Assembly: GCF_900109785.1 (NCBI RefSeq)
Contig: NZ_FOBH01000001.1
Span: forward strand, 62,001 to 126,000
Source of the DNA: Nitrosovibrio tenuis
Lineage (GTDB): Bacteria; Pseudomonadota; Gammaproteobacteria; Burkholderiales; Nitrosomonadaceae
Length of the DNA: 64,000 bases
Direction of reading: 5' to 3'
The notes beneath the pieces are model-generated. The model worked only from the letters and a program-made list of their open reading frames with translations, made no database searches and was not told where the DNA came from. Both the position numbers and the translations under genes were made by a program. Shown piece after piece: positions 1-64,000 of this stretch; the first letter of the stretch is position 1, and every line of letters begins with the position of its first letter.

Positions 1-10
1 GATACTCTAA

Positions 11-214
11 AGCTGGCCACGGCTGCTTTTTCTCATTTATTTTTTTGAACCATGTATTACGGCAGCCCTCGCTCTATTCTTTGCCCCTCGGTCTATCCGC
101 GCAATAGACATTTCCCCTTTCAAGAGAAACTGGAGACTAAAACTCGGCATTTGCAAAGGAATCACTCATTATAGCTTTGACCCTCACCGCCGTTATGCCA
201 TATGTAAGTGTTAA
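11..214 (+). other. Left edge: possible gene remnant, no start
   Basis: Before the first clear gene there is one reading frame open from 11 to a TAA at 212-214. It has a hydrophobic first half (rich in L, F, I, A) and a basic second half (motif ISPFKRNWRLKL), but a stop at 8-10 in the same frame and no ATG. It reads like the tail of a membrane protein, but I cannot name a family. It could equally be chance. No promoter or terminator was recognised in 1-254. Confidence 0.15.
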
Positions 215-254
215 TGGTAAAGTTCATTCAACCGGTTAAACGAAATCTTCCAGC

Positions 255-1196
255 ATGAGAAGCTCCCAGCCAACCGTCTCCGTCATTATCCCAACCTACA
301 ATTGCGAATCTTATATCGTTGAGACGCTTGAAAGCATACTTGATCAAACTTTTAAAAATATTGAAATAATTGTAGTGGATGATGGTTCCACCGATCGGAC
401 CTGCCAAATTGTGTCCTCGTATGGCGCGCTCGTGCGGCTCGTCACTCAATCGAACTCGGGCGTGTGCGCGGCACGTAACCGCGGAATCCGCGAAGCGGCG
501 GGCAGATATCTCTGCCTGATGGACCACGATGACTACTGGTTTCCGGACAAACTTGCACTGCAGTTGGAAGAAATGGATGCGCATCCGGAGGTTGGCTTGG
601 TGTACAGTACGTTTATCTGGTGGTGGCCCGATGCGGACGGGACCTTTCCCGATCCCGGAAGTTATAGGGTGCAACCGTACCCAGCTGGTATTGATGAGGA
701 GTTCTCCGGCTGGATATACCACCTGCTCTTGCTTGATTGTTGGGTGTTGACCAGCTCAGCGTTAATACGGGCGGAGGTGTTCGATAAATGCGGTGTGTTT
801 GACGAATCTCTGCCTTACAGCGAGGACTGGGACCTTTGGTTGCGCATTTCCAGGGAGTATCCGTTTATAAAGGTGAAAAAACCGCTAACCCTATATCGTC
901 AACATCCCCGGCAGGGAAATCTCATACCAAGAAATACAGACTATCGCACCGAATTATTAGTCAGGTCAGCCACGAAGTGGGGGCTATGCAGCCGTGATGG
1001 ACGTTGTATTTCAAAACGTGAATTCAGACAGACTATCGCTCGCTACCACAAGGATTTCGGTATTAGACACCTTGCGTCGGGCAACCTGAAAATAGCAAAT
1101 CGTTCTTTCCTGAAGTCCTGGCTGAAATCCCCCTTCGGATTGAAGAGTCTTTTATATATTCCCGCCGGGCTATTTGGCTGGAGACCGAAATGGTAA
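255..1196 (+). CDS. Family 2 glycosyltransferase
   Basis: A 313-residue GT-A fold glycosyltransferase of family GT2, predicted to transfer a sugar from a nucleotide-sugar donor to a growing cell-surface glycan on the cytoplasmic side of the membrane. Seen: the N-terminal nucleotide-binding strand TVSVIIPTYNCESYI (about residues 6-20), the VVDDGSTD loop (about 40-47) and the metal-binding MDHDDYW segment (about 92-98), followed by a YSEDWDLWLRIS region typical of the acceptor-side half. No transmembrane segments. Start is the ATG at 255; the ribosome site in front is weak. It stands alone, 138 bp before the DHH gene. Donor and acceptor cannot be told from sequence; the EPS locus nearby suggests a role there. 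Confidence 0.88.
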   Translation: MRSSQPTVSVIIPTYNCESYIVETLESILDQTFKNIEIIVVDDGSTDRTCQIVSSYGALVRLVTQSNSGVCAARNRGIREAAGRYLCLMDHDDYWFPDKLALQLEEMDAHPEVGLVYSTFIWWWPDADGTFPDPGSYRVQPYPAGIDEEFSGWIYHLLLLDCWVLTSSALIRAEVFDKCGVFDESLPYSEDWDLWLRISREYPFIKVKKPLTLYRQHPRQGNLIPRNTDYRTELLVRSATKWGLCSRDGRCISKREFRQTIARYHKDFGIRHLASGNLKIANRSFLKSWLKSPFGLKSLLYIPAGLFGWRPKW

Positions 1197-1334
1197 TAAC
1201 ACAGACCTCCTCACGAATGGAATTCGACCATTCATATCCTCGTCTTCTCAACCTGGCGCATCCCGTCCTTCAAAGCTACCGTCGCACCTCGGTAGAGCTA
1301 GCCCAGAGGTTTTGTCGACAGTTTATGCATAATC

Positions 1335-2300
1335 ATGGCTAATTTTGACGTATTCAACGGCGATGCTGACGGGATATGCGCGTTGCATCAACTCCGGCTG
1401 GCCGAACCGAGGGACAGCGTATTGATTACAGGCGTTAAACGGGACATTGATTTATTGAAGAAGGTTCGCGCGTCTGATGGTGATCGAATCACCGCCCTCG
1501 ATATTTCCCTGGATAAGAATCGCGACTCCCTTCAAAACCTGTTGGGGCAAGGCGCGCAAATAACTTACGTCGACCACCACTTTGCCGGTGACATTCCACA
1601 CCATCCAGCGTTAAATGCAATAATCAATCCCTCTTCGGGTGTTTGTACCAGCTCGCTGGTGGATGAGCTGCTGCAGGGCCAGTTCCGGATCTGGGCTGTG
1701 GTGGCTGCGTTCGGAGACAATTCACCAGGATGCGCCACGCGTCTGGCGGCATTCCTGAATGTAAGCAGTGATGATCTGGACCTGCTTGCCGAGCTGGGGG
1801 CTTGCCTCAACTATAATGCTTATGGGGATACTGTGAATGATCTGTTTTTTCATCCCGCCGAGCTGTATCGCTGCCTGCATGCCTATTCCAACCCGTTCGA
1901 CTTTATAAAGGCAGAAACCGTATTCCCGATCCTTAAACGGGGTTACACAGCCGATATCGCCATGGCACAAGCAGAACAGCCGGCCTGGACATACTCGGGC
2001 GGGGCGGTTTATATACTCCCCGATCAGCCTTGGAGCCGCCGGGTAAGCGGTGCATTCGGCAATTATCTGGCCCAGGCTGAACCGAAGCTTGCTCATGCTG
2101 TGCTGACTCAAAAACCGGACGGCGGTTACGGAGTCAGCGTACGCGCTGCCCGCGCCAACCCCAAAAGCGCCGACGAATTGTGCTACGAGTTTGAAAGCGG
2201 GGGAGGACGTAAAAGCGCGGCGGGCATCAATTTCCTGCCGGAGCGCGATCTGACGCGTTTCCTGGACAGGTTCGAGACGACCTTCCGTCCCCCTCAATGA
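1335..2300 (+). CDS. DHH-family phosphoesterase
   Basis: A 321-residue protein of the DHH/DHHA1 phosphoesterase superfamily (relatives: RecJ, NrnA and bacterial oligoribonucleases). Seen: the N-terminal metal motif FNGDADGICA (D10, D12), the second aspartate in TALDIS, the signature D80-H81-H82 in YVDHHFAGD, and a C-terminal glycine-rich GGGRKSAAGINFLP stretch that matches the DHHA1 substrate-binding loop. Cytosolic, no signal peptide. The likely reaction is metal-dependent phosphodiester hydrolysis of a small nucleotide or nucleic-acid end; the substrate is unknown. It faces the convergent sulfotransferase gene, with only about 70 bp between them. Confidence 0.85.
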   Translation: MANFDVFNGDADGICALHQLRLAEPRDSVLITGVKRDIDLLKKVRASDGDRITALDISLDKNRDSLQNLLGQGAQITYVDHHFAGDIPHHPALNAIINPSSGVCTSSLVDELLQGQFRIWAVVAAFGDNSPGCATRLAAFLNVSSDDLDLLAELGACLNYNAYGDTVNDLFFHPAELYRCLHAYSNPFDFIKAETVFPILKRGYTADIAMAQAEQPAWTYSGGAVYILPDQPWSRRVSGAFGNYLAQAEPKLAHAVLTQKPDGGYGVSVRAARANPKSADELCYEFESGGGRKSAAGINFLPERDLTRFLDRFETTFRPPQ

Positions 2301-2370
2301 CCCGCCCCCCTGTCACGCCGCCACCCGTTATGCTATGCGATACCGGGGTATGTGAGGCTCTGCGTTCGTT

Positions 2371-3348
2371 TCAGTATTTGCGCAACAATTTTTCGATTAA
2401 CCAAACAGGCTTGGCTAACAGCCAACTCCACGAGTGGTAAACTCGAAAGAACTTACCTCTATAGTCGGCGCGCTCCTGATTGAGATAGCGGATCTGCTCG
2501 ACTAATTCCAGGCTCCAATTGTTCCGATAAGCCATAAAACGCGCTGCGATACTGTCGATCGATTCATATGAGCCCTCATTTTCGCCAGCCAGTTTATTGA
2601 AAGCGTAGTACAACTCGTGAGCCATCGACGATAACCCTTCATGCATGTGCTCAAGTGACGCATCGGCCTTGTGATGCCGAAGACCAGGAGATACAAAGCC
2701 TTCAATTTTTTCGCTCGCTTGTTTTACAGATATTGGAAAAACAAGGTTGGCTTCCTGTTCTATTTTCAGTAATACCTGGGCAGGATTTTTGACGACTTGA
2801 TCAAAATCGATAAAAATCCGTGGCTGTCCCCTGGAATAAAACTCGGCGGAGAGAGAATGGCTTAACCACAAAACCAACGCTTTCTCTTTGGAAAAACCGT
2901 CCCGTTTTTGTAAGGAGGCGACCACTTCAAACGGGTTTCTGTTCATGCAGATAAAGGTTGCTCTTGCACCTTGGGACGTAAAGATCGGAAACCATAACGG
3001 TAACAGGCGACACATCCTTGGATCTTTGAGGGCCCAGGCATAGGCGTCCGAGAAATCCCGGTTGACAAGGTTGCTCAGCCGATCTGCAAACGGTTGAACA
3101 ATGTCCCATTTCCACCATTCATCGCCCAAGGGCAACAGATCGTCCCATTGTGAACGCAGCGCGAGCAATAGCTCATCATGTGTATCGACGATATCTTCAT
3201 GCTCCCAAAATCCTTTTTCATTAACCCCTTTCTGAGGCGCATACAGACTTTTTCCCATTTTCACGCCGACCTGACTTAGCAGTCCTGTTAATAGCGACGT
3301 GCCGCTGCGATGCATTCCCAGAATGATCAATGCGTTATTATTTCTCAC
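2371..3348 (-). CDS. Sulfotransferase family protein
   Basis: A PAPS-dependent sulfotransferase-like protein (about 325 residues). Seen: the phosphosulfate-binding loop GMHRSGTSLL close to the N-terminus, and the 3'-phosphate-binding region containing CMNRNPFEVVASLQKR with its conserved Arg and Ser. I chose the GTG at 3348 because an AGGA sits 7 nt upstream; a TTG at 3369 in the same frame has no ribosome site and would add 7 residues. The family adds sulfate to carbohydrates or proteins. The plus-strand cysC gene 417 bp away would make the PAPS donor, so the pair suggests sulfation of the EPS; that is inference. A C-terminal region after about residue 225 is unassigned. Confidence 0.82.
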   Translation of the reverse strand: MRNNNALIILGMHRSGTSLLTGLLSQVGVKMGKSLYAPQKGVNEKGFWEHEDIVDTHDELLLALRSQWDDLLPLGDEWWKWDIVQPFADRLSNLVNRDFSDAYAWALKDPRMCRLLPLWFPIFTSQGARATFICMNRNPFEVVASLQKRDGFSKEKALVLWLSHSLSAEFYSRGQPRIFIDFDQVVKNPAQVLLKIEQEANLVFPISVKQASEKIEGFVSPGLRHHKADASLEHMHEGLSSMAHELYYAFNKLAGENEGSYESIDSIAARFMAYRNNWSLELVEQIRYLNQERADYRGKFFRVYHSWSWLLAKPVWLIEKLLRKY

Positions 3349-3764
3349 CCAAGTTTCCTGGTTATCCAAATAAAGGCGGCTGCATGTTCTTGGCGAACAT
3401 TATCACAGGCTAAATATCAAGGCACGCAAACGAAAACTTTGGCAATGGTAGCCAAGGCAGTATCCCACGAGACAACGCAAAATTCGAGTTGTGCCGGTAC
3501 CCGCTTGATGCAATAATTATTTTGTTCCATCCTGGTCAGCCTCATGCTTCGGATGCAAGCTCCTGGGACCGAAGGTGAGTCCGCTCCCCAGTCGCGTTAG
3601 TGCATTATTTTACCGCGTCAGTTTTAGCTGCAAAATTCTATTAGCACAAACAATTCCCCGCTATTTCAAGCTCGAACGTGTCTCTTGGGGTGTTAGGCTG
3701 TACTGATTGCAAGTATTGATTCGGCAGGTCGCCAACCCAAGCAGGAACCTTGTAGACTGATGAC
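3349..3764. other. Gap between divergent sulfotransferase and cysC genes
   Basis: About 415 bp between two divergent genes, so it should hold promoters for both. I see no convincing -35/-10 pair, no hairpin with a T-run, and no coding frame that stands out. Confidence 0.4.
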
Positions 3765-4478
3765 ATGAGTAGAAGCACCAACCCAGTGAGTCCCAACATA
3801 GTCTGGCACAGCGCTACGATTACACGGTCCCACCGAGAGCAATTGAATGTACATCGTTCTGTGGTGTTGTGGTTTACGGGTTTTTCCGGTTCGGGTAAAT
3901 CCACGCTGGCTCATGCGGTGGAAGATAGGCTTTATCAACTCGACTGCCGTACCTTCGTGCTGGATGGTGATAACGTGCGCCAAGGTTTGTGCTCTGATCT
4001 CGGCTTTTCGGCTCAGGATCGATCCGAAAACATCCGGCGCATAAGCGAGGCAGCCAAGTTGCTGGTCGAGTCGGGTGTAATCGCAATGACGGCGTTCATT
4101 TCGCCGTTTCGCGCCGATCGTCAACGCGCACGCAGCATTTTTCCGCATGGCGATTTCATCGAAATTTTCTGTGATGCCAGCCTCGATGTGTGCGAGCAGC
4201 GCGATGTAAAAGGACTTTACAAGCGCGCACGGGCCGGTGAAGTAAAAGAATTTACAGGAATCTCATCGCCTTATGAAGCACCGACGAATCCAGAATTGGT
4301 CATACGAACGGGCGAGCTGCCGCTTGAAGAGTGTATCGGGCAGGTGATCGGATATTTAAAGCAGCGCAGTATCTTCAGTGGAATTTCGAGCGACGGGCAT
4401 GGAAGAGGACTTCAAAACCGTCCAGGGGCGAGGCTCCATGGCTCAGCTGATGGTGACAACCCTATGCGTGACTCGTAA
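3765..4478 (+). CDS. cysC: Adenylylsulfate (APS) kinase
   Basis: Phosphorylates adenosine 5'-phosphosulfate at the 3' position with ATP to give PAPS, the donor for sulfotransferases and for assimilatory reduction. 237 residues. Seen: Walker [10 protein letters not shown] (residues 39-47), the APS-binding region [24 protein letters not shown], and the mobile-lid region with [18 protein letters not shown] and SPYEAP. There is an extra C-terminal tail of about 30 polar residues after the usual end near QVIGYL; it is not part of the kinase fold. The gene is not fused to or next to cysN/cysD. Together with the sulfotransferase on the other strand this points to PAPS made for sulfation rather than for sulfur assimilation, an inference from context. 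Confidence 0.93.
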
Positions 4479-4538
4479 TCAATGGGGTCAGCTCATCATG
4501 ATTTTATGTTGATCCGCTTAACAGCCCCTTCTTTTCTG

Positions 4539-4553
4539 TGCATTATAAATGCA
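4539..4553. promoter_or_regulatory. 15-bp dyad before the O-ligase gene
   Basis: TGCATTATAAATGCA is a perfect inverted repeat (6-bp arms, 3-nt centre) 31 bp upstream of the next start codon. Its centre carries TATAAA, which could serve as a -10 element, so the dyad may be an operator overlapping a promoter. No good -35 sits at the right distance. Function is inferred only. Confidence 0.3.
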
Positions 4554-4583
4554 TCAGTTAATGCTTATGCCTGGCAGTAAACA

Positions 4584-5918
4584 ATGAGAGACATTCTTGT
4601 TACCCTGATCGTTTTCGGTTTCCTGCCTTCCGTCTTCAAAAAGCCATATGTTGGCGCGCTGTTGTGGGTGTGGATCAGCGTCATGAATCCACATACTCAA
4701 GGGTGGGGATTTGCCACCACATTCCCATTTGCCGCCATCATAGCGGCAGTGACAATATTGGCCGTTCTCTTTACGAAGGAGCCGAAAAACCTGCCTCTAA
4801 CTTCTGTAACGTGGATATTCATCATTTTCATTCTATGGATGAACGTGACCACGATTTTCGCTCTTTACCCGGAGGAATCGTACACCCAGTGGAACAAGGT
4901 CATGAAGATCATGCTGATGACGCTCGTGACGCTCATGCTCATAAAGACAAAACAACATATACAGCTCCTCATTGTGGTAACGGTCGTCTCACTGGGTTAT
5001 TACGGTGTCAAGGGCGGACTTTTCACCATAGTAAGCGGGGGCGTGGATATGGTATTGGGGCCGGAGGGCACCTTTATTGGAGGGAACAACGAAATCGCTC
5101 TTGCGCTTATCATGATCATACCCCTGATGCACTACCTTCAAACGACTGCACAGAAAACTTGGGTGCGTCACAGTCTGACAGTGGCCATGCTGCTTTCCGC
5201 GCTCGCGGCCCTCGGTTCCTATTCCCGTGGCGCTTTGCTGGCAATCGCAACGATGGGCTTGTTTCTATGGCTTAAGAGCCAGCATAAGGTTCGCATTGCG
5301 ATGCTGTTGGTCCTGGCTATTCCGCCGGCCCTCGCATTCATGCCTGAGAAGTGGACGGAAAGAATGGATACCATCAATACGTATGAGGAGGACGGCTCCG
5401 TTCAAGGCCGTTTCAATGCCTGGTGGATGGCCTACAACCTGGCCAAGGATCGGCCGATTGGCGGAGGATTTGAGGTCATCACACCCGAGCTTTTTTATCG
5501 CTATGCTCCGAATCCGGAGGATCTTCATGCTGCGCACAGCATTTATTTTCAGGCGCTCGGTGAGCATGGTTTTTTCGGTTTGGGTTTATATCTGCTACTC
5601 GGCTTGGCGACCTGGCGAACAGGTTCATGGATTATTCGCAATACGGCAAATCAGCCGGAATATCGATGGGCCTCAAATCTTGCGACCATGATCCAGGTGA
5701 GTCTGGTGGGATTTGCCGTGGGTGGCACATTCCTGAGTCTGCTTTATTTTGACGTGCCTTACTACCTTATGGGGGCTATGGTGGCGACTCGAGTCCTGGT
5801 GGAAAAGGAACTCAAGGAAAGAGCTTCATCGGTCACTAAAAAGGGCATGAGCTCTTCACCAAAAATCGGGCAATTGAATCCATCCCCGTCGCCAACGATT
5901 ACCCGGGATTCGGCTTAA
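4584..5918 (+). CDS. O-antigen ligase-like protein, exosortase A type
   Basis: A 444-residue polytopic membrane protein of the Wzy/WaaL O-antigen polymerase/ligase superfamily, closest in my recognition to the exosortase-A-associated O-glycosylation ligase family (PEP_O_lig). Seen: about ten hydrophobic segments spread over the first 400 residues, a short run SYSRGALLAI and a large periplasmic loop with RPIGGGFEVI and HAAHSIYFQALGEHGFFG, which carry the Arg and His residues typical of this superfamily. The last 40 residues are hydrophilic (S, P, T rich). It would ligate or polymerise undecaprenyl-linked glycan in the periplasm. It lies between cysC and a deacetylase gene, away from the main XrtA locus, where this family is normally found. 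Confidence 0.82.
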   Translation: MRDILVTLIVFGFLPSVFKKPYVGALLWVWISVMNPHTQGWGFATTFPFAAIIAAVTILAVLFTKEPKNLPLTSVTWIFIIFILWMNVTTIFALYPEESYTQWNKVMKIMLMTLVTLMLIKTKQHIQLLIVVTVVSLGYYGVKGGLFTIVSGGVDMVLGPEGTFIGGNNEIALALIMIIPLMHYLQTTAQKTWVRHSLTVAMLLSALAALGSYSRGALLAIATMGLFLWLKSQHKVRIAMLLVLAIPPALAFMPEKWTERMDTINTYEEDGSVQGRFNAWWMAYNLAKDRPIGGGFEVITPELFYRYAPNPEDLHAAHSIYFQALGEHGFFGLGLYLLLGLATWRTGSWIIRNTANQPEYRWASNLATMIQVSLVGFAVGGTFLSLLYFDVPYYLMGAMVATRVLVEKELKERASSVTKKGMSSSPKIGQLNPSPSPTITRDSA

Positions 5919-5988
5919 TCTCATGGGCAGTAGAATGGACAATTTCCGCGCAGAGATCTTAATCTGGCTGCGATTATGGGGCTAGCAT

Positions 5989-7011
5989 ATGGCCGCGCAT
6001 GAATCGGGCTATGTGGAAGGCCCATCCAGGACTATCCGGCCTTGGACCTCATTGCCGAGCCGCACGCTCCTGAGCCTGTTATCGCCCGGCGGGCGAGACA
6101 GCCGCTTGTCCATACTGATCTATCACCGTGTGTTGCCTCATCCGGACACCTTGTTTCCGGATGAAAGTGATGCGGTGAACTTCGATCAGCAAATGAAGCA
6201 GCTTGTCGCTTGCTTTAACGTGATCCCTCTCATCGATGCGGTGCAGGGCCTCAACCGTGGAAAGCTGCCGTCCCGTGCGGCATGCATTACGTTCGATGAC
6301 GGTTACGCCGATAATGCGGAGATTGCGTTGCCGATCCTGCAAAAGCATGGCCTGCACGCGACCTTTTTTGTGGCCTCCAGTTTCCTTGATGGCGGCCGGA
6401 TGTGGAACGATACCGTGATCGAGTTGGTTCGCCGTGCGCCGGGGCCTGAACTCGATCTCAGCAGTGTAGGGCTGGGACAATTTCAGATCGGGAGCATCCC
6501 CCAACGCAGGCAGGCCATTCATTACCTTTTGGGTGAGCTCAAGTATATGGGTTTGGAGTCCCGGAAGGCGAAGGTGGAAGCCATGTGTACGCTTGTTCCC
6601 GTTCTTCCTCCGCGTAACCTGATGATGACTTCGGACCAAGTCAGGGTCTTGCATCGAGCCGGGATGGAAATCGGCGGACACACGGCCAACCATCCCATTC
6701 TGTCAGGCATGGAAAATAATACAGCTCGAGCCGAGATTGCTCAGGGCAAGGAAATGCTTGAGGGCATAACGCGCGCACCGGTACGTCTTTTTGCTTACCC
6801 GAACGGAAAGCCCGGACGAGATTATCTTTCGGATCACGTCAGGATTCTCAAAGGCCTGGGCTTTGATGGGGCGGTTTCGACCGCTTATGGCGTGGCCAAA
6901 AAGGATTGCGATGTATTCCAATTGCCGCGATTTACCCCTTGGGGCCGGGGATTGGCGCGTTTCACCTTGCAAATGGCTCGTAATATGCTTGCTACACCTG
7001 AAATCGTGTAA
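5989..7011 (+). CDS. Polysaccharide deacetylase
   Basis: A 340-residue NodB-homology carbohydrate esterase (CE4 family) that removes N-acetyl groups from amino-sugar polymers or lipid-linked sugars. Seen: the entry motif ILIYHRV, the catalytic TFDDGYADN motif (about residues 98-106), the metal-binding GGHTANHPIL motif (H-x4-H type) and RLFAYPNGKPG (motif with the conserved Arg and Pro). No signal peptide, so it may act at the cytoplasmic face or be exported with a partner. It follows the O-ligase gene by 70 bp in the same direction and probably shares its transcript. It is one of three deacetylases in the window. Confidence 0.88.
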   Translation: MAAHESGYVEGPSRTIRPWTSLPSRTLLSLLSPGGRDSRLSILIYHRVLPHPDTLFPDESDAVNFDQQMKQLVACFNVIPLIDAVQGLNRGKLPSRAACITFDDGYADNAEIALPILQKHGLHATFFVASSFLDGGRMWNDTVIELVRRAPGPELDLSSVGLGQFQIGSIPQRRQAIHYLLGELKYMGLESRKAKVEAMCTLVPVLPPRNLMMTSDQVRVLHRAGMEIGGHTANHPILSGMENNTARAEIAQGKEMLEGITRAPVRLFAYPNGKPGRDYLSDHVRILKGLGFDGAVSTAYGVAKKDCDVFQLPRFTPWGRGLARFTLQMARNMLATPEIV

Positions 7012-7102
7012 TTACATGAGCAGGCGGATCAATTGCTGCCCGACGGTCGTTGTGTGTTGACTCTCGGGCCCGGCGATATTTACATTAATAAACAAACCCT
7101 GA

Positions 7103-7588
7103 ATGGAACCCATCAATCAAGTTATGGAACGACCGATTACGGCATTTGAAGTGGACAACCAAGGAGATCCCATAGCGATTCTCGGTTGCGGACATCCGCA
7201 ACATGTCCGGCATAAGCCTCCGTTTATCAATCGTCCCTGGGTGACGTCCGAAGAGGGACGCAGAGGTATGATCGGGAAAATGCTCAACTGCGTGCGGTGC
7301 GATAACCTGGAACTGCCGGATAACTTTATCGCATACAAACGAACATCCGATTTTACTGAAGAATCGGTCCCGGCCGCGTTGAGAAAAGACCACTCAACAA
7401 AAGCAGGCGTTTGGGCGAAAATCAGGGTGGCAGAGGGAAAACTGCGCTATCGCGTGCCGGCCCTGGGGGTCGACACCGAGTTATCCGCGGACAAGCTCGG
7501 AATTGTTGCGCCAGAAGTCCCGCATAGCGTGGAACCCGTCGGCTCCGTTCGCTTCTTCGTTGAATTTTACCGAGCGCCGGATAAATGA
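7103..7588 (+). CDS. DUF3565-DUF1971 two-domain protein
   Basis: A 161-residue protein that appears to join two small families. Residues about 8-70 match DUF3565: ITAFEVDNQGDPIAILGCGH, QHVRHKPPF, and a cysteine pair around NCVRCDNLELP, suggesting a metal site. Residues about 75-158 match DUF1971/TehB-like cupin domains: AYKRTSDFTEESVPAAL, STKAGVWAKIRV, PEVPHSVEP and FFVEFYR. DUF1971 proteins are small cupins linked by name to tellurite resistance; the function of either domain is not established. Two in-frame starts are possible, 7103 and 7124; the second begins MERPITAF, as is usual for DUF3565. No partner genes are close. Confidence 0.75.
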   Translation: MEPINQVMERPITAFEVDNQGDPIAILGCGHPQHVRHKPPFINRPWVTSEEGRRGMIGKMLNCVRCDNLELPDNFIAYKRTSDFTEESVPAALRKDHSTKAGVWAKIRVAEGKLRYRVPALGVDTELSADKLGIVAPEVPHSVEPVGSVRFFVEFYRAPDK

Positions 7589-7778
7589 TGGGAAGCGGAG
7601 CCGAAAGCGGAGGCTAACAAAAACAGGGGCATAACGGCGGCGTGAACGTATGCTGAACTGCCGGGCGGGAAAGCTGGAGAAGATGCGAACAGGCTGAGAT
7701 TATTGTCCATTAAGGCTATCATAAGCATTACTGGCTGCCGGGTTTTAGTGGCTGTGTCTTATTGCAGAGCACTTTCCA

Positions 7779-7807
7779 TTGACTGGCAAGCTCAAGCAGA
7801 TTAAAAT
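7779..7807 (+). promoter_or_regulatory. Sigma70-type promoter for the atp operon
   Basis: TTGACT (7779-7784) and TAAAAT (7802-7807) are separated by exactly 17 nt; each hexamer differs from consensus at one position. The start point would be near 7814, about 230 nt upstream of atpI. A weaker second pair, TTGAAA (7833-7838) and TATTAA (7855-7860), follows with 16-nt spacing. Confidence 0.65.
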
Positions 7808-7814
7808 CCGCGTG

Positions 7815-7870
7815 ATTTGAAACACGGCCAATTTGAAACACGGCCATTGAGTACTATTAATAATTAATAG
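7815..7870. repeat. Tandem 15-mer and AT-rich dyad in atp leader
   Basis: ATTTGAAACACGGCC occurs twice with one base between copies (7815-7829, 7831-7845; period 16). Right after it lies the perfect inverted repeat CTATTAAT-A-ATTAATAG (7854-7870). Both sit at the predicted transcript start of the ATP synthase operon, so they could be a regulator site or a slipped duplication. Confidence 0.6.
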
Positions 7871-8045
7871 CCAATTTAAATCCCGTGCGTTTTCGCCTTT
7901 TCGGATGATCCAGAAGAAGTACCGGTAGGGTCGCCGGCCAGGGAATACAACATCAGGTCTTCCGGGAACAATCAGGTCTTCCGAAAACAGAGTTCCAGCA
8001 AGCTCAACGTCACGCTGAGCCGTTGCTTCTGACTGACGCCAAAAT

Positions 8046-8435
8046 ATGCCTTGGATAGGAAACAAGCCGGTGCGCATCGTCATGCGTTGGCAACTGATTG
8101 TCACTCTGGCGATGGTCTTGATCCTCGGCCTGATGTGGGGAATTCACGCTGCGGCCTCAGCATTGCTAGGGGGATTCGTAAGCATTGTTTCTGCTGCGGC
8201 TTTTGCGGCAATTGTTTCCCGCTACCGCGGTGCCACCGCCGGTGGAGTATTGATAACGGCGGTCAAGGCCGAAGCGGTCAAGATCGTTGTCATGATCACG
8301 CTGCTCTGGCTTGTCATGACGCTTTACAAAGATGTGGTTGCGGTCGGGTTTATCGGAACGTTCGCTCTTACCGTCCTGATTTTCGGAATGGCGTTGTTCG
8401 TGACGGATGACGCAAGGGTTGCCCGGTTCAGATAG
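8046..8435 (+). CDS. atpI: ATP synthase subunit I
   Basis: A 129-residue membrane protein at the head of the ATP synthase operon. AtpI helps assemble the c-ring and is not part of the finished enzyme. Seen: four hydrophobic segments (about residues 15-33, 36-60, 72-95 and 98-118) and the glycine/alanine-rich ALLGGFVSIVSAAAFA stretch typical of the family; the sequence is otherwise poorly conserved. Identification rests largely on its place 16 bp before atpB. Its start is the ATG at 8046. Confidence 0.85.
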   Translation: MPWIGNKPVRIVMRWQLIVTLAMVLILGLMWGIHAAASALLGGFVSIVSAAAFAAIVSRYRGATAGGVLITAVKAEAVKIVVMITLLWLVMTLYKDVVAVGFIGTFALTVLIFGMALFVTDDARVARFR

Positions 8436-8451
8436 TTTGATAGGTAAATAA

Positions 8452-9585
<1,134 letters not shown>

Positions 9586-9615
9586 ATTGCCTGTGTTCGG
9601 CGTAAAAGGCTAGCC

Positions 9616-10086
9616 ATGAATATCAACTTCACGCTTATTTCTCAGGCAATGGCGTTCGCCATATTTATATGGTTCACGGTCAGGTTCGTGTGGCCTCCGC
9701 TGATGCGCGCAATCGAAACCCGTCAGAAAACCATCGCCGACGGTCTGGCTGCGGGCGAGCGGGGCAAGCGCGAACTGGAGCTGGCCAGCCAACGCTCCGC
9801 GGACGTGGTGAGAGACGCCAAGCAGAGAGCGTCGGATATCATTGCTCAGGCAGAAAAACGCGCCGCCCAGATCGTTGATGAAGCCAAAGGTGCGGCCGAG
9901 GATGAAGGTGCCCGTATTCTCGCCGGTAAGAAGGCGGAGGTCGAGCAGGAAGTATTTCGCGCACGGGAAGCGCTGCGTCAGCAGGTGGCGGACCTTGCCT
10001 TGGCGGGGGCCTCAAAAATTTTGCGTCGCGAAGTGGATGCGAAGACCCACGCTGATCTGCTTGCCTCCATCAAAGCGGAGCTTTAA
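9616..10086 (+). CDS. atpF: ATP synthase F0 subunit b
   Basis: Peripheral stalk subunit of 156 residues, acting as a dimer that holds the F1 head still. Seen: one N-terminal membrane helix ([20 protein letters not shown]) followed by a long charged, alanine-rich helix forming a right-handed coiled coil ([18 protein letters not shown] and similar). Length is the same as in E. coli. It begins 30 bp after atpE and ends 3 bp before atpH. Confidence 0.96.
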
Positions 10087-10089
10087 ACA

Positions 10090-10626
10090 ATGGCTGAAGT
10101 CCGTACCATCGCACGGCCTTATGCTGAAGCCGTTTTCAAGCTGGCAAAAGCTAAAGGTGAACTGGCTGCCTGGTCGGATATGTTGCAGCTTGCGGCAGCG
10201 GTAGCTTCGGACGAGCGCATTCGTGCGCTCATCGGTGATCCCGAATTTTCAGCCAGGCGTTTAGGCGAGCTGTTACTCGGAATATGCGGTGACAAGCTCA
10301 ATTACGAGGGCCGCAACTTCGTCCTGCTATTGGCGGAGAATGGCCGGGTTGAAATATTGCCCGAGGTAAGCGAGCTGTTTGAGCAGCTTCGTGCACGCCA
10401 CGAAGGTGTGCTGGACGCAAACATCATTTCCGCATTTCCCATGAGCGAGGCTCAGTTGAAGGGTTTGGTCACTGACCTCGAGGCCAAGTTCAAGCGCAAA
10501 ATAGAACCCAAGGTAAGTATCGATCCGGAATTGATAGGCGGCGTAAAAGTTGAAATCGGTGACGAGGTGCTTGACGCCTCGGTGCGAGGTAAACTGGAAG
10601 CCATGGCTGTCGCGCTCAAAAGCTAG
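10090..10626 (+). CDS. atpH: ATP synthase F1 subunit delta
   Basis: The 178-residue subunit that links the b dimer to the top of the alpha3-beta3 head. Seen: the N-terminal helical domain starting VRTIARPYAEAVFKLA and the C-terminal segment KVSIDPELIGGVKVEIGDEV, the most conserved part of the family. It starts 3 bp after atpF, indicating coupled translation. Confidence 0.96.
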   Translation: MAEVRTIARPYAEAVFKLAKAKGELAAWSDMLQLAAAVASDERIRALIGDPEFSARRLGELLLGICGDKLNYEGRNFVLLLAENGRVEILPEVSELFEQLRARHEGVLDANIISAFPMSEAQLKGLVTDLEAKFKRKIEPKVSIDPELIGGVKVEIGDEVLDASVRGKLEAMAVALKS

Positions 10627-10638
10627 GAGTTATTTGAA

Positions 10639-12180
10639 ATGCATTTAAATCCATCCGAAATTAGTGAACTGATCAAAAGCAGAATTGAAGGGCTTGCCGA
10701 AACCGCGGAGGTCCGCACTCAGGGGACTATTGTTTCAGTAACCGACGGCATCGTGCGTATCCATGGTCTCTCCGACGTGATGCAGGGCGAGATGCTGGAG
10801 TTTCCCGGCAACACGTATGGCCTTGCGCTTAATCTTGAGCGTGATTCGGTCGGAGCGGTGATTCTGGGTGAGTATGAGCACATTACCGAAGGCGATACGG
10901 TCAAGTGTACCAGCCGTATCCTCGAAGTGCCCGTGGGCGAGGAACTGATAGGCCGCGTGGTCAACGCGCTGGGGCAGCCGATAGATGGAAAAGGCCCCGT
11001 CAATGCTAAGCGTTCCGAGCCAATTGAAAAAATTGCGCCCGGTGTGATTTGGCGCCAATCGGTGAATCAGCCCGTGCAGACCGGGCTGAAATCCATCGAT
11101 TCAATGGTCCCCATCGGGCGAGGGCAGCGTGAATTAATCATTGGCGACCGCCAGACAGGCAAGACAGCGGTAGCAATAGACGCGATCATCAATCAGAAGC
11201 GCGAGAACATGACTTGCATCTATGTTGCGATCGGGCAGAAAGCCTCCTCCATCAGCAACGTTGTCCGCAAATTGGAAGAGCACGGGGCGATGGGATATAC
11301 CATTGTCGTGGCTGCCACGGCATCGGAGTCGGCGGCGATGCAATTCATTGCGCCTTATTCCGGCTGCACCATGGGTGAATACTTTCGCGACTCTGGTCGA
11401 GATGCGCTCATCATTTATGACGATTTGACCAAGCAGGCATGGGCTTATCGGCAGATTTCGCTATTACTGCGGCGTCCTCCCGGCCGGGAAGCTTATCCTG
11501 GGGACGTGTTTTATTTGCATTCGCGCCTGTTGGAGCGTGCTGCACGGGTCAGCGCAGCGTATGTCGAAAAGGCCACCCATGGCGCGATCAAAGGAAAGAC
11601 GGGTTCGCTTACCGCGCTTCCGGTGATCGAGACTCAGGCGGGCGACGTCACGGCTTTCGTTCCAACTAACGTTATTTCGATTACGGATGGCCAGATTTTT
11701 CTGGAATCGGATCTGTTCAATGCCGGCATTCGTCCGGCTATCAACGCGGGCATTTCGGTTTCACGCGTTGGCGGCGCGGCACAGACCAAGGTTATCAAAA
11801 AGCTGGGCGGCGGCGTGCGCCTGGCACTGGCGCAGTATCGGGAGCTTGCGGCTTTCGCGCAGTTTGCCTCCGATCTCGACGAAGCCACCCGCAAGCAATT
11901 GGAACGCGGCAAAATGGTGACCGAACTGATGAAGCAGCCGCAATATTCCACCTTGAGCGTATCGGAAATGGCAATCACCCTCTTTGCGGTGAATAAGGGA
12001 TATCTCGACGATGTCGAGGTAAAGCGCGCGCTGGCGTTTGAGGCGGCGTTGAAAGGCTTCATACGGGGCAAATATGCCCACATTATGGATAAGATAGAAA
12101 CGACCAAGGATCTTGACGCGGCCACCGAAAAGGAGCTCGATGCCGCAATTCAGGACTTCAAAAAGAACGGAACCTATTAA
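10639..12180 (+). CDS. atpA: ATP synthase F1 subunit alpha
   Basis: The 513-residue regulatory nucleotide-binding subunit of the F1 head. Seen: N-terminal beta-barrel, Walker A GDRQTGKT (residues 169-176), the [12 protein letters not shown] segment containing the Walker B aspartate, and the signature around [17 protein letters not shown] near residue 365-380. Length equals that of E. coli. AGGAG precedes the ATG at a good distance. Fourth downstream neighbour order (H-A-G-D) is the standard proteobacterial one. Confidence 0.98.
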
Positions 12181-12183
12181 TTC

Positions 12184-13065
12184 ATGGCTGGCAGCAGAGA
12201 AATACGCAATAAAATAAAAAGCGTAAAAAATACGCAAAAAATTACGCGTGCCATGGAAATGGTGGCGGCATCCAAAATGCGCAAGGCACAGGAACGCATG
12301 AGGAAGGCACGCCCTTATGGGGAAAAGATCCGAAATGTGGCCGCGCATATGAGTCGAGCGTATACGGAGTATCGTCACCCATTTTTGATTGACCGGGATT
12401 CGGTCAAGCGGATCGGTATTGTCGTGGTGACGTCGGATAAGGGTTTGTGCGGTGGCCTCAACACGAACGTGTTGCGCATGGCCGTGAACAAGATGAAAGC
12501 GTGGGAAGCAGAGGGCGAGCAGATCGAGGTATCCTGCATCGGCAACAAAGGCTTCGGATTCATGAGCCGGATCGGTGCCAACGTGATTTCACATGTGGTA
12601 AGCCTGGGCGACACGCCGGACCTGGAAAAACTGATTGGCGCGGTAAAAGTACTGCTGGATGGTTATACGCAGGATCGCTTCGATCGCGTGTATATTTTCT
12701 ACACCCGATTTGTCAACACCATGAAACAGGAGCCCGTAATGGAGCAGTTGCTCCCGCTTTCTGACGAGCGTCTCAAAGCCGGCGACGGACCCAAAGGGCA
12801 ACGGGGAGTATGGGATTATATTTATGAGCCCGAAGCCAAGCCTGTCATCGACGACATCATGGTCCGGTACGTCGAAGCGCTCATTTACCAGGCCTTGACG
12901 GAAAACATGGCGTCCGAACAATCCGCGCGGATGGTTGCTATGAAAGCGGCATCGGACAATGCAGGGAACGTGATCAACGAATTGACGCTCATCTACAACA
13001 AGTCCCGCCAAGCCGCGATCACGAAGGAACTGTCCGAGATCGTCGGAGGCGCGGCAGCAGTTTAA
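12184..13065 (+). CDS. atpG: ATP synthase F1 subunit gamma
   Basis: The 293-residue central rotor shaft. Seen: the N-terminal helix beginning [21 protein letters not shown] and the C-terminal helix with [20 protein letters not shown] and the terminal [15 protein letters not shown]; these two form the coiled coil inside the head. The Rossmann-like middle domain ([15 protein letters not shown]) is present. It begins 3 bp after atpA. Confidence 0.97.
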
Positions 13066-13074
13066 TAAATTTGA

Positions 13075-14475
<1,401 letters not shown>

Positions 14476-14542
14476 AATCTGATAAATCTCGACTCACTAA
14501 TATTTATTGATGAGACATACGCGAGCCGACCAATGGGAGTGA

Positions 14543-14974
14543 ATGGTAACTAAAATGGGCGTATTCCACCTTGATATCGTCAGCGCGGAGGAGTCCATCT
14601 ACTCCGGTCCCGCTGAATTTCTGGTTGCGCCGGCAGAGGCGGGGGAGGTCGGCATTTATCCTCAACATACGCCGATGCTGACCCGCATTAAACCGGGCTC
14701 GGTCCGTATCAAGGCACCGTTGCAAGAAGAAGAGCTGGTTTACGTATCCGGCGGCATGCTCGAAATTCAGCCGGACGTGGTAACGATCCTGGCTGACACT
14801 GCCGTGCGCGGGGCCAATCTTGATGAATTGAAGGCCATAGAAGCCAAGAAGCGGGCGGAAGAGGCCATGAAAGACCGCTCCTCCGCCATCGAATATGCCC
14901 GGGCCCAGGCCGAGCTCAGCGAAGCGATCGCTCAATTGGCTGCAATCCAGAAACTGCGGAAACGCGGGCACTGA
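14543..14974 (+). CDS. atpC: ATP synthase F1 subunit epsilon
   Basis: The 143-residue subunit that couples gamma to the c-ring and can inhibit ATP hydrolysis. Seen: N-terminal beta-sandwich ([34 protein letters not shown]) and a C-terminal two-helix region rich in A, E and K. Two in-frame ATGs (14543 and 14555) are possible; GGGAG lies 6 nt before the first. Last gene of the operon. Confidence 0.95.
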
Positions 14975-14992
14975 TCGATTGATCTTCCAGGG

Positions 14993-15010
14993 GAGCGGCA
15001 ACAGCCGCTC
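14993..15010 (+). terminator. Possible atp operon terminator hairpin
   Basis: GAGCGGC-AACA-GCCGCTC forms a 7-bp stem with a 4-nt loop 19 bp after the atpC stop codon. It lacks the T-run of an intrinsic terminator, so it may only protect the 3' end of the mRNA. Confidence 0.4.
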
Positions 15011-15368
15011 GCCATCCTCGAAACGTTCCTTGAGCGGACGTTTCCGGACTGACGTGTTCGATACGCAAATCGAAATAGCCGTCAAAAGCGACCCGACTAT
15101 CAACAGCTCAAGATCGAATTCAGCAATTTCCCCCTCTTAATGCCGATCTCGACGTCCTTCGGATCGGCAAGCTCAGCCGTTAAGATTCCCCTTATAAACG
15201 GCAGGCGGTCCGCCAGTTCCTGCGAAAAACACGATCGGCGTCGCTTTTGGTGAAATGCAGTGGACGAACTCCTTCTTCACCCATCTGTCCATCGGGCAAA
15301 CGTTAAAATAAACGGGGGCCGAGCCGTATACGGCAAGTGCTTTATTGCCGATAACCGTGGCCCGAAGT

Positions 15369-15386
15369 CAGGTTTCGCGAAACCTG
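15369..15386. promoter_or_regulatory. Perfect 18-bp palindrome
   Basis: CAGGTTTCGCGAAACCTG is perfectly symmetric with no spacer. It lies 124 bp before the MBOAT gene. Such uninterrupted dyads are typical of sites for dimeric repressors, but no regulator gene lies beside it, and I do not recognise the motif. Confidence 0.4.
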
Positions 15387-15509
15387 TGAATCCTGCGGAC
15401 TTAGCCGGCGGGCCCTGCCGGGTTAAGCCTGTTTTCGTTATATAGCCGTGATGAGAATAGCGTAGGATAAAACCCCATTCAGAGGCCCAGTCCACCAGGT
15501 TCCCGCTCT

Positions 15510-17057
15510 ATGCTGTTCAACTCCTTTATATTCATTTTTGCCTACCTGCCAGTCGTACTCGGCGTTTTCTTTTGGCTGGGTTCGCGGGACCGCACCTGGG
15601 CGGCTGGCTGGCTGGCGTTGGCATCGCTGTTTTTCTATGGGTATTGGGATTACAGGTATATTCCGTTGCTTCTTGCCTCGATCGGTTTTAATTATTGGAT
15701 GGGGCTGAACATCGCCCAGGCAGATAAACCGCACCGAAAGCACTGGCTTGCCTTTGCGGTCGCCGCCAATCTGGCCCTGCTTGTCTATTTCAAATACGCT
15801 AATTTTTTTCTCGATACGCTCAATGTTCTCGGTGACACGACTTTTCCGGCATTGGACGTTATTTTGCCAATCGGCATATCTTTCTACACGTTCACCCAAA
15901 TCGCCTTCCTGGTCGATACCTATCAAGGTAAGGTCAGCGAATATCGGTTTGTGCATTACCTGTTATTCGTAACTTATTTTCCGCATCTCATCGCAGGACC
16001 GGTGTTGCATCACAAGGAAATGATGCCCCAGTTCGCGGAAACGCGGATATATAGCTTTTCCCCAACCAATTTCGCGGTGGGTTTAACCATATTCTGCATC
16101 GGCCTCGCCAAGAAAGTACTCATTGCAGATAATCTGTCCCCTTACTCAGGACCACTATTTGATAATGCGGATTCTCCCTCGCTGTTTATCGCGTGGGCAG
16201 GCGTACTCGCCTATACGTTTCAATTGTACTTTGACTTTTCTGCTTATTCGGACATGGCCATCGGTTTATCGCGCCTGTTCGGAATCAGGCTTCCGTTAAA
16301 CTTCGACTCACCCTACAAAGCGGAAAATATCAGCGAGTTCTGGCGAAGGTGGCATATGACTTTGTCGCGCTTTCTGCGCGATTACTTATATTTCCCGCTA
16401 GGCGGGAACCGGACTGGCCCACTCAATCGCTATCGCAATCTGATGACAGTTATGCTACTGGGTGGAATGTGGCACGGCGCCGGGTGGAATTTTGTTATCT
16501 GGGGTGGGTTGCACGGTTTTTATCTGGTCATCCATCATGCCTGGGCTGCAGTGTCCAAACGCATGGCCTTTCCCTCCAGGTCGATGGCGTGGAGGCTGAT
16601 CGCCACCGCGGTAACCTTTATCGCTGTGTCCTTCGCGTGGGTATTCTTTCGTTCACCCGACCTGGCTACCTCCTGGGAAATCATCCGGGGCATGACAGGA
16701 GCATATGGTGCCGGCTTACCCGAGGCCATCGGTAATCGAATCGGGCCGCTCGCTTCGACCCTTCAGCACCTCGGTGTCAGTTTTTATCTCGGCGGAGGGT
16801 CGCGCTTTATGGAGACATGGGGATGGATTGCGTTTGCCGCAGCCCTTGCATTTTTCCTGCCGAATACGCAAGAGCTTACTCGCCTGTTCGAGCCAGCCCT
16901 GGATTTCAAGCCCTCTGCGCAGAATGTGCCTGGCCGTCTGGCGCGGTTGCTAACCTGGGAGCCATCGCGCTGTTGGGCAATTTTTCTCGGATTGCTCACG
17001 GTTATCAGCTTGCTCTCGTTGAATCGCCCGAACGAGTTTCTGTATTTCCAGTTTTAA
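15510..17057 (+). CDS. MBOAT-family O-acyltransferase (AlgI-like)
   Basis: A 515-residue membrane-bound O-acyltransferase that moves acetyl (acyl) groups across the membrane for attachment to a polysaccharide. Seen: about ten hydrophobic segments, the family region LNFDSPYKAENISEFWRRWH, YFPLGGNRTG, and the catalytic histidine region GGMWHGAGWNFVIWGGLHG. It is the AlgI/DltB/PatA type. Start ATG at 15510 follows CCAGG. The next gene begins 10 bp later and probably encodes its periplasmic partner, as in alginate or cellulose acetylation loci. The acceptor here is presumably the EPS (inference). Confidence 0.93.
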   Translation: MLFNSFIFIFAYLPVVLGVFFWLGSRDRTWAAGWLALASLFFYGYWDYRYIPLLLASIGFNYWMGLNIAQADKPHRKHWLAFAVAANLALLVYFKYANFFLDTLNVLGDTTFPALDVILPIGISFYTFTQIAFLVDTYQGKVSEYRFVHYLLFVTYFPHLIAGPVLHHKEMMPQFAETRIYSFSPTNFAVGLTIFCIGLAKKVLIADNLSPYSGPLFDNADSPSLFIAWAGVLAYTFQLYFDFSAYSDMAIGLSRLFGIRLPLNFDSPYKAENISEFWRRWHMTLSRFLRDYLYFPLGGNRTGPLNRYRNLMTVMLLGGMWHGAGWNFVIWGGLHGFYLVIHHAWAAVSKRMAFPSRSMAWRLIATAVTFIAVSFAWVFFRSPDLATSWEIIRGMTGAYGAGLPEAIGNRIGPLASTLQHLGVSFYLGGGSRFMETWGWIAFAAALAFFLPNTQELTRLFEPALDFKPSAQNVPGRLARLLTWEPSRCWAIFLGLLTVISLLSLNRPNEFLYFQF

Positions 17058-17066
17058 CACGCCGGC

Positions 17067-18344
17067 ATGAGAATGACATCATCATCCAAAGCACCGCTAT
17101 TCCTACGCTGGTTCACGGTTTCACTCATGTCAGGAATTGTATTGATGATCACGTTCGTGGTGATCGTAGATCCTTATGATCAGTATCGCATCGTGGTTCT
17201 TCCCGGCTTCAATCTGGTCAAGCCGGGACTTACTCGCTATCAAAGTGAAATCAAGCTGACACACGCTGCTGATATACAAGCCGATGCGCTTATTTATGGT
17301 CATTCGCGCGCTGAAGTGGGCTTTGACCCTGAGGCACCCGTATTCGCTCGACATGGATTATCCGCATACAATCTCGCAATACCTGGCACCGGTATTTTTA
17401 CCGCGCGCAAGCAAGCTGAATATCTACATCGGATTGGAATCAAGCCGAAAGTCATCATATTGGGCGTGGAATTTCTGGATTTCATGGAGGCTTCGCACGC
17501 ATCACCATCCGTCATCGCGAAGGCGCGCGCTCCTGATGATCAGCATCCCGTCACGCAATGGTTCTGGCGTTTCGATAGCCTATTCTCGTTAGCATCGATA
17601 AAGGACGCAATTCGAACATTGTATCTTCAGCATGATAACGAAGCGGATACAATGACCTCCAGAGGATTTAACCCATTGAGTGAATATGGGCCGATCGTGC
17701 GAAGCGAGGGCTATTTCACGCTGTTTCAGCAAAGGGCTCAGGAAAATACCAGGATTTATCTCAGGAAAGCAAAGGGTTCGCTTTCTCTTGCCGATTTTGG
17801 CCATCTTCGGGCCATCCTTGACATGGCGGCCGAGTCCGGCAGCGACGTCAACTTGATAATCTATCCATATCATGCCCAGATATTCGCCCTTTTTGAAGAA
17901 ATAGGGCTGGTGCATGCGTTCGAGGAATGGAAGAACCTGCTAATAAATGAGATATCCGCCGCGCAATTGCGCCACCCGGATGCCCGCATCGCGTTGTTCG
18001 ATTTCAGCGGTTACAGTAGCTACAACTGCGAAAAAGTGCCGGCAAAGGGAGATCGTGTGACCGCCACCCGTTGGTACTGGGAAGCTGGGCATTTCAAGAA
18101 GCAGTTGGGAGACGTCGTGTTGGAATCAATGTTCTCCCGGTCAACCAATCCATTGCTAATGGTACGTGCAGGGTCAGAAGTTCCGGAAAAATTCGGGTTC
18201 CAGTTGGAGGAAGCAAATAAGTCGCAAAATGCACAGCGCATCCACCTTGAACGTTCGGAGTGTATGCGAAACTACCCCGAACTATTTGCAGAGGTTGAAG
18301 CGCTCGTGGCGAACGAACGCACCCATAAGCGAACAGCACATTAG
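17067..18344 (+). CDS. SGNH-like partner of the O-acyltransferase
   Basis: A 425-residue protein with one N-terminal membrane anchor (about residues 12-33) and a periplasmic domain. Seen: DALIYGHSRAEVGFDP, which fits the Ser-containing block I of SGNH-hydrolase-like proteins; the turn NLAIPGTG; the strand KVIILGVEFLDF; and near the end EAGHFKKQLGDVVLESM, positioned like the Asp/His block of that fold. It resembles the AlgJ/AlgX-like proteins that pair with MBOAT transporters, but similarity is judged from motifs only. Stop of the MBOAT gene and this ATG are 9 bp apart, so co-expression is likely. Confidence 0.65.
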   Translation: MRMTSSSKAPLFLRWFTVSLMSGIVLMITFVVIVDPYDQYRIVVLPGFNLVKPGLTRYQSEIKLTHAADIQADALIYGHSRAEVGFDPEAPVFARHGLSAYNLAIPGTGIFTARKQAEYLHRIGIKPKVIILGVEFLDFMEASHASPSVIAKARAPDDQHPVTQWFWRFDSLFSLASIKDAIRTLYLQHDNEADTMTSRGFNPLSEYGPIVRSEGYFTLFQQRAQENTRIYLRKAKGSLSLADFGHLRAILDMAAESGSDVNLIIYPYHAQIFALFEEIGLVHAFEEWKNLLINEISAAQLRHPDARIALFDFSGYSSYNCEKVPAKGDRVTATRWYWEAGHFKKQLGDVVLESMFSRSTNPLLMVRAGSEVPEKFGFQLEEANKSQNAQRIHLERSECMRNYPELFAEVEALVANERTHKRTAH

Positions 18345-18353
18345 AGTTTGAGC

Positions 18354-18382
18354 TTACCATGGGGTCCATTAGTTTATATAAT
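18354..18382 (+). promoter_or_regulatory. Possible glmU promoter
   Basis: TATAAT (18377-18382) matches the -10 consensus fully, and TTACCA (18354-18359) lies 17 nt upstream with four of six bases matching. The leader before the preferred glmU start would be about 170 nt. Confidence 0.45.
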
Positions 18383-18560
18383 CCCTTGGTGATCTCTGTG
18401 GTAATCCCTTTAGCTGCCGGTCCGATTCTCGTCATTTCTTATTATTGACCTTTAAGTACAATGCTCTTCGCATAGGTTGTACAGGAGCGCGACCACTGCT
18501 GTTAACGGTACCCCAGTGCTGGTAATGGCTCCCCCTTCGGAAAAGACATGGCATTTACAT

Positions 18561-19958
18561 ATGAATATGCATAAATTGAATATTGTCATACTCGCTGCCG
18601 GGCTCGGCAAGCGCATGCACTCGGCGCTGCCCAAGGTTTTGCATCGGCTGGCCGGCAAGCCCCTCCTGGCGCACGTGCTCGACACTGCCCGCGCATTATC
18701 CCCACAAAATGTTTGTATCGTTTACGGACACGGCGGCGAAACCGTGCCTCAGGCAATTACCGATGAAACCATTACCTGGGTACGGCAGGTGCCGCAACTG
18801 GGCACTGGCCACGCGCTGATGCAAGCGCTGCCCCACCTGGACAAAGAAGGGTCTACACTTGTGTTATATGGAGATGTTCCGCTGACCAGCGTCGATACGC
18901 TACAGAGGTTAATTGCCACCGGTAGGGAAACGGAAAGCGGAGAATCACTTGCTGTGCTGACGGTAGAGTTGGCCGAGCCATCGGGCTATGGCCGAATTGT
19001 GCGGAGTGATGCGGGCGAAATTACCGCTATTGTTGAAGAAAAAGATGCCAGTGAATCCCAGCGGCAAATCCGCGAAATCAATACCGGCATCATGGTGATA
19101 CCGAATCGCTGGCTGCATGGCTGGCTTCACAAGCTGGAAAACAACAATGCCCAAAAAGAATATTATCTTACCGATATTGTTGCCATGGCGGTCAAGGATA
19201 GCCTCGGTGTCAGATCCGTACACCCCGGTCACGGTTGGGAAACCACTGGGGTGAATAGCAAAATACACCTGGCGGAACTTGAACGCATTTACCAGAACGA
19301 GTCTGCGCGAAAATTACTGGAGCAGGGTACAACTCTTGCGGACCCGTCGCGTATCGATATTCGCGGTCAACTCACCTGCGGCAGAGATGTGGAAATAGAT
19401 ATCAACTGCATTTTCGAGGGTAACGTACAATTGGGTGATGGGGTGAAAGTGGGCGCTCACAGTATACTTAAAAACACCAGGGTTGCCGCAGGCTCGGCAA
19501 TTGCTCCGTTCAGCCTGATAGAATCTGCCGAGATCGGCGAAAATTGCCGAATTGGACCTTATGCACGTATTCGCCCGGGGACCCGGCTCGACAACGGGGT
19601 TCACATCGGCAATTTCGTCGAGGTCAAAAACAGCATCATTGCGGCTGGCAGCAAGGCAAACCATCTCAGCTACATAGGGGACGCCACCATTGGCAAGAGC
19701 GTCAACATCGGCGCTGGCACAATCACCTGCAACTACGACGGTGCAAACAAGCACCAGACGATTATCGAGGACGACGTTTTCGTCGGCTCTGATACGCAAT
19801 TGATCGCACCGGTAAAAGTTGCGCAGGGTTCCACGATAGGCGCCGGCTCGACAATTACCAGGGATACGCCACCCGAGACCTTGACTTTATCGAGGACCCG
19901 ACAAATGAGCGTAGAGGGATGGAAGCGGCCGGTAAAAAAACCGAAGGGTGAAAAATGA
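18561..19958 (+). CDS. glmU: Bifunctional N-acetyltransferase/uridyltransferase GlmU
   Basis: Makes UDP-N-acetylglucosamine from glucosamine-1-phosphate, acetyl-CoA and UTP in two steps. About 465 residues. Seen: N-terminal pyrophosphorylase loop [32 protein letters not shown] and the metal site near the domain end ([13 protein letters not shown]); C-terminal left-handed beta helix with hexapeptide repeats and the catalytic region [32 protein letters not shown] prefer the ATG at 18561 (or 18567), which gives the usual length; the same frame extends back to ATG 18525 and TTG 18477 without added similarity. glmS follows 61 bp later. Confidence 0.96.
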
Positions 19959-20019
19959 ACTATCCGATCTTCGAATATGCGAACCTTTACCTTGAATCAC
20001 AGCAGGAAGGAGACTATTT

Positions 20020-21858
20020 ATGTGCGGCATAGTCGGCGCGGTAGCGAAAGGTAACATTGTTCCCACTCTACTGGAAGGGTTGCGCCGCCTCGAATACCGC
20101 GGCTATGACTCGGCCGGGATCGCGCTGAACAATGGCGCATTGCATCGGCTGCGCACGACGGGGCGGGTTGCGGAGCTCAGCAAACTGGCTGATGATCAGA
20201 AATTTAGCGGAGAAGCCGGGATTGCGCATACCCGCTGGGCGACCCATGGTGCGCCGTCGGAGCGCAATGCTCATCCCCATATTTCCGGTGAGGTGGCGGT
20301 GGTGCATAACGGCATCATCGAAAACCATGAGGCGTTGCGCCAGCGTTTGCAGAATGAGGGCTTCACTTTCACTTCGGATACCGACACAGAAGTCATTGCC
20401 CACCTCATCACGATCAATCTGAAAGAAACACCCGACTTATTCGAAGCGGTGTGCCGTTCCGTGGCCGAATTGCAGGGAGCCTATGCAATCGCGGTAATGG
20501 AAGAAGCCCGGCCCGAGCGTATCGTTGTTTGCCGCAACGGTGCGCCACTATTGCTCGGCCTGGGTGAATACGGCACGTACGCTGCTTCGGATGCATCCGC
20601 CCTGCTTCAGGTAACCAGGCGCATGGTCTATCTGGAAGAGGGCGACGTTGCGGAAATCCATCGCGACGGATACCGCATCGTCAATTGCCTTCCGGGAGGC
20701 GTGGCCAGGGAAGTCGCGCGCACCGTGCAGGAGAGCGAGCTGACCAACGAAGCGGTGGAAATGGGTCCCTATGCCCATTTCATGCAGAAGGAAATATTCG
20801 AGCAGCCGGGCGTCGTGGCGAATACCCTGGAAATGGTGCTCAATGCGCACTCCATATCGCCCCGGCTGTTTGGCAACGAGGCGGAGAATATTTTCAAGGA
20901 TACGCGCAGCATACTGATCCTGGCGTGCGGAACCAGCTATCACGCCGGGCTGGTCGCCCGCTACTGGTTGGAAACGGTGACAGGTCTGCCCTGCAATGTC
21001 GAGATCGCCAGCGAGTATCGTTACCGTAACCCGGCAATTGCTCCGCACACGCTAGTAGTAGGCATTTCTCAGTCGGGGGAAACAGCCGACACGCTTGCTG
21101 CCCTCAGCTATGCCAAATCGCTGGGGCACCGCCACAGCCTGGGCATTTGCAACGTGGCTGAAAGCGCACTGGTGCGTCAAACGGATCTGCGCTTTCTCAC
21201 CCGGGCCGGCCCGGAAATCGGTGTCGCCTCGACGAAGGCGTTCACTACCCAATTGGCTGCGCTGATGCTGCTCACCATGACGTTGGCGAAACTCAACGGA
21301 AGATCATCGGACAAGAGCGAACGCGAGATGATCACAGCCATGCGGCATTTGCCTGTTGCGCTGCAGCATGCACTACAGGTGGAACCGCAGGTAAAAGCTT
21401 GGGCTGAGCGATTTTCCGAGAAAAAGCACGCACTGTTTCTCGGGCGCGGCATGCATTACCCTATCGCGCTGGAAGGGGCGCTCAAACTCAAGGAGATCTC
21501 CTATATCCACGCTGAAGCCTACGCAGCCGGTGAATTGAAGCACGGGCCATTGGCGCTGGTGGATAAGGATATGCCGGTAGTCGCCATTGCCCCCAACGAT
21601 GCGCTGTTGGAGAAACTCAAATCCAATCTACAGGAAGTCCGCGCGCGCGGCGGCGAACTCTACGTGTTCGCCGATGCCGATTCCCGCATCCAGGAAAGCG
21701 AAGGTGTGCATGTAATCCGCCTGGCGGAACATGCCGGGCTGCTCAGCCCCATTCTGCACACCATCCCTCTGCAATTGCTCGCCTACCATGTCGCGCTACA
21801 GAAAGGCACCGACGTCGATAAGCCGCGAAATCTTGCGAAGTCGGTGACGGTGGAGTAG
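20020..21858 (+). CDS. glmS: Glutamine-fructose-6-phosphate aminotransferase
   Basis: Converts fructose-6-phosphate and glutamine to glucosamine-6-phosphate, the first step to UDP-GlcNAc. 612 residues, normal for the family. Seen: Cys2 nucleophile (MCGIVGAVA), the glutaminase motif HTRWATHG, two SIS domains with [18 protein letters not shown] and [16 protein letters not shown], and the C-terminal [18 protein letters not shown] lies 7 nt before the ATG. With glmU it forms a precursor-supply unit for peptidoglycan, LPS and EPS. No glmS ribozyme was seen. Confidence 0.98.
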
Positions 21859-22277
21859 TCGGGAAACCAATGCATACTCGCTGTCTACCATATATGAAGT
21901 TGTCTCTGCCGAATAAATCAGCTGGCCCAAATAAATTAAACCCATCGCAAATTGGCTGAGTGTCGTAAAATCACTGGAACCCAGCATAAAGCATAGTAAA
22001 TCTTTAGTTTAAGGGCCGGCCCCTGCTGAAGGCTATGATCGGAAGGCGCGTAAAATGCGGCTCGCCAGCACTTCCTATAGAAAAGATGAGGTTTGGGCGG
22101 TTGGCCCCGATAATGGCCTCGTTAAGCCGCACAGCGAACGCCGAACTCGCGCGTGCGCTCGGTCATCGAAATAAGCAATATTAGGGATGGCGCGCTGTCA
22201 CAGGAATAACACCGAAGCGATGGCCCAATTCGGTAGTCCGATCCATTATCGTATCTTTCTAACACTCGAATACGCAG
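21859..22277. other. Gap after glmS with permease relic
   Basis: 419 bp without an intact gene. The right-hand part (about 22097-22231) is a decayed piece of a macB-type permease gene. The left part shows no coding frame or hairpin with a T-run that I could support. Confidence 0.5.
22097..22231 (-). pseudogene. Relic of a macB-type permease gene
   Basis: This stretch is recognisably similar to part of the intact permease gene at 23740-23860 in the same window, in the same orientation. Shared words include TCGCGCGTGCGCTCGGTCA (22147-22165 here; 23767-23785 there), ACCGAAGCGATGGC against ACCGAGGCGATGGC, and TTGGCCCCGAT against TTGGCGCCGAT. The piece corresponds to the RTREIGIRMAIGA region after the first C-terminal membrane helix. 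Spacing differs by indels, so the reading frame is lost. It looks like the remains of a second copy or of a duplicated end. Confidence 0.6.
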
Positions 22278-23219
22278 TCAGGCGCTTAACTTCAGAAAAG
22301 TGAACAGATACTGTACCGCATCGTCCCCTTCATGCCCATACCGAACCTTTGCGTCGTAATACAAGGCGACAATGGCAGATACGCTATCCTGATAGATTCT
22401 CAAGCCTTCCACGTCGGCATCGCGAAAAAAGAAATGGCCTTCCATTGCACTTACATCTTCCAGTAACGGGACATAATTTCCCGGATGAGTCGCTTCGAAG
22501 TCGTGCAGGTGATCGTTGTGTATCACAAATTCATCGGCAATCGAAAAGTTCTTCATTTCTTCAATGGCATGGACGAGGCAGGATAACAATAGAATGAGCT
22601 TTCTTTTGCCGATGCCTGCTATCTGTTCCCGGGCTTGCCGCCGCACGTAATCATCGGAATTCAGTAATTTATCTGATACGGCATCAATCATTGTTTCTTC
22701 CATGGCATAGAAGGACTGGGCGTCGGGCGGTTCAACCACGACAACGATGGTGTCGGCCCTGAGCTCGGCGCGAATGGCCCGGACCTTGTCTCCGTGTTTT
22801 CTATCGTCAGTGCACAGCAATAAATAATACCAGTCCAGTTGGGCTCCGAAGTCCTTCTTCGCCTCATAAATTTTCCCCTTGATTTTCGGTACCAGATCGC
22901 CATTCTTTTCAAAGTCATCAAATGATATGACTCCCATGGCGATATAGCGCTCGTTGCCAGCAGAATTGGCCGTGCTTGAATACCTCATGACCATGTCTGC
23001 TCCGCCTTTTCGGGGTCTCTGAACGTCATAGGTAATCGAGCGGTATTTATCGAACGAGGCCAGTATCCGTGCCGCTTTGTCATGAAAACCCGGGCACAGG
23101 TCACTGTCAAGTTTGAGATGGGAAAAGGAGAAGGACTGGCTATGTTCAGGCTGGGCCTGGGCATAGCAAATGAGCTCTCCAAGAACTGTTGCGGGTGTAA
23201 CTGGATCGTTGAAATTCAT
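22278..23219 (-). CDS. Protein of unknown function
   Basis: I do not recognise this protein (313 residues from the ATG at 23219; a TTG at 23252 is also in frame; neither has a ribosome site). It is soluble, acidic, without signal peptide or membrane helix. A middle part reads ADMVMRYSS, then KIKGKIYEAKKDFGAQLDW, YYLLLCTD and a valine run before EPPDA. An acidic residue followed by a lysine-rich beta strand and a YYLLLCTD strand recalls PD-(D/E)XK nuclease-like folds, but that is only a guess. The C-terminal part (from about 190) is helical. It is isolated between the permease relic and the efflux operon. Confidence 0.7.
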   Translation of the reverse strand: MNFNDPVTPATVLGELICYAQAQPEHSQSFSFSHLKLDSDLCPGFHDKAARILASFDKYRSITYDVQRPRKGGADMVMRYSSTANSAGNERYIAMGVISFDDFEKNGDLVPKIKGKIYEAKKDFGAQLDWYYLLLCTDDRKHGDKVRAIRAELRADTIVVVVEPPDAQSFYAMEETMIDAVSDKLLNSDDYVRRQAREQIAGIGKRKLILLLSCLVHAIEEMKNFSIADEFVIHNDHLHDFEATHPGNYVPLLEDVSAMEGHFFFRDADVEGLRIYQDSVSAIVALYYDAKVRYGHEGDDAVQYLFTFLKLSA

Positions 23220-23484
23220 TTTTTGAAATAATTGGCCGGCAGTTACACCCAAGCGATAAAGCCGCTGCTTGTCATTAGTTCAAACTCTCGTGTGAACAAA
23301 GGCCGGGGTGAGAAGAGTTTCCTTAAAAGCCGCAGTTTTTCGTTGTCACTTTAATGGTAGTCCACCAGATCAGCATTTGCCACGCTTGAGTTTCTGAAAA
23401 CCAGCTCAGCTGCGTGGCTTCATGGAATGCAATGAATCGCGAATCACTCAAGAGATGCAGGCTCAGTACACCCTTGCTCGGTCT

Positions 23485-24708
23485 TTATTCATACCGCAGC
23501 GCCTCGACCGGCTTCAGCGCTGCCGCTTTTCTCGCCGGATAAAATCCAAAAAATATGCCCACTGCGGAAGCAAACGCGAACGCCAGTGCGACCATGCCGA
23601 ACGTGATGACGACCACCATATCCGCTGCCTGGCTTACCGCCCAAGCCCCGCCAATACCGAGGACGACGCCCACAAGGCCGCCCAGGATGCAGATCACCAG
23701 CGCCTCCAGCAGGAATTGGGTAAGGATGGCGCGGCGATTGGCGCCGATGGCCATTCGAATGCCGATTTCGCGCGTGCGCTCGGTCACCGATACGAGCATG
23801 ATATTCATGATGCCAATGCCGCCCACCAGCAGCGATACCGAGGCGATGGCTCCCAGCATCAGCGACATGACCTTGGCCGCACCGGTGGCCACGGCGGCAA
23901 GCGCCGCCAGATTGCGTACCGTGAAGTCGTTTTCCATGCCTTCGGTGATACGATGGCGCTGGCGCAGCAATCGGTTCATTTCGGTTTCGGCTTCATCCAT
24001 GACCTCCGCCGACTGTGCCTGCGCCATCATGAAACGTATCGTTCCGGGAAACTGGTTGCCGAATATCTGGCGCTGGCCGGTTGTGAGGGGAATGAATACC
24101 GCATCGTCCTGGTCGCGTCCATCCAGGCTTTGGCCCTTGGGAGCAAGTATTCCCGCGACAAGAAAAGGGCTGCTCTTGATGCGCACGGTTTTTCCTACCG
24201 GATCTTCCTCGCCGAATAGATTACTCGCAGTTATCTGCCCCAGGATCACGATACGCGCACTGGACCTCAGATCCGCTTCGGTAAATAACGCCCCGCTTTC
24301 CACCGGCCAGTCGCGCACTGCGAAATAGTCGGGTGTAACGCCCGTGACCGAGGTGCTCCAGTTATTTGCACCATAGTTCAGCTGCGCCGTCCCCGTTATA
24401 ATCGGAGCGGTCGCTTTGATTGACGGCAGATGGGCTATGGCCTGCGCATCGCCCATGGTCAGTGTCTGCACGGCGCCCGCCCCGGAGCGCAGAGCACCCG
24501 AAGAGGTCGCCCCGGGCACAATGAAGAACAGGTTGCTACCCATCGAGGTTATCGCCTGATTCACGGTCGTTTGCGCGCCTTGGCCCACCGCGAGCATCAG
24601 GACCACCGCAGCCACGCCAATGATCATGCCGAGCATGGTCAGACCGGTCCGCAGCCGGTTGAGCCGCAATGCGCGCAGTGCTTCGCCGATGATTATGAGA
24701 AGACTCAT
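23485..24708 (-). CDS. MacB-like ABC transporter permease
   Basis: A 407-residue permease with the MacB/FtsX/LolC topology: one N-terminal membrane helix (TGLTMLGMIIGVAAVVLMLAV), a large periplasmic domain (about 45-280) and three C-terminal helices beginning near LMLGAIASVSLLVGGIGIM. Seen also: the conserved RTREIGIRMAIGANRRAI loop. In MacB proper the ATPase is fused; here it is a separate gene, so I do not use the macB name. The start ATG overlaps the stop of the ATPase gene (ATGA). The set would form a tripartite pump or lipoprotein/peptide exporter with an outer-membrane channel encoded elsewhere. Confidence 0.9.
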   Translation of the reverse strand: MSLLIIIGEALRALRLNRLRTGLTMLGMIIGVAAVVLMLAVGQGAQTTVNQAITSMGSNLFFIVPGATSSGALRSGAGAVQTLTMGDAQAIAHLPSIKATAPIITGTAQLNYGANNWSTSVTGVTPDYFAVRDWPVESGALFTEADLRSSARIVILGQITASNLFGEEDPVGKTVRIKSSPFLVAGILAPKGQSLDGRDQDDAVFIPLTTGQRQIFGNQFPGTIRFMMAQAQSAEVMDEAETEMNRLLRQRHRITEGMENDFTVRNLAALAAVATGAAKVMSLMLGAIASVSLLVGGIGIMNIMLVSVTERTREIGIRMAIGANRRAILTQFLLEALVICILGGLVGVVLGIGGAWAVSQAADMVVVITFGMVALAFAFASAVGIFFGFYPARKAAALKPVEALRYE

Positions 24709-25442
24709 GCAGGTACCCTGCCATCGTGCACGACGCGTCCATCCTGCAGGCGGACCAGGCGCCGGGTAAAGGCGGCGATGTCGTCTTCATGGGTGACGAG
24801 CACAATAGTAATGCCTTGCTCCTGGTTGAGTTGCTGGAAAACAGCCATGATCTCGCGGCTGGTTTGAGTATCGAGATTGCCGGTGGGCTCGTCCGCAAGT
24901 ATGAGCTGTGGATTATTGACCAGTGCCCGGCTAATGGCCACGCGCTGCTGCTGCCCTCCGGAAAGTTGGTTAGGCTGATACGCGGCAAATTTTCCCAAAC
25001 CCGTCTGTTTCAAGAGTTCCAGCGCGCGCTTGCGGCTCGCCGCCCGGCTCACCCCGGCGTAGAGCAGCGGGGTCGCCACGTTATCCAACGCTGTCATGCG
25101 TTTCAACAGATTGAATCCCTGGAATACAAACCCGATATTGCGGTTGCGCACCTGCGCAAGCTCATCGTCGGAAAGGGAAGCAATATCACGGCCGTCAAGC
25201 CAGTAGTGCCCGCTGGTGGGCGTATCGAGACAACCGAGGATATTCATCAAAGTGGATTTTCCCGAACCCGAATGCCCCATGACGGCAACGAACTCGCCAC
25301 GGTGGATCGCGAGGTTTACGTCGTAAAGCACCTGGCTATTAACCGTTCCTCCCCCTTGTTTATTGCCGCTTTCCAGGCTGTAAATCTTGCAGAGATCCTC
25401 TACCCGAATCAAGGGGTGATCGGAAACTTGAGGCGAGTTCAT
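24705..25442 (-). CDS. ABC transporter ATP-binding protein (MacB/LolD type)
   Basis: A 245-residue ATPase. Seen: Walker [10 protein letters not shown] (about residues 56-64), Q-loop FVFQGFNLL, signature [15 protein letters not shown], Walker [13 protein letters not shown], and H-loop VTHEDD. These are typical of the MacB/LolD/FtsE group that drives type VII ABC exporters. Its ATG overlaps the adaptor stop codon and its stop overlaps the permease start, so all three genes are one tightly coupled operon. Confidence 0.95.
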
Positions 25443-26596
25443 CAGAACATTCTGAATCTGAGCTTGCTGCCGGACTTCTCTCCTTTTTCGCCGACCTCTC
25501 GAACGATCACCTTATCGCCCTCCTTGATATCCCCTTCCAGAACTTCGGTATAGTTATTATCGGAAACAGCGGTTTTGATGCTGATGGCGATTGGTTTGCC
25601 GTCTTCCAGCCGGTATAGGACGTGTTTCCCCGGCGGCTTGGCCGACGGCATCGCGGCATCAGCATCGTCACCGCTTGGTTTATAGCGCAACGCCGCATTG
25701 GGCACTCGCAGCACAGCTTTTTTCTGGTTGACGGTAAAGCGCACGTTGGCAGTCATGCCAGGCAGCAATACTCCGTCATCATTGGAAACCGCGACGATGA
25801 CATTGTACGACACCACGTTTTGCTGAATGGTGGGGTTGAGGCGCACCTGTTCCACCGTACCGGTAAATTCACGATCCTGGAAGGCATCCACGGTAAAATT
25901 CACTGTCTGGCCGAGATGCAGGTGGCCAATATCCGCCTCCGCCACGCTCGTATCGATCTGCATCTGGCGTAAGTCTTTGGCAATCTGGAACAAGGTAGGG
26001 GTTTGGAAGCTCGCCGCGACAGTCTGGCCGATGTCCACATTGCGTGCTATCACGACGCCGGAAATCGGCGAGCGAATAATGGTGTAATTGAGACTGGTCC
26101 GGTCGCGTGCAAGCTGCGCCCTGTTCACCGCAAGCTGGGCGCGAGCCGCTTCCAGTTGCTGCACGATCACATCCAGGGCATCCGGTGAGATAAAACCCTG
26201 TTCTTTTAACGCTACGTTACGGGCCATCTTGTTTTGGGCCACCGTCAGCGCAACCTGGGCATTCAGCACGCTGGCTTCAGATTGGTGCAATTGGGCTTGA
26301 AACAGTGACGGATCCAGCTCAACCAGTATCTGCCCCTCCTTTACCCGATCATTGAAGTCCGCAAACAGTTTGTATACCGTGCCTGATACCTGGGTGCCCA
26401 CATTAACCAGAACTACAGGGTTAAGCGTACCGTTCGCGGAAATATTCTGTACGATATCGCCGCGGTCGATTGGCTGCGTTTTATATCGTTCATGCCTCGA
26501 TTCGGATCGGGCTGTCCAATACCATAACCCCACCCCCCCAGCCATTAGTAGCGTCAAAAGGATAATGAGCACTCTGCGGGTCGGAATAACGGTCAT
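25442..26596 (-). CDS. MacA-like periplasmic adaptor protein
   Basis: A 384-residue membrane-fusion (RND/HlyD) protein, first gene of the tripartite efflux operon. Seen: N-terminal membrane anchor (RRVLIILLTLLMAGGVGLWY), lipoyl half-motifs (GTQVSGTVYKLFADFNDRVK and SPISGVVIARNVDIGQTV) flanking a coiled-coil hairpin with AQLHQSEASVLNAQVAL, and a beta-barrel with VEQVRLNPT. It bridges the inner-membrane permease to an outer-membrane channel. The usual TolC-family gene is not next to it. Start ATG at 26596. Confidence 0.92.
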   Translation of the reverse strand: MTVIPTRRVLIILLTLLMAGGVGLWYWTARSESRHERYKTQPIDRGDIVQNISANGTLNPVVLVNVGTQVSGTVYKLFADFNDRVKEGQILVELDPSLFQAQLHQSEASVLNAQVALTVAQNKMARNVALKEQGFISPDALDVIVQQLEAARAQLAVNRAQLARDRTSLNYTIIRSPISGVVIARNVDIGQTVAASFQTPTLFQIAKDLRQMQIDTSVAEADIGHLHLGQTVNFTVDAFQDREFTGTVEQVRLNPTIQQNVVSYNVIVAVSNDDGVLLPGMTANVRFTVNQKKAVLRVPNAALRYKPSGDDADAAMPSAKPPGKHVLYRLEDGKPIAISIKTAVSDNNYTEVLEGDIKEGDKVIVREVGEKGEKSGSKLRFRMF

Positions 26597-26848
26597 ATAT
26601 GGCTAAAAATCACTGAAAAGGGAGCGTGCAGGCACTGCCGGAGCATTGCCGGACAAAAAGGCAGAATGTTACCTGAGTGCAAAGGGTTGACCTAGAGGTG
26701 CGCGAATTCTATCGATCCGGCGGGCAAACTAGAACATAGTGCGCCAGCAAAAACCCTGCATCCTTCAGCCCTGGACAGAGCATTGGCTGGTGCCGTCTCA
26801 AGACCGGATTGAACAACGGACTGGGCAATGAAGAGCGCAGAAAATACG

Positions 26849-28363
26849 TTATTTCGTCTTGGCCTTCTTATTGGCCGCCAGCTCGCGCAATTCCTTGAGG
26901 CGAGCTTCGACGCTGGATGTCTGGTAAAAATCGCCATTGCTTGTTCTCAGCGCGATCTGCAGTTGTTCGACCGCTGCCGGAAAATCGCCCTGCCGCGCGT
27001 AGACTTCCGCTTGCGCCCGATGCTGAGACATGTTATCCCCGAGCGCTTCATGACTCTGTGCCTGCAGTACGTAGAGGCGCGTATCGTTGGGAGTGAACTG
27101 CAATTGCTGGCTAACAAATTTTAACGCAGTGTCGGCGCGGCCACTGCGCAGCAGCGCATCGGTGTAATCGTAGACCAATGCCCGGTGCTGAGGAAATATT
27201 TTCAGTGCGGCCTGGTAAATATCGAGAGCTTCCGCAGTTTGTCCCACTGCTAATTTGACGCGGGCGGCGAGCGTCTCGACCATGGGACTGGACGGCGACG
27301 TTTTACGTTCAATCCGGATAGCCGAGCCGAGGCGATGGTTTTCGAGCGTATCGTTCGTCCCGCCTGGCTGCAAGGCTTCATACAGGCGCGCCAATTCCTT
27401 GTCGGCGCGCAGGTACTTTCTGTCTTGCAGCAGTGCATTGACGAGCCCATAACGTTCCACAGCCTCGTTGATATAACGCTTGTCCCCCAAAACCGACTCG
27501 AAATACTTTACCGCATCACCTGCTTTCTCCAGATAGGGGCGGACCTTTGCACGTACCAGCTGGAAATCCATACTGTCGGGAACCTGGCGGTAAGGCGTGC
27601 TCTGTATGCGGTTCTCTATATCCGCAATACGCTCATACGTGATCGGGTGAGTGCGAAGATATGAGGGAGCGCCATTTTCCTGAAAGCGCCCGGCCTTTTG
27701 CAGGTGTTCAAAAAATGCTGCCATTCCGTGTGGATCGAAACCGGCGCCGACCAGGATATTCATTCCTATGCGGTCAGCCTCTTTTTCATGGTCACGGGTA
27801 AAGTCAAGTTGCGACTGAATCTGGCGTGCCTGCGAGGCGACCAGCACGGCCGCCCCCGCCTGTGGGTTTGTACGCGATGCCAGAACCGCCAGGGCTACCG
27901 CGGCCAAGGACGTGAGCATGCTGTATTTTTGTCCGGAGATCATGCGAGCCAGATGTTTTTGGGTAACGTGGGCGATTTCATGCGCCATGACGCCGGCCAG
28001 CTCGGATTCACTTTGTGCCGCAAGGATCAGGCCGGTATTGAAACCCATGAATCCGCCAGGGAGAGCGAACGCGTTGATGGCCGAATCTTTAACGGTGAAG
28101 AATTCAAACTCCTGATCGGGACGTGCCTCGCGAGAGCCGAGAATCAGCTTGTTGCCGAGCGTGGCGAGGTAACCTGCTATTTCCGCGTCATCCAGATAGC
28201 TGGGATCAGCGCGAATCTCGGACATGATCTGCAGGCCGAGTTCTCTTTCCTGGCGTGGAGAAATGGTAGCCTGAGACACATCGCCCAGATCGGGCAGCTC
28301 ATCGGCAAAAACGGGTAACGCAAACAGAAGCGGCAGAACAGCCAATATCTGGTGCACTTTCAT
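26849..28363 (-). CDS. M48 family metalloprotease, BepA-like
   Basis: A secreted zinc protease with TPR repeats (504 residues), like E. coli BepA, which checks assembly of outer-membrane proteins such as LptD. Seen: signal peptide MKVHQILAVLPLLFALPVFA, the zinc motif HEIAH in MAHEIAHVTQKHLA, the third ligand region DHEKEADRIGMNIL, and a C-terminal half of TPR-like helices (VYARQGDFPAAVEQLQIAL). I chose ATG 28363 because it starts the signal peptide; a TTG at 28390 in frame would put nine polar residues before it. It stands alone, 252 bp from the efflux operon. Confidence 0.9.
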   Translation of the reverse strand: MKVHQILAVLPLLFALPVFADELPDLGDVSQATISPRQERELGLQIMSEIRADPSYLDDAEIAGYLATLGNKLILGSREARPDQEFEFFTVKDSAINAFALPGGFMGFNTGLILAAQSESELAGVMAHEIAHVTQKHLARMISGQKYSMLTSLAAVALAVLASRTNPQAGAAVLVASQARQIQSQLDFTRDHEKEADRIGMNILVGAGFDPHGMAAFFEHLQKAGRFQENGAPSYLRTHPITYERIADIENRIQSTPYRQVPDSMDFQLVRAKVRPYLEKAGDAVKYFESVLGDKRYINEAVERYGLVNALLQDRKYLRADKELARLYEALQPGGTNDTLENHRLGSAIRIERKTSPSSPMVETLAARVKLAVGQTAEALDIYQAALKIFPQHRALVYDYTDALLRSGRADTALKFVSQQLQFTPNDTRLYVLQAQSHEALGDNMSQHRAQAEVYARQGDFPAAVEQLQIALRTSNGDFYQTSSVEARLKELRELAANKKAKTK

Positions 28364-28612
28364 GTCGATAAGATAACTCTTCCCCCGCAAAGTTCAACAT
28401 GCCGGGACGGGGATTCGGTGAGAGGAAAAATTGAAGGGAAAAGGGGTTGAAATCCGGGAATTGAGGTCGGTACGGGACAGTTTATCGGTAGTAATCGGCG
28501 GGGTATCTACTTGAATCCCCGACTCTTGGTTTAACCTGCCTAAACCGGACGTTGCAGCGTGATGTGCGCTGGCTCGTCTGGCGCGATTCTGCGTTCGAGC
28601 ACGACAAAACGC

Positions 28613-29296
<684 letters not shown>

Positions 29297-29710
29297 TCAG
29301 GACGCCACGATCACCATCCATGACACCCCAAAGCGATCGGCGACCATGCCGAAAAGGGGGGAAAAGAAGGTCCTGGTGAGCGGCATCTGCACCTGGCCAT
29401 TGTCAGCCAGCCCGGCGAAAAGCCGTTCGGCTTCGGCAACGTCGGCCGCCGTGATCGAGAGTGAAAACCCTTCGAAGCTGGCCTGCCCTGCGCACCTGCC
29501 ATCCGAGGCCATCACTGTCGTATCGCCAATGCGGAAGCTGGTGTGCATGATCTTGTCTTCGGCACAGGCTGGGGCCATGCCGGGCTCAGGGGGCTCTGGA
29601 TTGTCGTTGAAGCGCATGAGTATCATCACCTCTGCGCCGAGCGTTTTGCGATAGAACTCCACTGCTTCCTCGCAGCGGCCGTTGAAGAATAAGTAGGGCT
29701 GGACCTGCAT
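29297..29710 (-). CDS. VOC family protein (PhnB-like)
   Basis: A 137-residue protein of the vicinal oxygen chelate/glyoxalase fold, PhnB-like subgroup (3-demethylubiquinone-9 3-methyltransferase-like domain by name). Seen: PYLFFNGRCEEAVEFYRKTL at the N-terminus and the paired beta-alpha-beta modules up to LFGMVADRFGVSWMV. Enzyme activity is not established for this subgroup. It is followed leftwards by glnB and preceded by a YciI-family gene on the same strand, a pairing often seen in proteobacteria. Confidence 0.9.
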   Translation of the reverse strand: MQVQPYLFFNGRCEEAVEFYRKTLGAEVMILMRFNDNPEPPEPGMAPACAEDKIMHTSFRIGDTTVMASDGRCAGQASFEGFSLSITAADVAEAERLFAGLADNGQVQMPLTRTFFSPLFGMVADRFGVSWMVIVAS

Positions 29711-29851
29711 AATATGTCTCCTGTGGCTTCGGCTCGCAATCCGGGCAAGCGCACCCCACCGGTACTTGCACCCGTGTCAGGCTTCAACCTGTGCTTTGCG
29801 CCTTGCTCTCAAGGGGTTGGGGGGGACACTAGGGTATGCCTCGGCTATGCA

Positions 29852-30295
29852 TTAGCTATGTTTGGCAGCCTTGCGGAGTTCTTCAGCCCGTATGCGCTGA
29901 TGTGCTTCCTGTTCCCGCAGTTCGGGCGTGAATTCCGCACCGAAGTCATCCGCCTCGAACACGGGGCGTATCTCTATCTCAGTCTCTTCCTCATGTGGAT
30001 TGGGACAGCGCTTGACCCATTCGATAGCCTCGTCCATTGACTGGACTTGCCACAGCCAGAAGCCGGCTATCAGGTCCTCGGACTCGGTAAAGGGGCCACT
30101 GGATACAGTACGCTGACGTCCTGAAAACCGGACGCGCGCACCTTTCGAAGTCGGATGAAGCCCTTCGCCTGCAAGCAGCAATCCGGCATTCGCCAACTCT
30201 TCATTATATTTGCCCATTTCGGCAAGCAATTGCTCGCTCGGCATCATCCCAGCCTCCGAGGCCTTGCTGGCCTTGACAATCACCATGACTCGCAT
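29852..30295 (-). CDS. YciI family protein (DGPF domain)
   Basis: A 147-residue ferredoxin-like alpha/beta protein of the YCII/DGPF family. Seen: RVMVIVKASKASEAGMMP, the GPFTESEDLIAGFWLWQV segment matching the family signature, and EIRPVFEADDFG near the end of the domain; the last 25 residues form a charged helix. A catalytic role is unknown. Members are often encoded next to ECF sigma factors and VOC proteins; here the VOC gene is present but no sigma factor. Confidence 0.9.
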   Translation of the reverse strand: MRVMVIVKASKASEAGMMPSEQLLAEMGKYNEELANAGLLLAGEGLHPTSKGARVRFSGRQRTVSSGPFTESEDLIAGFWLWQVQSMDEAIEWVKRCPNPHEEETEIEIRPVFEADDFGAEFTPELREQEAHQRIRAEELRKAAKHS

Positions 30296-30405
30296 CGCAA
30301 TACTCCTTCAAATGGCAGATAGTTAGGGCGCGGGATCACGGCAGCAATCAATCAGATCAGTCCAGCCCACACTCTACTACACGGCAAAGGTTAAAGCCGG
30401 GAAAA

Positions 30406-30449
30406 TATATATCCGTCAAACTTGGTGAGTATATATCCGGCAAACTTGG
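30406..30449. repeat. Two 20-bp direct repeats behind nadE
   Basis: TATATATCCG(T/G)CAAACTTGG occurs at 30406-30425 and 30430-30449 (19 of 20 bases equal, period 24). They lie between the nadE stop and the YciI start. No transposase gene or target duplication is seen; they may be an iterated protein-binding site or the edge of a lost mobile element. Confidence 0.6.
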
Positions 30450-30505
30450 GTTAGGCGGCCTTCTTGAAACGGCGCTTGCTCCACTTCCATTGCATGAGTA
30501 GCACG

Positions 30506-32122
30506 CTAAAACTCGTCCCGATACTTTGCTGTAATCGGGTAACGCCAATCCTTGCCGAACCCCCGTTGGGTGACGCGGACGCCGGGTGGAGACTGGCGGC
30601 GCTTATATTCGTTCTGGCGAATTAAATACACTACCCGCCGCACGTCGGCTTCCGCATAATTCATTCCCAAAATTTCGCGTAGCGATAAATTCCGTTCCAC
30701 ATAAGCTTCCACGATGCCATCGAGTACATCATAGGGAGGAAGATTATCCTGATCGGTCTGGTCGGGACGCAATTCAGCAGAGGGTGCGCGAGTGATGACC
30801 CGCGCCGGAATAACCTCCGATAAATTATTGCGGTAGTGGCAGAGCTGATAGACCATGGTTTTGGGGATGTCTTTCAGTATCGCAAAGCCGCCGGCCATAT
30901 CGCCGTATAAGGTACAGTATCCTACAGCCATTTCCGATTTATTGCCGGTCGTGAGCACGATCGAGCCATATTTGTTCGATAATGCCATCAATAGCGTGCC
31001 GCGTATGCGTGCCTGCAAGTTCTCCTCGGTGAGATCGGGGCCACCAAGTTTGGGCGGCGCCAGGAATTTCCCAGCCAGGGTATCTTGAAATTCGTTAAAA
31101 ATCGCGTCGATGGCAAATTCACTGTAGCGTACACCCAATGTATCGGCCATAGCACGCGCGTCGAGCAAGCTTATGTCGGCCGTAAATCGTGAGGGCATCA
31201 TTACCGCCTCAACTTTATCGGCACCCAACGCGTCTACCGCGATGGTCATGGTGAGTGCCGAGTCGACCCCGCCGGACAACCCCAACACTACGCCGGGTAT
31301 CCCATTTTTCCCGACATAGTCCCTGATGCCGAGACACAGCGCCTGGTAAACGCTGGCTTCCACGGTTTGGGTCGGCGCAATATACCCGCTTACAAGAGTA
31401 GCACCTTGCAGTTCGATCAGGCTGAGCCTTTCCTTGAACTCATCGAATTGATGAGTCAGTTCGCCTTCGCCATTCATGGCAAAGGATGCACCGTCGAATA
31501 TCAGCTCATCCTGCCCCCCCACCAGATTGGCATAAATAATGGGCATTGCCGTTTCGCGGATGCGCTGACGAACGATCTTATATCGCAAGTTTTGCTTGCG
31601 CATGTGGTAGGGGGAAGAATTCAGCACGAGCAATATGTCTGCCCCCGCTTTCCTGGCGCGAGAGGCGGTGCCTTCTTCCCAAATATCCTGGCAGATATTG
31701 ATGCCGAATCTCATCCCATCCAATTCAAATACGCAGGGATCGGATCCAGGCTGGAAATAGCGCCGCTCGTCAAATACGCTGTCATTGGGAAGCTGATTCT
31801 TCAGATATGTCGCAATGATTTTGCCCTCGCGTACCACCGATGCCGCATTGTAGAGTTTGTTGTCGACAAGATGTGGATGGCCTAGCAGCAACGTGATCCC
31901 ATCTATTTTTTTGGCGAGATCCGCTAGCACATCTCTGCATGCGCCGCGGAACCCATTGCGCAATAACAGGTCTTCCGGGGGGTAGCCCGAAAGTGCCAAC
32001 TCGGGGGTAATCATCAAAGCCGCTCCAGACTTCTTTGCCTGATCGGCGTAATCAAGTATCTTCCGGACGTTGCCGCTGAGGTCGCCGACGATGCAATTGA
32101 TCTGGGCAATGGCGAGTTTCAT
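30506..32122 (-). CDS. nadE: Glutamine-dependent NAD+ synthetase
   Basis: Amidates nicotinic acid adenine dinucleotide to NAD+ using ammonia from glutamine. 538 residues. Seen: N-terminal nitrilase-type glutaminase with the Glu-Lys-Cys triad in TPELALSGYPPEDLLLR, KNQLPNDSVFDERRYF and INICQDIWEEG; C-terminal synthetase with the PP-loop VLGLSGGVDSALT, MPSRFT, and TTGNKSEMAVGYCTLYGD. Cytosolic. The ATG at 32122 begins MKLAIAQINCIVGD, the family's normal start. Single gene, divergent from the FemAB-like gene 110 bp away. Confidence 0.97.
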   Translation of the reverse strand: MKLAIAQINCIVGDLSGNVRKILDYADQAKKSGAALMITPELALSGYPPEDLLLRNGFRGACRDVLADLAKKIDGITLLLGHPHLVDNKLYNAASVVREGKIIATYLKNQLPNDSVFDERRYFQPGSDPCVFELDGMRFGINICQDIWEEGTASRARKAGADILLVLNSSPYHMRKQNLRYKIVRQRIRETAMPIIYANLVGGQDELIFDGASFAMNGEGELTHQFDEFKERLSLIELQGATLVSGYIAPTQTVEASVYQALCLGIRDYVGKNGIPGVVLGLSGGVDSALTMTIAVDALGADKVEAVMMPSRFTADISLLDARAMADTLGVRYSEFAIDAIFNEFQDTLAGKFLAPPKLGGPDLTEENLQARIRGTLLMALSNKYGSIVLTTGNKSEMAVGYCTLYGDMAGGFAILKDIPKTMVYQLCHYRNNLSEVIPARVITRAPSAELRPDQTDQDNLPPYDVLDGIVEAYVERNLSLREILGMNYAEADVRRVVYLIRQNEYKRRQSPPGVRVTQRGFGKDWRYPITAKYRDEF

Positions 32123-32232
32123 GTGGGTGAGTCTGCTTGAGTTCGACGATTTTGAGTTAACATTTTGGTAAATATACCAGAAGGAAAGAAGCGCTGTTCC
32201 AGCACGCCTGTCGTGCGGAGCAGTGATTTTTC

Positions 32233-33396
32233 ATGAATTCAGAACTCGACATCCAAATAATCCATTGCCTCGACGATATTCCTGTTACAGCGTGGAATAC
32301 CCTGGCTGGGGACGATCCGTTCCTGCGCCACGAATTCTTTTCCGCTCTTCATAAATCGGAATGCGCATCGGAAAAAAGCGGTTGGTCGCCAAAGTTCATT
32401 ACGTTATGGGAGGGAAGCACGCTGCGTGGCGCATTGCCGCTTTATGTGAAAACTCACTCATACGGAGAATATGTATTTGACTGGGCCTGGGCGGATGCTT
32501 ATCGGCGCTGTGGGGTTTCGTATTATCCAAAACTGCTGAGTGCGGTGCCTTTTAGTCCCGTGACGGGACGGCGACTGCTGGCACGGACGGCGGAGCATCG
32601 CGCCTTGCTTGTTATGGCCGCGTTGAAATTGGCTCAGGGTAAAAATGCGGGGTACGGGGCTTCGTCTTTCCACTGTCTTTTCCTGCCAGAGGATGAAGCA
32701 GAAGAAATGGCTCGAGCCGGAATGATGCTGCGGCAGGGTGTCCAGTTTCATTGGAAGAACCAGGCAGGAACGGGTTTTGAAAGTTTCGAAGAATTCTTGA
32801 AGGGCATGAGTCACAGCAAACGCAAGAAAATCCGCCAGGAGCGTAGAAAATTACATGAATCAGACATCCATTTTCAATGGCTAACCGGGCATGAGGCCAC
32901 TCCTGATCACTGGCGTTTCTTTATCGATTGTTATAACAAGACATACCGCGATCATTATTCGAGTCCCTATCTCAATCTGGAATTCTTTTTGCGGCTCAGT
33001 CAGAGCATGCCGGAAAACCTGCTGCTGATTCTGGCGCTGCGTGGTAATCAGCCTATTGCAGCCGCGTTGAATTTTATAAATTCCCGGGCACTGTACGGGC
33101 GTTACTGGGGCACACAGGAGTTTGTTTCAGGGCTGCATTTCGAAACTTGTTACTATCAGGCCATCGAATTCTGCATCGCACACCGGATCAGCTTGTTTGA
33201 GGGAGGAGCCCAGGGGGAGCATAAGCTTGCCCGGGGATTTCTTCCGGTGCGCACCTGGTCAGCCCACTGGCTCGCACATCCGCAACTGGCCGCCGCTATT
33301 GGGAATTATCTCCAAACAGAGGCACAACACCTCGATCATTATGTAGACGAACTGAACGATAGCATACCGTTCAGAAAAGCAGCGCCTTCAAGCTGA
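32233..33396 (+). CDS. FemAB-like/DUF482 acyltransferase
   Basis: A 387-residue protein of the DUF482 (PF04339) GNAT-like family, named peptidogalycan biosynthesis/recognition. Seen: DDPFLRHEFFSALHKS near the start, ALPLYVKTHSYGEYVFDWAW, MSHSKRKKIRQERRKL and the C-terminal EGGAQGEHKLARGFLPVRTWSAHW, all typical of the family. Its substrate is unknown; the fold suggests transfer of an aminoacyl or acyl group to a cell-surface molecule. It is the first of several FemAB/GNAT proteins in the window, but lies apart from the EPS locus. Confidence 0.88.
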   Translation: MNSELDIQIIHCLDDIPVTAWNTLAGDDPFLRHEFFSALHKSECASEKSGWSPKFITLWEGSTLRGALPLYVKTHSYGEYVFDWAWADAYRRCGVSYYPKLLSAVPFSPVTGRRLLARTAEHRALLVMAALKLAQGKNAGYGASSFHCLFLPEDEAEEMARAGMMLRQGVQFHWKNQAGTGFESFEEFLKGMSHSKRKKIRQERRKLHESDIHFQWLTGHEATPDHWRFFIDCYNKTYRDHYSSPYLNLEFFLRLSQSMPENLLLILALRGNQPIAAALNFINSRALYGRYWGTQEFVSGLHFETCYYQAIEFCIAHRISLFEGGAQGEHKLARGFLPVRTWSAHWLAHPQLAAAIGNYLQTEAQHLDHYVDELNDSIPFRKAAPSS

Positions 33397-33490
33397 AGAA
33401 TTCAAGTTGCCGCTTTTGTCATGAGCCAATATAAACCATGAAACACTTGTGCCATTATTGCTTTCAGTTAAAACGTTATGAGACACCCTC

Positions 33491-34030
33491 ATGAGATATT
33501 GTAGTAACTGTGCCACTCGGGTGGAATTGCGTGTTCCCCAAGGCGACACGCTGCCCCGCTACGTATGTCCCGCATGCAGCGTTATTCATTATCAGAATCC
33601 GAAGATAGTGGTGGGTTGCATACCGGAATGGGAAGATAAAATACTGCTGTGCCGCCGGGCCATCGAGCCTCGCCACGGCTTGTGGACTGTGCCTTCCGGG
33701 TTCATGGAAAATGCTGAGACGCTTGGCCAGGGAGCCGAACGGGAAACATTGGAGGAGGCAAATGCCCGAGTGCAAATGGGGAACCTCTACGCGATTTACA
33801 GTTTGCCCCATATCAACCAAGTGCATGTACTGTTTCGCGCGCGGTTGCTGGACCTGGATTTCAAACCCGGGCTTGAGAGCCTGGATGTCAGGCTTTTCAG
33901 TGAGGAAGAGATTCCATGGGATAAGCTGGCTTTCCGCGTTATACGGGAGCCGCTGAAACGTTACTTCGAAGAGCGGCGGCAAGGCAAACTAGGCTTTCAC
34001 ATGGGGACCATTGAAGAGATTCGCCAATAA
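33491..34030 (+). CDS. NUDIX hydrolase with zinc ribbon
   Basis: A 179-residue NUDIX hydrolase. Seen: N-terminal zinc ribbon CSNCA-x17-CPAC (residues 4-7 and 28-31) and the Nudix box GFMENAETLGQGAERETLEE (about 75-94), in which the last positions read ANA instead of the usual xG(U). The family hydrolyses nucleoside diphosphates linked to another group, for example ADP-ribose or NADH. The GGNT/YQNPK segment after the ribbon is shared with NudC-like proteins. Convergent with the amidase gene. Confidence 0.9.
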   Translation: MRYCSNCATRVELRVPQGDTLPRYVCPACSVIHYQNPKIVVGCIPEWEDKILLCRRAIEPRHGLWTVPSGFMENAETLGQGAERETLEEANARVQMGNLYAIYSLPHINQVHVLFRARLLDLDFKPGLESLDVRLFSEEEIPWDKLAFRVIREPLKRYFEERRQGKLGFHMGTIEEIRQ

Positions 34031-34239
34031 CTTTTGCTGAAAATGAGCGAGAAGTAGAAAGTTAAAACCACACATCATTGTTCAGGCTGTGCTGCTCGCT
34101 GCGGCTCTATGAGATAACAGGCGCAACGGGCCAAACACCCCTCAACCGCCCTGTCTCCTGTCTTCTCCTGCCGTCCGTCTATTGAGTACAAAAATTCTTT
34201 GCTAACAGTATGCAAGCGGTTTGCCAGCCAAGGCAGATA

Positions 34240-35580
34240 TCACTCGAGCGATACCATTCTCGACCGGGACAGGGGTGGGTTATTCGCGAAATAGCGCTTG
34301 ATGCCTGCGAGTATGGCTTCAGCCAATTTGTCCTGATAGGCGGTATCTCTCAGCTTCTTCTCTTCATCGGGATTACTGATGAAAGCGGTTTCCACCAGAA
34401 TGGAAGGAATATCCGGCGATTTGAGCACGGCAAATCCTGCCTGTTCCACATCGCTCTTATGCAAATGGTTGATATCGCCGATCTCCGACAGTACCTCTCT
34501 GCCGAGCTTGAGGCTATCGTTGATTGTCGCGGTTTGCGATAAATCCAGCAACGTTTGCTTGAGATAGGGATCCTTGATATCCAGATTGACCCCGCCGATC
34601 AAGTCTGCCTGGTTTTCTTTTTTTGCGAGCCAGCGCGCGGCAGCGGAGGTCGCGCCACGCTCAGATAGCGCAAACACCGAAGAACCGCGCGCATGCGGTT
34701 TGATGAACGCATCCGCATGCACCGATACAAATAAATCGGCATTCAACTGACGTGCTTTCACTAACCGCGTCGGCAGAGAAATAAAATAATCTCCATCCCG
34801 GGTAAGTGCTGCGCGCATGTTGGGTTCCTTGTCTATTTTGGCTTTGAGTTTCTTTGCGATCGCCAGAGTGATATGTTTCTCATGAGTACCGCTGCGGCTT
34901 ATTGCACCGGGATCTTCGCCACCGTGGCCAGGGTCAATGGCGACGGTAATGAGGCGCGTCATCTCGGGTTTGTTTTTTTTCGAGGCTGTTATGCCCCGGG
35001 CGAGGGTGCCGCCACTAATGATCGGGCTGTTATCGGCCTTCAGATCTGCCTTCGAATCAGCCTGAGTAGCCGCTGTGGCATTTTCATTAAGGAGAGCCAT
35101 GAGCGGATCTGGTGGAACGACCGGATAAACGTCCAGCACCAGCCGGTGGCCATAATTGCCCACCGGTTTGAGCACGAATGCCTGGGGTATCGCCTCGGTC
35201 TTGAGGTCCAGCACCAGTCTGACTATGCCGGGCTTATATCGGCCTATACGGACCGCGCGAATATATGGATCGGACGCATCGATTTTATCGGGGAGCTTTT
35301 CGAGCTCCGGCGTAAGCGCGATCTGGTCCAGGTCAACCACCACGCGGTCCGGGCCCTTAACGGTACTCAGCGAGTACTGTATGGGCAGGGCCGACTCCAA
35401 TGTGAGGCGTGTATACTCCGGTGCGGGCCAGACTCGAACCGAACTGACCGTGTTGCCGGCCGTCGCGCTAGCTGGCGTACCGGCAAAGACGAGGTTTTTA
35501 AATGACAGGAACAGGAGCGCCGCCATAGATAGATAGATGACGGGTAGCGATGGAACGGTGTTGTTCCGGCAATAGAACAA
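34240..35580 (-). CDS. amiC: N-acetylmuramoyl-L-alanine amidase, AmiC type
   Basis: A periplasmic zinc amidase that splits septal peptidoglycan during cell separation. Seen: a signal-peptide-like hydrophobic stretch (PVIYLSMAALLFLSF ending near VFAG), an AMIN domain (SSVRVWPAPEYTRLTLE to about residue 130), a variable linker, then Amidase_3 with AIDPGHGGEDPGAI, RDGDYFISLPTR, SVHADAF and the catalytic-glutamate region LVETAFISNPDEE. Start is uncertain: the frame opens at GTG 35643 inside tsaE; TTG 35580, 8 nt after the tsaE stop with CCAGG before it, or ATG 35526, gives a better signal peptide. Cotranscribed with tsaE, a common pairing. Confidence 0.92.
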   Translation of the reverse strand: MFYCRNNTVPSLPVIYLSMAALLFLSFKNLVFAGTPASATAGNTVSSVRVWPAPEYTRLTLESALPIQYSLSTVKGPDRVVVDLDQIALTPELEKLPDKIDASDPYIRAVRIGRYKPGIVRLVLDLKTEAIPQAFVLKPVGNYGHRLVLDVYPVVPPDPLMALLNENATAATQADSKADLKADNSPIISGGTLARGITASKKNKPEMTRLITVAIDPGHGGEDPGAISRSGTHEKHITLAIAKKLKAKIDKEPNMRAALTRDGDYFISLPTRLVKARQLNADLFVSVHADAFIKPHARGSSVFALSERGATSAAARWLAKKENQADLIGGVNLDIKDPYLKQTLLDLSQTATINDSLKLGREVLSEIGDINHLHKSDVEQAGFAVLKSPDIPSILVETAFISNPDEEKKLRDTAYQDKLAEAILAGIKRYFANNPPLSRSRMVSLE

Positions 35581-35588
35581 TGCCTGGA

Positions 35589-36095
35589 TTAGGGATTTAG
35601 GAAATCCGACCCTTTCAGGGCGGCTTGCCAACGTTTCAAGCACAGTCTGCCTGCCTCCGTGTCTGCGTGAATTTCGACATCGCGGCCTGCTTCAGCAATA
35701 TGAATAAAAAACCTTAAATCCGCGGTGGGCAATAACCCTCCCACCTTTTCGGCCCACTCCACTACACAGATCGAGTCTGTATTGAAGTATTCGCGGAAAC
35801 CTGCTTCTTCCCATTCGTGGGGATTTTCAAAACGATAAAAATCAAAGTGATACAAGTATAACTTAGAAATTTTATAAACTTCAATTAAATTATAGGTGGG
35901 GCTTTTTACTTTTTCCTTATAACCCAGGCCGCGCAGGATACCCCGAACCAGCGTGGTTTTGCCTGCGCCAAGGTTGCCGCTCAGAAAAATGATGAGGCCG
36001 GGATGCAAACCCGTTGCGATTTCCGCGCCAAGCGCGAGTGTCGCGGCTTCGCCGGAAAGATGATGGGTAAAGTGAACGTGATCGGAGTGATGCAT
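35589..36095 (-). CDS. tsaE: tRNA threonylcarbamoyladenosine biosynthesis ATPase TsaE
   Basis: P-loop ATPase needed with TsaB and TsaD to make t6A at position 37 of ANN-reading tRNAs. 168 residues. Seen: Walker A LSGNLGAGKTTLVRGIL (about residues 38-54), the KSPTYNLIEVY segment, YHFDFYR and the conserved CVVEWAEKVG. Cytosolic. It overlaps or abuts amiC in one unit, and is divergent from queG with 27 bp between starts, so the promoters overlap. Confidence 0.95.
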   Translation of the reverse strand: MHHSDHVHFTHHLSGEAATLALGAEIATGLHPGLIIFLSGNLGAGKTTLVRGILRGLGYKEKVKSPTYNLIEVYKISKLYLYHFDFYRFENPHEWEEAGFREYFNTDSICVVEWAEKVGGLLPTADLRFFIHIAEAGRDVEIHADTEAGRLCLKRWQAALKGSDFLNP

Positions 36096-36122
36096 CGCGT
36101 GAGACCCGGTATGATGTGAGTT

Positions 36123-37232
36123 ATGCAGAAGAAAATCTCAGAAAATCCATTGAAAAACGCCCGGGACTCCGCTCCGGACTTTGCCCGGCTTGCCGGAGCG
36201 ATCAAAGCCTGGGGCAGAGAGTTGGGTTTTCAAGAGATCCGAATCGCGGATGCCAACGCCGACATGAGCCAATCTGAATACGGTTTGGAGCAATGGCTGA
36301 ACAAGGGTTATCAAGGCGAGATGGATTATATGGCGAAACATGGCACCCGGCGCACCCGCCCCGCGGAACTCATCCCTGGCACGTTGCGGATAATCTCTGT
36401 ATGCATGAATTATATGCCTGTGGCGAAGGACAGTTGGCAGGTGATCGGCAATGGCGACAAGGCATTTGTATCACGCTATGCGCTCGGGCGTGATTATCAC
36501 AAGGTATTGCGTACGCGTTTACAAAAACTTGCCGACAGGATAGCCGCGGAGGTGGAGCACTCCAACTACCGCGTATTCACGGATAGTGCCCCCGTCATGG
36601 AGGTAGAATGGGCTCAGAAATCAGGTGTGGGATGGCGTGGCAAGCATACCCTGCTGATTTCGCGTGAGGCCGGGTCCATGTTCTTTCTGGGCGAAATATA
36701 TACTGATACGCCTGTGACTGTGGACAGCCCCATAGGAAATTATTGTGGAAGCTGCACGAGGTGCATCGATATTTGCCCCACCCACGCAATTGTTGCGCCC
36801 TACCGACTGGATGCCAGACGTTGCATCTCCTACCTTACCATCGAACACAAGGGCAGCATTCCGGAAGCGCTGCGTCCATTGATAGGCAATCGGGTATATG
36901 GCTGCGATGACTGCCAACTGATCTGCCCGTGGAACAAGTTCGCGGTCAAAACCGTTGAAGCTGACTTCGCCGTGCGCAACGGCCTGGACGACATATCGCT
37001 GGTCGAGTTATTTTCGTGGAATAAAGAAGAGTTCGATACTCGGCTTGCTGGCAGCCCAATTCGCCGCATTGGCCACGAGCAATGGCTGCGCAACCTGGCG
37101 GTAGGACTAGGTAATGCGCCGACCTCGCCTGCCGTGGTTGATGCATTGCAGGGGCGGCGCGACGATGTTTCATCACTTGTGCGCGAACATGTCCGATGGG
37201 CATTGCAAAATCACAATAAACGTCGCGTTTAG
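36123..37232 (+). CDS. queG: Epoxyqueuosine reductase
   Basis: Cobalamin and iron-sulfur enzyme that reduces epoxyqueuosine to queuosine in tRNA anticodons. 369 residues. Seen: N-terminal DUF1730 domain (ELIPGTLRIISVCMNYMP), VMEVEWAQKSGVGWRGKHTL, and two 4Fe-4S motifs: CGSCTRCIDICPTHAI and CDDCQLICPWN, followed by a HEAT-like tail (NAPTSPAVVDALQ). Standard length and order. Divergent from tsaE-amiC, a conserved neighbourhood in betaproteobacteria. Confidence 0.96.
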   Translation: MQKKISENPLKNARDSAPDFARLAGAIKAWGRELGFQEIRIADANADMSQSEYGLEQWLNKGYQGEMDYMAKHGTRRTRPAELIPGTLRIISVCMNYMPVAKDSWQVIGNGDKAFVSRYALGRDYHKVLRTRLQKLADRIAAEVEHSNYRVFTDSAPVMEVEWAQKSGVGWRGKHTLLISREAGSMFFLGEIYTDTPVTVDSPIGNYCGSCTRCIDICPTHAIVAPYRLDARRCISYLTIEHKGSIPEALRPLIGNRVYGCDDCQLICPWNKFAVKTVEADFAVRNGLDDISLVELFSWNKEEFDTRLAGSPIRRIGHEQWLRNLAVGLGNAPTSPAVVDALQGRRDDVSSLVREHVRWALQNHNKRRV

Positions 37233-37310
37233 CCGCCACTTCGGAAGACGGCAAAGTGAGTGGACGGGTAAACTGCCCCCAACGGACTATAGACCGGTGC
37301 AAGTGAGTGT

Positions 37311-37355
37311 ACTAAAGTCCAATTTGATGCCGATGCTGATGCTGATACGATGCGG
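37311..37355 (+). promoter_or_regulatory. Activator-type promoter, EPS motif copy 1
   Basis: ACTAAAGTCCAAT (37311-37323) is followed after 22 nt by TACGAT (37346-37351) within GCTGATACGATGCGG. The same two elements with identical spacing occur at 54472-54517. If TACGAT is the -10 box, the 13-mer spans about -47 to -35, where an activator would touch RNA polymerase. No good -35 is present, which agrees with activator dependence. It would drive the XrtA EPS genes from 37674 on. The regulator is unknown; a LuxR/NarL-type protein is one guess. Confidence 0.6.
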
Positions 37356-37573
37356 TTCGCGATGAGAAAATAGCTCAACCAGCAACCTATATAAGCGATA
37401 AGTGCTTCAGACAGTTGCCTTACGTTTATGAGAAGAAGTTTACGAGAAGAATTTTTTGATTCTGAAGCTGGATTTTTGTTTGACTGCGGGATCGCGCATA
37501 CACTTGCAAATGAAATCTGCAGATGCTGCATCGGTGTCATGTGTTGCAAAAAACACAACAAATCAATAGTCTC

Positions 37574-37602
37574 TTGACAGAGAGGCTGACTTATAGCATC
37601 TT
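37574..37602 (+). promoter_or_regulatory. Possible second promoter for the EPS locus
   Basis: TTGACA (37574-37579) is a full -35 match. At 17 nt distance lies CATCTT, a poor -10 (three of six). It would shorten the leader to about 65 nt. Weak evidence. Confidence 0.25.
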
Positions 37603-37673
37603 TATTTTCCGATAAAACCAGCCCCCATCGCATAGATCGGACCGCCTCTTTCATATAGCAAAAAGGAAAATTA

Positions 37674-38300
37674 GTGAACGCTCTGCACTTGAGTATTTTG
37701 AAATGGCTGGCCTGTCTTGCCGTCATATTTCCTATCCTCTTCCTTGGCGGTTGCAAAACCTACCCAGCTCTTAGCCCTGACGAAAAGTATATCTCGCACG
37801 ATTATCTCATTGGCCCCGGGGACAACGTGGACGTTATTGTCTGGCGCAATCCGGAGGTTTCCATGGCGGTGCCCGTGCGTCCCGATGGAAAAATCACTAC
37901 ACCGCTGGTGGAGGATCTGCCCGCCAGTGGAAAAACCTCGACGCAGCTGGCGCGGGATATTGAACAAGCCTTATCCAAGTACATCCAGCAGCCGGTCGTC
38001 ACTGTCGTCGTGACCGAGTTTGTGGGGCCATACATGGAGCAAATACGGGTTATAGGCGAGGCTACCAAGCCTCAGGCACTCCCCTACCGGGAAGAAATGA
38101 CGTTGATGGATGTATTGATCGCGGTGGGCGGCATCACCGATTTTGCTGCAGGCAACAAGGCCAGGATCATTCGGAACGTGGATGGGAAACAGCAACAATT
38201 TAGTGTTAGATTGGATGATCTGATCAGGAATGGAGATATTTCCGCAAATGTACCCATGCGTCAAGGGGATGTTCTCGTCATTCCAGAAAGCTTTTTTTGA
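37674..38300 (+). CDS. XrtA-system EPS export lipoprotein (Wza-like)
   Basis: A 208-residue polysaccharide export protein of the PEP-CTERM/XrtA subtype, forming the periplasmic and outer-membrane exit for the EPS. Seen: signal peptide ending in the lipobox LGGC (Cys after about 25 residues), the Poly_export domain starting DYLIGPGDNVDVIVWRNPEV, VRPDGKITTPLVEDLPASG, and a SLBB domain with VIGEATKPQALPYREEMTL. Start is GTG at 37674 with AAGGA 7 nt upstream. First gene of the core EPS locus, with the chain-length gene 412 bp downstream. Confidence 0.93.
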   Translation: MNALHLSILKWLACLAVIFPILFLGGCKTYPALSPDEKYISHDYLIGPGDNVDVIVWRNPEVSMAVPVRPDGKITTPLVEDLPASGKTSTQLARDIEQALSKYIQQPVVTVVVTEFVGPYMEQIRVIGEATKPQALPYREEMTLMDVLIAVGGITDFAAGNKARIIRNVDGKQQQFSVRLDDLIRNGDISANVPMRQGDVLVIPESFF

Positions 38301-38712
38301 TTTACATTGGGATGACTGGCTTGGTTCAGTCTACTTCACAAAGCGCAGTATGTTTCTGGTCGCGCCATTAGAGATTCCGGCAGGGGCAGTCTTGCATGCG
38401 CAAAAAAAAGGCTATTCAAACATCATGCCCCTAATTTATCGGATTTCTACGGCAAGCCTGGGGCTTTTCAACAGATGGTCTGAGTACATTCAATCAGAAA
38501 AGCATCCGTATCTCATTCCCCGGATTACAAAACGCAAGCATCCGTTTCACCTTGCAGGCATGACGGTACGCAGGAGCGTGGATCAATCGGGATTAACCTC
38601 GTCTATCAGCTTTCCGCGAAAGTATTGCAAGAGCACACTTTCGGAAATTTTGACATTCCGGAGTAATGGCGACAGCTTAAGTGATTACCCCATCTATAAG
38701 GCCAATTGAAAT
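38301..38712 (+). other. Unusual 412-bp gap within the EPS operon
   Basis: Between the export and chain-length genes, usually adjacent in XrtA loci, lie 412 bp. One plus-strand frame is open from 38230 (inside the export gene) to 38709, with an internal ATG near 38350; it has no recognisable motif, a mixed basic/hydrophobic content, and no good ribosome site. I treat it as not proven. No hairpin with a T-run was found. Confidence 0.35.
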
Positions 38713-40236
38713 ATGGAGGAGCTGACAACCCAGCTGCTTGTTTACCTGAAAGGGGTGTGGAAATATCGCTGGATTGCGGTAAGTGCAGCCTGGATCGTCG
38801 CCATTGCAGGCTGGGTTATTGTTTACAAGCTGCCTGATGATTATCAGGCTTCCGCCAGAATTTATGTCGATACACAAAATGTATTGAAGCCATTAATGGC
38901 TGGTATGACAATTTCCCCTGATCTGCAACAGCAGGTTTCCATCATGAGCCGAACCTTGATCAGCCGCCCCAACGTGGAAAGAGTGGTGCGCATGGTTGAT
39001 CTGGATATCAAGGTCAAGGATGTAAAGGAGCAGGAAAAGCTGGTCAAGGAGCTTATGGGAAAAATCCAGCTGGGGGCGGCTGGTCGCGATAACCTTTTTA
39101 CCATTCACTATAACAATCAAAACCCTAAACTTGCTAAAGACATCGTTCAATCGTTATTAACCATTTTTGTCGAAGGGGGTCTGGGGGATAAGAAAGATTC
39201 TTCGTCCGCCATTCGCTTTATTGACGAGCAGATCCAGAGTTATGAGGAGAAGCTGATTGCCGGGGAAAATAATCTTAAGGCATTCAAACAAAAGAATATT
39301 GGGTTAATGCCTCAGCAAGGCAGCGATTATTACGCCCAGCTATCTCAGGCAGAGGAAGATCTCAACAAAACCAGGCTGGATTTACGTGAAGCCGAGCAGG
39401 CTCGCGATGCGATCAAAAGGCAAATTACCGGCGACGAGCCCGTACTCCTGGTGGATCAGAATGACTCGCCCTCATCTATAGTTAATGTAGAGATTGACTC
39501 TCGAATTGATGCATTGAACAAGAATCTGGACACTCTCAGACTAAACTATACGGAACTGCATCCTGATATTATCTCAACCAAGCGTTTGGTTGCCCAGCTT
39601 GAAGAGCGCAAGAAAGAAGAAGCTAAGCTAACAAAAAATAGCGCCGATCCCGGGAAAAATTATAGTCCCATGCTGCAACAGCTCAATGTGGCCCTGGCGG
39701 AAGCTGAAGCAGATGTCGCGTCCATGAAGGCTCGGGTGGAGGAATACACTTTCCGCTACAATCGGCTGAAATCCCTGAGCAACGCAGTGCCGCAAGTAGA
39801 GGCGGAGCTTACTCAACTCAATCGCGACTACCAGGTCAACAAAGCCAATTACGAAAAGCTTCTGGAACGCCGCGAATCGGCGAAGATATCTGGCGAACTG
39901 GGCTCCGCGACGGATTTGATGTCATTTAGGATTATCGATCCGCCAACAGTACCCGACATTCCGGTGGGACCCGATCGAGGCAAACTATATTCTCTGGTGT
40001 TTCTTGGGGCCATATTATTAGGGATCGGAATCGCGTTTGTTATCAGCCAGGTTCGGCCAACGTTTCATAGTCAAGCTAGCCTGCGGGAATTAACTGGAAG
40101 GCCGATATTGGGTTCAATTCCAATGATTTGGACCAGTAAGGAAAAAATTAAGCGCAGGAAACGGCTGTATGCGTTTGGCCTTTCATTACTATCCTTACTC
40201 GGCATATATGGCGCGTTGTTAGTAAAAATGGCCTAA
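38713..40236 (+). CDS. XrtA-system polysaccharide chain-length protein
   Basis: A 507-residue Wzz/polysaccharide co-polymerase of the PEP-CTERM subtype that sets EPS chain length together with the tyrosine kinase. Seen: N-terminal membrane helix (RWIAVSAAWIVAIAGWVIVY), the Wzz domain with YQASARIYVDTQNVLKP, a long periplasmic coiled coil (about 165-400; EEDLNKTRLDLREAEQARDA), the proline-containing RIIDPPTVPDIPVGPDR, and a second helix near 425-445. The C-terminal cytoplasmic part lacks a kinase domain, which is supplied by the next gene. AAGG lies 9 nt before the start. Confidence 0.94.
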   Translation: MEELTTQLLVYLKGVWKYRWIAVSAAWIVAIAGWVIVYKLPDDYQASARIYVDTQNVLKPLMAGMTISPDLQQQVSIMSRTLISRPNVERVVRMVDLDIKVKDVKEQEKLVKELMGKIQLGAAGRDNLFTIHYNNQNPKLAKDIVQSLLTIFVEGGLGDKKDSSSAIRFIDEQIQSYEEKLIAGENNLKAFKQKNIGLMPQQGSDYYAQLSQAEEDLNKTRLDLREAEQARDAIKRQITGDEPVLLVDQNDSPSSIVNVEIDSRIDALNKNLDTLRLNYTELHPDIISTKRLVAQLEERKKEEAKLTKNSADPGKNYSPMLQQLNVALAEAEADVASMKARVEEYTFRYNRLKSLSNAVPQVEAELTQLNRDYQVNKANYEKLLERRESAKISGELGSATDLMSFRIIDPPTVPDIPVGPDRGKLYSLVFLGAILLGIGIAFVISQVRPTFHSQASLRELTGRPILGSIPMIWTSKEKIKRRKRLYAFGLSLLSLLGIYGALLVKMA

Positions 40237-40524
40237 CCTGGAATTGAGAACCCACTTGCTTTGATCTCGGCAATTTTAGCCGCCCCAGGCAGGGTTCCAC
40301 CGGCTTCGCCCCTATAGGATATATCCTTGATGCATAAGCCGACTAAGCGTATGGATGAGTATTCGAAAAGTCATTTATCAGCCCCTACTCTTTTTATTCA
40401 ACGAAATCATGCAATTTACCGGCTTGGCTGCCGGGGTCGTTTTTGATTTCTGCAGAATCTGCATCTCGGCAAATTCCAACACTTCTGCATCATATCGTGC
40501 CTTGTAGATTTAATCGGAGAAAGC

Positions 40525-41469
40525 ATGAGTATCATTGAGAAGGCCGCAGCTAAACTCGAAAAAGAGGAGAGTGGTGGCGGGCCGTTCCTTTCGAGTAATT
40601 CCATCAGCTCCGGAGAGCTTTCCGATGAGATGGACATTCAGTCGAGGGCAAGCGAAGGTGTTCAGACTGGACCAGATTCGGTAAAAGACACAGTACCGGT
40701 TCCAGGAGTGGCGACGGCCCCGGCCTCTGCCCCGATGTCAAGACGGATTACTCTAAATCTGGCGAAGATGCGGCAGTATGGGATTGTCACGCCGGACCAG
40801 GGAAGAACACAGATTGCCGAGCAATTCCGTGTAATCAAACGGCCGCTACTTACGAATGCGTTTAACAGAGGACCAGGAATGATCAAGAATGGAAACCTGA
40901 TCATGGTCACGAGCGCTCTTGCGGGGGAAGGGAAAAGTTTTTGTACGGTCAATCTGGCCATGAGCATCGCCATGGAAATGGACCGCACTGTGTTGTTGGT
41001 GGATGCTGATGTGGCTCGCCCTACGGTACCCAAAATTCTTGGACTTGGGACAGAGAGCGGTTTAATGGATATCCTTATTGATGAAAAGCTCGATTTGGCG
41101 GACGTCCTGATTAAGACGAACATCGAAAAGCTCACGCTTCTTACGGCAGGGAGAAGACACTCGCATTCAACCGAGCTGTTAGCAAGCCAGAGCATGAATG
41201 ATTTGTTAAAAGAACTGGCGGAACGTTATGCCGATCGCGTCGTTATTTTTGATTCCCCGCCATTACTATTGACGAGCGAGGCGCGTGTACTGGCAACTCA
41301 GATGGGGCAAATTGTTCTGGTAGTGGAAGCTGAAACGACATCGCAACAGGCCGTCAAGGAAACCCTCCGGCAGATAGAATCATGCGATGTTGTAAATCTG
41401 ATCTATAACAAGGCCAGATCATTTTCTGGCGGAGAATATTACGGCTATTATTATCATGAGAGCGCCTGA
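40525..41469 (+). CDS. XrtA-associated tyrosine autokinase
   Basis: A 314-residue BY-kinase (CpsD/Wzc cytoplasmic type) of the XrtA system; autophosphorylation controls EPS polymerisation through the chain-length protein. Seen: an N-terminal linker of about 75 residues rich in S, E and P, then Walker A-type loop TSALAGEGKSFCTVNLAM, Walker A' VLLVDADVARPTVP, Walker B RVVIFDSPPLLLTSE, and a C-terminal tyrosine cluster EYYGYYY as the phosphorylation sites. GGAG precedes the ATG. Its end overlaps the next gene by 14 bp. Confidence 0.94.
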   Translation: MSIIEKAAAKLEKEESGGGPFLSSNSISSGELSDEMDIQSRASEGVQTGPDSVKDTVPVPGVATAPASAPMSRRITLNLAKMRQYGIVTPDQGRTQIAEQFRVIKRPLLTNAFNRGPGMIKNGNLIMVTSALAGEGKSFCTVNLAMSIAMEMDRTVLLVDADVARPTVPKILGLGTESGLMDILIDEKLDLADVLIKTNIEKLTLLTAGRRHSHSTELLASQSMNDLLKELAERYADRVVIFDSPPLLLTSEARVLATQMGQIVLVVEAETTSQQAVKETLRQIESCDVVNLIYNKARSFSGGEYYGYYYHESA

Positions 41470-43027
41470 AAACTGGCGCTCTCACAAGCATTTATTGCCG
41501 GCTGCTTACCTGGCTGCAACGGCAATGTTATTACTGTCTTCCTACTCGGATGCGGCTGAATGGAGGGTAATTCGTCGAACGAATTTGGTTGAAACATATA
41601 GCGATAACGTGCGATTGGGAGGGGGGGCCGGAACGGATGATTTCATCACTCAGACTAATCCGGGTATAACGGTAACCGGGATAGGAAACCGCTTCAATGC
41701 CAACATAGATTACACGTTGAACAATCTCATCTATGCCAACAACAGTAATTTTAACCGAATCAGGCACCAACTCAACGCCATTGGGACTGCCGAGCTGGTG
41801 AAAGATCTGTTTTTCGTGGATGGAAGCGCTTCAATCAGACAGCAGAATACTTCCTTGCTTGGGCCGCAGGGGATTGACAATGTCAATGTCACAGGCAACA
41901 GGTCCAATGTAAGCCTTTATAGTGTCAGTCCCTACCTGCGCCATCGTTTTCAGAACTTTGCATCAACCGAACTCCGTTATATCCACAATATAGTCAATTC
42001 AAGTGCAAACTCGCTTTTTAACAGCCAAGGGGATAGCTTCCTTCTTGGCCTCAACAGTGGTACCGCTTTCAACACGCTTGGGTGGGGCGTGAATTACAGC
42101 AATCAAATGATCCACTTCGCTACCGGCCGGTCAGTCGAACTGGAGCGTACGATCGGTAACCTTCGTTACCGGGTAACGCCGCAATTTGGCCTGACCGCAA
42201 CCGGTGGCTACGAAAGAAACAGTTTTATTTCGATCAGAGGGAGTCCCTCGGCACCTCTCTGGACGGTTGGTTTTGCATGGGCACCCACTGAAAGAACGAA
42301 CATTGCTGTGAACGGCGGACAACGGTTCTTCGGCAACACCTATTCAGCCCTGGCCAGTCATCGTACCCGCTTGACCGCCTGGGATGTCAGTTATAGCCAA
42401 GATATCACAACCTTCAACCAGCAGGCTGGCCTTGGCCTTGGTTCATCAGCCGGCTTCGGGGGATCGCTGAACCAACTCCTCGCGGCGCAAAATCCCACTC
42501 TCAGCCCCGACGCAATCCAGCAAGCTAGCGGCGCAATTCTTGGCCTCGGAGCGACCGGTTCTTTTTTTGGTCCTACCAACTTTTTAACCAACCGCCTCTT
42601 CCTGCAGAAGATGCTACAGGCTTCTGTCGCGATGAATGGAGCAAGAAATACTGTTGTGCTCAGAGTATTCGATATGACGCGCCAGGCATTCTCTCCAGAC
42701 TCGGTCGACGCCGGTTTGGTTGGGGCGGGAGATTTGGCACTGCTTAACCACACGAGGCAGCGCGGTGCAAATGCATTATGGAGCTACCGGCTTAGCCAAT
42801 TGACGAGTGCCAACGCCAATTTCGGGTACACGAAATTCAGCTTTCTGGGTGCCGGCAGAGTGGATGACTTTTGGCTGATCACGCTCGGCTTGTCCAGGCA
42901 ATTCTCGCAAATCCGGCCTAATCTGAATGGAACGCTTCAGGTGCGGCATCAGGAACGAAATTCCAATCAGCCCGGGGCAGACTACCGGGAGAACGCCATT
43001 ATTGCGTCCCTGAACATGAGTTTTTAA
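41456..43027 (+). CDS. XrtA-associated outer-membrane beta-barrel protein
   Basis: A 523-residue protein of the TIGR03016-type PEP-CTERM-associated outer-membrane family. Seen: signal peptide (PAAYLAATAMLLLSSYSDAA), then many alternating-residue beta strands rich in N, G, T, S, Y and R (YSDNVRLGGGAGTDDF, GGYERNSFISIRG), and a C-terminal strand ending in aromatic F (ENAIIASLNMSF), the usual barrel-assembly signal. It is thought to take part in EPS passage or anchoring; the exact role is unknown. Starts inside the end of the kinase gene, so the two are translationally coupled. Confidence 0.88.
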   Translation: MRAPENWRSHKHLLPAAYLAATAMLLLSSYSDAAEWRVIRRTNLVETYSDNVRLGGGAGTDDFITQTNPGITVTGIGNRFNANIDYTLNNLIYANNSNFNRIRHQLNAIGTAELVKDLFFVDGSASIRQQNTSLLGPQGIDNVNVTGNRSNVSLYSVSPYLRHRFQNFASTELRYIHNIVNSSANSLFNSQGDSFLLGLNSGTAFNTLGWGVNYSNQMIHFATGRSVELERTIGNLRYRVTPQFGLTATGGYERNSFISIRGSPSAPLWTVGFAWAPTERTNIAVNGGQRFFGNTYSALASHRTRLTAWDVSYSQDITTFNQQAGLGLGSSAGFGGSLNQLLAAQNPTLSPDAIQQASGAILGLGATGSFFGPTNFLTNRLFLQKMLQASVAMNGARNTVVLRVFDMTRQAFSPDSVDAGLVGAGDLALLNHTRQRGANALWSYRLSQLTSANANFGYTKFSFLGAGRVDDFWLITLGLSRQFSQIRPNLNGTLQVRHQERNSNQPGADYRENAIIASLNMSF

Positions 43028-43056
43028 AGCGGAAGTTTCTTGGCGAAAATAATCGA

Positions 43057-44070
43057 ATGTACTCATCATTCTATGGCTTCAGAGTCAAACCGTTTCAATT
43101 AAAACCCGATCCGAATTTTTTCTTCGGTAGCAAGGGTCATAAACGCGCCATGGCCTATCTCGAGTATGGACTCGCCCAAGGAGAGGGTTTTATTGTCATT
43201 ACCGGCGAAGTGGGTGCGGGCAAAACGACACTGGTTCGGCATCTTTTTCGCAAGCTGGATTCCGAGAAGATTCTCCCTGCGCAGGTTGTAAATACCGATC
43301 TGGATTCCGGCGACACGTTGAGAATGGTGTCTGCGGCGTTTGGGTTGCCCTATGAAAATCTAAGCAAGGCTTCGTTGTTAATCGGGCTGGAACAATTCTT
43401 TCGTCAGTGCGATCAGCAGGGAAAACGCTCCCTCCTGGTAGTCGATGAAGCGCAGAATCTCTCTCCTCGGACCGTAGAAGAGTTGAGAATGCTTTCCAAT
43501 TTCCAAACGGATGATAGGCCCCTCTTACAAACTTTTTTGCTTGGCCAGCCGGAGTTCAGGGAAACTCTAATGAGCCGCGACATGCAGCAATTGCGCCAGA
43601 GAGTGATTGCAACGTATCACCTCGGGCCCATGGACTTGGCCGAAACACAATCGTACATTGAACATCGGTTAACGACGGCAGGCTGGCAGGGAAATCCGTC
43701 ATTTGATGAGGATGCCTTTGGCGCCATTTATGATTACACAGCAGGTATTCCCCGAAAAATAAATGGGCTTTGCGATCGCCTCCTGCTGATGGGTTACCTG
43801 GAAAAATTGCACAGTTTCAGTAGCGCGGAAGTTAACGAAGTTATTCGTGATATTCAGCAGGAATTCGATGTGCCGGCTGCCACAGTCCGCATGCCAGGCG
43901 ACAGTCCTGGCACACCTGTGTCGGAGAGCAGTGAATCTCTACTCAAGATGGAAAATACGGATAACCGGCTTGCCAGGCTGGAGGAATCGGTTGTCTCGTT
44001 GCTGGAGTTGCTCAAGCAAATACTCTCCCTTTCGGATCCGGGCAAAAAACTTAAAAAGGACAAGATTTGA
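43057..44070 (+). CDS. XrtA-associated ExeA-like ATPase
   Basis: A 337-residue AAA ATPase of the TIGR03015-type PEP-CTERM family, related to ExeA/GspA of type II secretion. Seen: the family start YGFRVKPFQLKPDPNFFFGS, Walker A GEVGAGKT (residues 50-57), Walker B SLLVVDEAQNLS, and YTAGIPRKINGLCDRLLLMG, with a C-terminal tail of about 60 variable residues. It probably powers or gates a step of EPS export; details are not known. It lies between the outer-membrane protein and deacetylase genes, its normal place. Confidence 0.93.
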   Translation: MYSSFYGFRVKPFQLKPDPNFFFGSKGHKRAMAYLEYGLAQGEGFIVITGEVGAGKTTLVRHLFRKLDSEKILPAQVVNTDLDSGDTLRMVSAAFGLPYENLSKASLLIGLEQFFRQCDQQGKRSLLVVDEAQNLSPRTVEELRMLSNFQTDDRPLLQTFLLGQPEFRETLMSRDMQQLRQRVIATYHLGPMDLAETQSYIEHRLTTAGWQGNPSFDEDAFGAIYDYTAGIPRKINGLCDRLLLMGYLEKLHSFSSAEVNEVIRDIQQEFDVPAATVRMPGDSPGTPVSESSESLLKMENTDNRLARLEESVVSLLELLKQILSLSDPGKKLKKDKI

Positions 44071-44101
44071 TGTGGTCTACGCGCCGGACGCATTCCTCCC
44101 G

Positions 44102-44941
44102 ATGACCCAGACGTCAATACGTAACGCTATGACGATCGATGTGGAGGACTATTTCCAGGTTTCCGCATTCGCTCCGTATATCGCTCGGGAACGGTGGGAA
44201 TCCATACCTTGCCGAGTAGAGTCCAATGTTGACCGCATCCTTGCTTTATTGGATGAAGAGGGCACAAAAGCGACGTTTTTCACCTTGGGATGGATCGCCG
44301 ACCGGTATCCTGCAATGGTAAGCCGCATCGTTTCAAATGGTCACGAGCTTGCAAGCCATGGATGGGCTCACTACCGTGTTTCCGATCAAAATCCGGATGA
44401 ATTTCGTGAAGATATCCTCCGAAGTAAAGCCATTTTGGAAGATATCGGTGGCCAGGCGGTTTTAGGGTACCGTGCACCCAGTTTTTCCATAGGCCGGCAT
44501 AACCAATGGGCACTGGATCTGCTTGAAGAGGCGGGTTACCGTTACAGCTCGAGCATTTACCCAGTTCGACACGATCATTATGGGATTCCCGATGCCCCCC
44601 GTTTTGCATATTATCCCCGCGGCAGTGGGTTGCTGGAATTGCCCATCACCACAATGCGCCTGTTCAGGCAAAATATTCCCGCCGGAGGCGGCGGCTATTT
44701 CAGGCTTTGGCCCTATCCCGTTTCAAAATGGTTTTTGAAAAGGCTGAATCAACTGGAGCAGCGCTCTGCGATTTTCTACTTCCATCCTTGGGAAATAGAT
44801 CATCAACAGCCGCGTCAAAAAGGTATCAGTATGAAAACGCGCTTCCGCCATTATTACAATCTCCACCGCATGGAAAAGCGGATCAAAGCACTGACCCGTG
44901 ACTTCAACTGGAATCGAATGGATCGGGTTTTCCTTGATTAG
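44102..44941 (+). CDS. XrtA-system polysaccharide deacetylase (DUF3473)
   Basis: A 279-residue NodB-type deacetylase with the DUF3473 C-terminal part, the subtype tied to XrtA loci. Seen: NAMTIDVEDYFQVSAFAPYI (catalytic Asp), TKATFFTLGWIADRYP, ASHGWAHYRVSDQ (H-x4-H type), LGYRAPSFSIGRHNQWALD, and the DUF3473 end with FYFHPWEID and RFRHYYNLHRMEKRI. I chose ATG 44102 because the conserved block begins just after it; the frame is open further upstream inside the ATPase gene. Confidence 0.93.
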   Translation: MTQTSIRNAMTIDVEDYFQVSAFAPYIARERWESIPCRVESNVDRILALLDEEGTKATFFTLGWIADRYPAMVSRIVSNGHELASHGWAHYRVSDQNPDEFREDILRSKAILEDIGGQAVLGYRAPSFSIGRHNQWALDLLEEAGYRYSSSIYPVRHDHYGIPDAPRFAYYPRGSGLLELPITTMRLFRQNIPAGGGGYFRLWPYPVSKWFLKRLNQLEQRSAIFYFHPWEIDHQQPRQKGISMKTRFRHYYNLHRMEKRIKALTRDFNWNRMDRVFLD

Positions 44942-46031
44942 CAGCACGGGTTGTCCTATTGACGCATCTCAGGAGAATCGCAGCCACTCCTCCGTTCGGG
45001 CTGATACTCCATCTGTGCATTTACTTCAGCCACAACAGGCCAAAAGATGGGACGAATTCGTGTCGCTCTGCCCCGAAGCGACCTTTTTCCACCGCAGCGG
45101 ATGGCAAACGGTCATCGAACGTGCGTTCGGGCATAAAACATGGTTCCTGTATGTGGAATTGGATGGTCAGGTTCAAGGTGTGCTGCCTTTAGCTGAGATT
45201 AACAGCCGGCTTTTCGGTCATTCCTTGAGTTCACTTCCATTTTGTGTATATGGCGGAATCGCTGCCACTTCTGAAACAGGGCGGCAAGCGCTCGACCATG
45301 CAGCCCAGGCGCTCGCGTCGCGGCTGCAAGTGGACTATCTGGAATACCGCAATCTAAGAGCGCTGCATGCGCAATGGCCAACCAAGGACTTGTATGTGAC
45401 TTTCCGCAAAGAGATCGCCCCTGAAGTGGAGGATAACATGCAAGCCATCCCGCGCAAGCAGCGCGCAATGGTACGCAAGGGTATCAAGGCTGGACTGGAA
45501 AGCGTCATAGATGAAGATACCTTACGTTTTTTTTCGGCGTATTCGGCAAGCGTGCACCGGCTTGGTACTCCAGTGTTTTCCAAAAGCTATTTCCGTCTTC
45601 TCAAGGAGGTGTTCGGGCAGGATTGCGAACTTATGATTATTGAAAAAGGTGGGCAAATTGTCAGCGGGGTCATGAGTTTTTATTTTCGAGACGAGGTCTT
45701 GCCCTACTATGGTGGCGGTACTCATGAAGCTCGGGAAGTAGCGGGAAATGACTTTATGTATTGGGAACTGATGCGCCGTGCTTGTGAAAGAGGATATAAA
45801 ACATTTGATTTCGGCCGTAGCAAGCACAATACCGGCTCTTTCGATTTCAAGAAAAACTGGGGGTTCGAACCCACGCCACTTTATTATGAATACCAGCTAC
45901 ACGGGTCTGAGGCAGTGCCTGATCACAATCCCCTCAATCCCCGGTACCGGCTGTTCATCAAAGCTTGGCAGAAGCTGCCTCTGCGGCTTGCCAATCTCAT
46001 CGGCCCGCATATCGTGAAAAATCTGGGCTGA
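44934..46031 (+). CDS. XrtA-associated FemAB-like protein
   Basis: A GNAT/FemAB-type protein of the TIGR03019 PEP-CTERM family, likely attaching an aminoacyl or acyl group to the glycan. Seen: ATFFHRSGWQTVIERAFGH, GVLPLAEINSRLFGHSLSSL, KQRAMVRKGIKAGLES and the C-terminal FDFGRSKHNTGSFDFKKNWG, all family features. Start is unsettled: GTG 44898 (overlaps the deacetylase by 44 bp), TTG 44934 (8-bp overlap), or GTG 45015, which would begin right at the conserved domain. None has a clear ribosome site; I give 44934. Confidence 0.9.
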   Translation: MISSTGCPIDASQENRSHSSVRADTPSVHLLQPQQAKRWDEFVSLCPEATFFHRSGWQTVIERAFGHKTWFLYVELDGQVQGVLPLAEINSRLFGHSLSSLPFCVYGGIAATSETGRQALDHAAQALASRLQVDYLEYRNLRALHAQWPTKDLYVTFRKEIAPEVEDNMQAIPRKQRAMVRKGIKAGLESVIDEDTLRFFSAYSASVHRLGTPVFSKSYFRLLKEVFGQDCELMIIEKGGQIVSGVMSFYFRDEVLPYYGGGTHEAREVAGNDFMYWELMRRACERGYKTFDFGRSKHNTGSFDFKKNWGFEPTPLYYEYQLHGSEAVPDHNPLNPRYRLFIKAWQKLPLRLANLIGPHIVKNLG

Positions 46032-46033
46032 CA

Positions 46034-47293
46034 ATGGAGGAAATTCTTTATCTCGTCCACCGCTTTCCTTATCCTCCGAACAAGGGAGATAAAATACGCT
46101 CTTATCATCTACTCAGGCATTTGAGTCAACGCTATCGCATTCATCTCGGTACCTTTATTGATGACGACGGGGACTGGAAGTATCGCGATAAAGTGAAAGG
46201 CCTCTGCGGCGAGACCTGTTTTATCGATCTCTCCCCAAAGGTAGCGCGTGTACGCAGCCTCCGCGGTTTTTTTTCCGGGCGGCCTCTGACCTTGCCCTAT
46301 TATTGGGATAAGGGATTGCAAACTTGGGTAAACAGTATTCTTGAAACGAGACCGGTCAGAAATATTCTGGTTTTTTCCTCGGCCATGGCCCAATACGTCA
46401 GCCATGCGAGAAACGCACACCGCATAGTCGATTTCGTCGATATTGATTCCGATAAATGGCGGCAATATGCAAACGCCACACGCTGGCCGATGAACCGGGT
46501 TTATCGGCGCGAGTCGAAATTGCTTCTTGGCTACGAACGGCAGGTTGCTGTAGATTTTGATTGCGCCACATTCGTTTCCCAGGCGGAAGCCGACCTATTC
46601 GGAAAACTCGTGCCAGAAGCTGCGAAGAAGGTTACGTACTTCAACAATGGCGTCGATGCCGACTATTTCTCACCGCATCGGCCGTACTCAAATCCCTACA
46701 CGGCCGGTTTACCTACATTGGTCTTCACTGGCGCGATGGACTATTGGGCCAATATTGACGCCGTGGAATGGTTTGCGCGCCGGGTTTTTTCCGAGGTTCG
46801 CGCGCAATTACCCATGGTTGAGTTTCACATAGTGGGTGCGCGTCCCACCGCAGCAGTAATCGCTTTAGCCAGTCTGCCCGGTGTAACGGTAACCGGATCG
46901 GTACCGGATGTCCGGCCTTTTCTCGCCCATGCCTCCCTGGTCGTAGTTCCGCTGCGTATCGCCCGCGGTATACAAAACAAAGTGCTTGAAGCAATGGCGA
47001 TGGAAAAAATTGCAGTGATCTCCCCTCAGGCGATGGAAGGCATCCACGCGTGCCCCGGCCGGGAACTGGTCGTAGCAAGCGATGGTAGTGAGTTCGCCTC
47101 CCACATTCTGGCGGTGCTGGCCAACGGATCGGATTCGTCCATGGGTCATGCTGCAAGGAATCGTGTGCTTGAATGCTACAGTTGGGAAAAAAGCCTGGGG
47201 GGCATCGACAGGCTTCTTGCCCGGACACGAACAATTTATTCTGATGAAGAGGTCCGGCCGGCCGCAAAGTTGCTTCAGATTGGCGGGAGATGA
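46034..47293 (+). CDS. XrtA-system glycosyltransferase (TIGR03087 type)
   Basis: A 419-residue GT4-like (GT-B fold) sugar transferase of the PEP-CTERM/EpsH1 family. Seen: MEEILYLVHRFPYPPNKGDK and RSYHLLRHLSQRY at the start, and in the C-terminal domain VFTGAMDYWANIDAVEWF, GSVPDVRPFLAHASLVVVPL, and RGIQNKVLEAMAMEK with the donor-binding glutamate. The ATG at 46034 lies 2 bp after the FemAB stop. It ends in an ATGA overlap with xrtA, so the two are translated together. Confidence 0.92.
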   Translation: MEEILYLVHRFPYPPNKGDKIRSYHLLRHLSQRYRIHLGTFIDDDGDWKYRDKVKGLCGETCFIDLSPKVARVRSLRGFFSGRPLTLPYYWDKGLQTWVNSILETRPVRNILVFSSAMAQYVSHARNAHRIVDFVDIDSDKWRQYANATRWPMNRVYRRESKLLLGYERQVAVDFDCATFVSQAEADLFGKLVPEAAKKVTYFNNGVDADYFSPHRPYSNPYTAGLPTLVFTGAMDYWANIDAVEWFARRVFSEVRAQLPMVEFHIVGARPTAAVIALASLPGVTVTGSVPDVRPFLAHASLVVVPLRIARGIQNKVLEAMAMEKIAVISPQAMEGIHACPGRELVVASDGSEFASHILAVLANGSDSSMGHAARNRVLECYSWEKSLGGIDRLLARTRTIYSDEEVRPAAKLLQIGGR

Positions 47294-48927
47294 TTGGCAT
47301 GGATATTCAAACGCCGCAAAAATTAACGCATGACCCCGTGATAACGCTGGATCAACACGGTTTTAAAATAGCTGTCGCCGTAACGCTCGTTACAATTGTT
47401 GCCATTCTCGCGAGCTACCACAAAACGACCTGGTCCATGGTATCCATCTGGGCACGATCCGATACATTTGCTCATGGCTTTCTGATTTTTCCTTTCAGCG
47501 CTTATTTGATATGGACGCAACGCAAGCGTCTCAGCGCCCTTAGTCTTCAACCGAACCTGTTTGGGCTGGCTGCGCTTGCCACCATCGGTTTTAGCTGGCT
47601 GCTTGCAATACTCGCCAGCGTTCAGGTGTTCGAGCAGATTTTCCTTGTGGCGATGATCCCTGCCGCAGTTTGGGCAATTCTTGGAAACCGCATGGTATGG
47701 GCACTGGCTTTCCCGTTAGCTTATCTCTTGCTTGCCGTACCGTTTGGGGAGGCGCTTATTTCTCCCCTGATAGACTTTACCGCCGACTTTACCGTGGCGG
47801 CATTACAATTGACGGGCATCCCGGTTTATCGTGAAGGCAGCTTTTTTACCATCCCGAGCGGGAACTGGTCCGTTGTGGAAGCCTGCAGCGGCTTGCGCTA
47901 CCTGATCGCATCTTTTACGCTGGGTACTCTTTACGCTTATCTGACCTACCAAAGCCTGAAGCGCCGCCTGATCTTCATTGCATTGTCGGTGATAGTGCCC
48001 TTGGTCGCCAACGGCATCCGCGCATACATGATTGTGATGACGGGTCATTTGAGCGATATGCGTCTCGCCGTGGGAATTGATCATCTGATCTACGGTTGGG
48101 TTTTTTTTGGCTTCGTGATGCTTTTATTATTCTGGATCGGATCCTTCTGGCGCGAGGACGAGCCAAAATCTGCCGGTCCGATGACCCACTTCGAGCCTGA
48201 ATCGGACCCGACGCCGGGCGGCGTTCCACTCAAGAGCCTGATCTACGCCGCCACCGCGGTCGTTGCTGTTGCACTTATCTGGCCGGCTTATGCCGCTTAC
48301 CTCGAAAACATGCTTTCCCGCAGCGATACAATGCCTAAGCTCGAGATTGCCGGTCTCTCGCAGAAATGGGAAATCAGCCCGAGGGGGGGTTCTGAATGGA
48401 GGCCACAATACATTGGCGCAACTACCCAGCTCCTGCAACACTATAACGATAGCAAACGGCCGGAGAGAGCAGTGGATCTATACATTACCTATTATCGAAA
48501 TCAACAGCAGGGGAAAGAGCTGGTGAATTCGGAAAATGTGCTTACGTTGGAAAATGAGTCGGAAAATGAATCGCAAAGTAATCCCGAAACTCGATCCCAT
48601 TGGCGGAACGTCAAGCACGACACGCGTACTGTATCCTTTGGCTCCGGCGAAGGGGTAATTAATCAGAACCTCATACAATCATCCTCATCCAAGCTGCTGG
48701 TATGGAGGTGGTATTGGCTTGGTGAAGAAAAAACCGCCAATCCCTATCTGGCCAAACTGATTCTCGCCAGAAACAAACTTATGGGCAGGGCTGATGATGG
48801 GGCAGAGATTATTGTTGCGGCATCTTATGACGACGTATCCGATGAGGCGGCTCCGATACTTGAAAGTTTTTTCGCCGATATGATGCCATCCATAGAAACA
48901 TCTCTCCGGAATGCGGGCAATCGCTAG
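47290..48927 (+). CDS. xrtA: Exosortase A fused to EpsI domain
   Basis: A 545-residue membrane transpeptidase-like enzyme that recognises the PEP-CTERM sorting signal and cleaves it, tied to EPS production. Seen: eight or more transmembrane segments in the first 300 residues; the catalytic Cys199 in VEACSGLRYLIAS, Arg244 in NGIRAYMIV, and His265 in DHLIYGWVFFG, the accepted triad. From about residue 305 a second part has one membrane helix (SLIYAATAVVAVALIWPAY) and an EpsI/DUF3485 periplasmic domain to the end. EpsI is encoded separately in some hosts; the fused form is common in betaproteobacteria. No PEP-CTERM substrate was found in the window. Confidence 0.96.
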   Translation: MIGMDIQTPQKLTHDPVITLDQHGFKIAVAVTLVTIVAILASYHKTTWSMVSIWARSDTFAHGFLIFPFSAYLIWTQRKRLSALSLQPNLFGLAALATIGFSWLLAILASVQVFEQIFLVAMIPAAVWAILGNRMVWALAFPLAYLLLAVPFGEALISPLIDFTADFTVAALQLTGIPVYREGSFFTIPSGNWSVVEACSGLRYLIASFTLGTLYAYLTYQSLKRRLIFIALSVIVPLVANGIRAYMIVMTGHLSDMRLAVGIDHLIYGWVFFGFVMLLLFWIGSFWREDEPKSAGPMTHFEPESDPTPGGVPLKSLIYAATAVVAVALIWPAYAAYLENMLSRSDTMPKLEIAGLSQKWEISPRGGSEWRPQYIGATTQLLQHYNDSKRPERAVDLYITYYRNQQQGKELVNSENVLTLENESENESQSNPETRSHWRNVKHDTRTVSFGSGEGVINQNLIQSSSSKLLVWRWYWLGEEKTANPYLAKLILARNKLMGRADDGAEIIVAASYDDVSDEAAPILESFFADMMPSIETSLRNAGNR

Positions 48928-48930
48928 TAA

Positions 48931-50121
48931 ATGGCAGGTCAAACAAGATCCGCGGAAGTCCTTGAACAGCCTCCCCTTGTTGTTCATGTGATTTACCATT
49001 TAGGTGTAGGCGGCCTGGAAAACGGACTCATCAATCTGATCAACCATATTCCGACGGAGCGTTACCGCCATGCCATCGTTTGCCTCAAGGGATATTCCGA
49101 CTTTCGCAGGAGGATCATCAGGCATGATGTGGAAATTATAGCGTTGAACAAGCGTGAGGGAAACGACCTCAATCTTTACGTCGCTCTTTTTAAGGCATTC
49201 AGGCGGCTGAGGCCAGATATCGTGCACACCCGCAACCTTGGCACGATGGAGGGCCAGGTCATCGCCGCCATTACGGGCGCACGGGCACGCGTGCACGGGG
49301 AACACGGTCGCGACATTTTTGACTTGCATGGGAAAAACCGTAAATACAACTTACTGCGCAAGGCGATTTGCCCTTTAGTGACCGATTTCATTGCCGTTAG
49401 CAAAGATCTGGAAAACTGGCTCGTCAATACTATTGGTGCAACACCCGTCCGCGTCAACCAGATCTACAACGGCGTCGACAGTACACGTTTTTCCCCGCGC
49501 AACCACCATATTTTTGCAGCCGGGCGCATTGGAGGTATACCGGAAGGATTTATTGCTGACAATACATTTGTTATTGGAAGTGTTGGAAGAATGGCGGATG
49601 TAAAAAATTTTCCCTGTTTGGTTCAGGCTTTTCTGATGCTGTTGAAAGAAGAACCTTCAGCTCGCCAACGACTTCGGCTCCTGATAATCGGGGATGGGAA
49701 TTCACGTGGGAAGTGCGTCAATATGTTACGTGAAGCGGGAGCGGAAGCCCTTGGCTGGTTTCCAGGTGAGCGCGCAGACATTCCGGAGCTGATGCGGGCT
49801 ATGGATTTGTTCGTGCTTCCCTCGCTCGGCGAAGGCATTTCCAACACCATTCTCGAAGCCATGTCCACTGGTTTGCCAGTCATAGCGACCAGGGTTGGCG
49901 GAAATGTGGAACTGATAAAAGAAGGAGTTACTGGAACACTTATTCCGCCAGACGCGCCAGCGGCCATGATGACAGCCATATTGAGCTATTATAAGCATCC
50001 CGAGCTGATCGCCAGCCATGGGTCGGCAGCGCGAGAACAGATTCAGGCAAGCTTCAGCATCGAGGCCATGACGAAGGGCTATCTCCGGGTCTATGACAAG
50101 GTGTTATGCAGACAAAGTTGA
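48931..50121 (+). CDS. XrtA-system glycosyltransferase (TIGR03088 type)
   Basis: A 396-residue GT4 family glycosyltransferase. Seen: VVHVIYHLGVGGLENGLINL at the start, HTRNLGTMEGQVIAAITGA, GEHGRDIFDLHGKNRKY, and the C-terminal GSVGRMADVKNF and DLFVLPSLGEGISNTILEAM with the conserved E-x7-E. Family members sit next to xrtA and are presumed to build the EPS repeat unit on the cytoplasmic face. It follows xrtA by 3 bp. Confidence 0.93.
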   Translation: MAGQTRSAEVLEQPPLVVHVIYHLGVGGLENGLINLINHIPTERYRHAIVCLKGYSDFRRRIIRHDVEIIALNKREGNDLNLYVALFKAFRRLRPDIVHTRNLGTMEGQVIAAITGARARVHGEHGRDIFDLHGKNRKYNLLRKAICPLVTDFIAVSKDLENWLVNTIGATPVRVNQIYNGVDSTRFSPRNHHIFAAGRIGGIPEGFIADNTFVIGSVGRMADVKNFPCLVQAFLMLLKEEPSARQRLRLLIIGDGNSRGKCVNMLREAGAEALGWFPGERADIPELMRAMDLFVLPSLGEGISNTILEAMSTGLPVIATRVGGNVELIKEGVTGTLIPPDAPAAMMTAILSYYKHPELIASHGSAAREQIQASFSIEAMTKGYLRVYDKVLCRQS

Positions 50122-50138
50122 GATAAAGGAAAACCAGC

Positions 50139-52073
50139 ATGTGTGGAATCGTCGGCCTATTTGATACGCGCGGCAAGAGGGAGTTCGACCGTCGGCTCCT
50201 GGAGCGCATGAATCAGATTCAGGCACATCGCGGGCCCGATGAAGGTGAGTTGTACACCGAGCCGGGTGTCGGCCTGGGTCATCGCCGCCTCTCGATCATG
50301 GATGTATCCAGCGGCCAACAACCGCTTTTCAACGAGGACGGCAGCGTCGTCGTCATCTTCAATGGGGAAATCTATAATTTCCAGGATCTTGCCAGGGAGC
50401 TTGCCGCCGCCGGCCATATTTTCCGTACCCATTGTGATACCGAGGTCATCGTGCATGCCTGGGAAGAGTGGGGTGAGAATTGCGTAGATCGCTTCAGAGG
50501 CATGTTTGCATTCGGTTTATGGGACCGTAATCGTGAGCTGTTGTTTCTTGCCCGGGATCGGCTTGGCATCAAACCCCTGTACTACAGCCTGCTCAAAGAT
50601 GGCACATTCATTTTTGGTTCCGAGCTTAAGGCTTTACTAGCTCATCCGGATTTTCTGCGGGAGCTCGACCCGTATGCGATCGAAGATTATTTTGGTTACG
50701 GTTATATACCTGAGCCAAAGACGATATTTCGGCAGGCTTTCAAACTGCCCCCAGCTCATACCCTGAAACTCCACTGCGGGCAAAATGTGCCGCAGCTGCG
50801 CCAATACTGGGATATACCATTTGTTCCGCACGAGCCGCTCAGTATGGCCGAGGCGCAGGAAGAGCTGACTATACGGCTGCGCGAATCGGTCAAGATTCAC
50901 CTTATGACCGAGGTGCCCCTTGGAGCTTTCCTGTCTGGTGGTGTAGATTCAAGCGCGGTGGTTGCGATGATGGCCAACCTCATGAAGGAACCGGTCAATA
51001 CATGCTCCATCTCTTTCGGTGACCCTGCTTTCAACGAATCGCAATATGCGCAAAGTGTGGCTGATCGCTACCATACTAGCCATAATGTAGAGCAGGTGAA
51101 CCATGACGACTTTGACCTGATAGACAAGCTGGCTTCGATTTATGATGAGCCTTTTGCTGACAGCTCGGCCATGCCCACCTATCGGGTTTGCGAGCTGGCG
51201 AGGAAACGCGTAACCGTTGCATTGTCAGGAGATGGCGGGGACGAGAACCTCGCCGGCTACCGCCGTTATCGCTGGCATCTCTATGAAGATCGGATGAGGT
51301 CCGCGCTACCGTTCGGGCTTTGCAAGCCAATGTTTGGGTTGTTGGGCAGTCTGTATCCCAAGGCTGACTGGGCGCCCAAGTTTCTGAGGGCAAAATCCAC
51401 CTTCGAGGCACTCGCCCGAGATTCGGTGGAGGGTTATTTTCATGGCGTATCCATCGTTAAAGACAGGATGCGCCAAAGCCTGTTCAGCCCTTCGTTCAAT
51501 CGCAGCCTTCAGGGTTATCAAGCGGTGGAGGTGTTGCGTATGCATGCTGAAAAATGCCCTGTACAGGACGCCCTGTCGCGGGTGCAATACCTGGACATGA
51601 AAACCTACCTTGTCGGAGATATCCTTACCAAAGTTGACCGAGCGAGCATGGCGCACGCTTTGGAGGTGCGGGTGCCACTGCTCGATCATAAGCTGGTCGA
51701 ATGGATATCCGGCCTGCCGGCTTCGTTCAAGCTTCACGGACATGAAGGCAAATACGTATTCAAGAAAGCTCTGGAACCTCATCTTTCCAATGAGATCCTG
51801 TACCGCGATAAGATGGGTTTTGCCGTTCCGCTGGCAAGCTGGTTTCGTGGTCCGTTGCGCGAGAGATTGAACAATGCGTTAATGGGTCCGGTTTTATCGG
51901 ATACCGGATTATTCAACCGGACCTATATAAGCCAGATGCTCGACCAGCACCAGTCGGGGCGGCGCGACCATAGCGCTCCGCTTTGGACACTGCTAATGTT
52001 CGAATCTTTTTTGCGCAACGTGCTCGATATGGAGCAGCCACGTTCACGTAAGGAAGATCGCAAGGTGGCATAA
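50139..52073 (+). CDS. XrtA-system asparagine-synthase-like amidotransferase
   Basis: A 644-residue class II glutamine amidotransferase of the AsnB type, PEP-CTERM subgroup (TIGR03108). Seen: Cys2 (MCGIVGLFDTRGK), RGPDEG, GHRRLSI, FNGEIYNF and the synthetase domain with the PP-loop FLSGGVDSSAVVAM, SGDGGDENLAGY and KVDRASMAHALEVRVPLLDH. It probably amidates a uronic or similar acid of the EPS; this is inferred from location. A short open frame and the second deacetylase gene follow. Confidence 0.94.
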   Translation: MCGIVGLFDTRGKREFDRRLLERMNQIQAHRGPDEGELYTEPGVGLGHRRLSIMDVSSGQQPLFNEDGSVVVIFNGEIYNFQDLARELAAAGHIFRTHCDTEVIVHAWEEWGENCVDRFRGMFAFGLWDRNRELLFLARDRLGIKPLYYSLLKDGTFIFGSELKALLAHPDFLRELDPYAIEDYFGYGYIPEPKTIFRQAFKLPPAHTLKLHCGQNVPQLRQYWDIPFVPHEPLSMAEAQEELTIRLRESVKIHLMTEVPLGAFLSGGVDSSAVVAMMANLMKEPVNTCSISFGDPAFNESQYAQSVADRYHTSHNVEQVNHDDFDLIDKLASIYDEPFADSSAMPTYRVCELARKRVTVALSGDGGDENLAGYRRYRWHLYEDRMRSALPFGLCKPMFGLLGSLYPKADWAPKFLRAKSTFEALARDSVEGYFHGVSIVKDRMRQSLFSPSFNRSLQGYQAVEVLRMHAEKCPVQDALSRVQYLDMKTYLVGDILTKVDRASMAHALEVRVPLLDHKLVEWISGLPASFKLHGHEGKYVFKKALEPHLSNEILYRDKMGFAVPLASWFRGPLRERLNNALMGPVLSDTGLFNRTYISQMLDQHQSGRRDHSAPLWTLLMFESFLRNVLDMEQPRSRKEDRKVA

Positions 52074-52076
52074 CCC

Positions 52077-52217
52077 ATGCCCAATAACGGAATGCTGGAA
52101 CTGTGCTGTGCCGGCGGAACGGACGAGCCCAACCTCAAATATTTCTCCCTGTACGGACGATCCGATCATCGCCAGGCCGCCGGCCGCATTCTTCCTCTGC
52201 CTCAATATCGGTTTTAG
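52077..52217 (+). CDS. Small open frame, 46 residues
   Basis: A short frame lies between the amidotransferase and deacetylase genes, 3 bp after one and 12 bp before the other. It begins with ATG at 52077, has AGGTGG 8 nt before it (a good ribosome site inside the end of the upstream gene), and ends at TAG 52215-52217. It encodes MPNNGMLELCCAGG and then a polar, arginine-containing part ending in LPQYRF. A Cys-Cys pair is seen. I do not recognise it; it could be a small protein, or a remnant that keeps coupled translation going across the gap. Confidence 0.4.
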   Translation: MPNNGMLELCCAGGTDEPNLKYFSLYGRSDHRQAAGRILPLPQYRF

Positions 52218-52229
52218 AGGTTCAATAAA

Positions 52230-53192
52230 ATGCTGGACGTATTTTTTACCGTTGACGTAGAGGTCTGGTGCGATGGATGGGATGGCATTGACGCCAAGTT
52301 TCCAAGCGCGTTTCAACGGTATGTCTATGGTCCTACGTCGAGAGGCAACTATGGTTTACCGTATCAGTTATATCAATTGCGGGAACATGGCCTAACAGGA
52401 GTGTTTTTCGTCGAATCGCTCTTCTCGACCCGGTTTGGCCCGGACCCGTTGGCGGAAATCATCGGTCTCATTCAAAAGCATGGGCATGAAATACAACTTC
52501 ACCTGCATACCGAGTGGGTGGATGAGTCTCGTCAGCCCTTGCTCGACAGCATCGCAGGCAAGAAGCAGTTTCTGCGCTACTTTTCCTTAGACGAGCAAAC
52601 CATCCTGATTCAGGCAGGAGCAAAGTTAATCGAGTTGGCCGGAGCTCCCATTGTAAAAGCATTCCGCGCTGGAAGCTTTGGCTTCAACCGGGATACGCTG
52701 CACGCGCTCGCCAGGAATCGTATTACTTTCGACAGCAGCTACAACGCCAGCATGTTTGGACGTGATAGCGGAGTCTCCCCTGGCGTCATGCTTGTAGAGC
52801 CTGCTGAGTGCGAAGATGTCTATGAGTATCCCATGACGGTCTTCCGTAGCAGCGCTCGCTCATTGCGTCATGTACAGTTGACCGCCTGTTCTTATGGGGA
52901 AATGGAAGGTTTGCTGTGGCAGGCACTGGAATCCGGACGTAAGGCATTCGTTATTCTTTCTCATAATTTTGAATTGCTGAATGGCGGCATGAACCGGCCG
53001 GATGATATCGTGGTAACGCGCTTCCGCAAACTCTGCTCTTTTCTTGATCGCCATCGGGATTGTTTTCATGTCCGGGGGTTTAATGGATTAGTCCCCGATC
53101 TAGCATGTTCACAGCCAGCTCCCCTGGTCTCACCGGTGTGGAAGACCGGGCTGAGAATGCTGGAGCAGGGTATACGGCGAGGCTTTAATTGA
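52230..53192 (+). CDS. Polysaccharide deacetylase family protein
   Basis: A 320-residue NodB-like protein, the third deacetylase in the window. Seen: FFTVDVEVWCDGWDGI (catalytic Asp equivalent), GLTGVFFVESLFSTRFGP, HGHEIQLHLHTEWVDESR (metal histidines), KAFRAGSFGFNRDTL and ILSHNFELLNG. It resembles deacetylases of surface-glycan loci rather than the DUF3473 type. The stop overlaps the TTG start of the next gene by 3 bp, so the two are probably coupled. Confidence 0.85.
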   Translation: MLDVFFTVDVEVWCDGWDGIDAKFPSAFQRYVYGPTSRGNYGLPYQLYQLREHGLTGVFFVESLFSTRFGPDPLAEIIGLIQKHGHEIQLHLHTEWVDESRQPLLDSIAGKKQFLRYFSLDEQTILIQAGAKLIELAGAPIVKAFRAGSFGFNRDTLHALARNRITFDSSYNASMFGRDSGVSPGVMLVEPAECEDVYEYPMTVFRSSARSLRHVQLTACSYGEMEGLLWQALESGRKAFVILSHNFELLNGGMNRPDDIVVTRFRKLCSFLDRHRDCFHVRGFNGLVPDLACSQPAPLVSPVWKTGLRMLEQGIRRGFN

Positions 53193-54130
53193 GCCAGGCT
53201 TGGCAATATCAGAAGGTGCCTGTAAAGCTTCAGCTTGGGGATACTGCACTGCTTGCGCCTGAACTCTGGTTACAAGTACGCGAGGTCGGACTCGATGACG
53301 ACGATCTGCCTGTCTCAGAGCTGATACCCCCAGCGGATCCTCTTCAGCTTGGCAGTCAGGGATTTCTGATACGGTCGCTTCGCATTACCGGCAAGCAGCC
53401 GGTGTTTGAAAAGCGGGGCGATTATCTTTGCTACGTATCATCCCGATACATGCGCTACTACATCGATATGCGAACGTCATTTTCCGAATACACGGCCAAA
53501 TTTTCATCCAAGACGCGCTCGACGCTCAATCGCAAGATCAGAAAATATAAAGATTATTGTGGCGGTGAGATTTCATGGAAGGTGTACAAGGATGTTGGCG
53601 AGATGTCCGAATTCTTTCGATTAGCTCGCGCTGTTTCCGAAATAACCTATCAGGAAAAGTTGCTTGATGCGGGTCTGCCCGATTCCGAGAATTTTTGTTT
53701 GGAAATGGAACAGCTCGCCCGGCAGGGCCGTGTACGCGGGTTCATTCTCTTCCATGCGAGCCGGCCTGTATCTTACCTCTATTGTCCCGTCACCAATGGC
53801 GTTGTCATTTACGCGTTTCTTGGATATGACCCCAGCTACATGAATTTTTCCGTAGGTACAATTTTGCAATGGATTGCTCTGGAACATCTATTTGGTGAAA
53901 AGTTATTTCGTTTTTTCGATTTTACCGAAGGACAGTCCGACCATAAAAAGCTTTTCGCTACGGATAATATTCAGTGCGCCAATGTTTTTTTTCTATGCAG
54001 CAACCTGCGCAATATGTTCTTGGTGCATACCCAGAGAACGATTAACAAGTTGAGTAAAGTAACAGGCGATATGCTGGATCAGTACGGTATAAAGCCGGCG
54101 GTAAGAAGGCTAATGCGGTTTGGGAAATGA
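53189..54130 (+). CDS. GNAT/FemAB-like acyltransferase
   Basis: A 313-residue GNAT-superfamily protein (acetyltransferase_6/FemAB type). Seen: SSKTRSTLNRKIRKYKDY, which matches the basic region of this type, LARAVSEITYQEKLLDAGL, FHASRPVSYLYCP, DPSYMNFSVGTILQWIAL, and FRFFDFTEGQSDHKKLFATD. It starts at TTG 53189 with GAGG 6 nt upstream, overlapping the deacetylase stop. Substrate is unknown; together with the deacetylase it could re-acylate freed amino groups of the glycan (inference). Confidence 0.82.
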   Translation: MSQAWQYQKVPVKLQLGDTALLAPELWLQVREVGLDDDDLPVSELIPPADPLQLGSQGFLIRSLRITGKQPVFEKRGDYLCYVSSRYMRYYIDMRTSFSEYTAKFSSKTRSTLNRKIRKYKDYCGGEISWKVYKDVGEMSEFFRLARAVSEITYQEKLLDAGLPDSENFCLEMEQLARQGRVRGFILFHASRPVSYLYCPVTNGVVIYAFLGYDPSYMNFSVGTILQWIALEHLFGEKLFRFFDFTEGQSDHKKLFATDNIQCANVFFLCSNLRNMFLVHTQRTINKLSKVTGDMLDQYGIKPAVRRLMRFGK

Positions 54131-54237
54131 TTATTCCTGGGTGCGCCTTCAGTCACGCTGTCGTGCTCGAAGGTGCCGGAGGAGATATCGACAAGATTCC
54201 GTTCATTCCGAGCGCCAGGAAACTCGGCATCAGGTGA
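54127..54237 (+). CDS. Small open frame, 36 residues
   Basis: An ATG at 54127 overlaps the TGA of the FemAB-like gene (ATGA) and opens a frame of 36 residues to TGA 54235-54237. The reading starts MIIPGCAFSHAVVLEGAGG and goes on DIDKIPFIPSARKLGIR. It could be a coupled small protein or the start of a gene lost by frameshift. No family recognised. Confidence 0.3.
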   Translation: MIIPGCAFSHAVVLEGAGGDIDKIPFIPSARKLGIR

Positions 54238-54553
54238 TATGCCCGGTTTTTAGGGTGAATAACAATGGCACGGTGGCATTTCAATAAAACTGGGCGTCAG
54301 CTGAAGCATTTCTCTTACAGATCTTCTGGATCCAGCAATGCCAGCTCCAATTGTCTGCTTCTTTCCAAGATCCGGCTCATCCACAAAGAACATCTCATCG
54401 GCGAAGCTATAGAGTGCCCGAGCTGCAACTCCGCTTATGTCGGAAAGTTATTCAAAAGGTTTTCTTACTGTACTAAAGTCCAATGTATGGTGTTTACAGA
54501 AGCTGCTACGATGCCGGTTTATTCGATATGAGTAAGTAGACCATAGTAAACCC
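54238..54553 (+). other. Gap holding the second EPS-type promoter
   Basis: 316 bp. A frame from 54265 to 54531 encodes 88 residues with a Cys pair (ECPSCNSAYVG), but it runs across the promoter at 54472-54517 and has no ribosome site, so I do not call it a gene. The promoter is the main content. Confidence 0.4.
54472..54517 (+). promoter_or_regulatory. Activator-type promoter, EPS motif copy 2
   Basis: ACTAAAGTCCAAT (54472-54484), 22 nt, then TACGAT (54507-54512) inside GCTGCTACGATGCCGG. The layout equals that at 37311-37355, while the 17 nt after the first element are unrelated, so the match is not just a duplicated block. The start point would be near 54519, 35 nt before the acetyltransferase gene at 54554. 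Confidence 0.6.
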
Positions 54554-55111
54554 ATGGCGAATTTCATCAAGAGATTGGCTCAAGCTATATTTCAAGACTA
54601 TTCTTTCTACCACATCTATGGGCAAGAATATACAGGTGAGATACAAGCACTTGATATGGGGCTTCGGCTTGAGCCGATAGGACAGAAAGTAATTGTTAAT
54701 TCCGAAGATGAAATAATTGCTCAGCAGGCATGGTATCACGGCGATTGTTCTCGCGCGTACGCTTGCATGGAGGGCTCCCGGGTCATAGCCTTATGTTTTT
54801 TCTGGTATGGCGAGCGTTATAGCGCAAGAAATTTTTGGCCGCTCTCAGAGGGAGAGGCCAAGCTCGTGCAGATAGTCGTTTTGCCCGAAATGCGGGGGCG
54901 CGGTATTGCTAGCAGCCTTATAAAATTTGCTACTCTAGATATGTATCAGCGAGGGTTTAAGTGTTTATACGCCCGTATTTGGTGGTCTAATAAGCCTTCC
55001 TTGCGTGCGTTTGAACGCGCTGAATGGAAACGAGTGGCAACAGTGATTGAGATGCATCTGATTTACCGGAAGGAATCCTTCCGGTTAAAGCTAACGAGAA
55101 TATTGCCTTAA
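54554..55111 (+). CDS. GNAT N-acetyltransferase
   Basis: A 185-residue GNAT protein. Seen: acetyl-CoA binding motif A as VQIVVLPEMRGRGIASSLIK (Q/RxxGxG/A type), the following YQRGFKCLYARIWWSNKPSL helix-strand, and a C-terminal AFERAEWKRVATVIEMHL. N-terminal part (1-70) is specific and unassigned. Start ATG 54554 lies 42 bp after a TACGAT promoter element shared with the main EPS promoter. It is related in layout to the protein at 58561. Substrate unknown. Confidence 0.85.
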   Translation: MANFIKRLAQAIFQDYSFYHIYGQEYTGEIQALDMGLRLEPIGQKVIVNSEDEIIAQQAWYHGDCSRAYACMEGSRVIALCFFWYGERYSARNFWPLSEGEAKLVQIVVLPEMRGRGIASSLIKFATLDMYQRGFKCLYARIWWSNKPSLRAFERAEWKRVATVIEMHLIYRKESFRLKLTRILP

Positions 55112-55315
55112 GAATAACATTGGAAATTTCAGCGTTAAAAAATTCCCTCGGTTTCCTCAACCATGATTGTGTGAATGTGCTCAGTCGAATGCTGAATCGA
55201 TCTTCCTTCCCTCCTATTAACCTCTTCGCCTTGACCTCTCCGTCTTCGGTATTACCCGAGTTAATCGATTCACCGATGACTTGAAGCGAGCACTGGATGA
55301 CGTAGCAGGTAGCGG

Positions 55316-55459
55316 ATGACGACGACATGGCCGCCAAGCCTGATCAACACAACTTTTCCATTTGCCTTGCTCAATCTATTTATTTATAGCGAGTCAGCTA
55401 CAGCATACGCCGAAACGCATGTGGACGTCGTGAAGGAGCCAACGCTTGTGCTGCGGTAA
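55316..55459 (+). CDS. Small open frame with signal-like N-terminus
   Basis: 47 residues from ATG 55316. A hydrophobic stretch (FPFALLNLFIY) is followed by SESATAYAE, which resembles a signal-peptidase site, then VDVVKEPTLVLR and a stop. There is no basic n-region and the ribosome site is poor. It may be the stump of an exported protein gene. Confidence 0.2.
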   Translation: MTTTWPPSLINTTFPFALLNLFIYSESATAYAETHVDVVKEPTLVLR

Positions 55460-55763
55460 ACAAGCCATCAATTTGATGATTTGAAGCTAACAGAAAGGCC
55501 GTACCGCGCGCGGGATGCCAGCTCGGATTTTTAACGGGCTTCGCCGCCCGAGGCTAAGCAGCCAGTATGGGTCTTCGCCACGCTAATATACCCGGCTGCT
55601 TCGGCGGCATCATCCATCACGGCTGCCATCGTTCCAAGTAAATCCAAAGACAAGCTGTCCGCCCGCCAGCCAGACTGGAGCTGAATTTTGCTAATCAGTT
55701 CGATTCGCCGGTCGGCATCGTACGGTGAGCATCATAAGTGTCGGGAAATCTTACACATTATAG

Positions 55764-56087
55764 CCCGGAAGCAAATACGCTGTTTACTTTCATGAGTTTA
55801 CGAGATGGAATAGTTATTGCTACCACCGTAAAACGAGCGCACAGGAAAAGTATTGTGTTGACGAATTTGTATCGGGAACGTATTTCGTACAAATAGGGCT
55901 GCAGGTTGATGCTGCAGATGGAGTTGAAAGGGGTCATAGCGGAGCCCTGTACGAGTCTCAGGAGGCGCAACTGACCGTTATGGGACTGACTCATGAGTTT
56001 GACGTCGCAGTATACGGTAGATCATCGCTTGCGCTTCTTCCTGCCGATGAAGAGGCATATCAGCAGTGGGCGTTCGGTTCACCGTAG
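55764..56087 (+). pseudogene. Start-less open frame, possible broken gene
   Basis: A frame open for 107 codons between TAG 55761-55763 and TAG 56085-56087. It has no start near its head; the first ATG is at 55980, 12 nt after GGAGG. The reading looks like a folded protein (YAVYFHEFTRWNSY, then EFVSGTYFVQIGLQVDAADG, ESQEAQLTVMGLTHEFDVAV, PADEEAYQQW), balanced in charge and hydrophobicity. I do not know its family. It may be a 5'-truncated gene. A minus-strand frame (55758-55994) lies opposite and seems less protein-like. Confidence 0.35.
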
Positions 56088-56255
56088 CGTCATGTCGTAT
56101 ACGGGTGTGCAGCATGACCGACTCTCGCGAAGGGAATGCGGTGTGTCGGAGAGCCTTTGTGCTGCCGGGCCACCATTCCTACAAAACCCTGGCGCCCACA
56201 TTGGCAACCTCGAGGGCTTGTTCAAAGAATGCTTTAAGCTTGAGGCCGGAAGGCG

Positions 56256-57002
56256 ATGAAACGCGACATTTTGTTGTTCAGTCGAGTCATTCGCGCGTGG
56301 CGACGTCGTTCAGTCTCGGATTTCGTCCGACTGGTGACCTACAATCTTGGCCTGATCGCGACAGGCAAGTACTGGAAGAGTAGTCATCCTTTTGACCAGT
56401 CATTCGACCGCCGATTCAATGTAGAAACCGCTGGTACTGAAGAGCCGGAGTTCTTAACCGCAGAGGAAGACCTTAAGGCACATGCTAAGGGTTATGAACC
56501 CGTGACCGAAGGACAGATGCGGACGCTATTTGGGATGCTCCCTGGTCTCGATCTTAGCAACTTTCTTTTTCTCGATCTCGGTTCGGGGAAAGGTCGGGCG
56601 TTATTTGTGGCGGCAAGTTATCCGTTTAAAGAAATCATAGGAGTCGAATACAGCCATGAACTCCATGAAATGGCAGTACGAAATGTCCATACCTACCGCA
56701 ATCCTGCGCAAAAATGCTTCAATATCAAACCAGTACGTGCTGATGCAACAACCTTCTGCCTGCCTGAGTACCCGACTGTATGCTTCATAAACAACCCGTA
56801 CGATGAGTCCATGATTGTCAGGACCATCGAAAATATCGAACAATCGGCTCGTTCGGCCCCGCGCTTCTTCCTTATAATTTATATTCACGCCTATTACCCC
56901 GGGCCCATCGACGCTATGCATGGATGGTCGCGTATCTGCGAGGGCTCATTGGGTCGGTCGTCCTATGTAATCTGGCAATGGGACTCTGGAATTTCGTTGT
57001 GA
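56256..57002 (+). CDS. Class I SAM-dependent methyltransferase
   Basis: A 248-residue protein with a Rossmann methyltransferase core. Seen: motif I FLFLDLGSGKGRALFVAA (about residues 106-123), the acidic end of strand 2 IGVEYSHEL, motif II-like VRADATTFCLP, and motif IV-like VCFINNPYDESM. The N-terminal 70 residues are basic and could bind a glycan or lipid. It might methylate the EPS or a precursor, by location only. The ATG at 56256 is preceded by CCGGAAGG. It stands between two regions of decayed sequence. Confidence 0.82.
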   Translation: MKRDILLFSRVIRAWRRRSVSDFVRLVTYNLGLIATGKYWKSSHPFDQSFDRRFNVETAGTEEPEFLTAEEDLKAHAKGYEPVTEGQMRTLFGMLPGLDLSNFLFLDLGSGKGRALFVAASYPFKEIIGVEYSHELHEMAVRNVHTYRNPAQKCFNIKPVRADATTFCLPEYPTVCFINNPYDESMIVRTIENIEQSARSAPRFFLIIYIHAYYPGPIDAMHGWSRICEGSLGRSSYVIWQWDSGISL

Positions 57003-57402
57003 GATACAAACTCATTCCTGGAGCGCCTCAAATGCATTCTTTCATGGGAATCAGCCTGTGTATAATATTGGTCGGTTTGAAATGAAATGCGATAAAGGCT
57101 TTCCCTTCTATAGGGGAGATACTTGGTTTTTCGGTTGAGGCGTTCCGCCGCAAACCTTTAAAGAGCAGCATATAAGGGAAAAGAACGCTCTATCCTTTAT
57201 GATTTCGCTGCAGGACCCATCAGAGCAGCTGTTTGCTTACTTCATAACAGCAACCCTCGCAATGAATTCTCGCTATGGTACCCACGCGGCCGACCATTCA
57301 GGAAAACTTACTAGTGATAAGCTGGGCAGCCCGCTAGCCCTCAGTAAGACGATACGATTCTGAATCTGATGTCTTGAAATATTGCAGCATTCAAGGAAAG
57401 AC
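57003..57402 (+). other. Gap with a broken frame
   Basis: 400 bp. One frame reads from ATG 57081 to a TGA at 57135-57137, then stays open to TGA 57361-57363, giving NALSFMISLQDPSEQLFAYF in part; an ATG at 57199 would give 54 residues but has no ribosome site. TATAAT at 57061-57066 is a full -10 match without a good -35. The gap may hold the promoter for the next gene and the remains of another. Confidence 0.35.
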
Positions 57403-58557
57403 ATGACCCAATGGCGGATAGCTAGAGCCTTAGGTAGTGCCCCTGACTTATCCCTGCTTGGTCCGGTACCCCTTGAATTGGATCCGAGCTGGTTAAGCAG
57501 TCGTGTAAATGGGGTGGACAAATATGTTCAGTATTTCCTGCTGGGTGATGAATACCGGCCGTGCGGGTACGCTCCTTTTTTTGTTCACCAGAGTGCGCTT
57601 GCCTACTGCTTGGGCGAAACCACTATTTTCCATATTCCCGTACTGAGATATACCATCCAGGGGGGGCCTTTATGTGAGAACCAAGCACTATTGGCCGGAT
57701 TGTTCAAACCGCTTAGCGAAACAATAGGAAGACGCGGCGTAGTATTCTTTGAAGGGGTACGACTGGGCTCGCCTCTTGCTGAGCTGCTGACATCGCCGGA
57801 TAGCGCGGTTTTCGATTTATTCCATGTGGTGCCCTACGGCCCTGCCTATACACGGCGGCTCGTTGAACTGCCAGCGGGGGCGCAATTTGAAGATTACCTC
57901 CGGACGCTCGGAAGCAAAACTCGTGAGGATGTGCGCCGAACACGCAAGAATTTTAGTGTCAAGGCAGGAGAAACGGTAACATTGGTCCGTTATACTGAGC
58001 CGCAACAAGCTGACGAGTTAGCTGCAGCTCTGGCGCAAGTGTCCCGTAAGACTTATCAGTACCATTTGCTCGGCCTCGGACTGGAAAATACTCCCGCTCA
58101 CGTTGCGCACCTTCGTGCTACAGCGGCCGGCGGCTGGCTGCGGGCGTACGTTCTCTGGATTGGTAAAAGCCCGATCGCGTTCGGGGTTGGCTATTATGAT
58201 GGTCATACCTATCACGGGCACAGCGTCGGGTACGATCCGGATATCTCCAAACTGCAACCCGGCATTTATCTTCATACTGAAGTCATGGCCGATCTATTGG
58301 CGGACGGTATTCGTCGCTTTGATTTTCTGCCTGGGGACAGTTTATACAAGCAGAGAATGTCAAATAACTCCCGAGAGGAGAGGCATTATTATCTGATTCC
58401 ACGCGGTTGGCCCGGCACGGTTTACGCGCACACGCTTGTGGCAGTAAATCTTTTATCCGAAACAATAGGACGCTTGCTTGATAAAACTGGCCTGAAAGAG
58501 CGCATCAAGCGGATGGTTCGCGTCGCAGCCGTCAAGCGCTCCGCAGGTGAAAACTAA
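57403..58557 (+). CDS. GNAT-like acyltransferase (BioF2/FemAB type)
   Basis: A 384-residue protein of the acetyltransferase_6/FemAB-like group. Seen: a variable N-terminal half, then YLRTLGSKTREDVRRTRKNF (basic region typical of the group), LAQVSRKTYQYHLLGLGLE, GKSPIAFGVGYYDGHTYHG, and YDPDISKLQPGIYLHTEVM followed by IRRFDFLPGDSLYKQRMS. The frame opens at TTG 57382, but ATG 57403 has AGGA 5 nt before it and is preferred. It precedes the GNAT gene by 3 bp and is likely cotranscribed. Confidence 0.83.
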   Translation: MTQWRIARALGSAPDLSLLGPVPLELDPSWLSSRVNGVDKYVQYFLLGDEYRPCGYAPFFVHQSALAYCLGETTIFHIPVLRYTIQGGPLCENQALLAGLFKPLSETIGRRGVVFFEGVRLGSPLAELLTSPDSAVFDLFHVVPYGPAYTRRLVELPAGAQFEDYLRTLGSKTREDVRRTRKNFSVKAGETVTLVRYTEPQQADELAAALAQVSRKTYQYHLLGLGLENTPAHVAHLRATAAGGWLRAYVLWIGKSPIAFGVGYYDGHTYHGHSVGYDPDISKLQPGIYLHTEVMADLLADGIRRFDFLPGDSLYKQRMSNNSREERHYYLIPRGWPGTVYAHTLVAVNLLSETIGRLLDKTGLKERIKRMVRVAAVKRSAGEN

Positions 58558-58560
58558 GCC

Positions 58561-59208
58561 ATGCTGAAAGAAAAGCTGGAATTTCTGAGAGGCCCAGGAG
58601 GATTTCGCGCTGCCATTTATTTTGCCCTGAAACTGCTCGTCCGGGTGGAAGCGTTTCGTATTGTCTGGATACTGGCTCAGCCAAGCGCATTTCTCAAACT
58701 ACCGTCTGGCTGGCGTTATTTAAGTTTTTACACTGAAGAGAAACTGTCTAATTTCAGAAGCGATATCATCGAACAGGTGGCCGGCCAATGCGGTTCGAAA
58801 CCGGAACAACTTCTTAAGCGCGGTGGAAGTTTACATCTATTACTGATTGGCGATTCGCTGGCAGCGCAGCTTACGATTGAGCGAGGCCCTGTCTGCCGGA
58901 TTGATTCACCACCTCTGCATCTCGGCATGGGTGAAACGGATACTTTTCTAAAGTATTTATACACGTGGCCAGCATTTCGTCGCCAGGGCGCCGCAAAGCG
59001 ATTGATCGCTGCCGCTGTGGGCGATTTGTCAACGCATAACGTTCAGCGAATTATCGCGCATGTACGGGCGACCAATGTTCCCTCAGTGGCAGCTTTTGAG
59101 CATGCGGGCTGGAACAACCGGGCAATGGTAGTATGTACCTTGGGTGGCCGTTTATTGATAGCGCCAGGCACCGCAAGAATCGGGCTGAGCTTTCGCTCAG
59201 CGCCGTGA
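58561..59208 (+). CDS. GNAT N-acetyltransferase
   Basis: A 215-residue GNAT protein. Seen: acetyl-CoA binding region LYTWPAFRRQGAAKRLIAAA (RRQGAA type), IIAHVRATNVPSVAAFEHAG, the usual N-A-FExxG end of the fold, and an N-terminal extension of about 60 residues. It starts 3 bp after the preceding acyltransferase. It ends 10 bp before the convergent VanZ gene. Last plus-strand gene of the EPS region. Confidence 0.83.
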   Translation: MLKEKLEFLRGPGGFRAAIYFALKLLVRVEAFRIVWILAQPSAFLKLPSGWRYLSFYTEEKLSNFRSDIIEQVAGQCGSKPEQLLKRGGSLHLLLIGDSLAAQLTIERGPVCRIDSPPLHLGMGETDTFLKYLYTWPAFRRQGAAKRLIAAAVGDLSTHNVQRIIAHVRATNVPSVAAFEHAGWNNRAMVVCTLGGRLLIAPGTARIGLSFRSAP

Positions 59209-59218
59209 GGATCTTGAG

Positions 59219-61312
59219 TCAACCGCGGCGCGGCGACATGACCCAACGCCAAAGCGGATTTTGTACTACCACGATCGCTGCGACAACGAAGCCATATAGT
59301 GCCATATAGCGAATTATCAGCTCGTTTGGTTGAGCCAAGTGCGAGCGATCACTGCTCAGCAAGAACTGTAACGCGGAAAATATCTGGTTATATTTAATAA
59401 TTACTTGTTCGGTTCCGAAATAAAGAGCGACATAGGCCAAGACTCCCATGGCTAACACCCATGCGGCAGCGCTCTTCCGCCACGGTGCCCCCGGAATTAA
59501 TGCCAGTGCCCCTTTCGAACCTCCAAACGATATTTCCGCTACTGCCAGGCCAATTATCAAAAACGAACTTAGGCTGCCATTATTCGCTATCAGCTCGACC
59601 AGATTGTCCGTGGAGGCGGCAGTTACTACAACGTAATATGAAATCGGAATAAGCAGGCAGGCTCCAATAGCCCAGCCCAATAACGCTGACTTCGCCCCAG
59701 GAAGGATATGCCATGCGGCTGTGAGACTGCCCGCTGTCGTTGCTACGCTCCAGAAACTGAACAATGCCAGAAAGCGGCCAAGCAGTTCGAAGTCCCGCGG
59801 CCAAGCCAATACAGGGGATCCAACAATGTCATGGATGCTTTCGTCAGGTACGGCAGATCGTAGCAACACCCATGCAACTAACCCATGCAGTAATACGAGG
59901 GCGGGCAGACTGAGAAGATATATGTTTCCCCGTGTCAGCCATTGCGCAATCAAAACAGGAAAACCGATCGACCAATACAACAGGGCTGCGAGCAATATCA
60001 GTGAGCGAAAGGGATGACCTTCATATACGAGCTCGCGGACGTTATAGGGTATCAATGCAGACTGAACAATTAGCCAGCCGATCAGCGCGCATATAGCTAT
60101 TCCCATTGCCAGCAAACCAAGCGTGCGTCTTCCACTAATCTCCGCAGGGATCGCAACGATATATGGTTGTGGTATTGGCCCTTCGGGTTCCAGCGCCGTT
60201 TGTTTCGGATGGCTCTGCTTCGACACACTCAAGACCCAGCTAATCAGCAGTACCAAAATTGGTTCTGTTACATCTGCCGTACGGCCCAAGAAGCCCATCT
60301 GGACTAGCTCAATCAAGCACGACCATATGATTAACCCCGCGGTCGCTTTTCTAATACCTATTCCCGTCATTTGCGCAAGCCATAGCAGAGCAGTATAAAT
60401 AAATAACGATTGGGTGAGCTGTTGAGTAGCGCCCTCCAGTGATCCGCGAAGCATGGTTGCGAAAGGGATGGCGTTCAAAATTCCATCCCGAGCAGGAACA
60501 AAAGGCGTTATCGAAATAATGGTCCAGGCTGCCAGTAGCGACCAGAACGCTGCATGAAAGATTTTGGTACCGCCGAGGCGAAGCGCAGCCAAACAGCCTG
60601 CGTATCCTGCTGCCAGCCCTATGACAACCGACGCATCCAGGACCAAATTCAGGATGGCAAGCTTGCCTGCCAGGATCAGTATGAGCAGTCCGCCCAACCA
60701 CCAAGCCGGTCGCCTTCCCAGCGCGATGAAAGCGCTGCCGGCGGCAACTGCGGCAGCCGCGTGCATGAAGGCTTCCGGAAAAGAAAAGTTAAACCCGAGG
60801 AAAAATGGCTTCAGCGCATCCCTGAATTTTTGTAAATCCAGAGAAGGTACAAGTGGAAATAATTCGTTAATCAGCCACAATATCAATATCAATTGAGGAA
60901 TAATTAACATAGAATCAAATGGACGCCTGGTGTCCACGCGACGCTTTTCTATCAGATGCGCCACGGCCATACCGAACGTCATCCCCGCCATGTTCCATGC
61001 CACATCCGCCAGCGCTGCGGAGCGGGAAGGTAGCCACACTTGAGCTAACTGAAGAGCGAAAGAGTAAACGAACGCCAGAAAAAGCGGCCAAACGATGCGA
61101 GCGGAGGCATTCGGTCTGGCTGAAGCAAAAAATATACTTGCCAATCCAAGTGGAATAAACAGGGCGATATTACCTAGTACATCTCCTAAAGAAGTAAACC
61201 AGCGCCAATCGGTCAGGAAGTTTGTTACAGCACCTTTGCCGGATGAAGAAAAGTCGCCTGGATATAACGATCCGTAAGCGATCAGTAGTGCGATGACTAA
61301 CAGAATACGCAT
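59219..61312 (-). CDS. VanZ-family multi-spanning membrane protein
   Basis: A 697-residue membrane protein, much longer than a lone VanZ domain (about 120-180 residues). Seen: N-terminal VanZ region (LIAYGSLYPGDFSS, WRWFTSLGDVLGNIALFIPL, AFVYSFALQLAQVWLPSRSA ADVAWNMAG), then some 14 or more further hydrophobic segments, with a second VanZ-like block near 270-350 (NAIPFATMLRGS, LIELVQMGFLGRTADVTEPI). VanZ gives teicoplanin resistance in enterococci, but similar domains in EPS loci have unknown tasks. Starts at ATG 61312; read towards the convergent GNAT gene. Confidence 0.85.
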   Translation of the reverse strand: MRILLVIALLIAYGSLYPGDFSSSGKGAVTNFLTDWRWFTSLGDVLGNIALFIPLGLASIFFASARPNASARIVWPLFLAFVYSFALQLAQVWLPSRSAALADVAWNMAGMTFGMAVAHLIEKRRVDTRRPFDSMLIIPQLILILWLINELFPLVPSLDLQKFRDALKPFFLGFNFSFPEAFMHAAAAVAAGSAFIALGRRPAWWLGGLLILILAGKLAILNLVLDASVVIGLAAGYAGCLAALRLGGTKIFHAAFWSLLAAWTIISITPFVPARDGILNAIPFATMLRGSLEGATQQLTQSLFIYTALLWLAQMTGIGIRKATAGLIIWSCLIELVQMGFLGRTADVTEPILVLLISWVLSVSKQSHPKQTALEPEGPIPQPYIVAIPAEISGRRTLGLLAMGIAICALIGWLIVQSALIPYNVRELVYEGHPFRSLILLAALLYWSIGFPVLIAQWLTRGNIYLLSLPALVLLHGLVAWVLLRSAVPDESIHDIVGSPVLAWPRDFELLGRFLALFSFWSVATTAGSLTAAWHILPGAKSALLGWAIGACLLIPISYYVVVTAASTDNLVELIANNGSLSSFLIIGLAVAEISFGGSKGALALIPGAPWRKSAAAWVLAMGVLAYVALYFGTEQVIIKYNQIFSALQFLLSSDRSHLAQPNELIIRYMALYGFVVAAIVVVQNPLWRWVMSPRRG

Positions 61313-61429
61313 TGCATTTTCTTATAATTTACGAGCGTAGCGGGCGGAAATTCCATCATCATGGCAGACACTGACTTAATCACATAATTTTCTACTTTGC
61401 GACACCCCTTCAGACAGGGCGACAGGACG

Positions 61430-62776
61430 TTATTGCATTGCAGGCGCTGGCTTGATTTGCAGCGCTGGCATCCAGCGCGGGCTGGACTTATTGAGTGCAT
61501 AGGCGCCAATTCGGCACGCTCCGTGCAAACTGCCATCAAAATCATTTTCCGATTCCGGGTAGATCCTCAGCCGGATAATGTCTATTAATAGCGACTTCAC
61601 CTTGCCCGGCAGCGGAGTCAGATCCATCTCCCCTAGTGGAGAGAATGGCTTCGCGAGATATTCACGTGCAGCTTCATATCCCCCAATAAGGTTATTCTCG
61701 CCGGTATGTCCAGCTAAAGGAACCGGAGAAAAAATCGCATTACCGGCGATCAACTGTGGATAAGGTGGATCCCCCTCTCTGCGCTTAAGCCGGATACCGG
61801 CACCAGCCGCAATCACCGTGTTGTAGAATACGCTGACCTCGCGTGTCGTATCATTATGCGGTTGAATTCGTACGGCGTCGCCGAAGTTATTAATCAATAA
61901 GTTATTATACAAAGCGATATTGCCCTCGCCCTGGAACAACGATTCATCCGGATTCTGGTAAAAAAAATTGCCGTAAACCAGGTACAGGTCATCCGACCCT
62001 GGTCCTGATAACGGCCAATGTCCCACCAATACGTTGGGCCTCGCCATCTCTTTGGTAGAACCGCCCCCCGCTTTACTGAAAACATTATGACGAATGGTCG
62101 TCGCATCAGGCGTGCGGGGCATATCCGGCACCATCGGACGTGTCTGTTGATGCTTGATCTGCAGATTGTATCCTTGCGTGTCGACGATCAAATTGTGTTC
62201 GATCAGCCCTCCAACAAACGGTGCGCGCCCGTCCGAATCCCCAAGGTACAGGCCGGTTCCTGCTCCTGCGATCACGTTGCGGCGAATTACCCAGCCCCAT
62301 GCAGGGCATTTGGTCGAAATCCCTACCGTCTGTTGGTTATTGCCGTGACGGAAAACGCGGAGTCCGTCAAGGTTGATGTGATGCGCCCAATCAGCATGCC
62401 CCTCGCATTTCACGCCATCCACTGGAAGATCGCGACCGTCGAGATCAAGATTGCGAAGTGTTATATAGCTCGAATTGACGATACTGATCGTATTATGTCT
62501 CGGCCGTGCCACGAAAACCGGGCGTGGTCCGCTATCAGGCCCAGAAATCGTAATCGGCGCTTGCGCGGTACCCTGGAGATATTGAATAGGCAGGCCACCT
62601 TTGTACTCCCCGGGTTTAAGCCGAAGGTGGCTGCCTGGCCCCAGCATCTTTATCTTGGCAAGATAATTATGGGGATTACCCGTATGGATGGTATTGGCGA
62701 GCGCCGGTAAAGCGCCAGACAGGGTGCCAGCCAGCGTCATGATAAATCGAATAAAAGCCAGCCTTAGCTTTCCCAT
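61430..62776 (-). CDS. Secreted parallel beta-helix protein
   Basis: A 448-residue exported protein with right-handed parallel beta-helix repeats. Seen: basic start MGKLRLAFIR, hydrophobic core and ALPALA cleavage region, then helix turns such as SIVNSSYITLRNLDLDGRD, GVWIRRNVIAGAG-like strands with stacked N and G residues, and NNLLINNFGDAVRIQPHND. The fold is shared by polysaccharide lyases, pectate-lyase-like enzymes and alginate epimerases; no catalytic set can be assigned. A role in EPS trimming or epimerisation fits the context. It precedes the VanZ gene by 117 bp on the same strand. Confidence 0.82.
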   Translation of the reverse strand: MGKLRLAFIRFIMTLAGTLSGALPALANTIHTGNPHNYLAKIKMLGPGSHLRLKPGEYKGGLPIQYLQGTAQAPITISGPDSGPRPVFVARPRHNTISIVNSSYITLRNLDLDGRDLPVDGVKCEGHADWAHHINLDGLRVFRHGNNQQTVGISTKCPAWGWVIRRNVIAGAGTGLYLGDSDGRAPFVGGLIEHNLIVDTQGYNLQIKHQQTRPMVPDMPRTPDATTIRHNVFSKAGGGSTKEMARPNVLVGHWPLSGPGSDDLYLVYGNFFYQNPDESLFQGEGNIALYNNLLINNFGDAVRIQPHNDTTREVSVFYNTVIAAGAGIRLKRREGDPPYPQLIAGNAIFSPVPLAGHTGENNLIGGYEAAREYLAKPFSPLGEMDLTPLPGKVKSLLIDIIRLRIYPESENDFDGSLHGACRIGAYALNKSSPRWMPALQIKPAPAMQ

Positions 62777-63283
62777 ATAGATGTTACCTAACTAACCAAC
62801 TCCGCATTCGTTGCTGAATGCAAGCAGACTGCAAATAGAGTTTACGGTTGCAAGCTTGCGCCTATGCCTGCGTAAGCGGTTCGGGTGCCTCGGCCCCAGG
62901 CTGTTTCGTGAAAATGCATTTCGATATGCGCCTGGTTACATACGCTTTATACCGTACCTTTCGAGGGTAAGGATATAATGTAAACAGGTCAAAATCGAAA
63001 GCTCATTGGGTATCAGTCTATAAGTCGGAGCAGTTTGTTTTTCTCCATAAAAAGATGCCCCTCAACTTGTGCGGCAGATTCGTAGTATGATAGATTCAGT
63101 CCGCAAACGCGTCTTTGGCTGCTAACCCTCATTATTTACAATAAGCCAATAGGCTGACACTCAGCACGGACGGAACCGATCGATACATCGTTCACACATG
63201 AAAGCGAAGTAATAAGCCACACGGCGGCTCGTTTCCAACCTGCGGGCCTCACACGGGAGGCCGCTGCCGTTCTCTCGTCTATT
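62777..63283. other. Divergent promoter gap before the last gene
   Basis: 507 bp between the beta-helix gene and the right-hand methyltransferase gene. TATAAT at 62974-62979 is a full -10 match, without a recognisable -35. The methyltransferase frame is already open from 63158, so the coding start may lie further left. No repeats or hairpins with T-runs were recognised. Confidence 0.35.
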
Positions 63284-64000
63284 TTGCATGATTCCCAGTA
63301 TGAATGCGCAACCAGGTTGCCCCAGGCAGGCGGTAATCGTTGGTATTCTGAACCTATTCGGCTCGCAAAATTTGTTACAGGAGGTGTTAACTGCTGGAAA
63401 GAATCGCCCTGGCAGGGTCTTTATAAGACTCTGCTGACGTGGGAAAAGGGACGCTCACCGGCAATATTGTTCGATCTGTTTTTCTTCCATCGGAGGGTTT
63501 CGACAGATCAGATCAGTGCCATTATAAGTAACGATAATTTAACGGTTCTTGAGAATGCCGGGATTTTGTCTTTCTCGAATGGTGAAGTCAGATCGATGGT
63601 TCGCTGTTATCCTGCCGGAAACATGTATTTTATTTGTGACCCATCGAGGGATCAGTCCGATTTTATTTATATTGGATGGGATTCCGATTTGATGGTCGAC
63701 ATCGCAGCGAAATACTGCAGGGGTCGCCGCTTTTCGCGATTACTCGATCTTTGCACGGGTAGCGGCGTGCAAGGCCTATCCCTTTCCCGACATTCCGAAG
63801 AGGCTTTTTGTGCCGATATCAATCCCAGGGCGCTCGCGATGGTGCAGGCAAACGCCCGCCTAAACAAGTTAAAAACCATCCAGACGGTACATAGCGATCT
63901 CTTCTCCAACGTTTCAGGACGCTTCGATTGCATCACGGCAAACACTCCTTATGTTCCTCATCCTGTCGGGGCACAGTTGCCAATTGGCGGCGGCGATACC
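63284..64000 (+). CDS. SAM-dependent methyltransferase, partial (HemK/PrmC-like)
   Basis: A frame open from 63158 to the window end, so the gene is cut off on the right. Seen: an N-terminal domain, then the methyltransferase core with motif I LLDLCTGSGVQGLSL (about 63745-63789), the strand-2 acidic ADINPRALAMVQANARL, and the NTPY tetrapeptide at 63941-63952, a variant of the (N/D)PPY of N-methyltransferases. This looks like the DUF7059-type or putative protein-glutamine methyltransferase family. No ATG occurs in the first 140 codons; TTG 63284 is the most plausible start (another TTG at 63317). A frameshift or the lack of a normal start cannot be excluded. Confidence 0.7.
   Translation, partial: MHDSQYECATRLPQAGGNRWYSEPIRLAKFVTGGVNCWKESPWQGLYKTLLTWEKGRSPAILFDLFFFHRRVSTDQISAIISNDNLTVLENAGILSFSNGEVRSMVRCYPAGNMYFICDPSRDQSDFIYIGWDSDLMVDIAAKYCRGRRFSRLLDLCTGSGVQGLSLSRHSEEAFCADINPRALAMVQANARLNKLKTIQTVHSDLFSNVSGRFDCITANTPYVPHPVGAQLPIGGGDT

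Follow-up and report, generated by a model that had tools for sequence, protein, structure and literature searches.

Two matching boxes in Nitrosovibrio tenuis belong to a box family of soil ammonia-oxidising bacteria that probably answers to a NarL-type regulator

Two boxes found in a 64,000-nucleotide stretch of the Nitrosovibrio tenuis genome (the window) are the tip of a box family with ~15 sites per genome in soil ammonia-oxidising bacteria, and to judge from the sequences the box probably answers to one NarL-type regulator. Each copy is likely to be an operator for a dimeric activator of the NarL/FixJ type, sited immediately before a weak sigma70-type promoter; the candidate activator is a protein that we name NarLb. 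The targets include the XrtA EPS operon, the EpsB2-PrsK-PrsR genes, PEP-CTERM genes and about ten kinds of anti-phage system. A search of the open-licence PMC literature found no description of the box.

The two window copies have the layout reported in the initial annotation, with exact 13-mers on the + strand (37311-37323 and 54472-54484), 22 nt and then TACGAT at the positions given in Table 1; GCTG(A/C)TACGATGC is common to both copies and the remaining spacer is unlike. The 13-mer had been taken as the conserved unit, and it is indeed exact in both copies, but the real unit is larger and consists of an imperfect dyad of 14 bp, TGTACT-NN-AGTCCA, and the AT after it. The absence of a third copy from the window was borne out, as the 11 matches with up to three mismatches are about what chance would give (12.4 expected) and GTAC-N4-GT[AC]C matched at the two box copies alone. 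The full pattern ACTAAAGTCCAAT-N22-TACGAT was found at 37311-37351 and 54472-54512 and at no other place in the 3.1-Mb genome, and a variant with a spacer of N20-24 gave 2 matches in this genome versus 0 for the reversed control. Such rarity is what a functionless match, arisen by chance or recent duplication, would give, a reading that is hardly credible given the 353 core sites described below versus 9 control matches and the presence of the box ahead of export gene orthologs of other Nitrosospira.

Both copies had been placed before EPS units, which holds for copy 1 and the XrtA EPS cluster, whose first called gene lies 365 nt from the box, whereas the gene after copy 2 encodes a GNAT acetyltransferase with at most a putative EPS role. 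This GNAT gene was missed by the gene caller used for site-to-gene assignment. The genes that follow the export gene encode a chain length determinant, tyrosine autokinase, outer-membrane protein, ATPase and deacetylase, and further FemAB, two glycosyltransferases, exosortase A and an amidotransferase. Rfam gave 0 matches over the whole window at the gathering threshold, and thus the long leader of the export gene matches no known RNA family.

Table 1 Positions of the boxes, promoter-like elements and genes in the window.
Feature	Position	Strand	Remark
Box copy 1, TGTACTAAAGTCCAAT	37308..37323	+	Imperfect dyad, centre at -43.5 from the inferred start
Weak -35-like hexamer TTGATG (4/6), copy 1	37324..37329	+	16 nt before TACGAT
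-10-like TACGAT, copy 1	37346..37351	+	Among 96 sites, TANNNT is mostly at spacers 21-22
First gene called after copy 1, XrtA polysaccharide export protein (Poly_export/SLBB)	37674..38300	+	Pfam, ortholog group, TIGR03027; start codon as called
XrtA EPS genes	38713..52073	+	Putatively co-transcribed
Box copy 2, TGTACTAAAGTCCAAT	54469..54484	+	Same box sequence as copy 1
-10-like TACGAT, copy 2	54507..54512	+	
GNAT acetyltransferase gene behind copy 2	54554..55111	+	ATG 84 nt from the G of GTAC

Across genomes, the core GTACYNNRGTCCAAT has 353 sites in 23/23 genomes of the genus (7-27 each; reversed control 9), and 38 other genomes together have 1 site (control 2). Among hits with organism names, 43/47 are from Nitrosospira/Nitrosovibrio. 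With the -10 element included and 0 mismatches, TACYNNRGTCCAAT-N22-TANNAT has 53 sites in 19/23 genus genomes versus 0 in the control. The exact degenerate core separates from its control and loose mismatch patterns do not: with up to three mismatches over the 13-mer core plus -10, most genomes are close to the control (9 versus 8 in N. tenuis), and with up to two mismatches to TACTTAAGTCCAAT the N. tenuis genome gave 19 versus 13, no clear separation. The next called gene is on the same strand and within 1 kb at 72/100 distinct sites, while the other 28/100 lack such a gene partly because the gene caller misses genes. A single match in Legionella longbeachae, taken as chance, was left out of the site-to-gene, spacing and spacer-comparison sets.

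Many copies would also be seen if the box were a dispersed repeat or a mobile promoter fragment that had spread through the genome, and a GCTCAGC-like spacer is common to 11/145 distinct sites. This origin is nevertheless very improbable, because the sites have different flanks and mostly different spacers (no more than 0.11 bits at the three positions before the GG), shared flanks beyond the box and -10 are largely absent, orthologous targets retain the box despite spacer divergence (cas3 in L115, L138 and L143), and just 1/55 sites lies inside a called gene.

The Nitrosospira box is the 14-bp imperfect dyad TGTACY-NN-RGTCCA, and the Gallionellaceae box is a perfect dyad, TGTACY-NN-RGTACA. 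NarL/FixJ-type operators follow a 7-2-7 rule; inverted half-sites round a 2-nt centre, as in such operators, were found in both families, perfect in Gallionellaceae and imperfect in Nitrosospira. Over 96 Nitrosospira sites, the -10-like TANNNT follows at spacer 21 in 53 and at spacer 22 in 26, while no other spacer between 10 and 39 has more than 5; this puts the dyad centre at -42.5 or -43.5 relative to the inferred starts. This placement agrees with the class II activator position (near -41.5, with a poor -35) as read from the sites. The initial annotation saw no -35 consensus, which stands for copy 2, where none was seen, but not fully for copy 1 with its TTGATG hexamer. TTG occurs anywhere in the scanned stretch at 33/96 sites and overlaps the last box base, 16-17 nt before the -10, at 23/96. 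The latter sites count against the box being the -35 region of a promoter that is read by an alternative sigma factor and needs no activator; narrow spacing to the -10-like element and strong conservation would suit such a promoter, but the site is a dyad with its centre ~8 nt further upstream than a -35 normally lies and the -10 resembles sigma70, making this explanation quite improbable.

A dedicated LuxR/NarL-type regulator coded elsewhere had been proposed, and the best candidate, by genomic linkage to the box, is the orphan NarL-type protein NarLb (C21:17295-17984 in N. tenuis), whose gene lies immediately before EpsB2-PrsK-PrsR and next to that of a receiver-like partner that we name NarLa. 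NarLb was found in 23/23 genus genomes and, at E<=1e-30, in 7/399 genomes of the order. Wherever this region is visible in the genus (21/21 genomes), a box sits between NarLb and EpsB2. In Gallionellaceae, 13/24 NarLb loci have a box within 1.5 kb downstream, 11 of these 13 with a perfect or near-perfect dyad, and NarLa is the gene behind it in 8/11; no box was seen within 1.5 kb at the other 11/24 loci, some of them incomplete, at 5/5 NarLb homologs of genus g3, or at 4/4 second NarLb copies in the N. tenuis genus. We considered whether site presence could be due to recognition helices that differ between Nitrosospira and g3, and rejected this: the helix looks alike, so the helix alone does not explain where the site occurs.

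Over 158 Gallionellaceae genomes, the perfect-dyad pattern gave 111 matches versus 8 for the reversed control. It is present in 15/19 genomes with NarLb and 16/139 without (Fisher p 2e-9), or in 13/17 NarLb genomes once two genomes found by the box are removed (Fisher p 3e-8), values that overstate independence because the genomes are related. One genome (G585) has 19 perfect-dyad matches yet no NarLb at 1e-25.

The box could instead be the operator of another LuxR-type regulator, either of the EpsA family (TIGR03020) or an SdiA-like protein. EpsA shares a LuxR-type HTH and, by its name as XrtB/PEP-CTERM-associated LuxR regulator, the association with EPS/PEP-CTERM loci; the N. tenuis genome has two family members (304 and 225 bits), one of which (L125) adjoins a gene with PEP-CTERM matches. 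However, the box is absent from stretches of 11-14 kb round the EpsA-family members (L124, L125) and the SdiA-like gene (L124-L126), one of the two EpsA members has a cut-short HTH match, and the box linkage in two families belongs to NarLb. As far as the gene surroundings in the N. tenuis genome show, these candidates are unlikely.

Like NarL, VraR, DevR and VpsT, the NarLb system would combine a GerE HTH, a dyad with a 2-nt centre and a site near -43. The GerE (LuxR-type) HTH of NarLb is clear (PF00196, 2.6e-17, 62.6 bits, cut-off 23.5). Unlike those regulators, NarLb has a weakly matching receiver (PF00072, 27.5 bits, below the cut-off of 30.2) and is an orphan gene beside its receiver-like partner; by eye, an LLLD stretch is common in the receiver alignment and the N-terminal acidic pair looks absent. 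The NarL heptamer differs from the box half-site. The DosR/DevR box, GGGACT-NN-AGTCCC, shares the half-site AGTCC and the 2-nt centre and differs in the outer bases. For Streptomyces OsdR the consensus is given as AGGGCCGATCGGCCCT (PMC5069765). The best PDB sequence matches of NarLb are VraR, NarL and VpsT, with DevR lower.

VpsT is the c-di-GMP-bound biofilm activator of Vibrio cholerae, and the c-di-GMP receiver motif of VpsT-like proteins is W[FLM][TS]R. The W-I-R-R of NarLb aligns with W-L-T-R of VpsT and differs from it in the third residue (R instead of T); any c-di-GMP binding by NarLb is putative. The motif is WxRR in 55/56 NarLb rows and WVPR in 1/56, and W..R in 43/45 NarLa rows with WVTR in 26, a few rows being the same gene twice. 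VpsT is described as activating a polysaccharide operon, with R134A disrupting c-di-GMP binding (PMC3359988); R134 would be the arginine of the aligned W-L-T-R motif.

As a mechanism, we suggest that NarLb binds the dyad as a dimer, with TGTACYNNRGTCCAAT as predicted binding sites, and that the dimer at about -43 would contact RNA polymerase. NarLb may thereby switch on EPS synthesis, PEP-CTERM surface proteins and the PrsK/PrsR system, and in Nitrosospira may also turn on some CRISPR-Cas and other anti-phage systems. Cyclic di-GMP as the signal is a lead only.

The initial annotation proposed an EPS regulon and made it depend on further copies before EPS or XrtA-related genes in relatives. 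Such copies do exist, although the targets extend far beyond EPS. One group of 10 orthologous XrtA export genes, the one in the window included, has the box upstream, and EpsB2 is preceded by a box also in two Gallionellaceae genomes. A PEP-CTERM regular expression matched 13/70 first genes downstream of boxes versus 6/92 genes upstream, of which 12/13 downstream (L134 with a VPLPA-type end) and 1/6 upstream appeared real by eye. In the two Gallionellaceae genomes picked for the most matches (G584 and G585), 22/30 genes behind the box encode PEP-CTERM proteins; here 35/36 perfect-dyad matches were examined, one G585 stretch being left out.

This target class, PEP-CTERM genes and XrtA EPS, is shared with the PrsK/PrsR sigma-54 system as described in Haft 2006 (PMC1569441), and the box itself precedes EpsB2-PrsK-PrsR. 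The sites appear unlike: the PrsR sigma-54 site before PEP-CTERM genes has a -24 GG / -12 GC element and a distant enhancer according to that account, while the conserved element downstream of the box is TANNNT at 21-22 nt. The same source states that more regulatory proteins and DNA motifs still await discovery (PMC1569441). A second PEP-CTERM regulatory motif beside the sigma-54/PrsR site may well be the box, a strong candidate that comes with a candidate regulator.

The anti-phage systems among the box targets were unexpected. Systems behind boxes are CRISPR I-E and I-F, Gabija, Zorya, Druantia, Hachiman, SIR2-HerA, SEFIR, dCTP deaminase and type III restriction. It is possible, though rather doubtful, that a NarL-type pair, perhaps reading cyclic di-GMP instead of phosphorylation, switches on the matrix and part of the anti-phage arsenal in Nitrosospira as one programme; if true, surface life and phage defence would be under single control. 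With the box before many unrelated defence systems, joint control of matrix and phage defence would be directly testable in ammonia oxidisers. When first genes behind boxes were scanned singly with PADLOC, 11 of 70 distinct genes matched (L113, L115, L142, L149, L154, L162, L167, L168, L217, L219 and L224), L217 weakly (LmuB, 1.6e-14), and the addition of L138 and L143 via grouping with L115 and the Cas3 tally gives at least 13/70. A PADLOC scan of five other downstream genes (two in L145, and L158, L213 and L118) matched none, and the remaining ones were covered through tallies that list at most 25 families. Defence matches among genes before the box number at most 4/91 (downstream versus upstream, Fisher p 0.0045; p 0.015 when the three cas3 orthologs are taken as one). 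Defence-family tallies were 246 in a downstream set of 80 proteins (68/70 first genes and 12/24 second or third genes) versus 4 in an upstream control of 91/92 single genes, a contrast that is overstated because the 12 second or third genes were picked from operons mostly defence-like in look.

The initial annotation's pairing of two promoter-like elements proved exact, with the 13-mer, the 22-nt distance and the common GCTG(A/C)TACGATGC present in each copy. The 13-mer occupies −47 to −35, as described, if TACGAT is taken as −12 to −7, and the window holds no third copy (GTAC-N4-GT[AC]C matches nothing beyond the two). In the Nitrosovibrio tenuis genome as a whole, the full pattern occurs twice and its reversed control not at all. 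The claim that a −35 consensus is lacking held for copy 2, where none was seen, but not for copy 1, which has TTGATG (4/6 of the hexamer, 16 nt spacing). Between the copy 1 promoter and the point where the export gene is called to begin lies a leader of ~300 nt; several other Nitrosospira have one about as long, and it has no Rfam match.

Positions of the sites and of the candidate regulators
Feature	Coordinates	Strand	Remarks
Copy 1 box	window 37308..37323	+	before XrtA EPS operon
Copy 2 box	window 54469..54484	+	before GNAT gene
Copy 1 leader	window 37352-37673		promoter to export gene
NarLb	C21:17295-17984		orphan NarL-type protein
Second EpsA-family protein	L124:7165-8010		HTH match partial (residues 237-279, profile 3-45 of 57)

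Of 61 genomes from the genus, family and order of N. tenuis, 15 carry the exact 13-mer, and every one of these belongs to the genus. Its degenerate core, GTACYNNRGTCCAAT, gave 353 sites summed over 23/23 genus genomes (7–27 per genome, 15 in N. tenuis; reversed control 9), versus 1 site over 38 genomes outside the genus (control 2). The stricter TACYNNRGTCCAAT-N22-TANNAT matched 53 sites in 19/23 genus genomes (control 0), and patterns allowing 2–3 mismatches gave counts not distinct from controls. Scanning named species genomes with GTGTACYNMAGTCCAATN{19,24}TANRAT returned 47 stretches: 43 from Nitrosospira or Nitrosovibrio, three from two Gallionellaceae genomes (which have 8 and 3 core sites, against none in the control) and one from Legionella longbeachae, which we take as chance. 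This distribution points to a Nitrosospira-type ammonia oxidiser as the host.

Sites were collected with the core pattern, whose fixed letters are 100% by construction. Among 96 Nitrosospira sites, T directly precedes GTAC in 88%, each of the two bases before that T is G in about 70%, the next three positions upstream carry ≤0.11 bits, and the core is followed 3' by A/T and then G (76%). The spacer to the −10-like TANNNT is 21 in 53/96 and 22 in 26/96. Gallionellaceae sites form a perfect dyad (TGTACY-NN-RGTACA), and 42/74 of them have TANNNT at a spacer of 21 or 22, perfect dyads being countable on both strands. A GCTCAGC-like spacer is common to 11 of 145 distinct sites (L062/L235, L068, L070, L131, L142, L145, L155, L162, L168, L172, L224), four of them followed by defence genes (Gabija, Druantia, SIR2-HerA, dCTP deaminase). 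Two tandem boxes 15 bp apart occur at L014, L100, L236 and L247.

Targets were read at 100 distinct sites (four Gallionellaceae) drawn from 46 named stretches, the N. tenuis genome and the single-contig genomes of two relatives (G006, G021). For 72 of these sites, the next gene predicted by a home-made caller lies on the same strand within 1 kb. The 15 core sites of N. tenuis precede the EPS operon, EpsB2-PrsK-PrsR, the GNAT gene of copy 2, four PEP-CTERM genes (L112, L117, L120, L123), Hachiman HamA (L113), type I-E cas3 (L115) and six other targets. Among 80 downstream proteins, NCBIfam counts were 9 for XrtA export protein, 4 for EpsB_2, 4 for Cas3 and up to 7 for PEP-CTERM families; among control genes before boxes they were 10 for QueG, a gene lying ahead of the EPS operon, and 4 for NarL-type proteins, partly NarLb before EpsB2. 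In Gallionellaceae G584 and G585, chosen for their many matches, 35/36 perfect-dyad sites were read, and 22 of the 30 with a same-strand gene within 700 nt precede PEP-CTERM proteins. Sequence comparison gives good support to this family of sites, to their geometry and to the predicted EPS and PEP-CTERM targets. Passages of PMC1569441 and PMC9850573 give PEP-CTERM control by PrsK/PrsR and sigma-54 as known or predicted, and part of PMC3333781 concerns such control by DAP-chip in Desulfovibrio; titles and abstract beginnings retrieved from the open-licence PMC literature contained no description of the box.

Small conserved proteins also lie behind boxes in several genomes: about 92 aa (L122, L217, L238), about 127 aa (L114, L222, L157, L159) and 87–148 aa (L116, L239). 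Other boxes have a good −10 and no same-strand gene called next (L209, L170, L161, L173, L130, L163 and others), possibly reflecting missed genes or small RNAs.

Scanned singly with PADLOC anti-phage defence profiles, genes behind boxes matched GajA, bSEFIR, ZorA/B/C, DruE, SIR2 and HerA, dCTP deaminase, type III restriction and methyltransferase, Cas1f, HamA, Cas3e and, weakly, LmuB. First genes matched in 13/70 cases versus at most 4/91 controls (p 0.0045); family tallies of 246 versus 4 exaggerate the contrast because second and third genes, picked from defence-like operons, were added. The defence branch is an association with modest statistics, and a functional role for it is putative.

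The box regulator is likely NarLb. In N. tenuis the order is HtrA-like protease, NarLa (190 aa, receiver-like), NarLb (230 aa, GerE HTH), box, EpsB2, PrsK and PrsR, and Gallionellaceae locus L148 keeps it from protease to PrsK at 50–67% identity. NarLb is present in 23/23 genus genomes, 7/399 order genomes (E≤1e-30) and 19/158 Gallionellaceae (1e-25). The box between NarLb and EpsB2 is visible in 21/21 genus genomes, the contig ending first in two more; it is absent from the fetched stretches of four second copies, five homologs in another genus and 11/24 Gallionellaceae loci. The perfect dyad has 111 Gallionellaceae matches (control 8), found in 15/19 genomes with NarLb and 16/139 without; exceptions to this co-occurrence include G585 (19 matches, NarLb not found) and G515, whose 7 near-identical matches share a single reported strand and may represent a repeat. 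The LuxR-type EpsA family (TIGR03020) is a rival candidate, and NarLb is preferred mainly because its link to the box recurs in two families while the dyad shifts from perfect to imperfect.

As to the signal, c-di-GMP is a lead rather than a result. W-L-T-R of VpsT aligns with W-I-R-R of NarLb, and R134, whose substitution R134A disrupts c-di-GMP binding according to a passage of PMC3359988, would be the arginine of this motif. W..R is retained in 56/56 NarLb and 43/45 NarLa rows.
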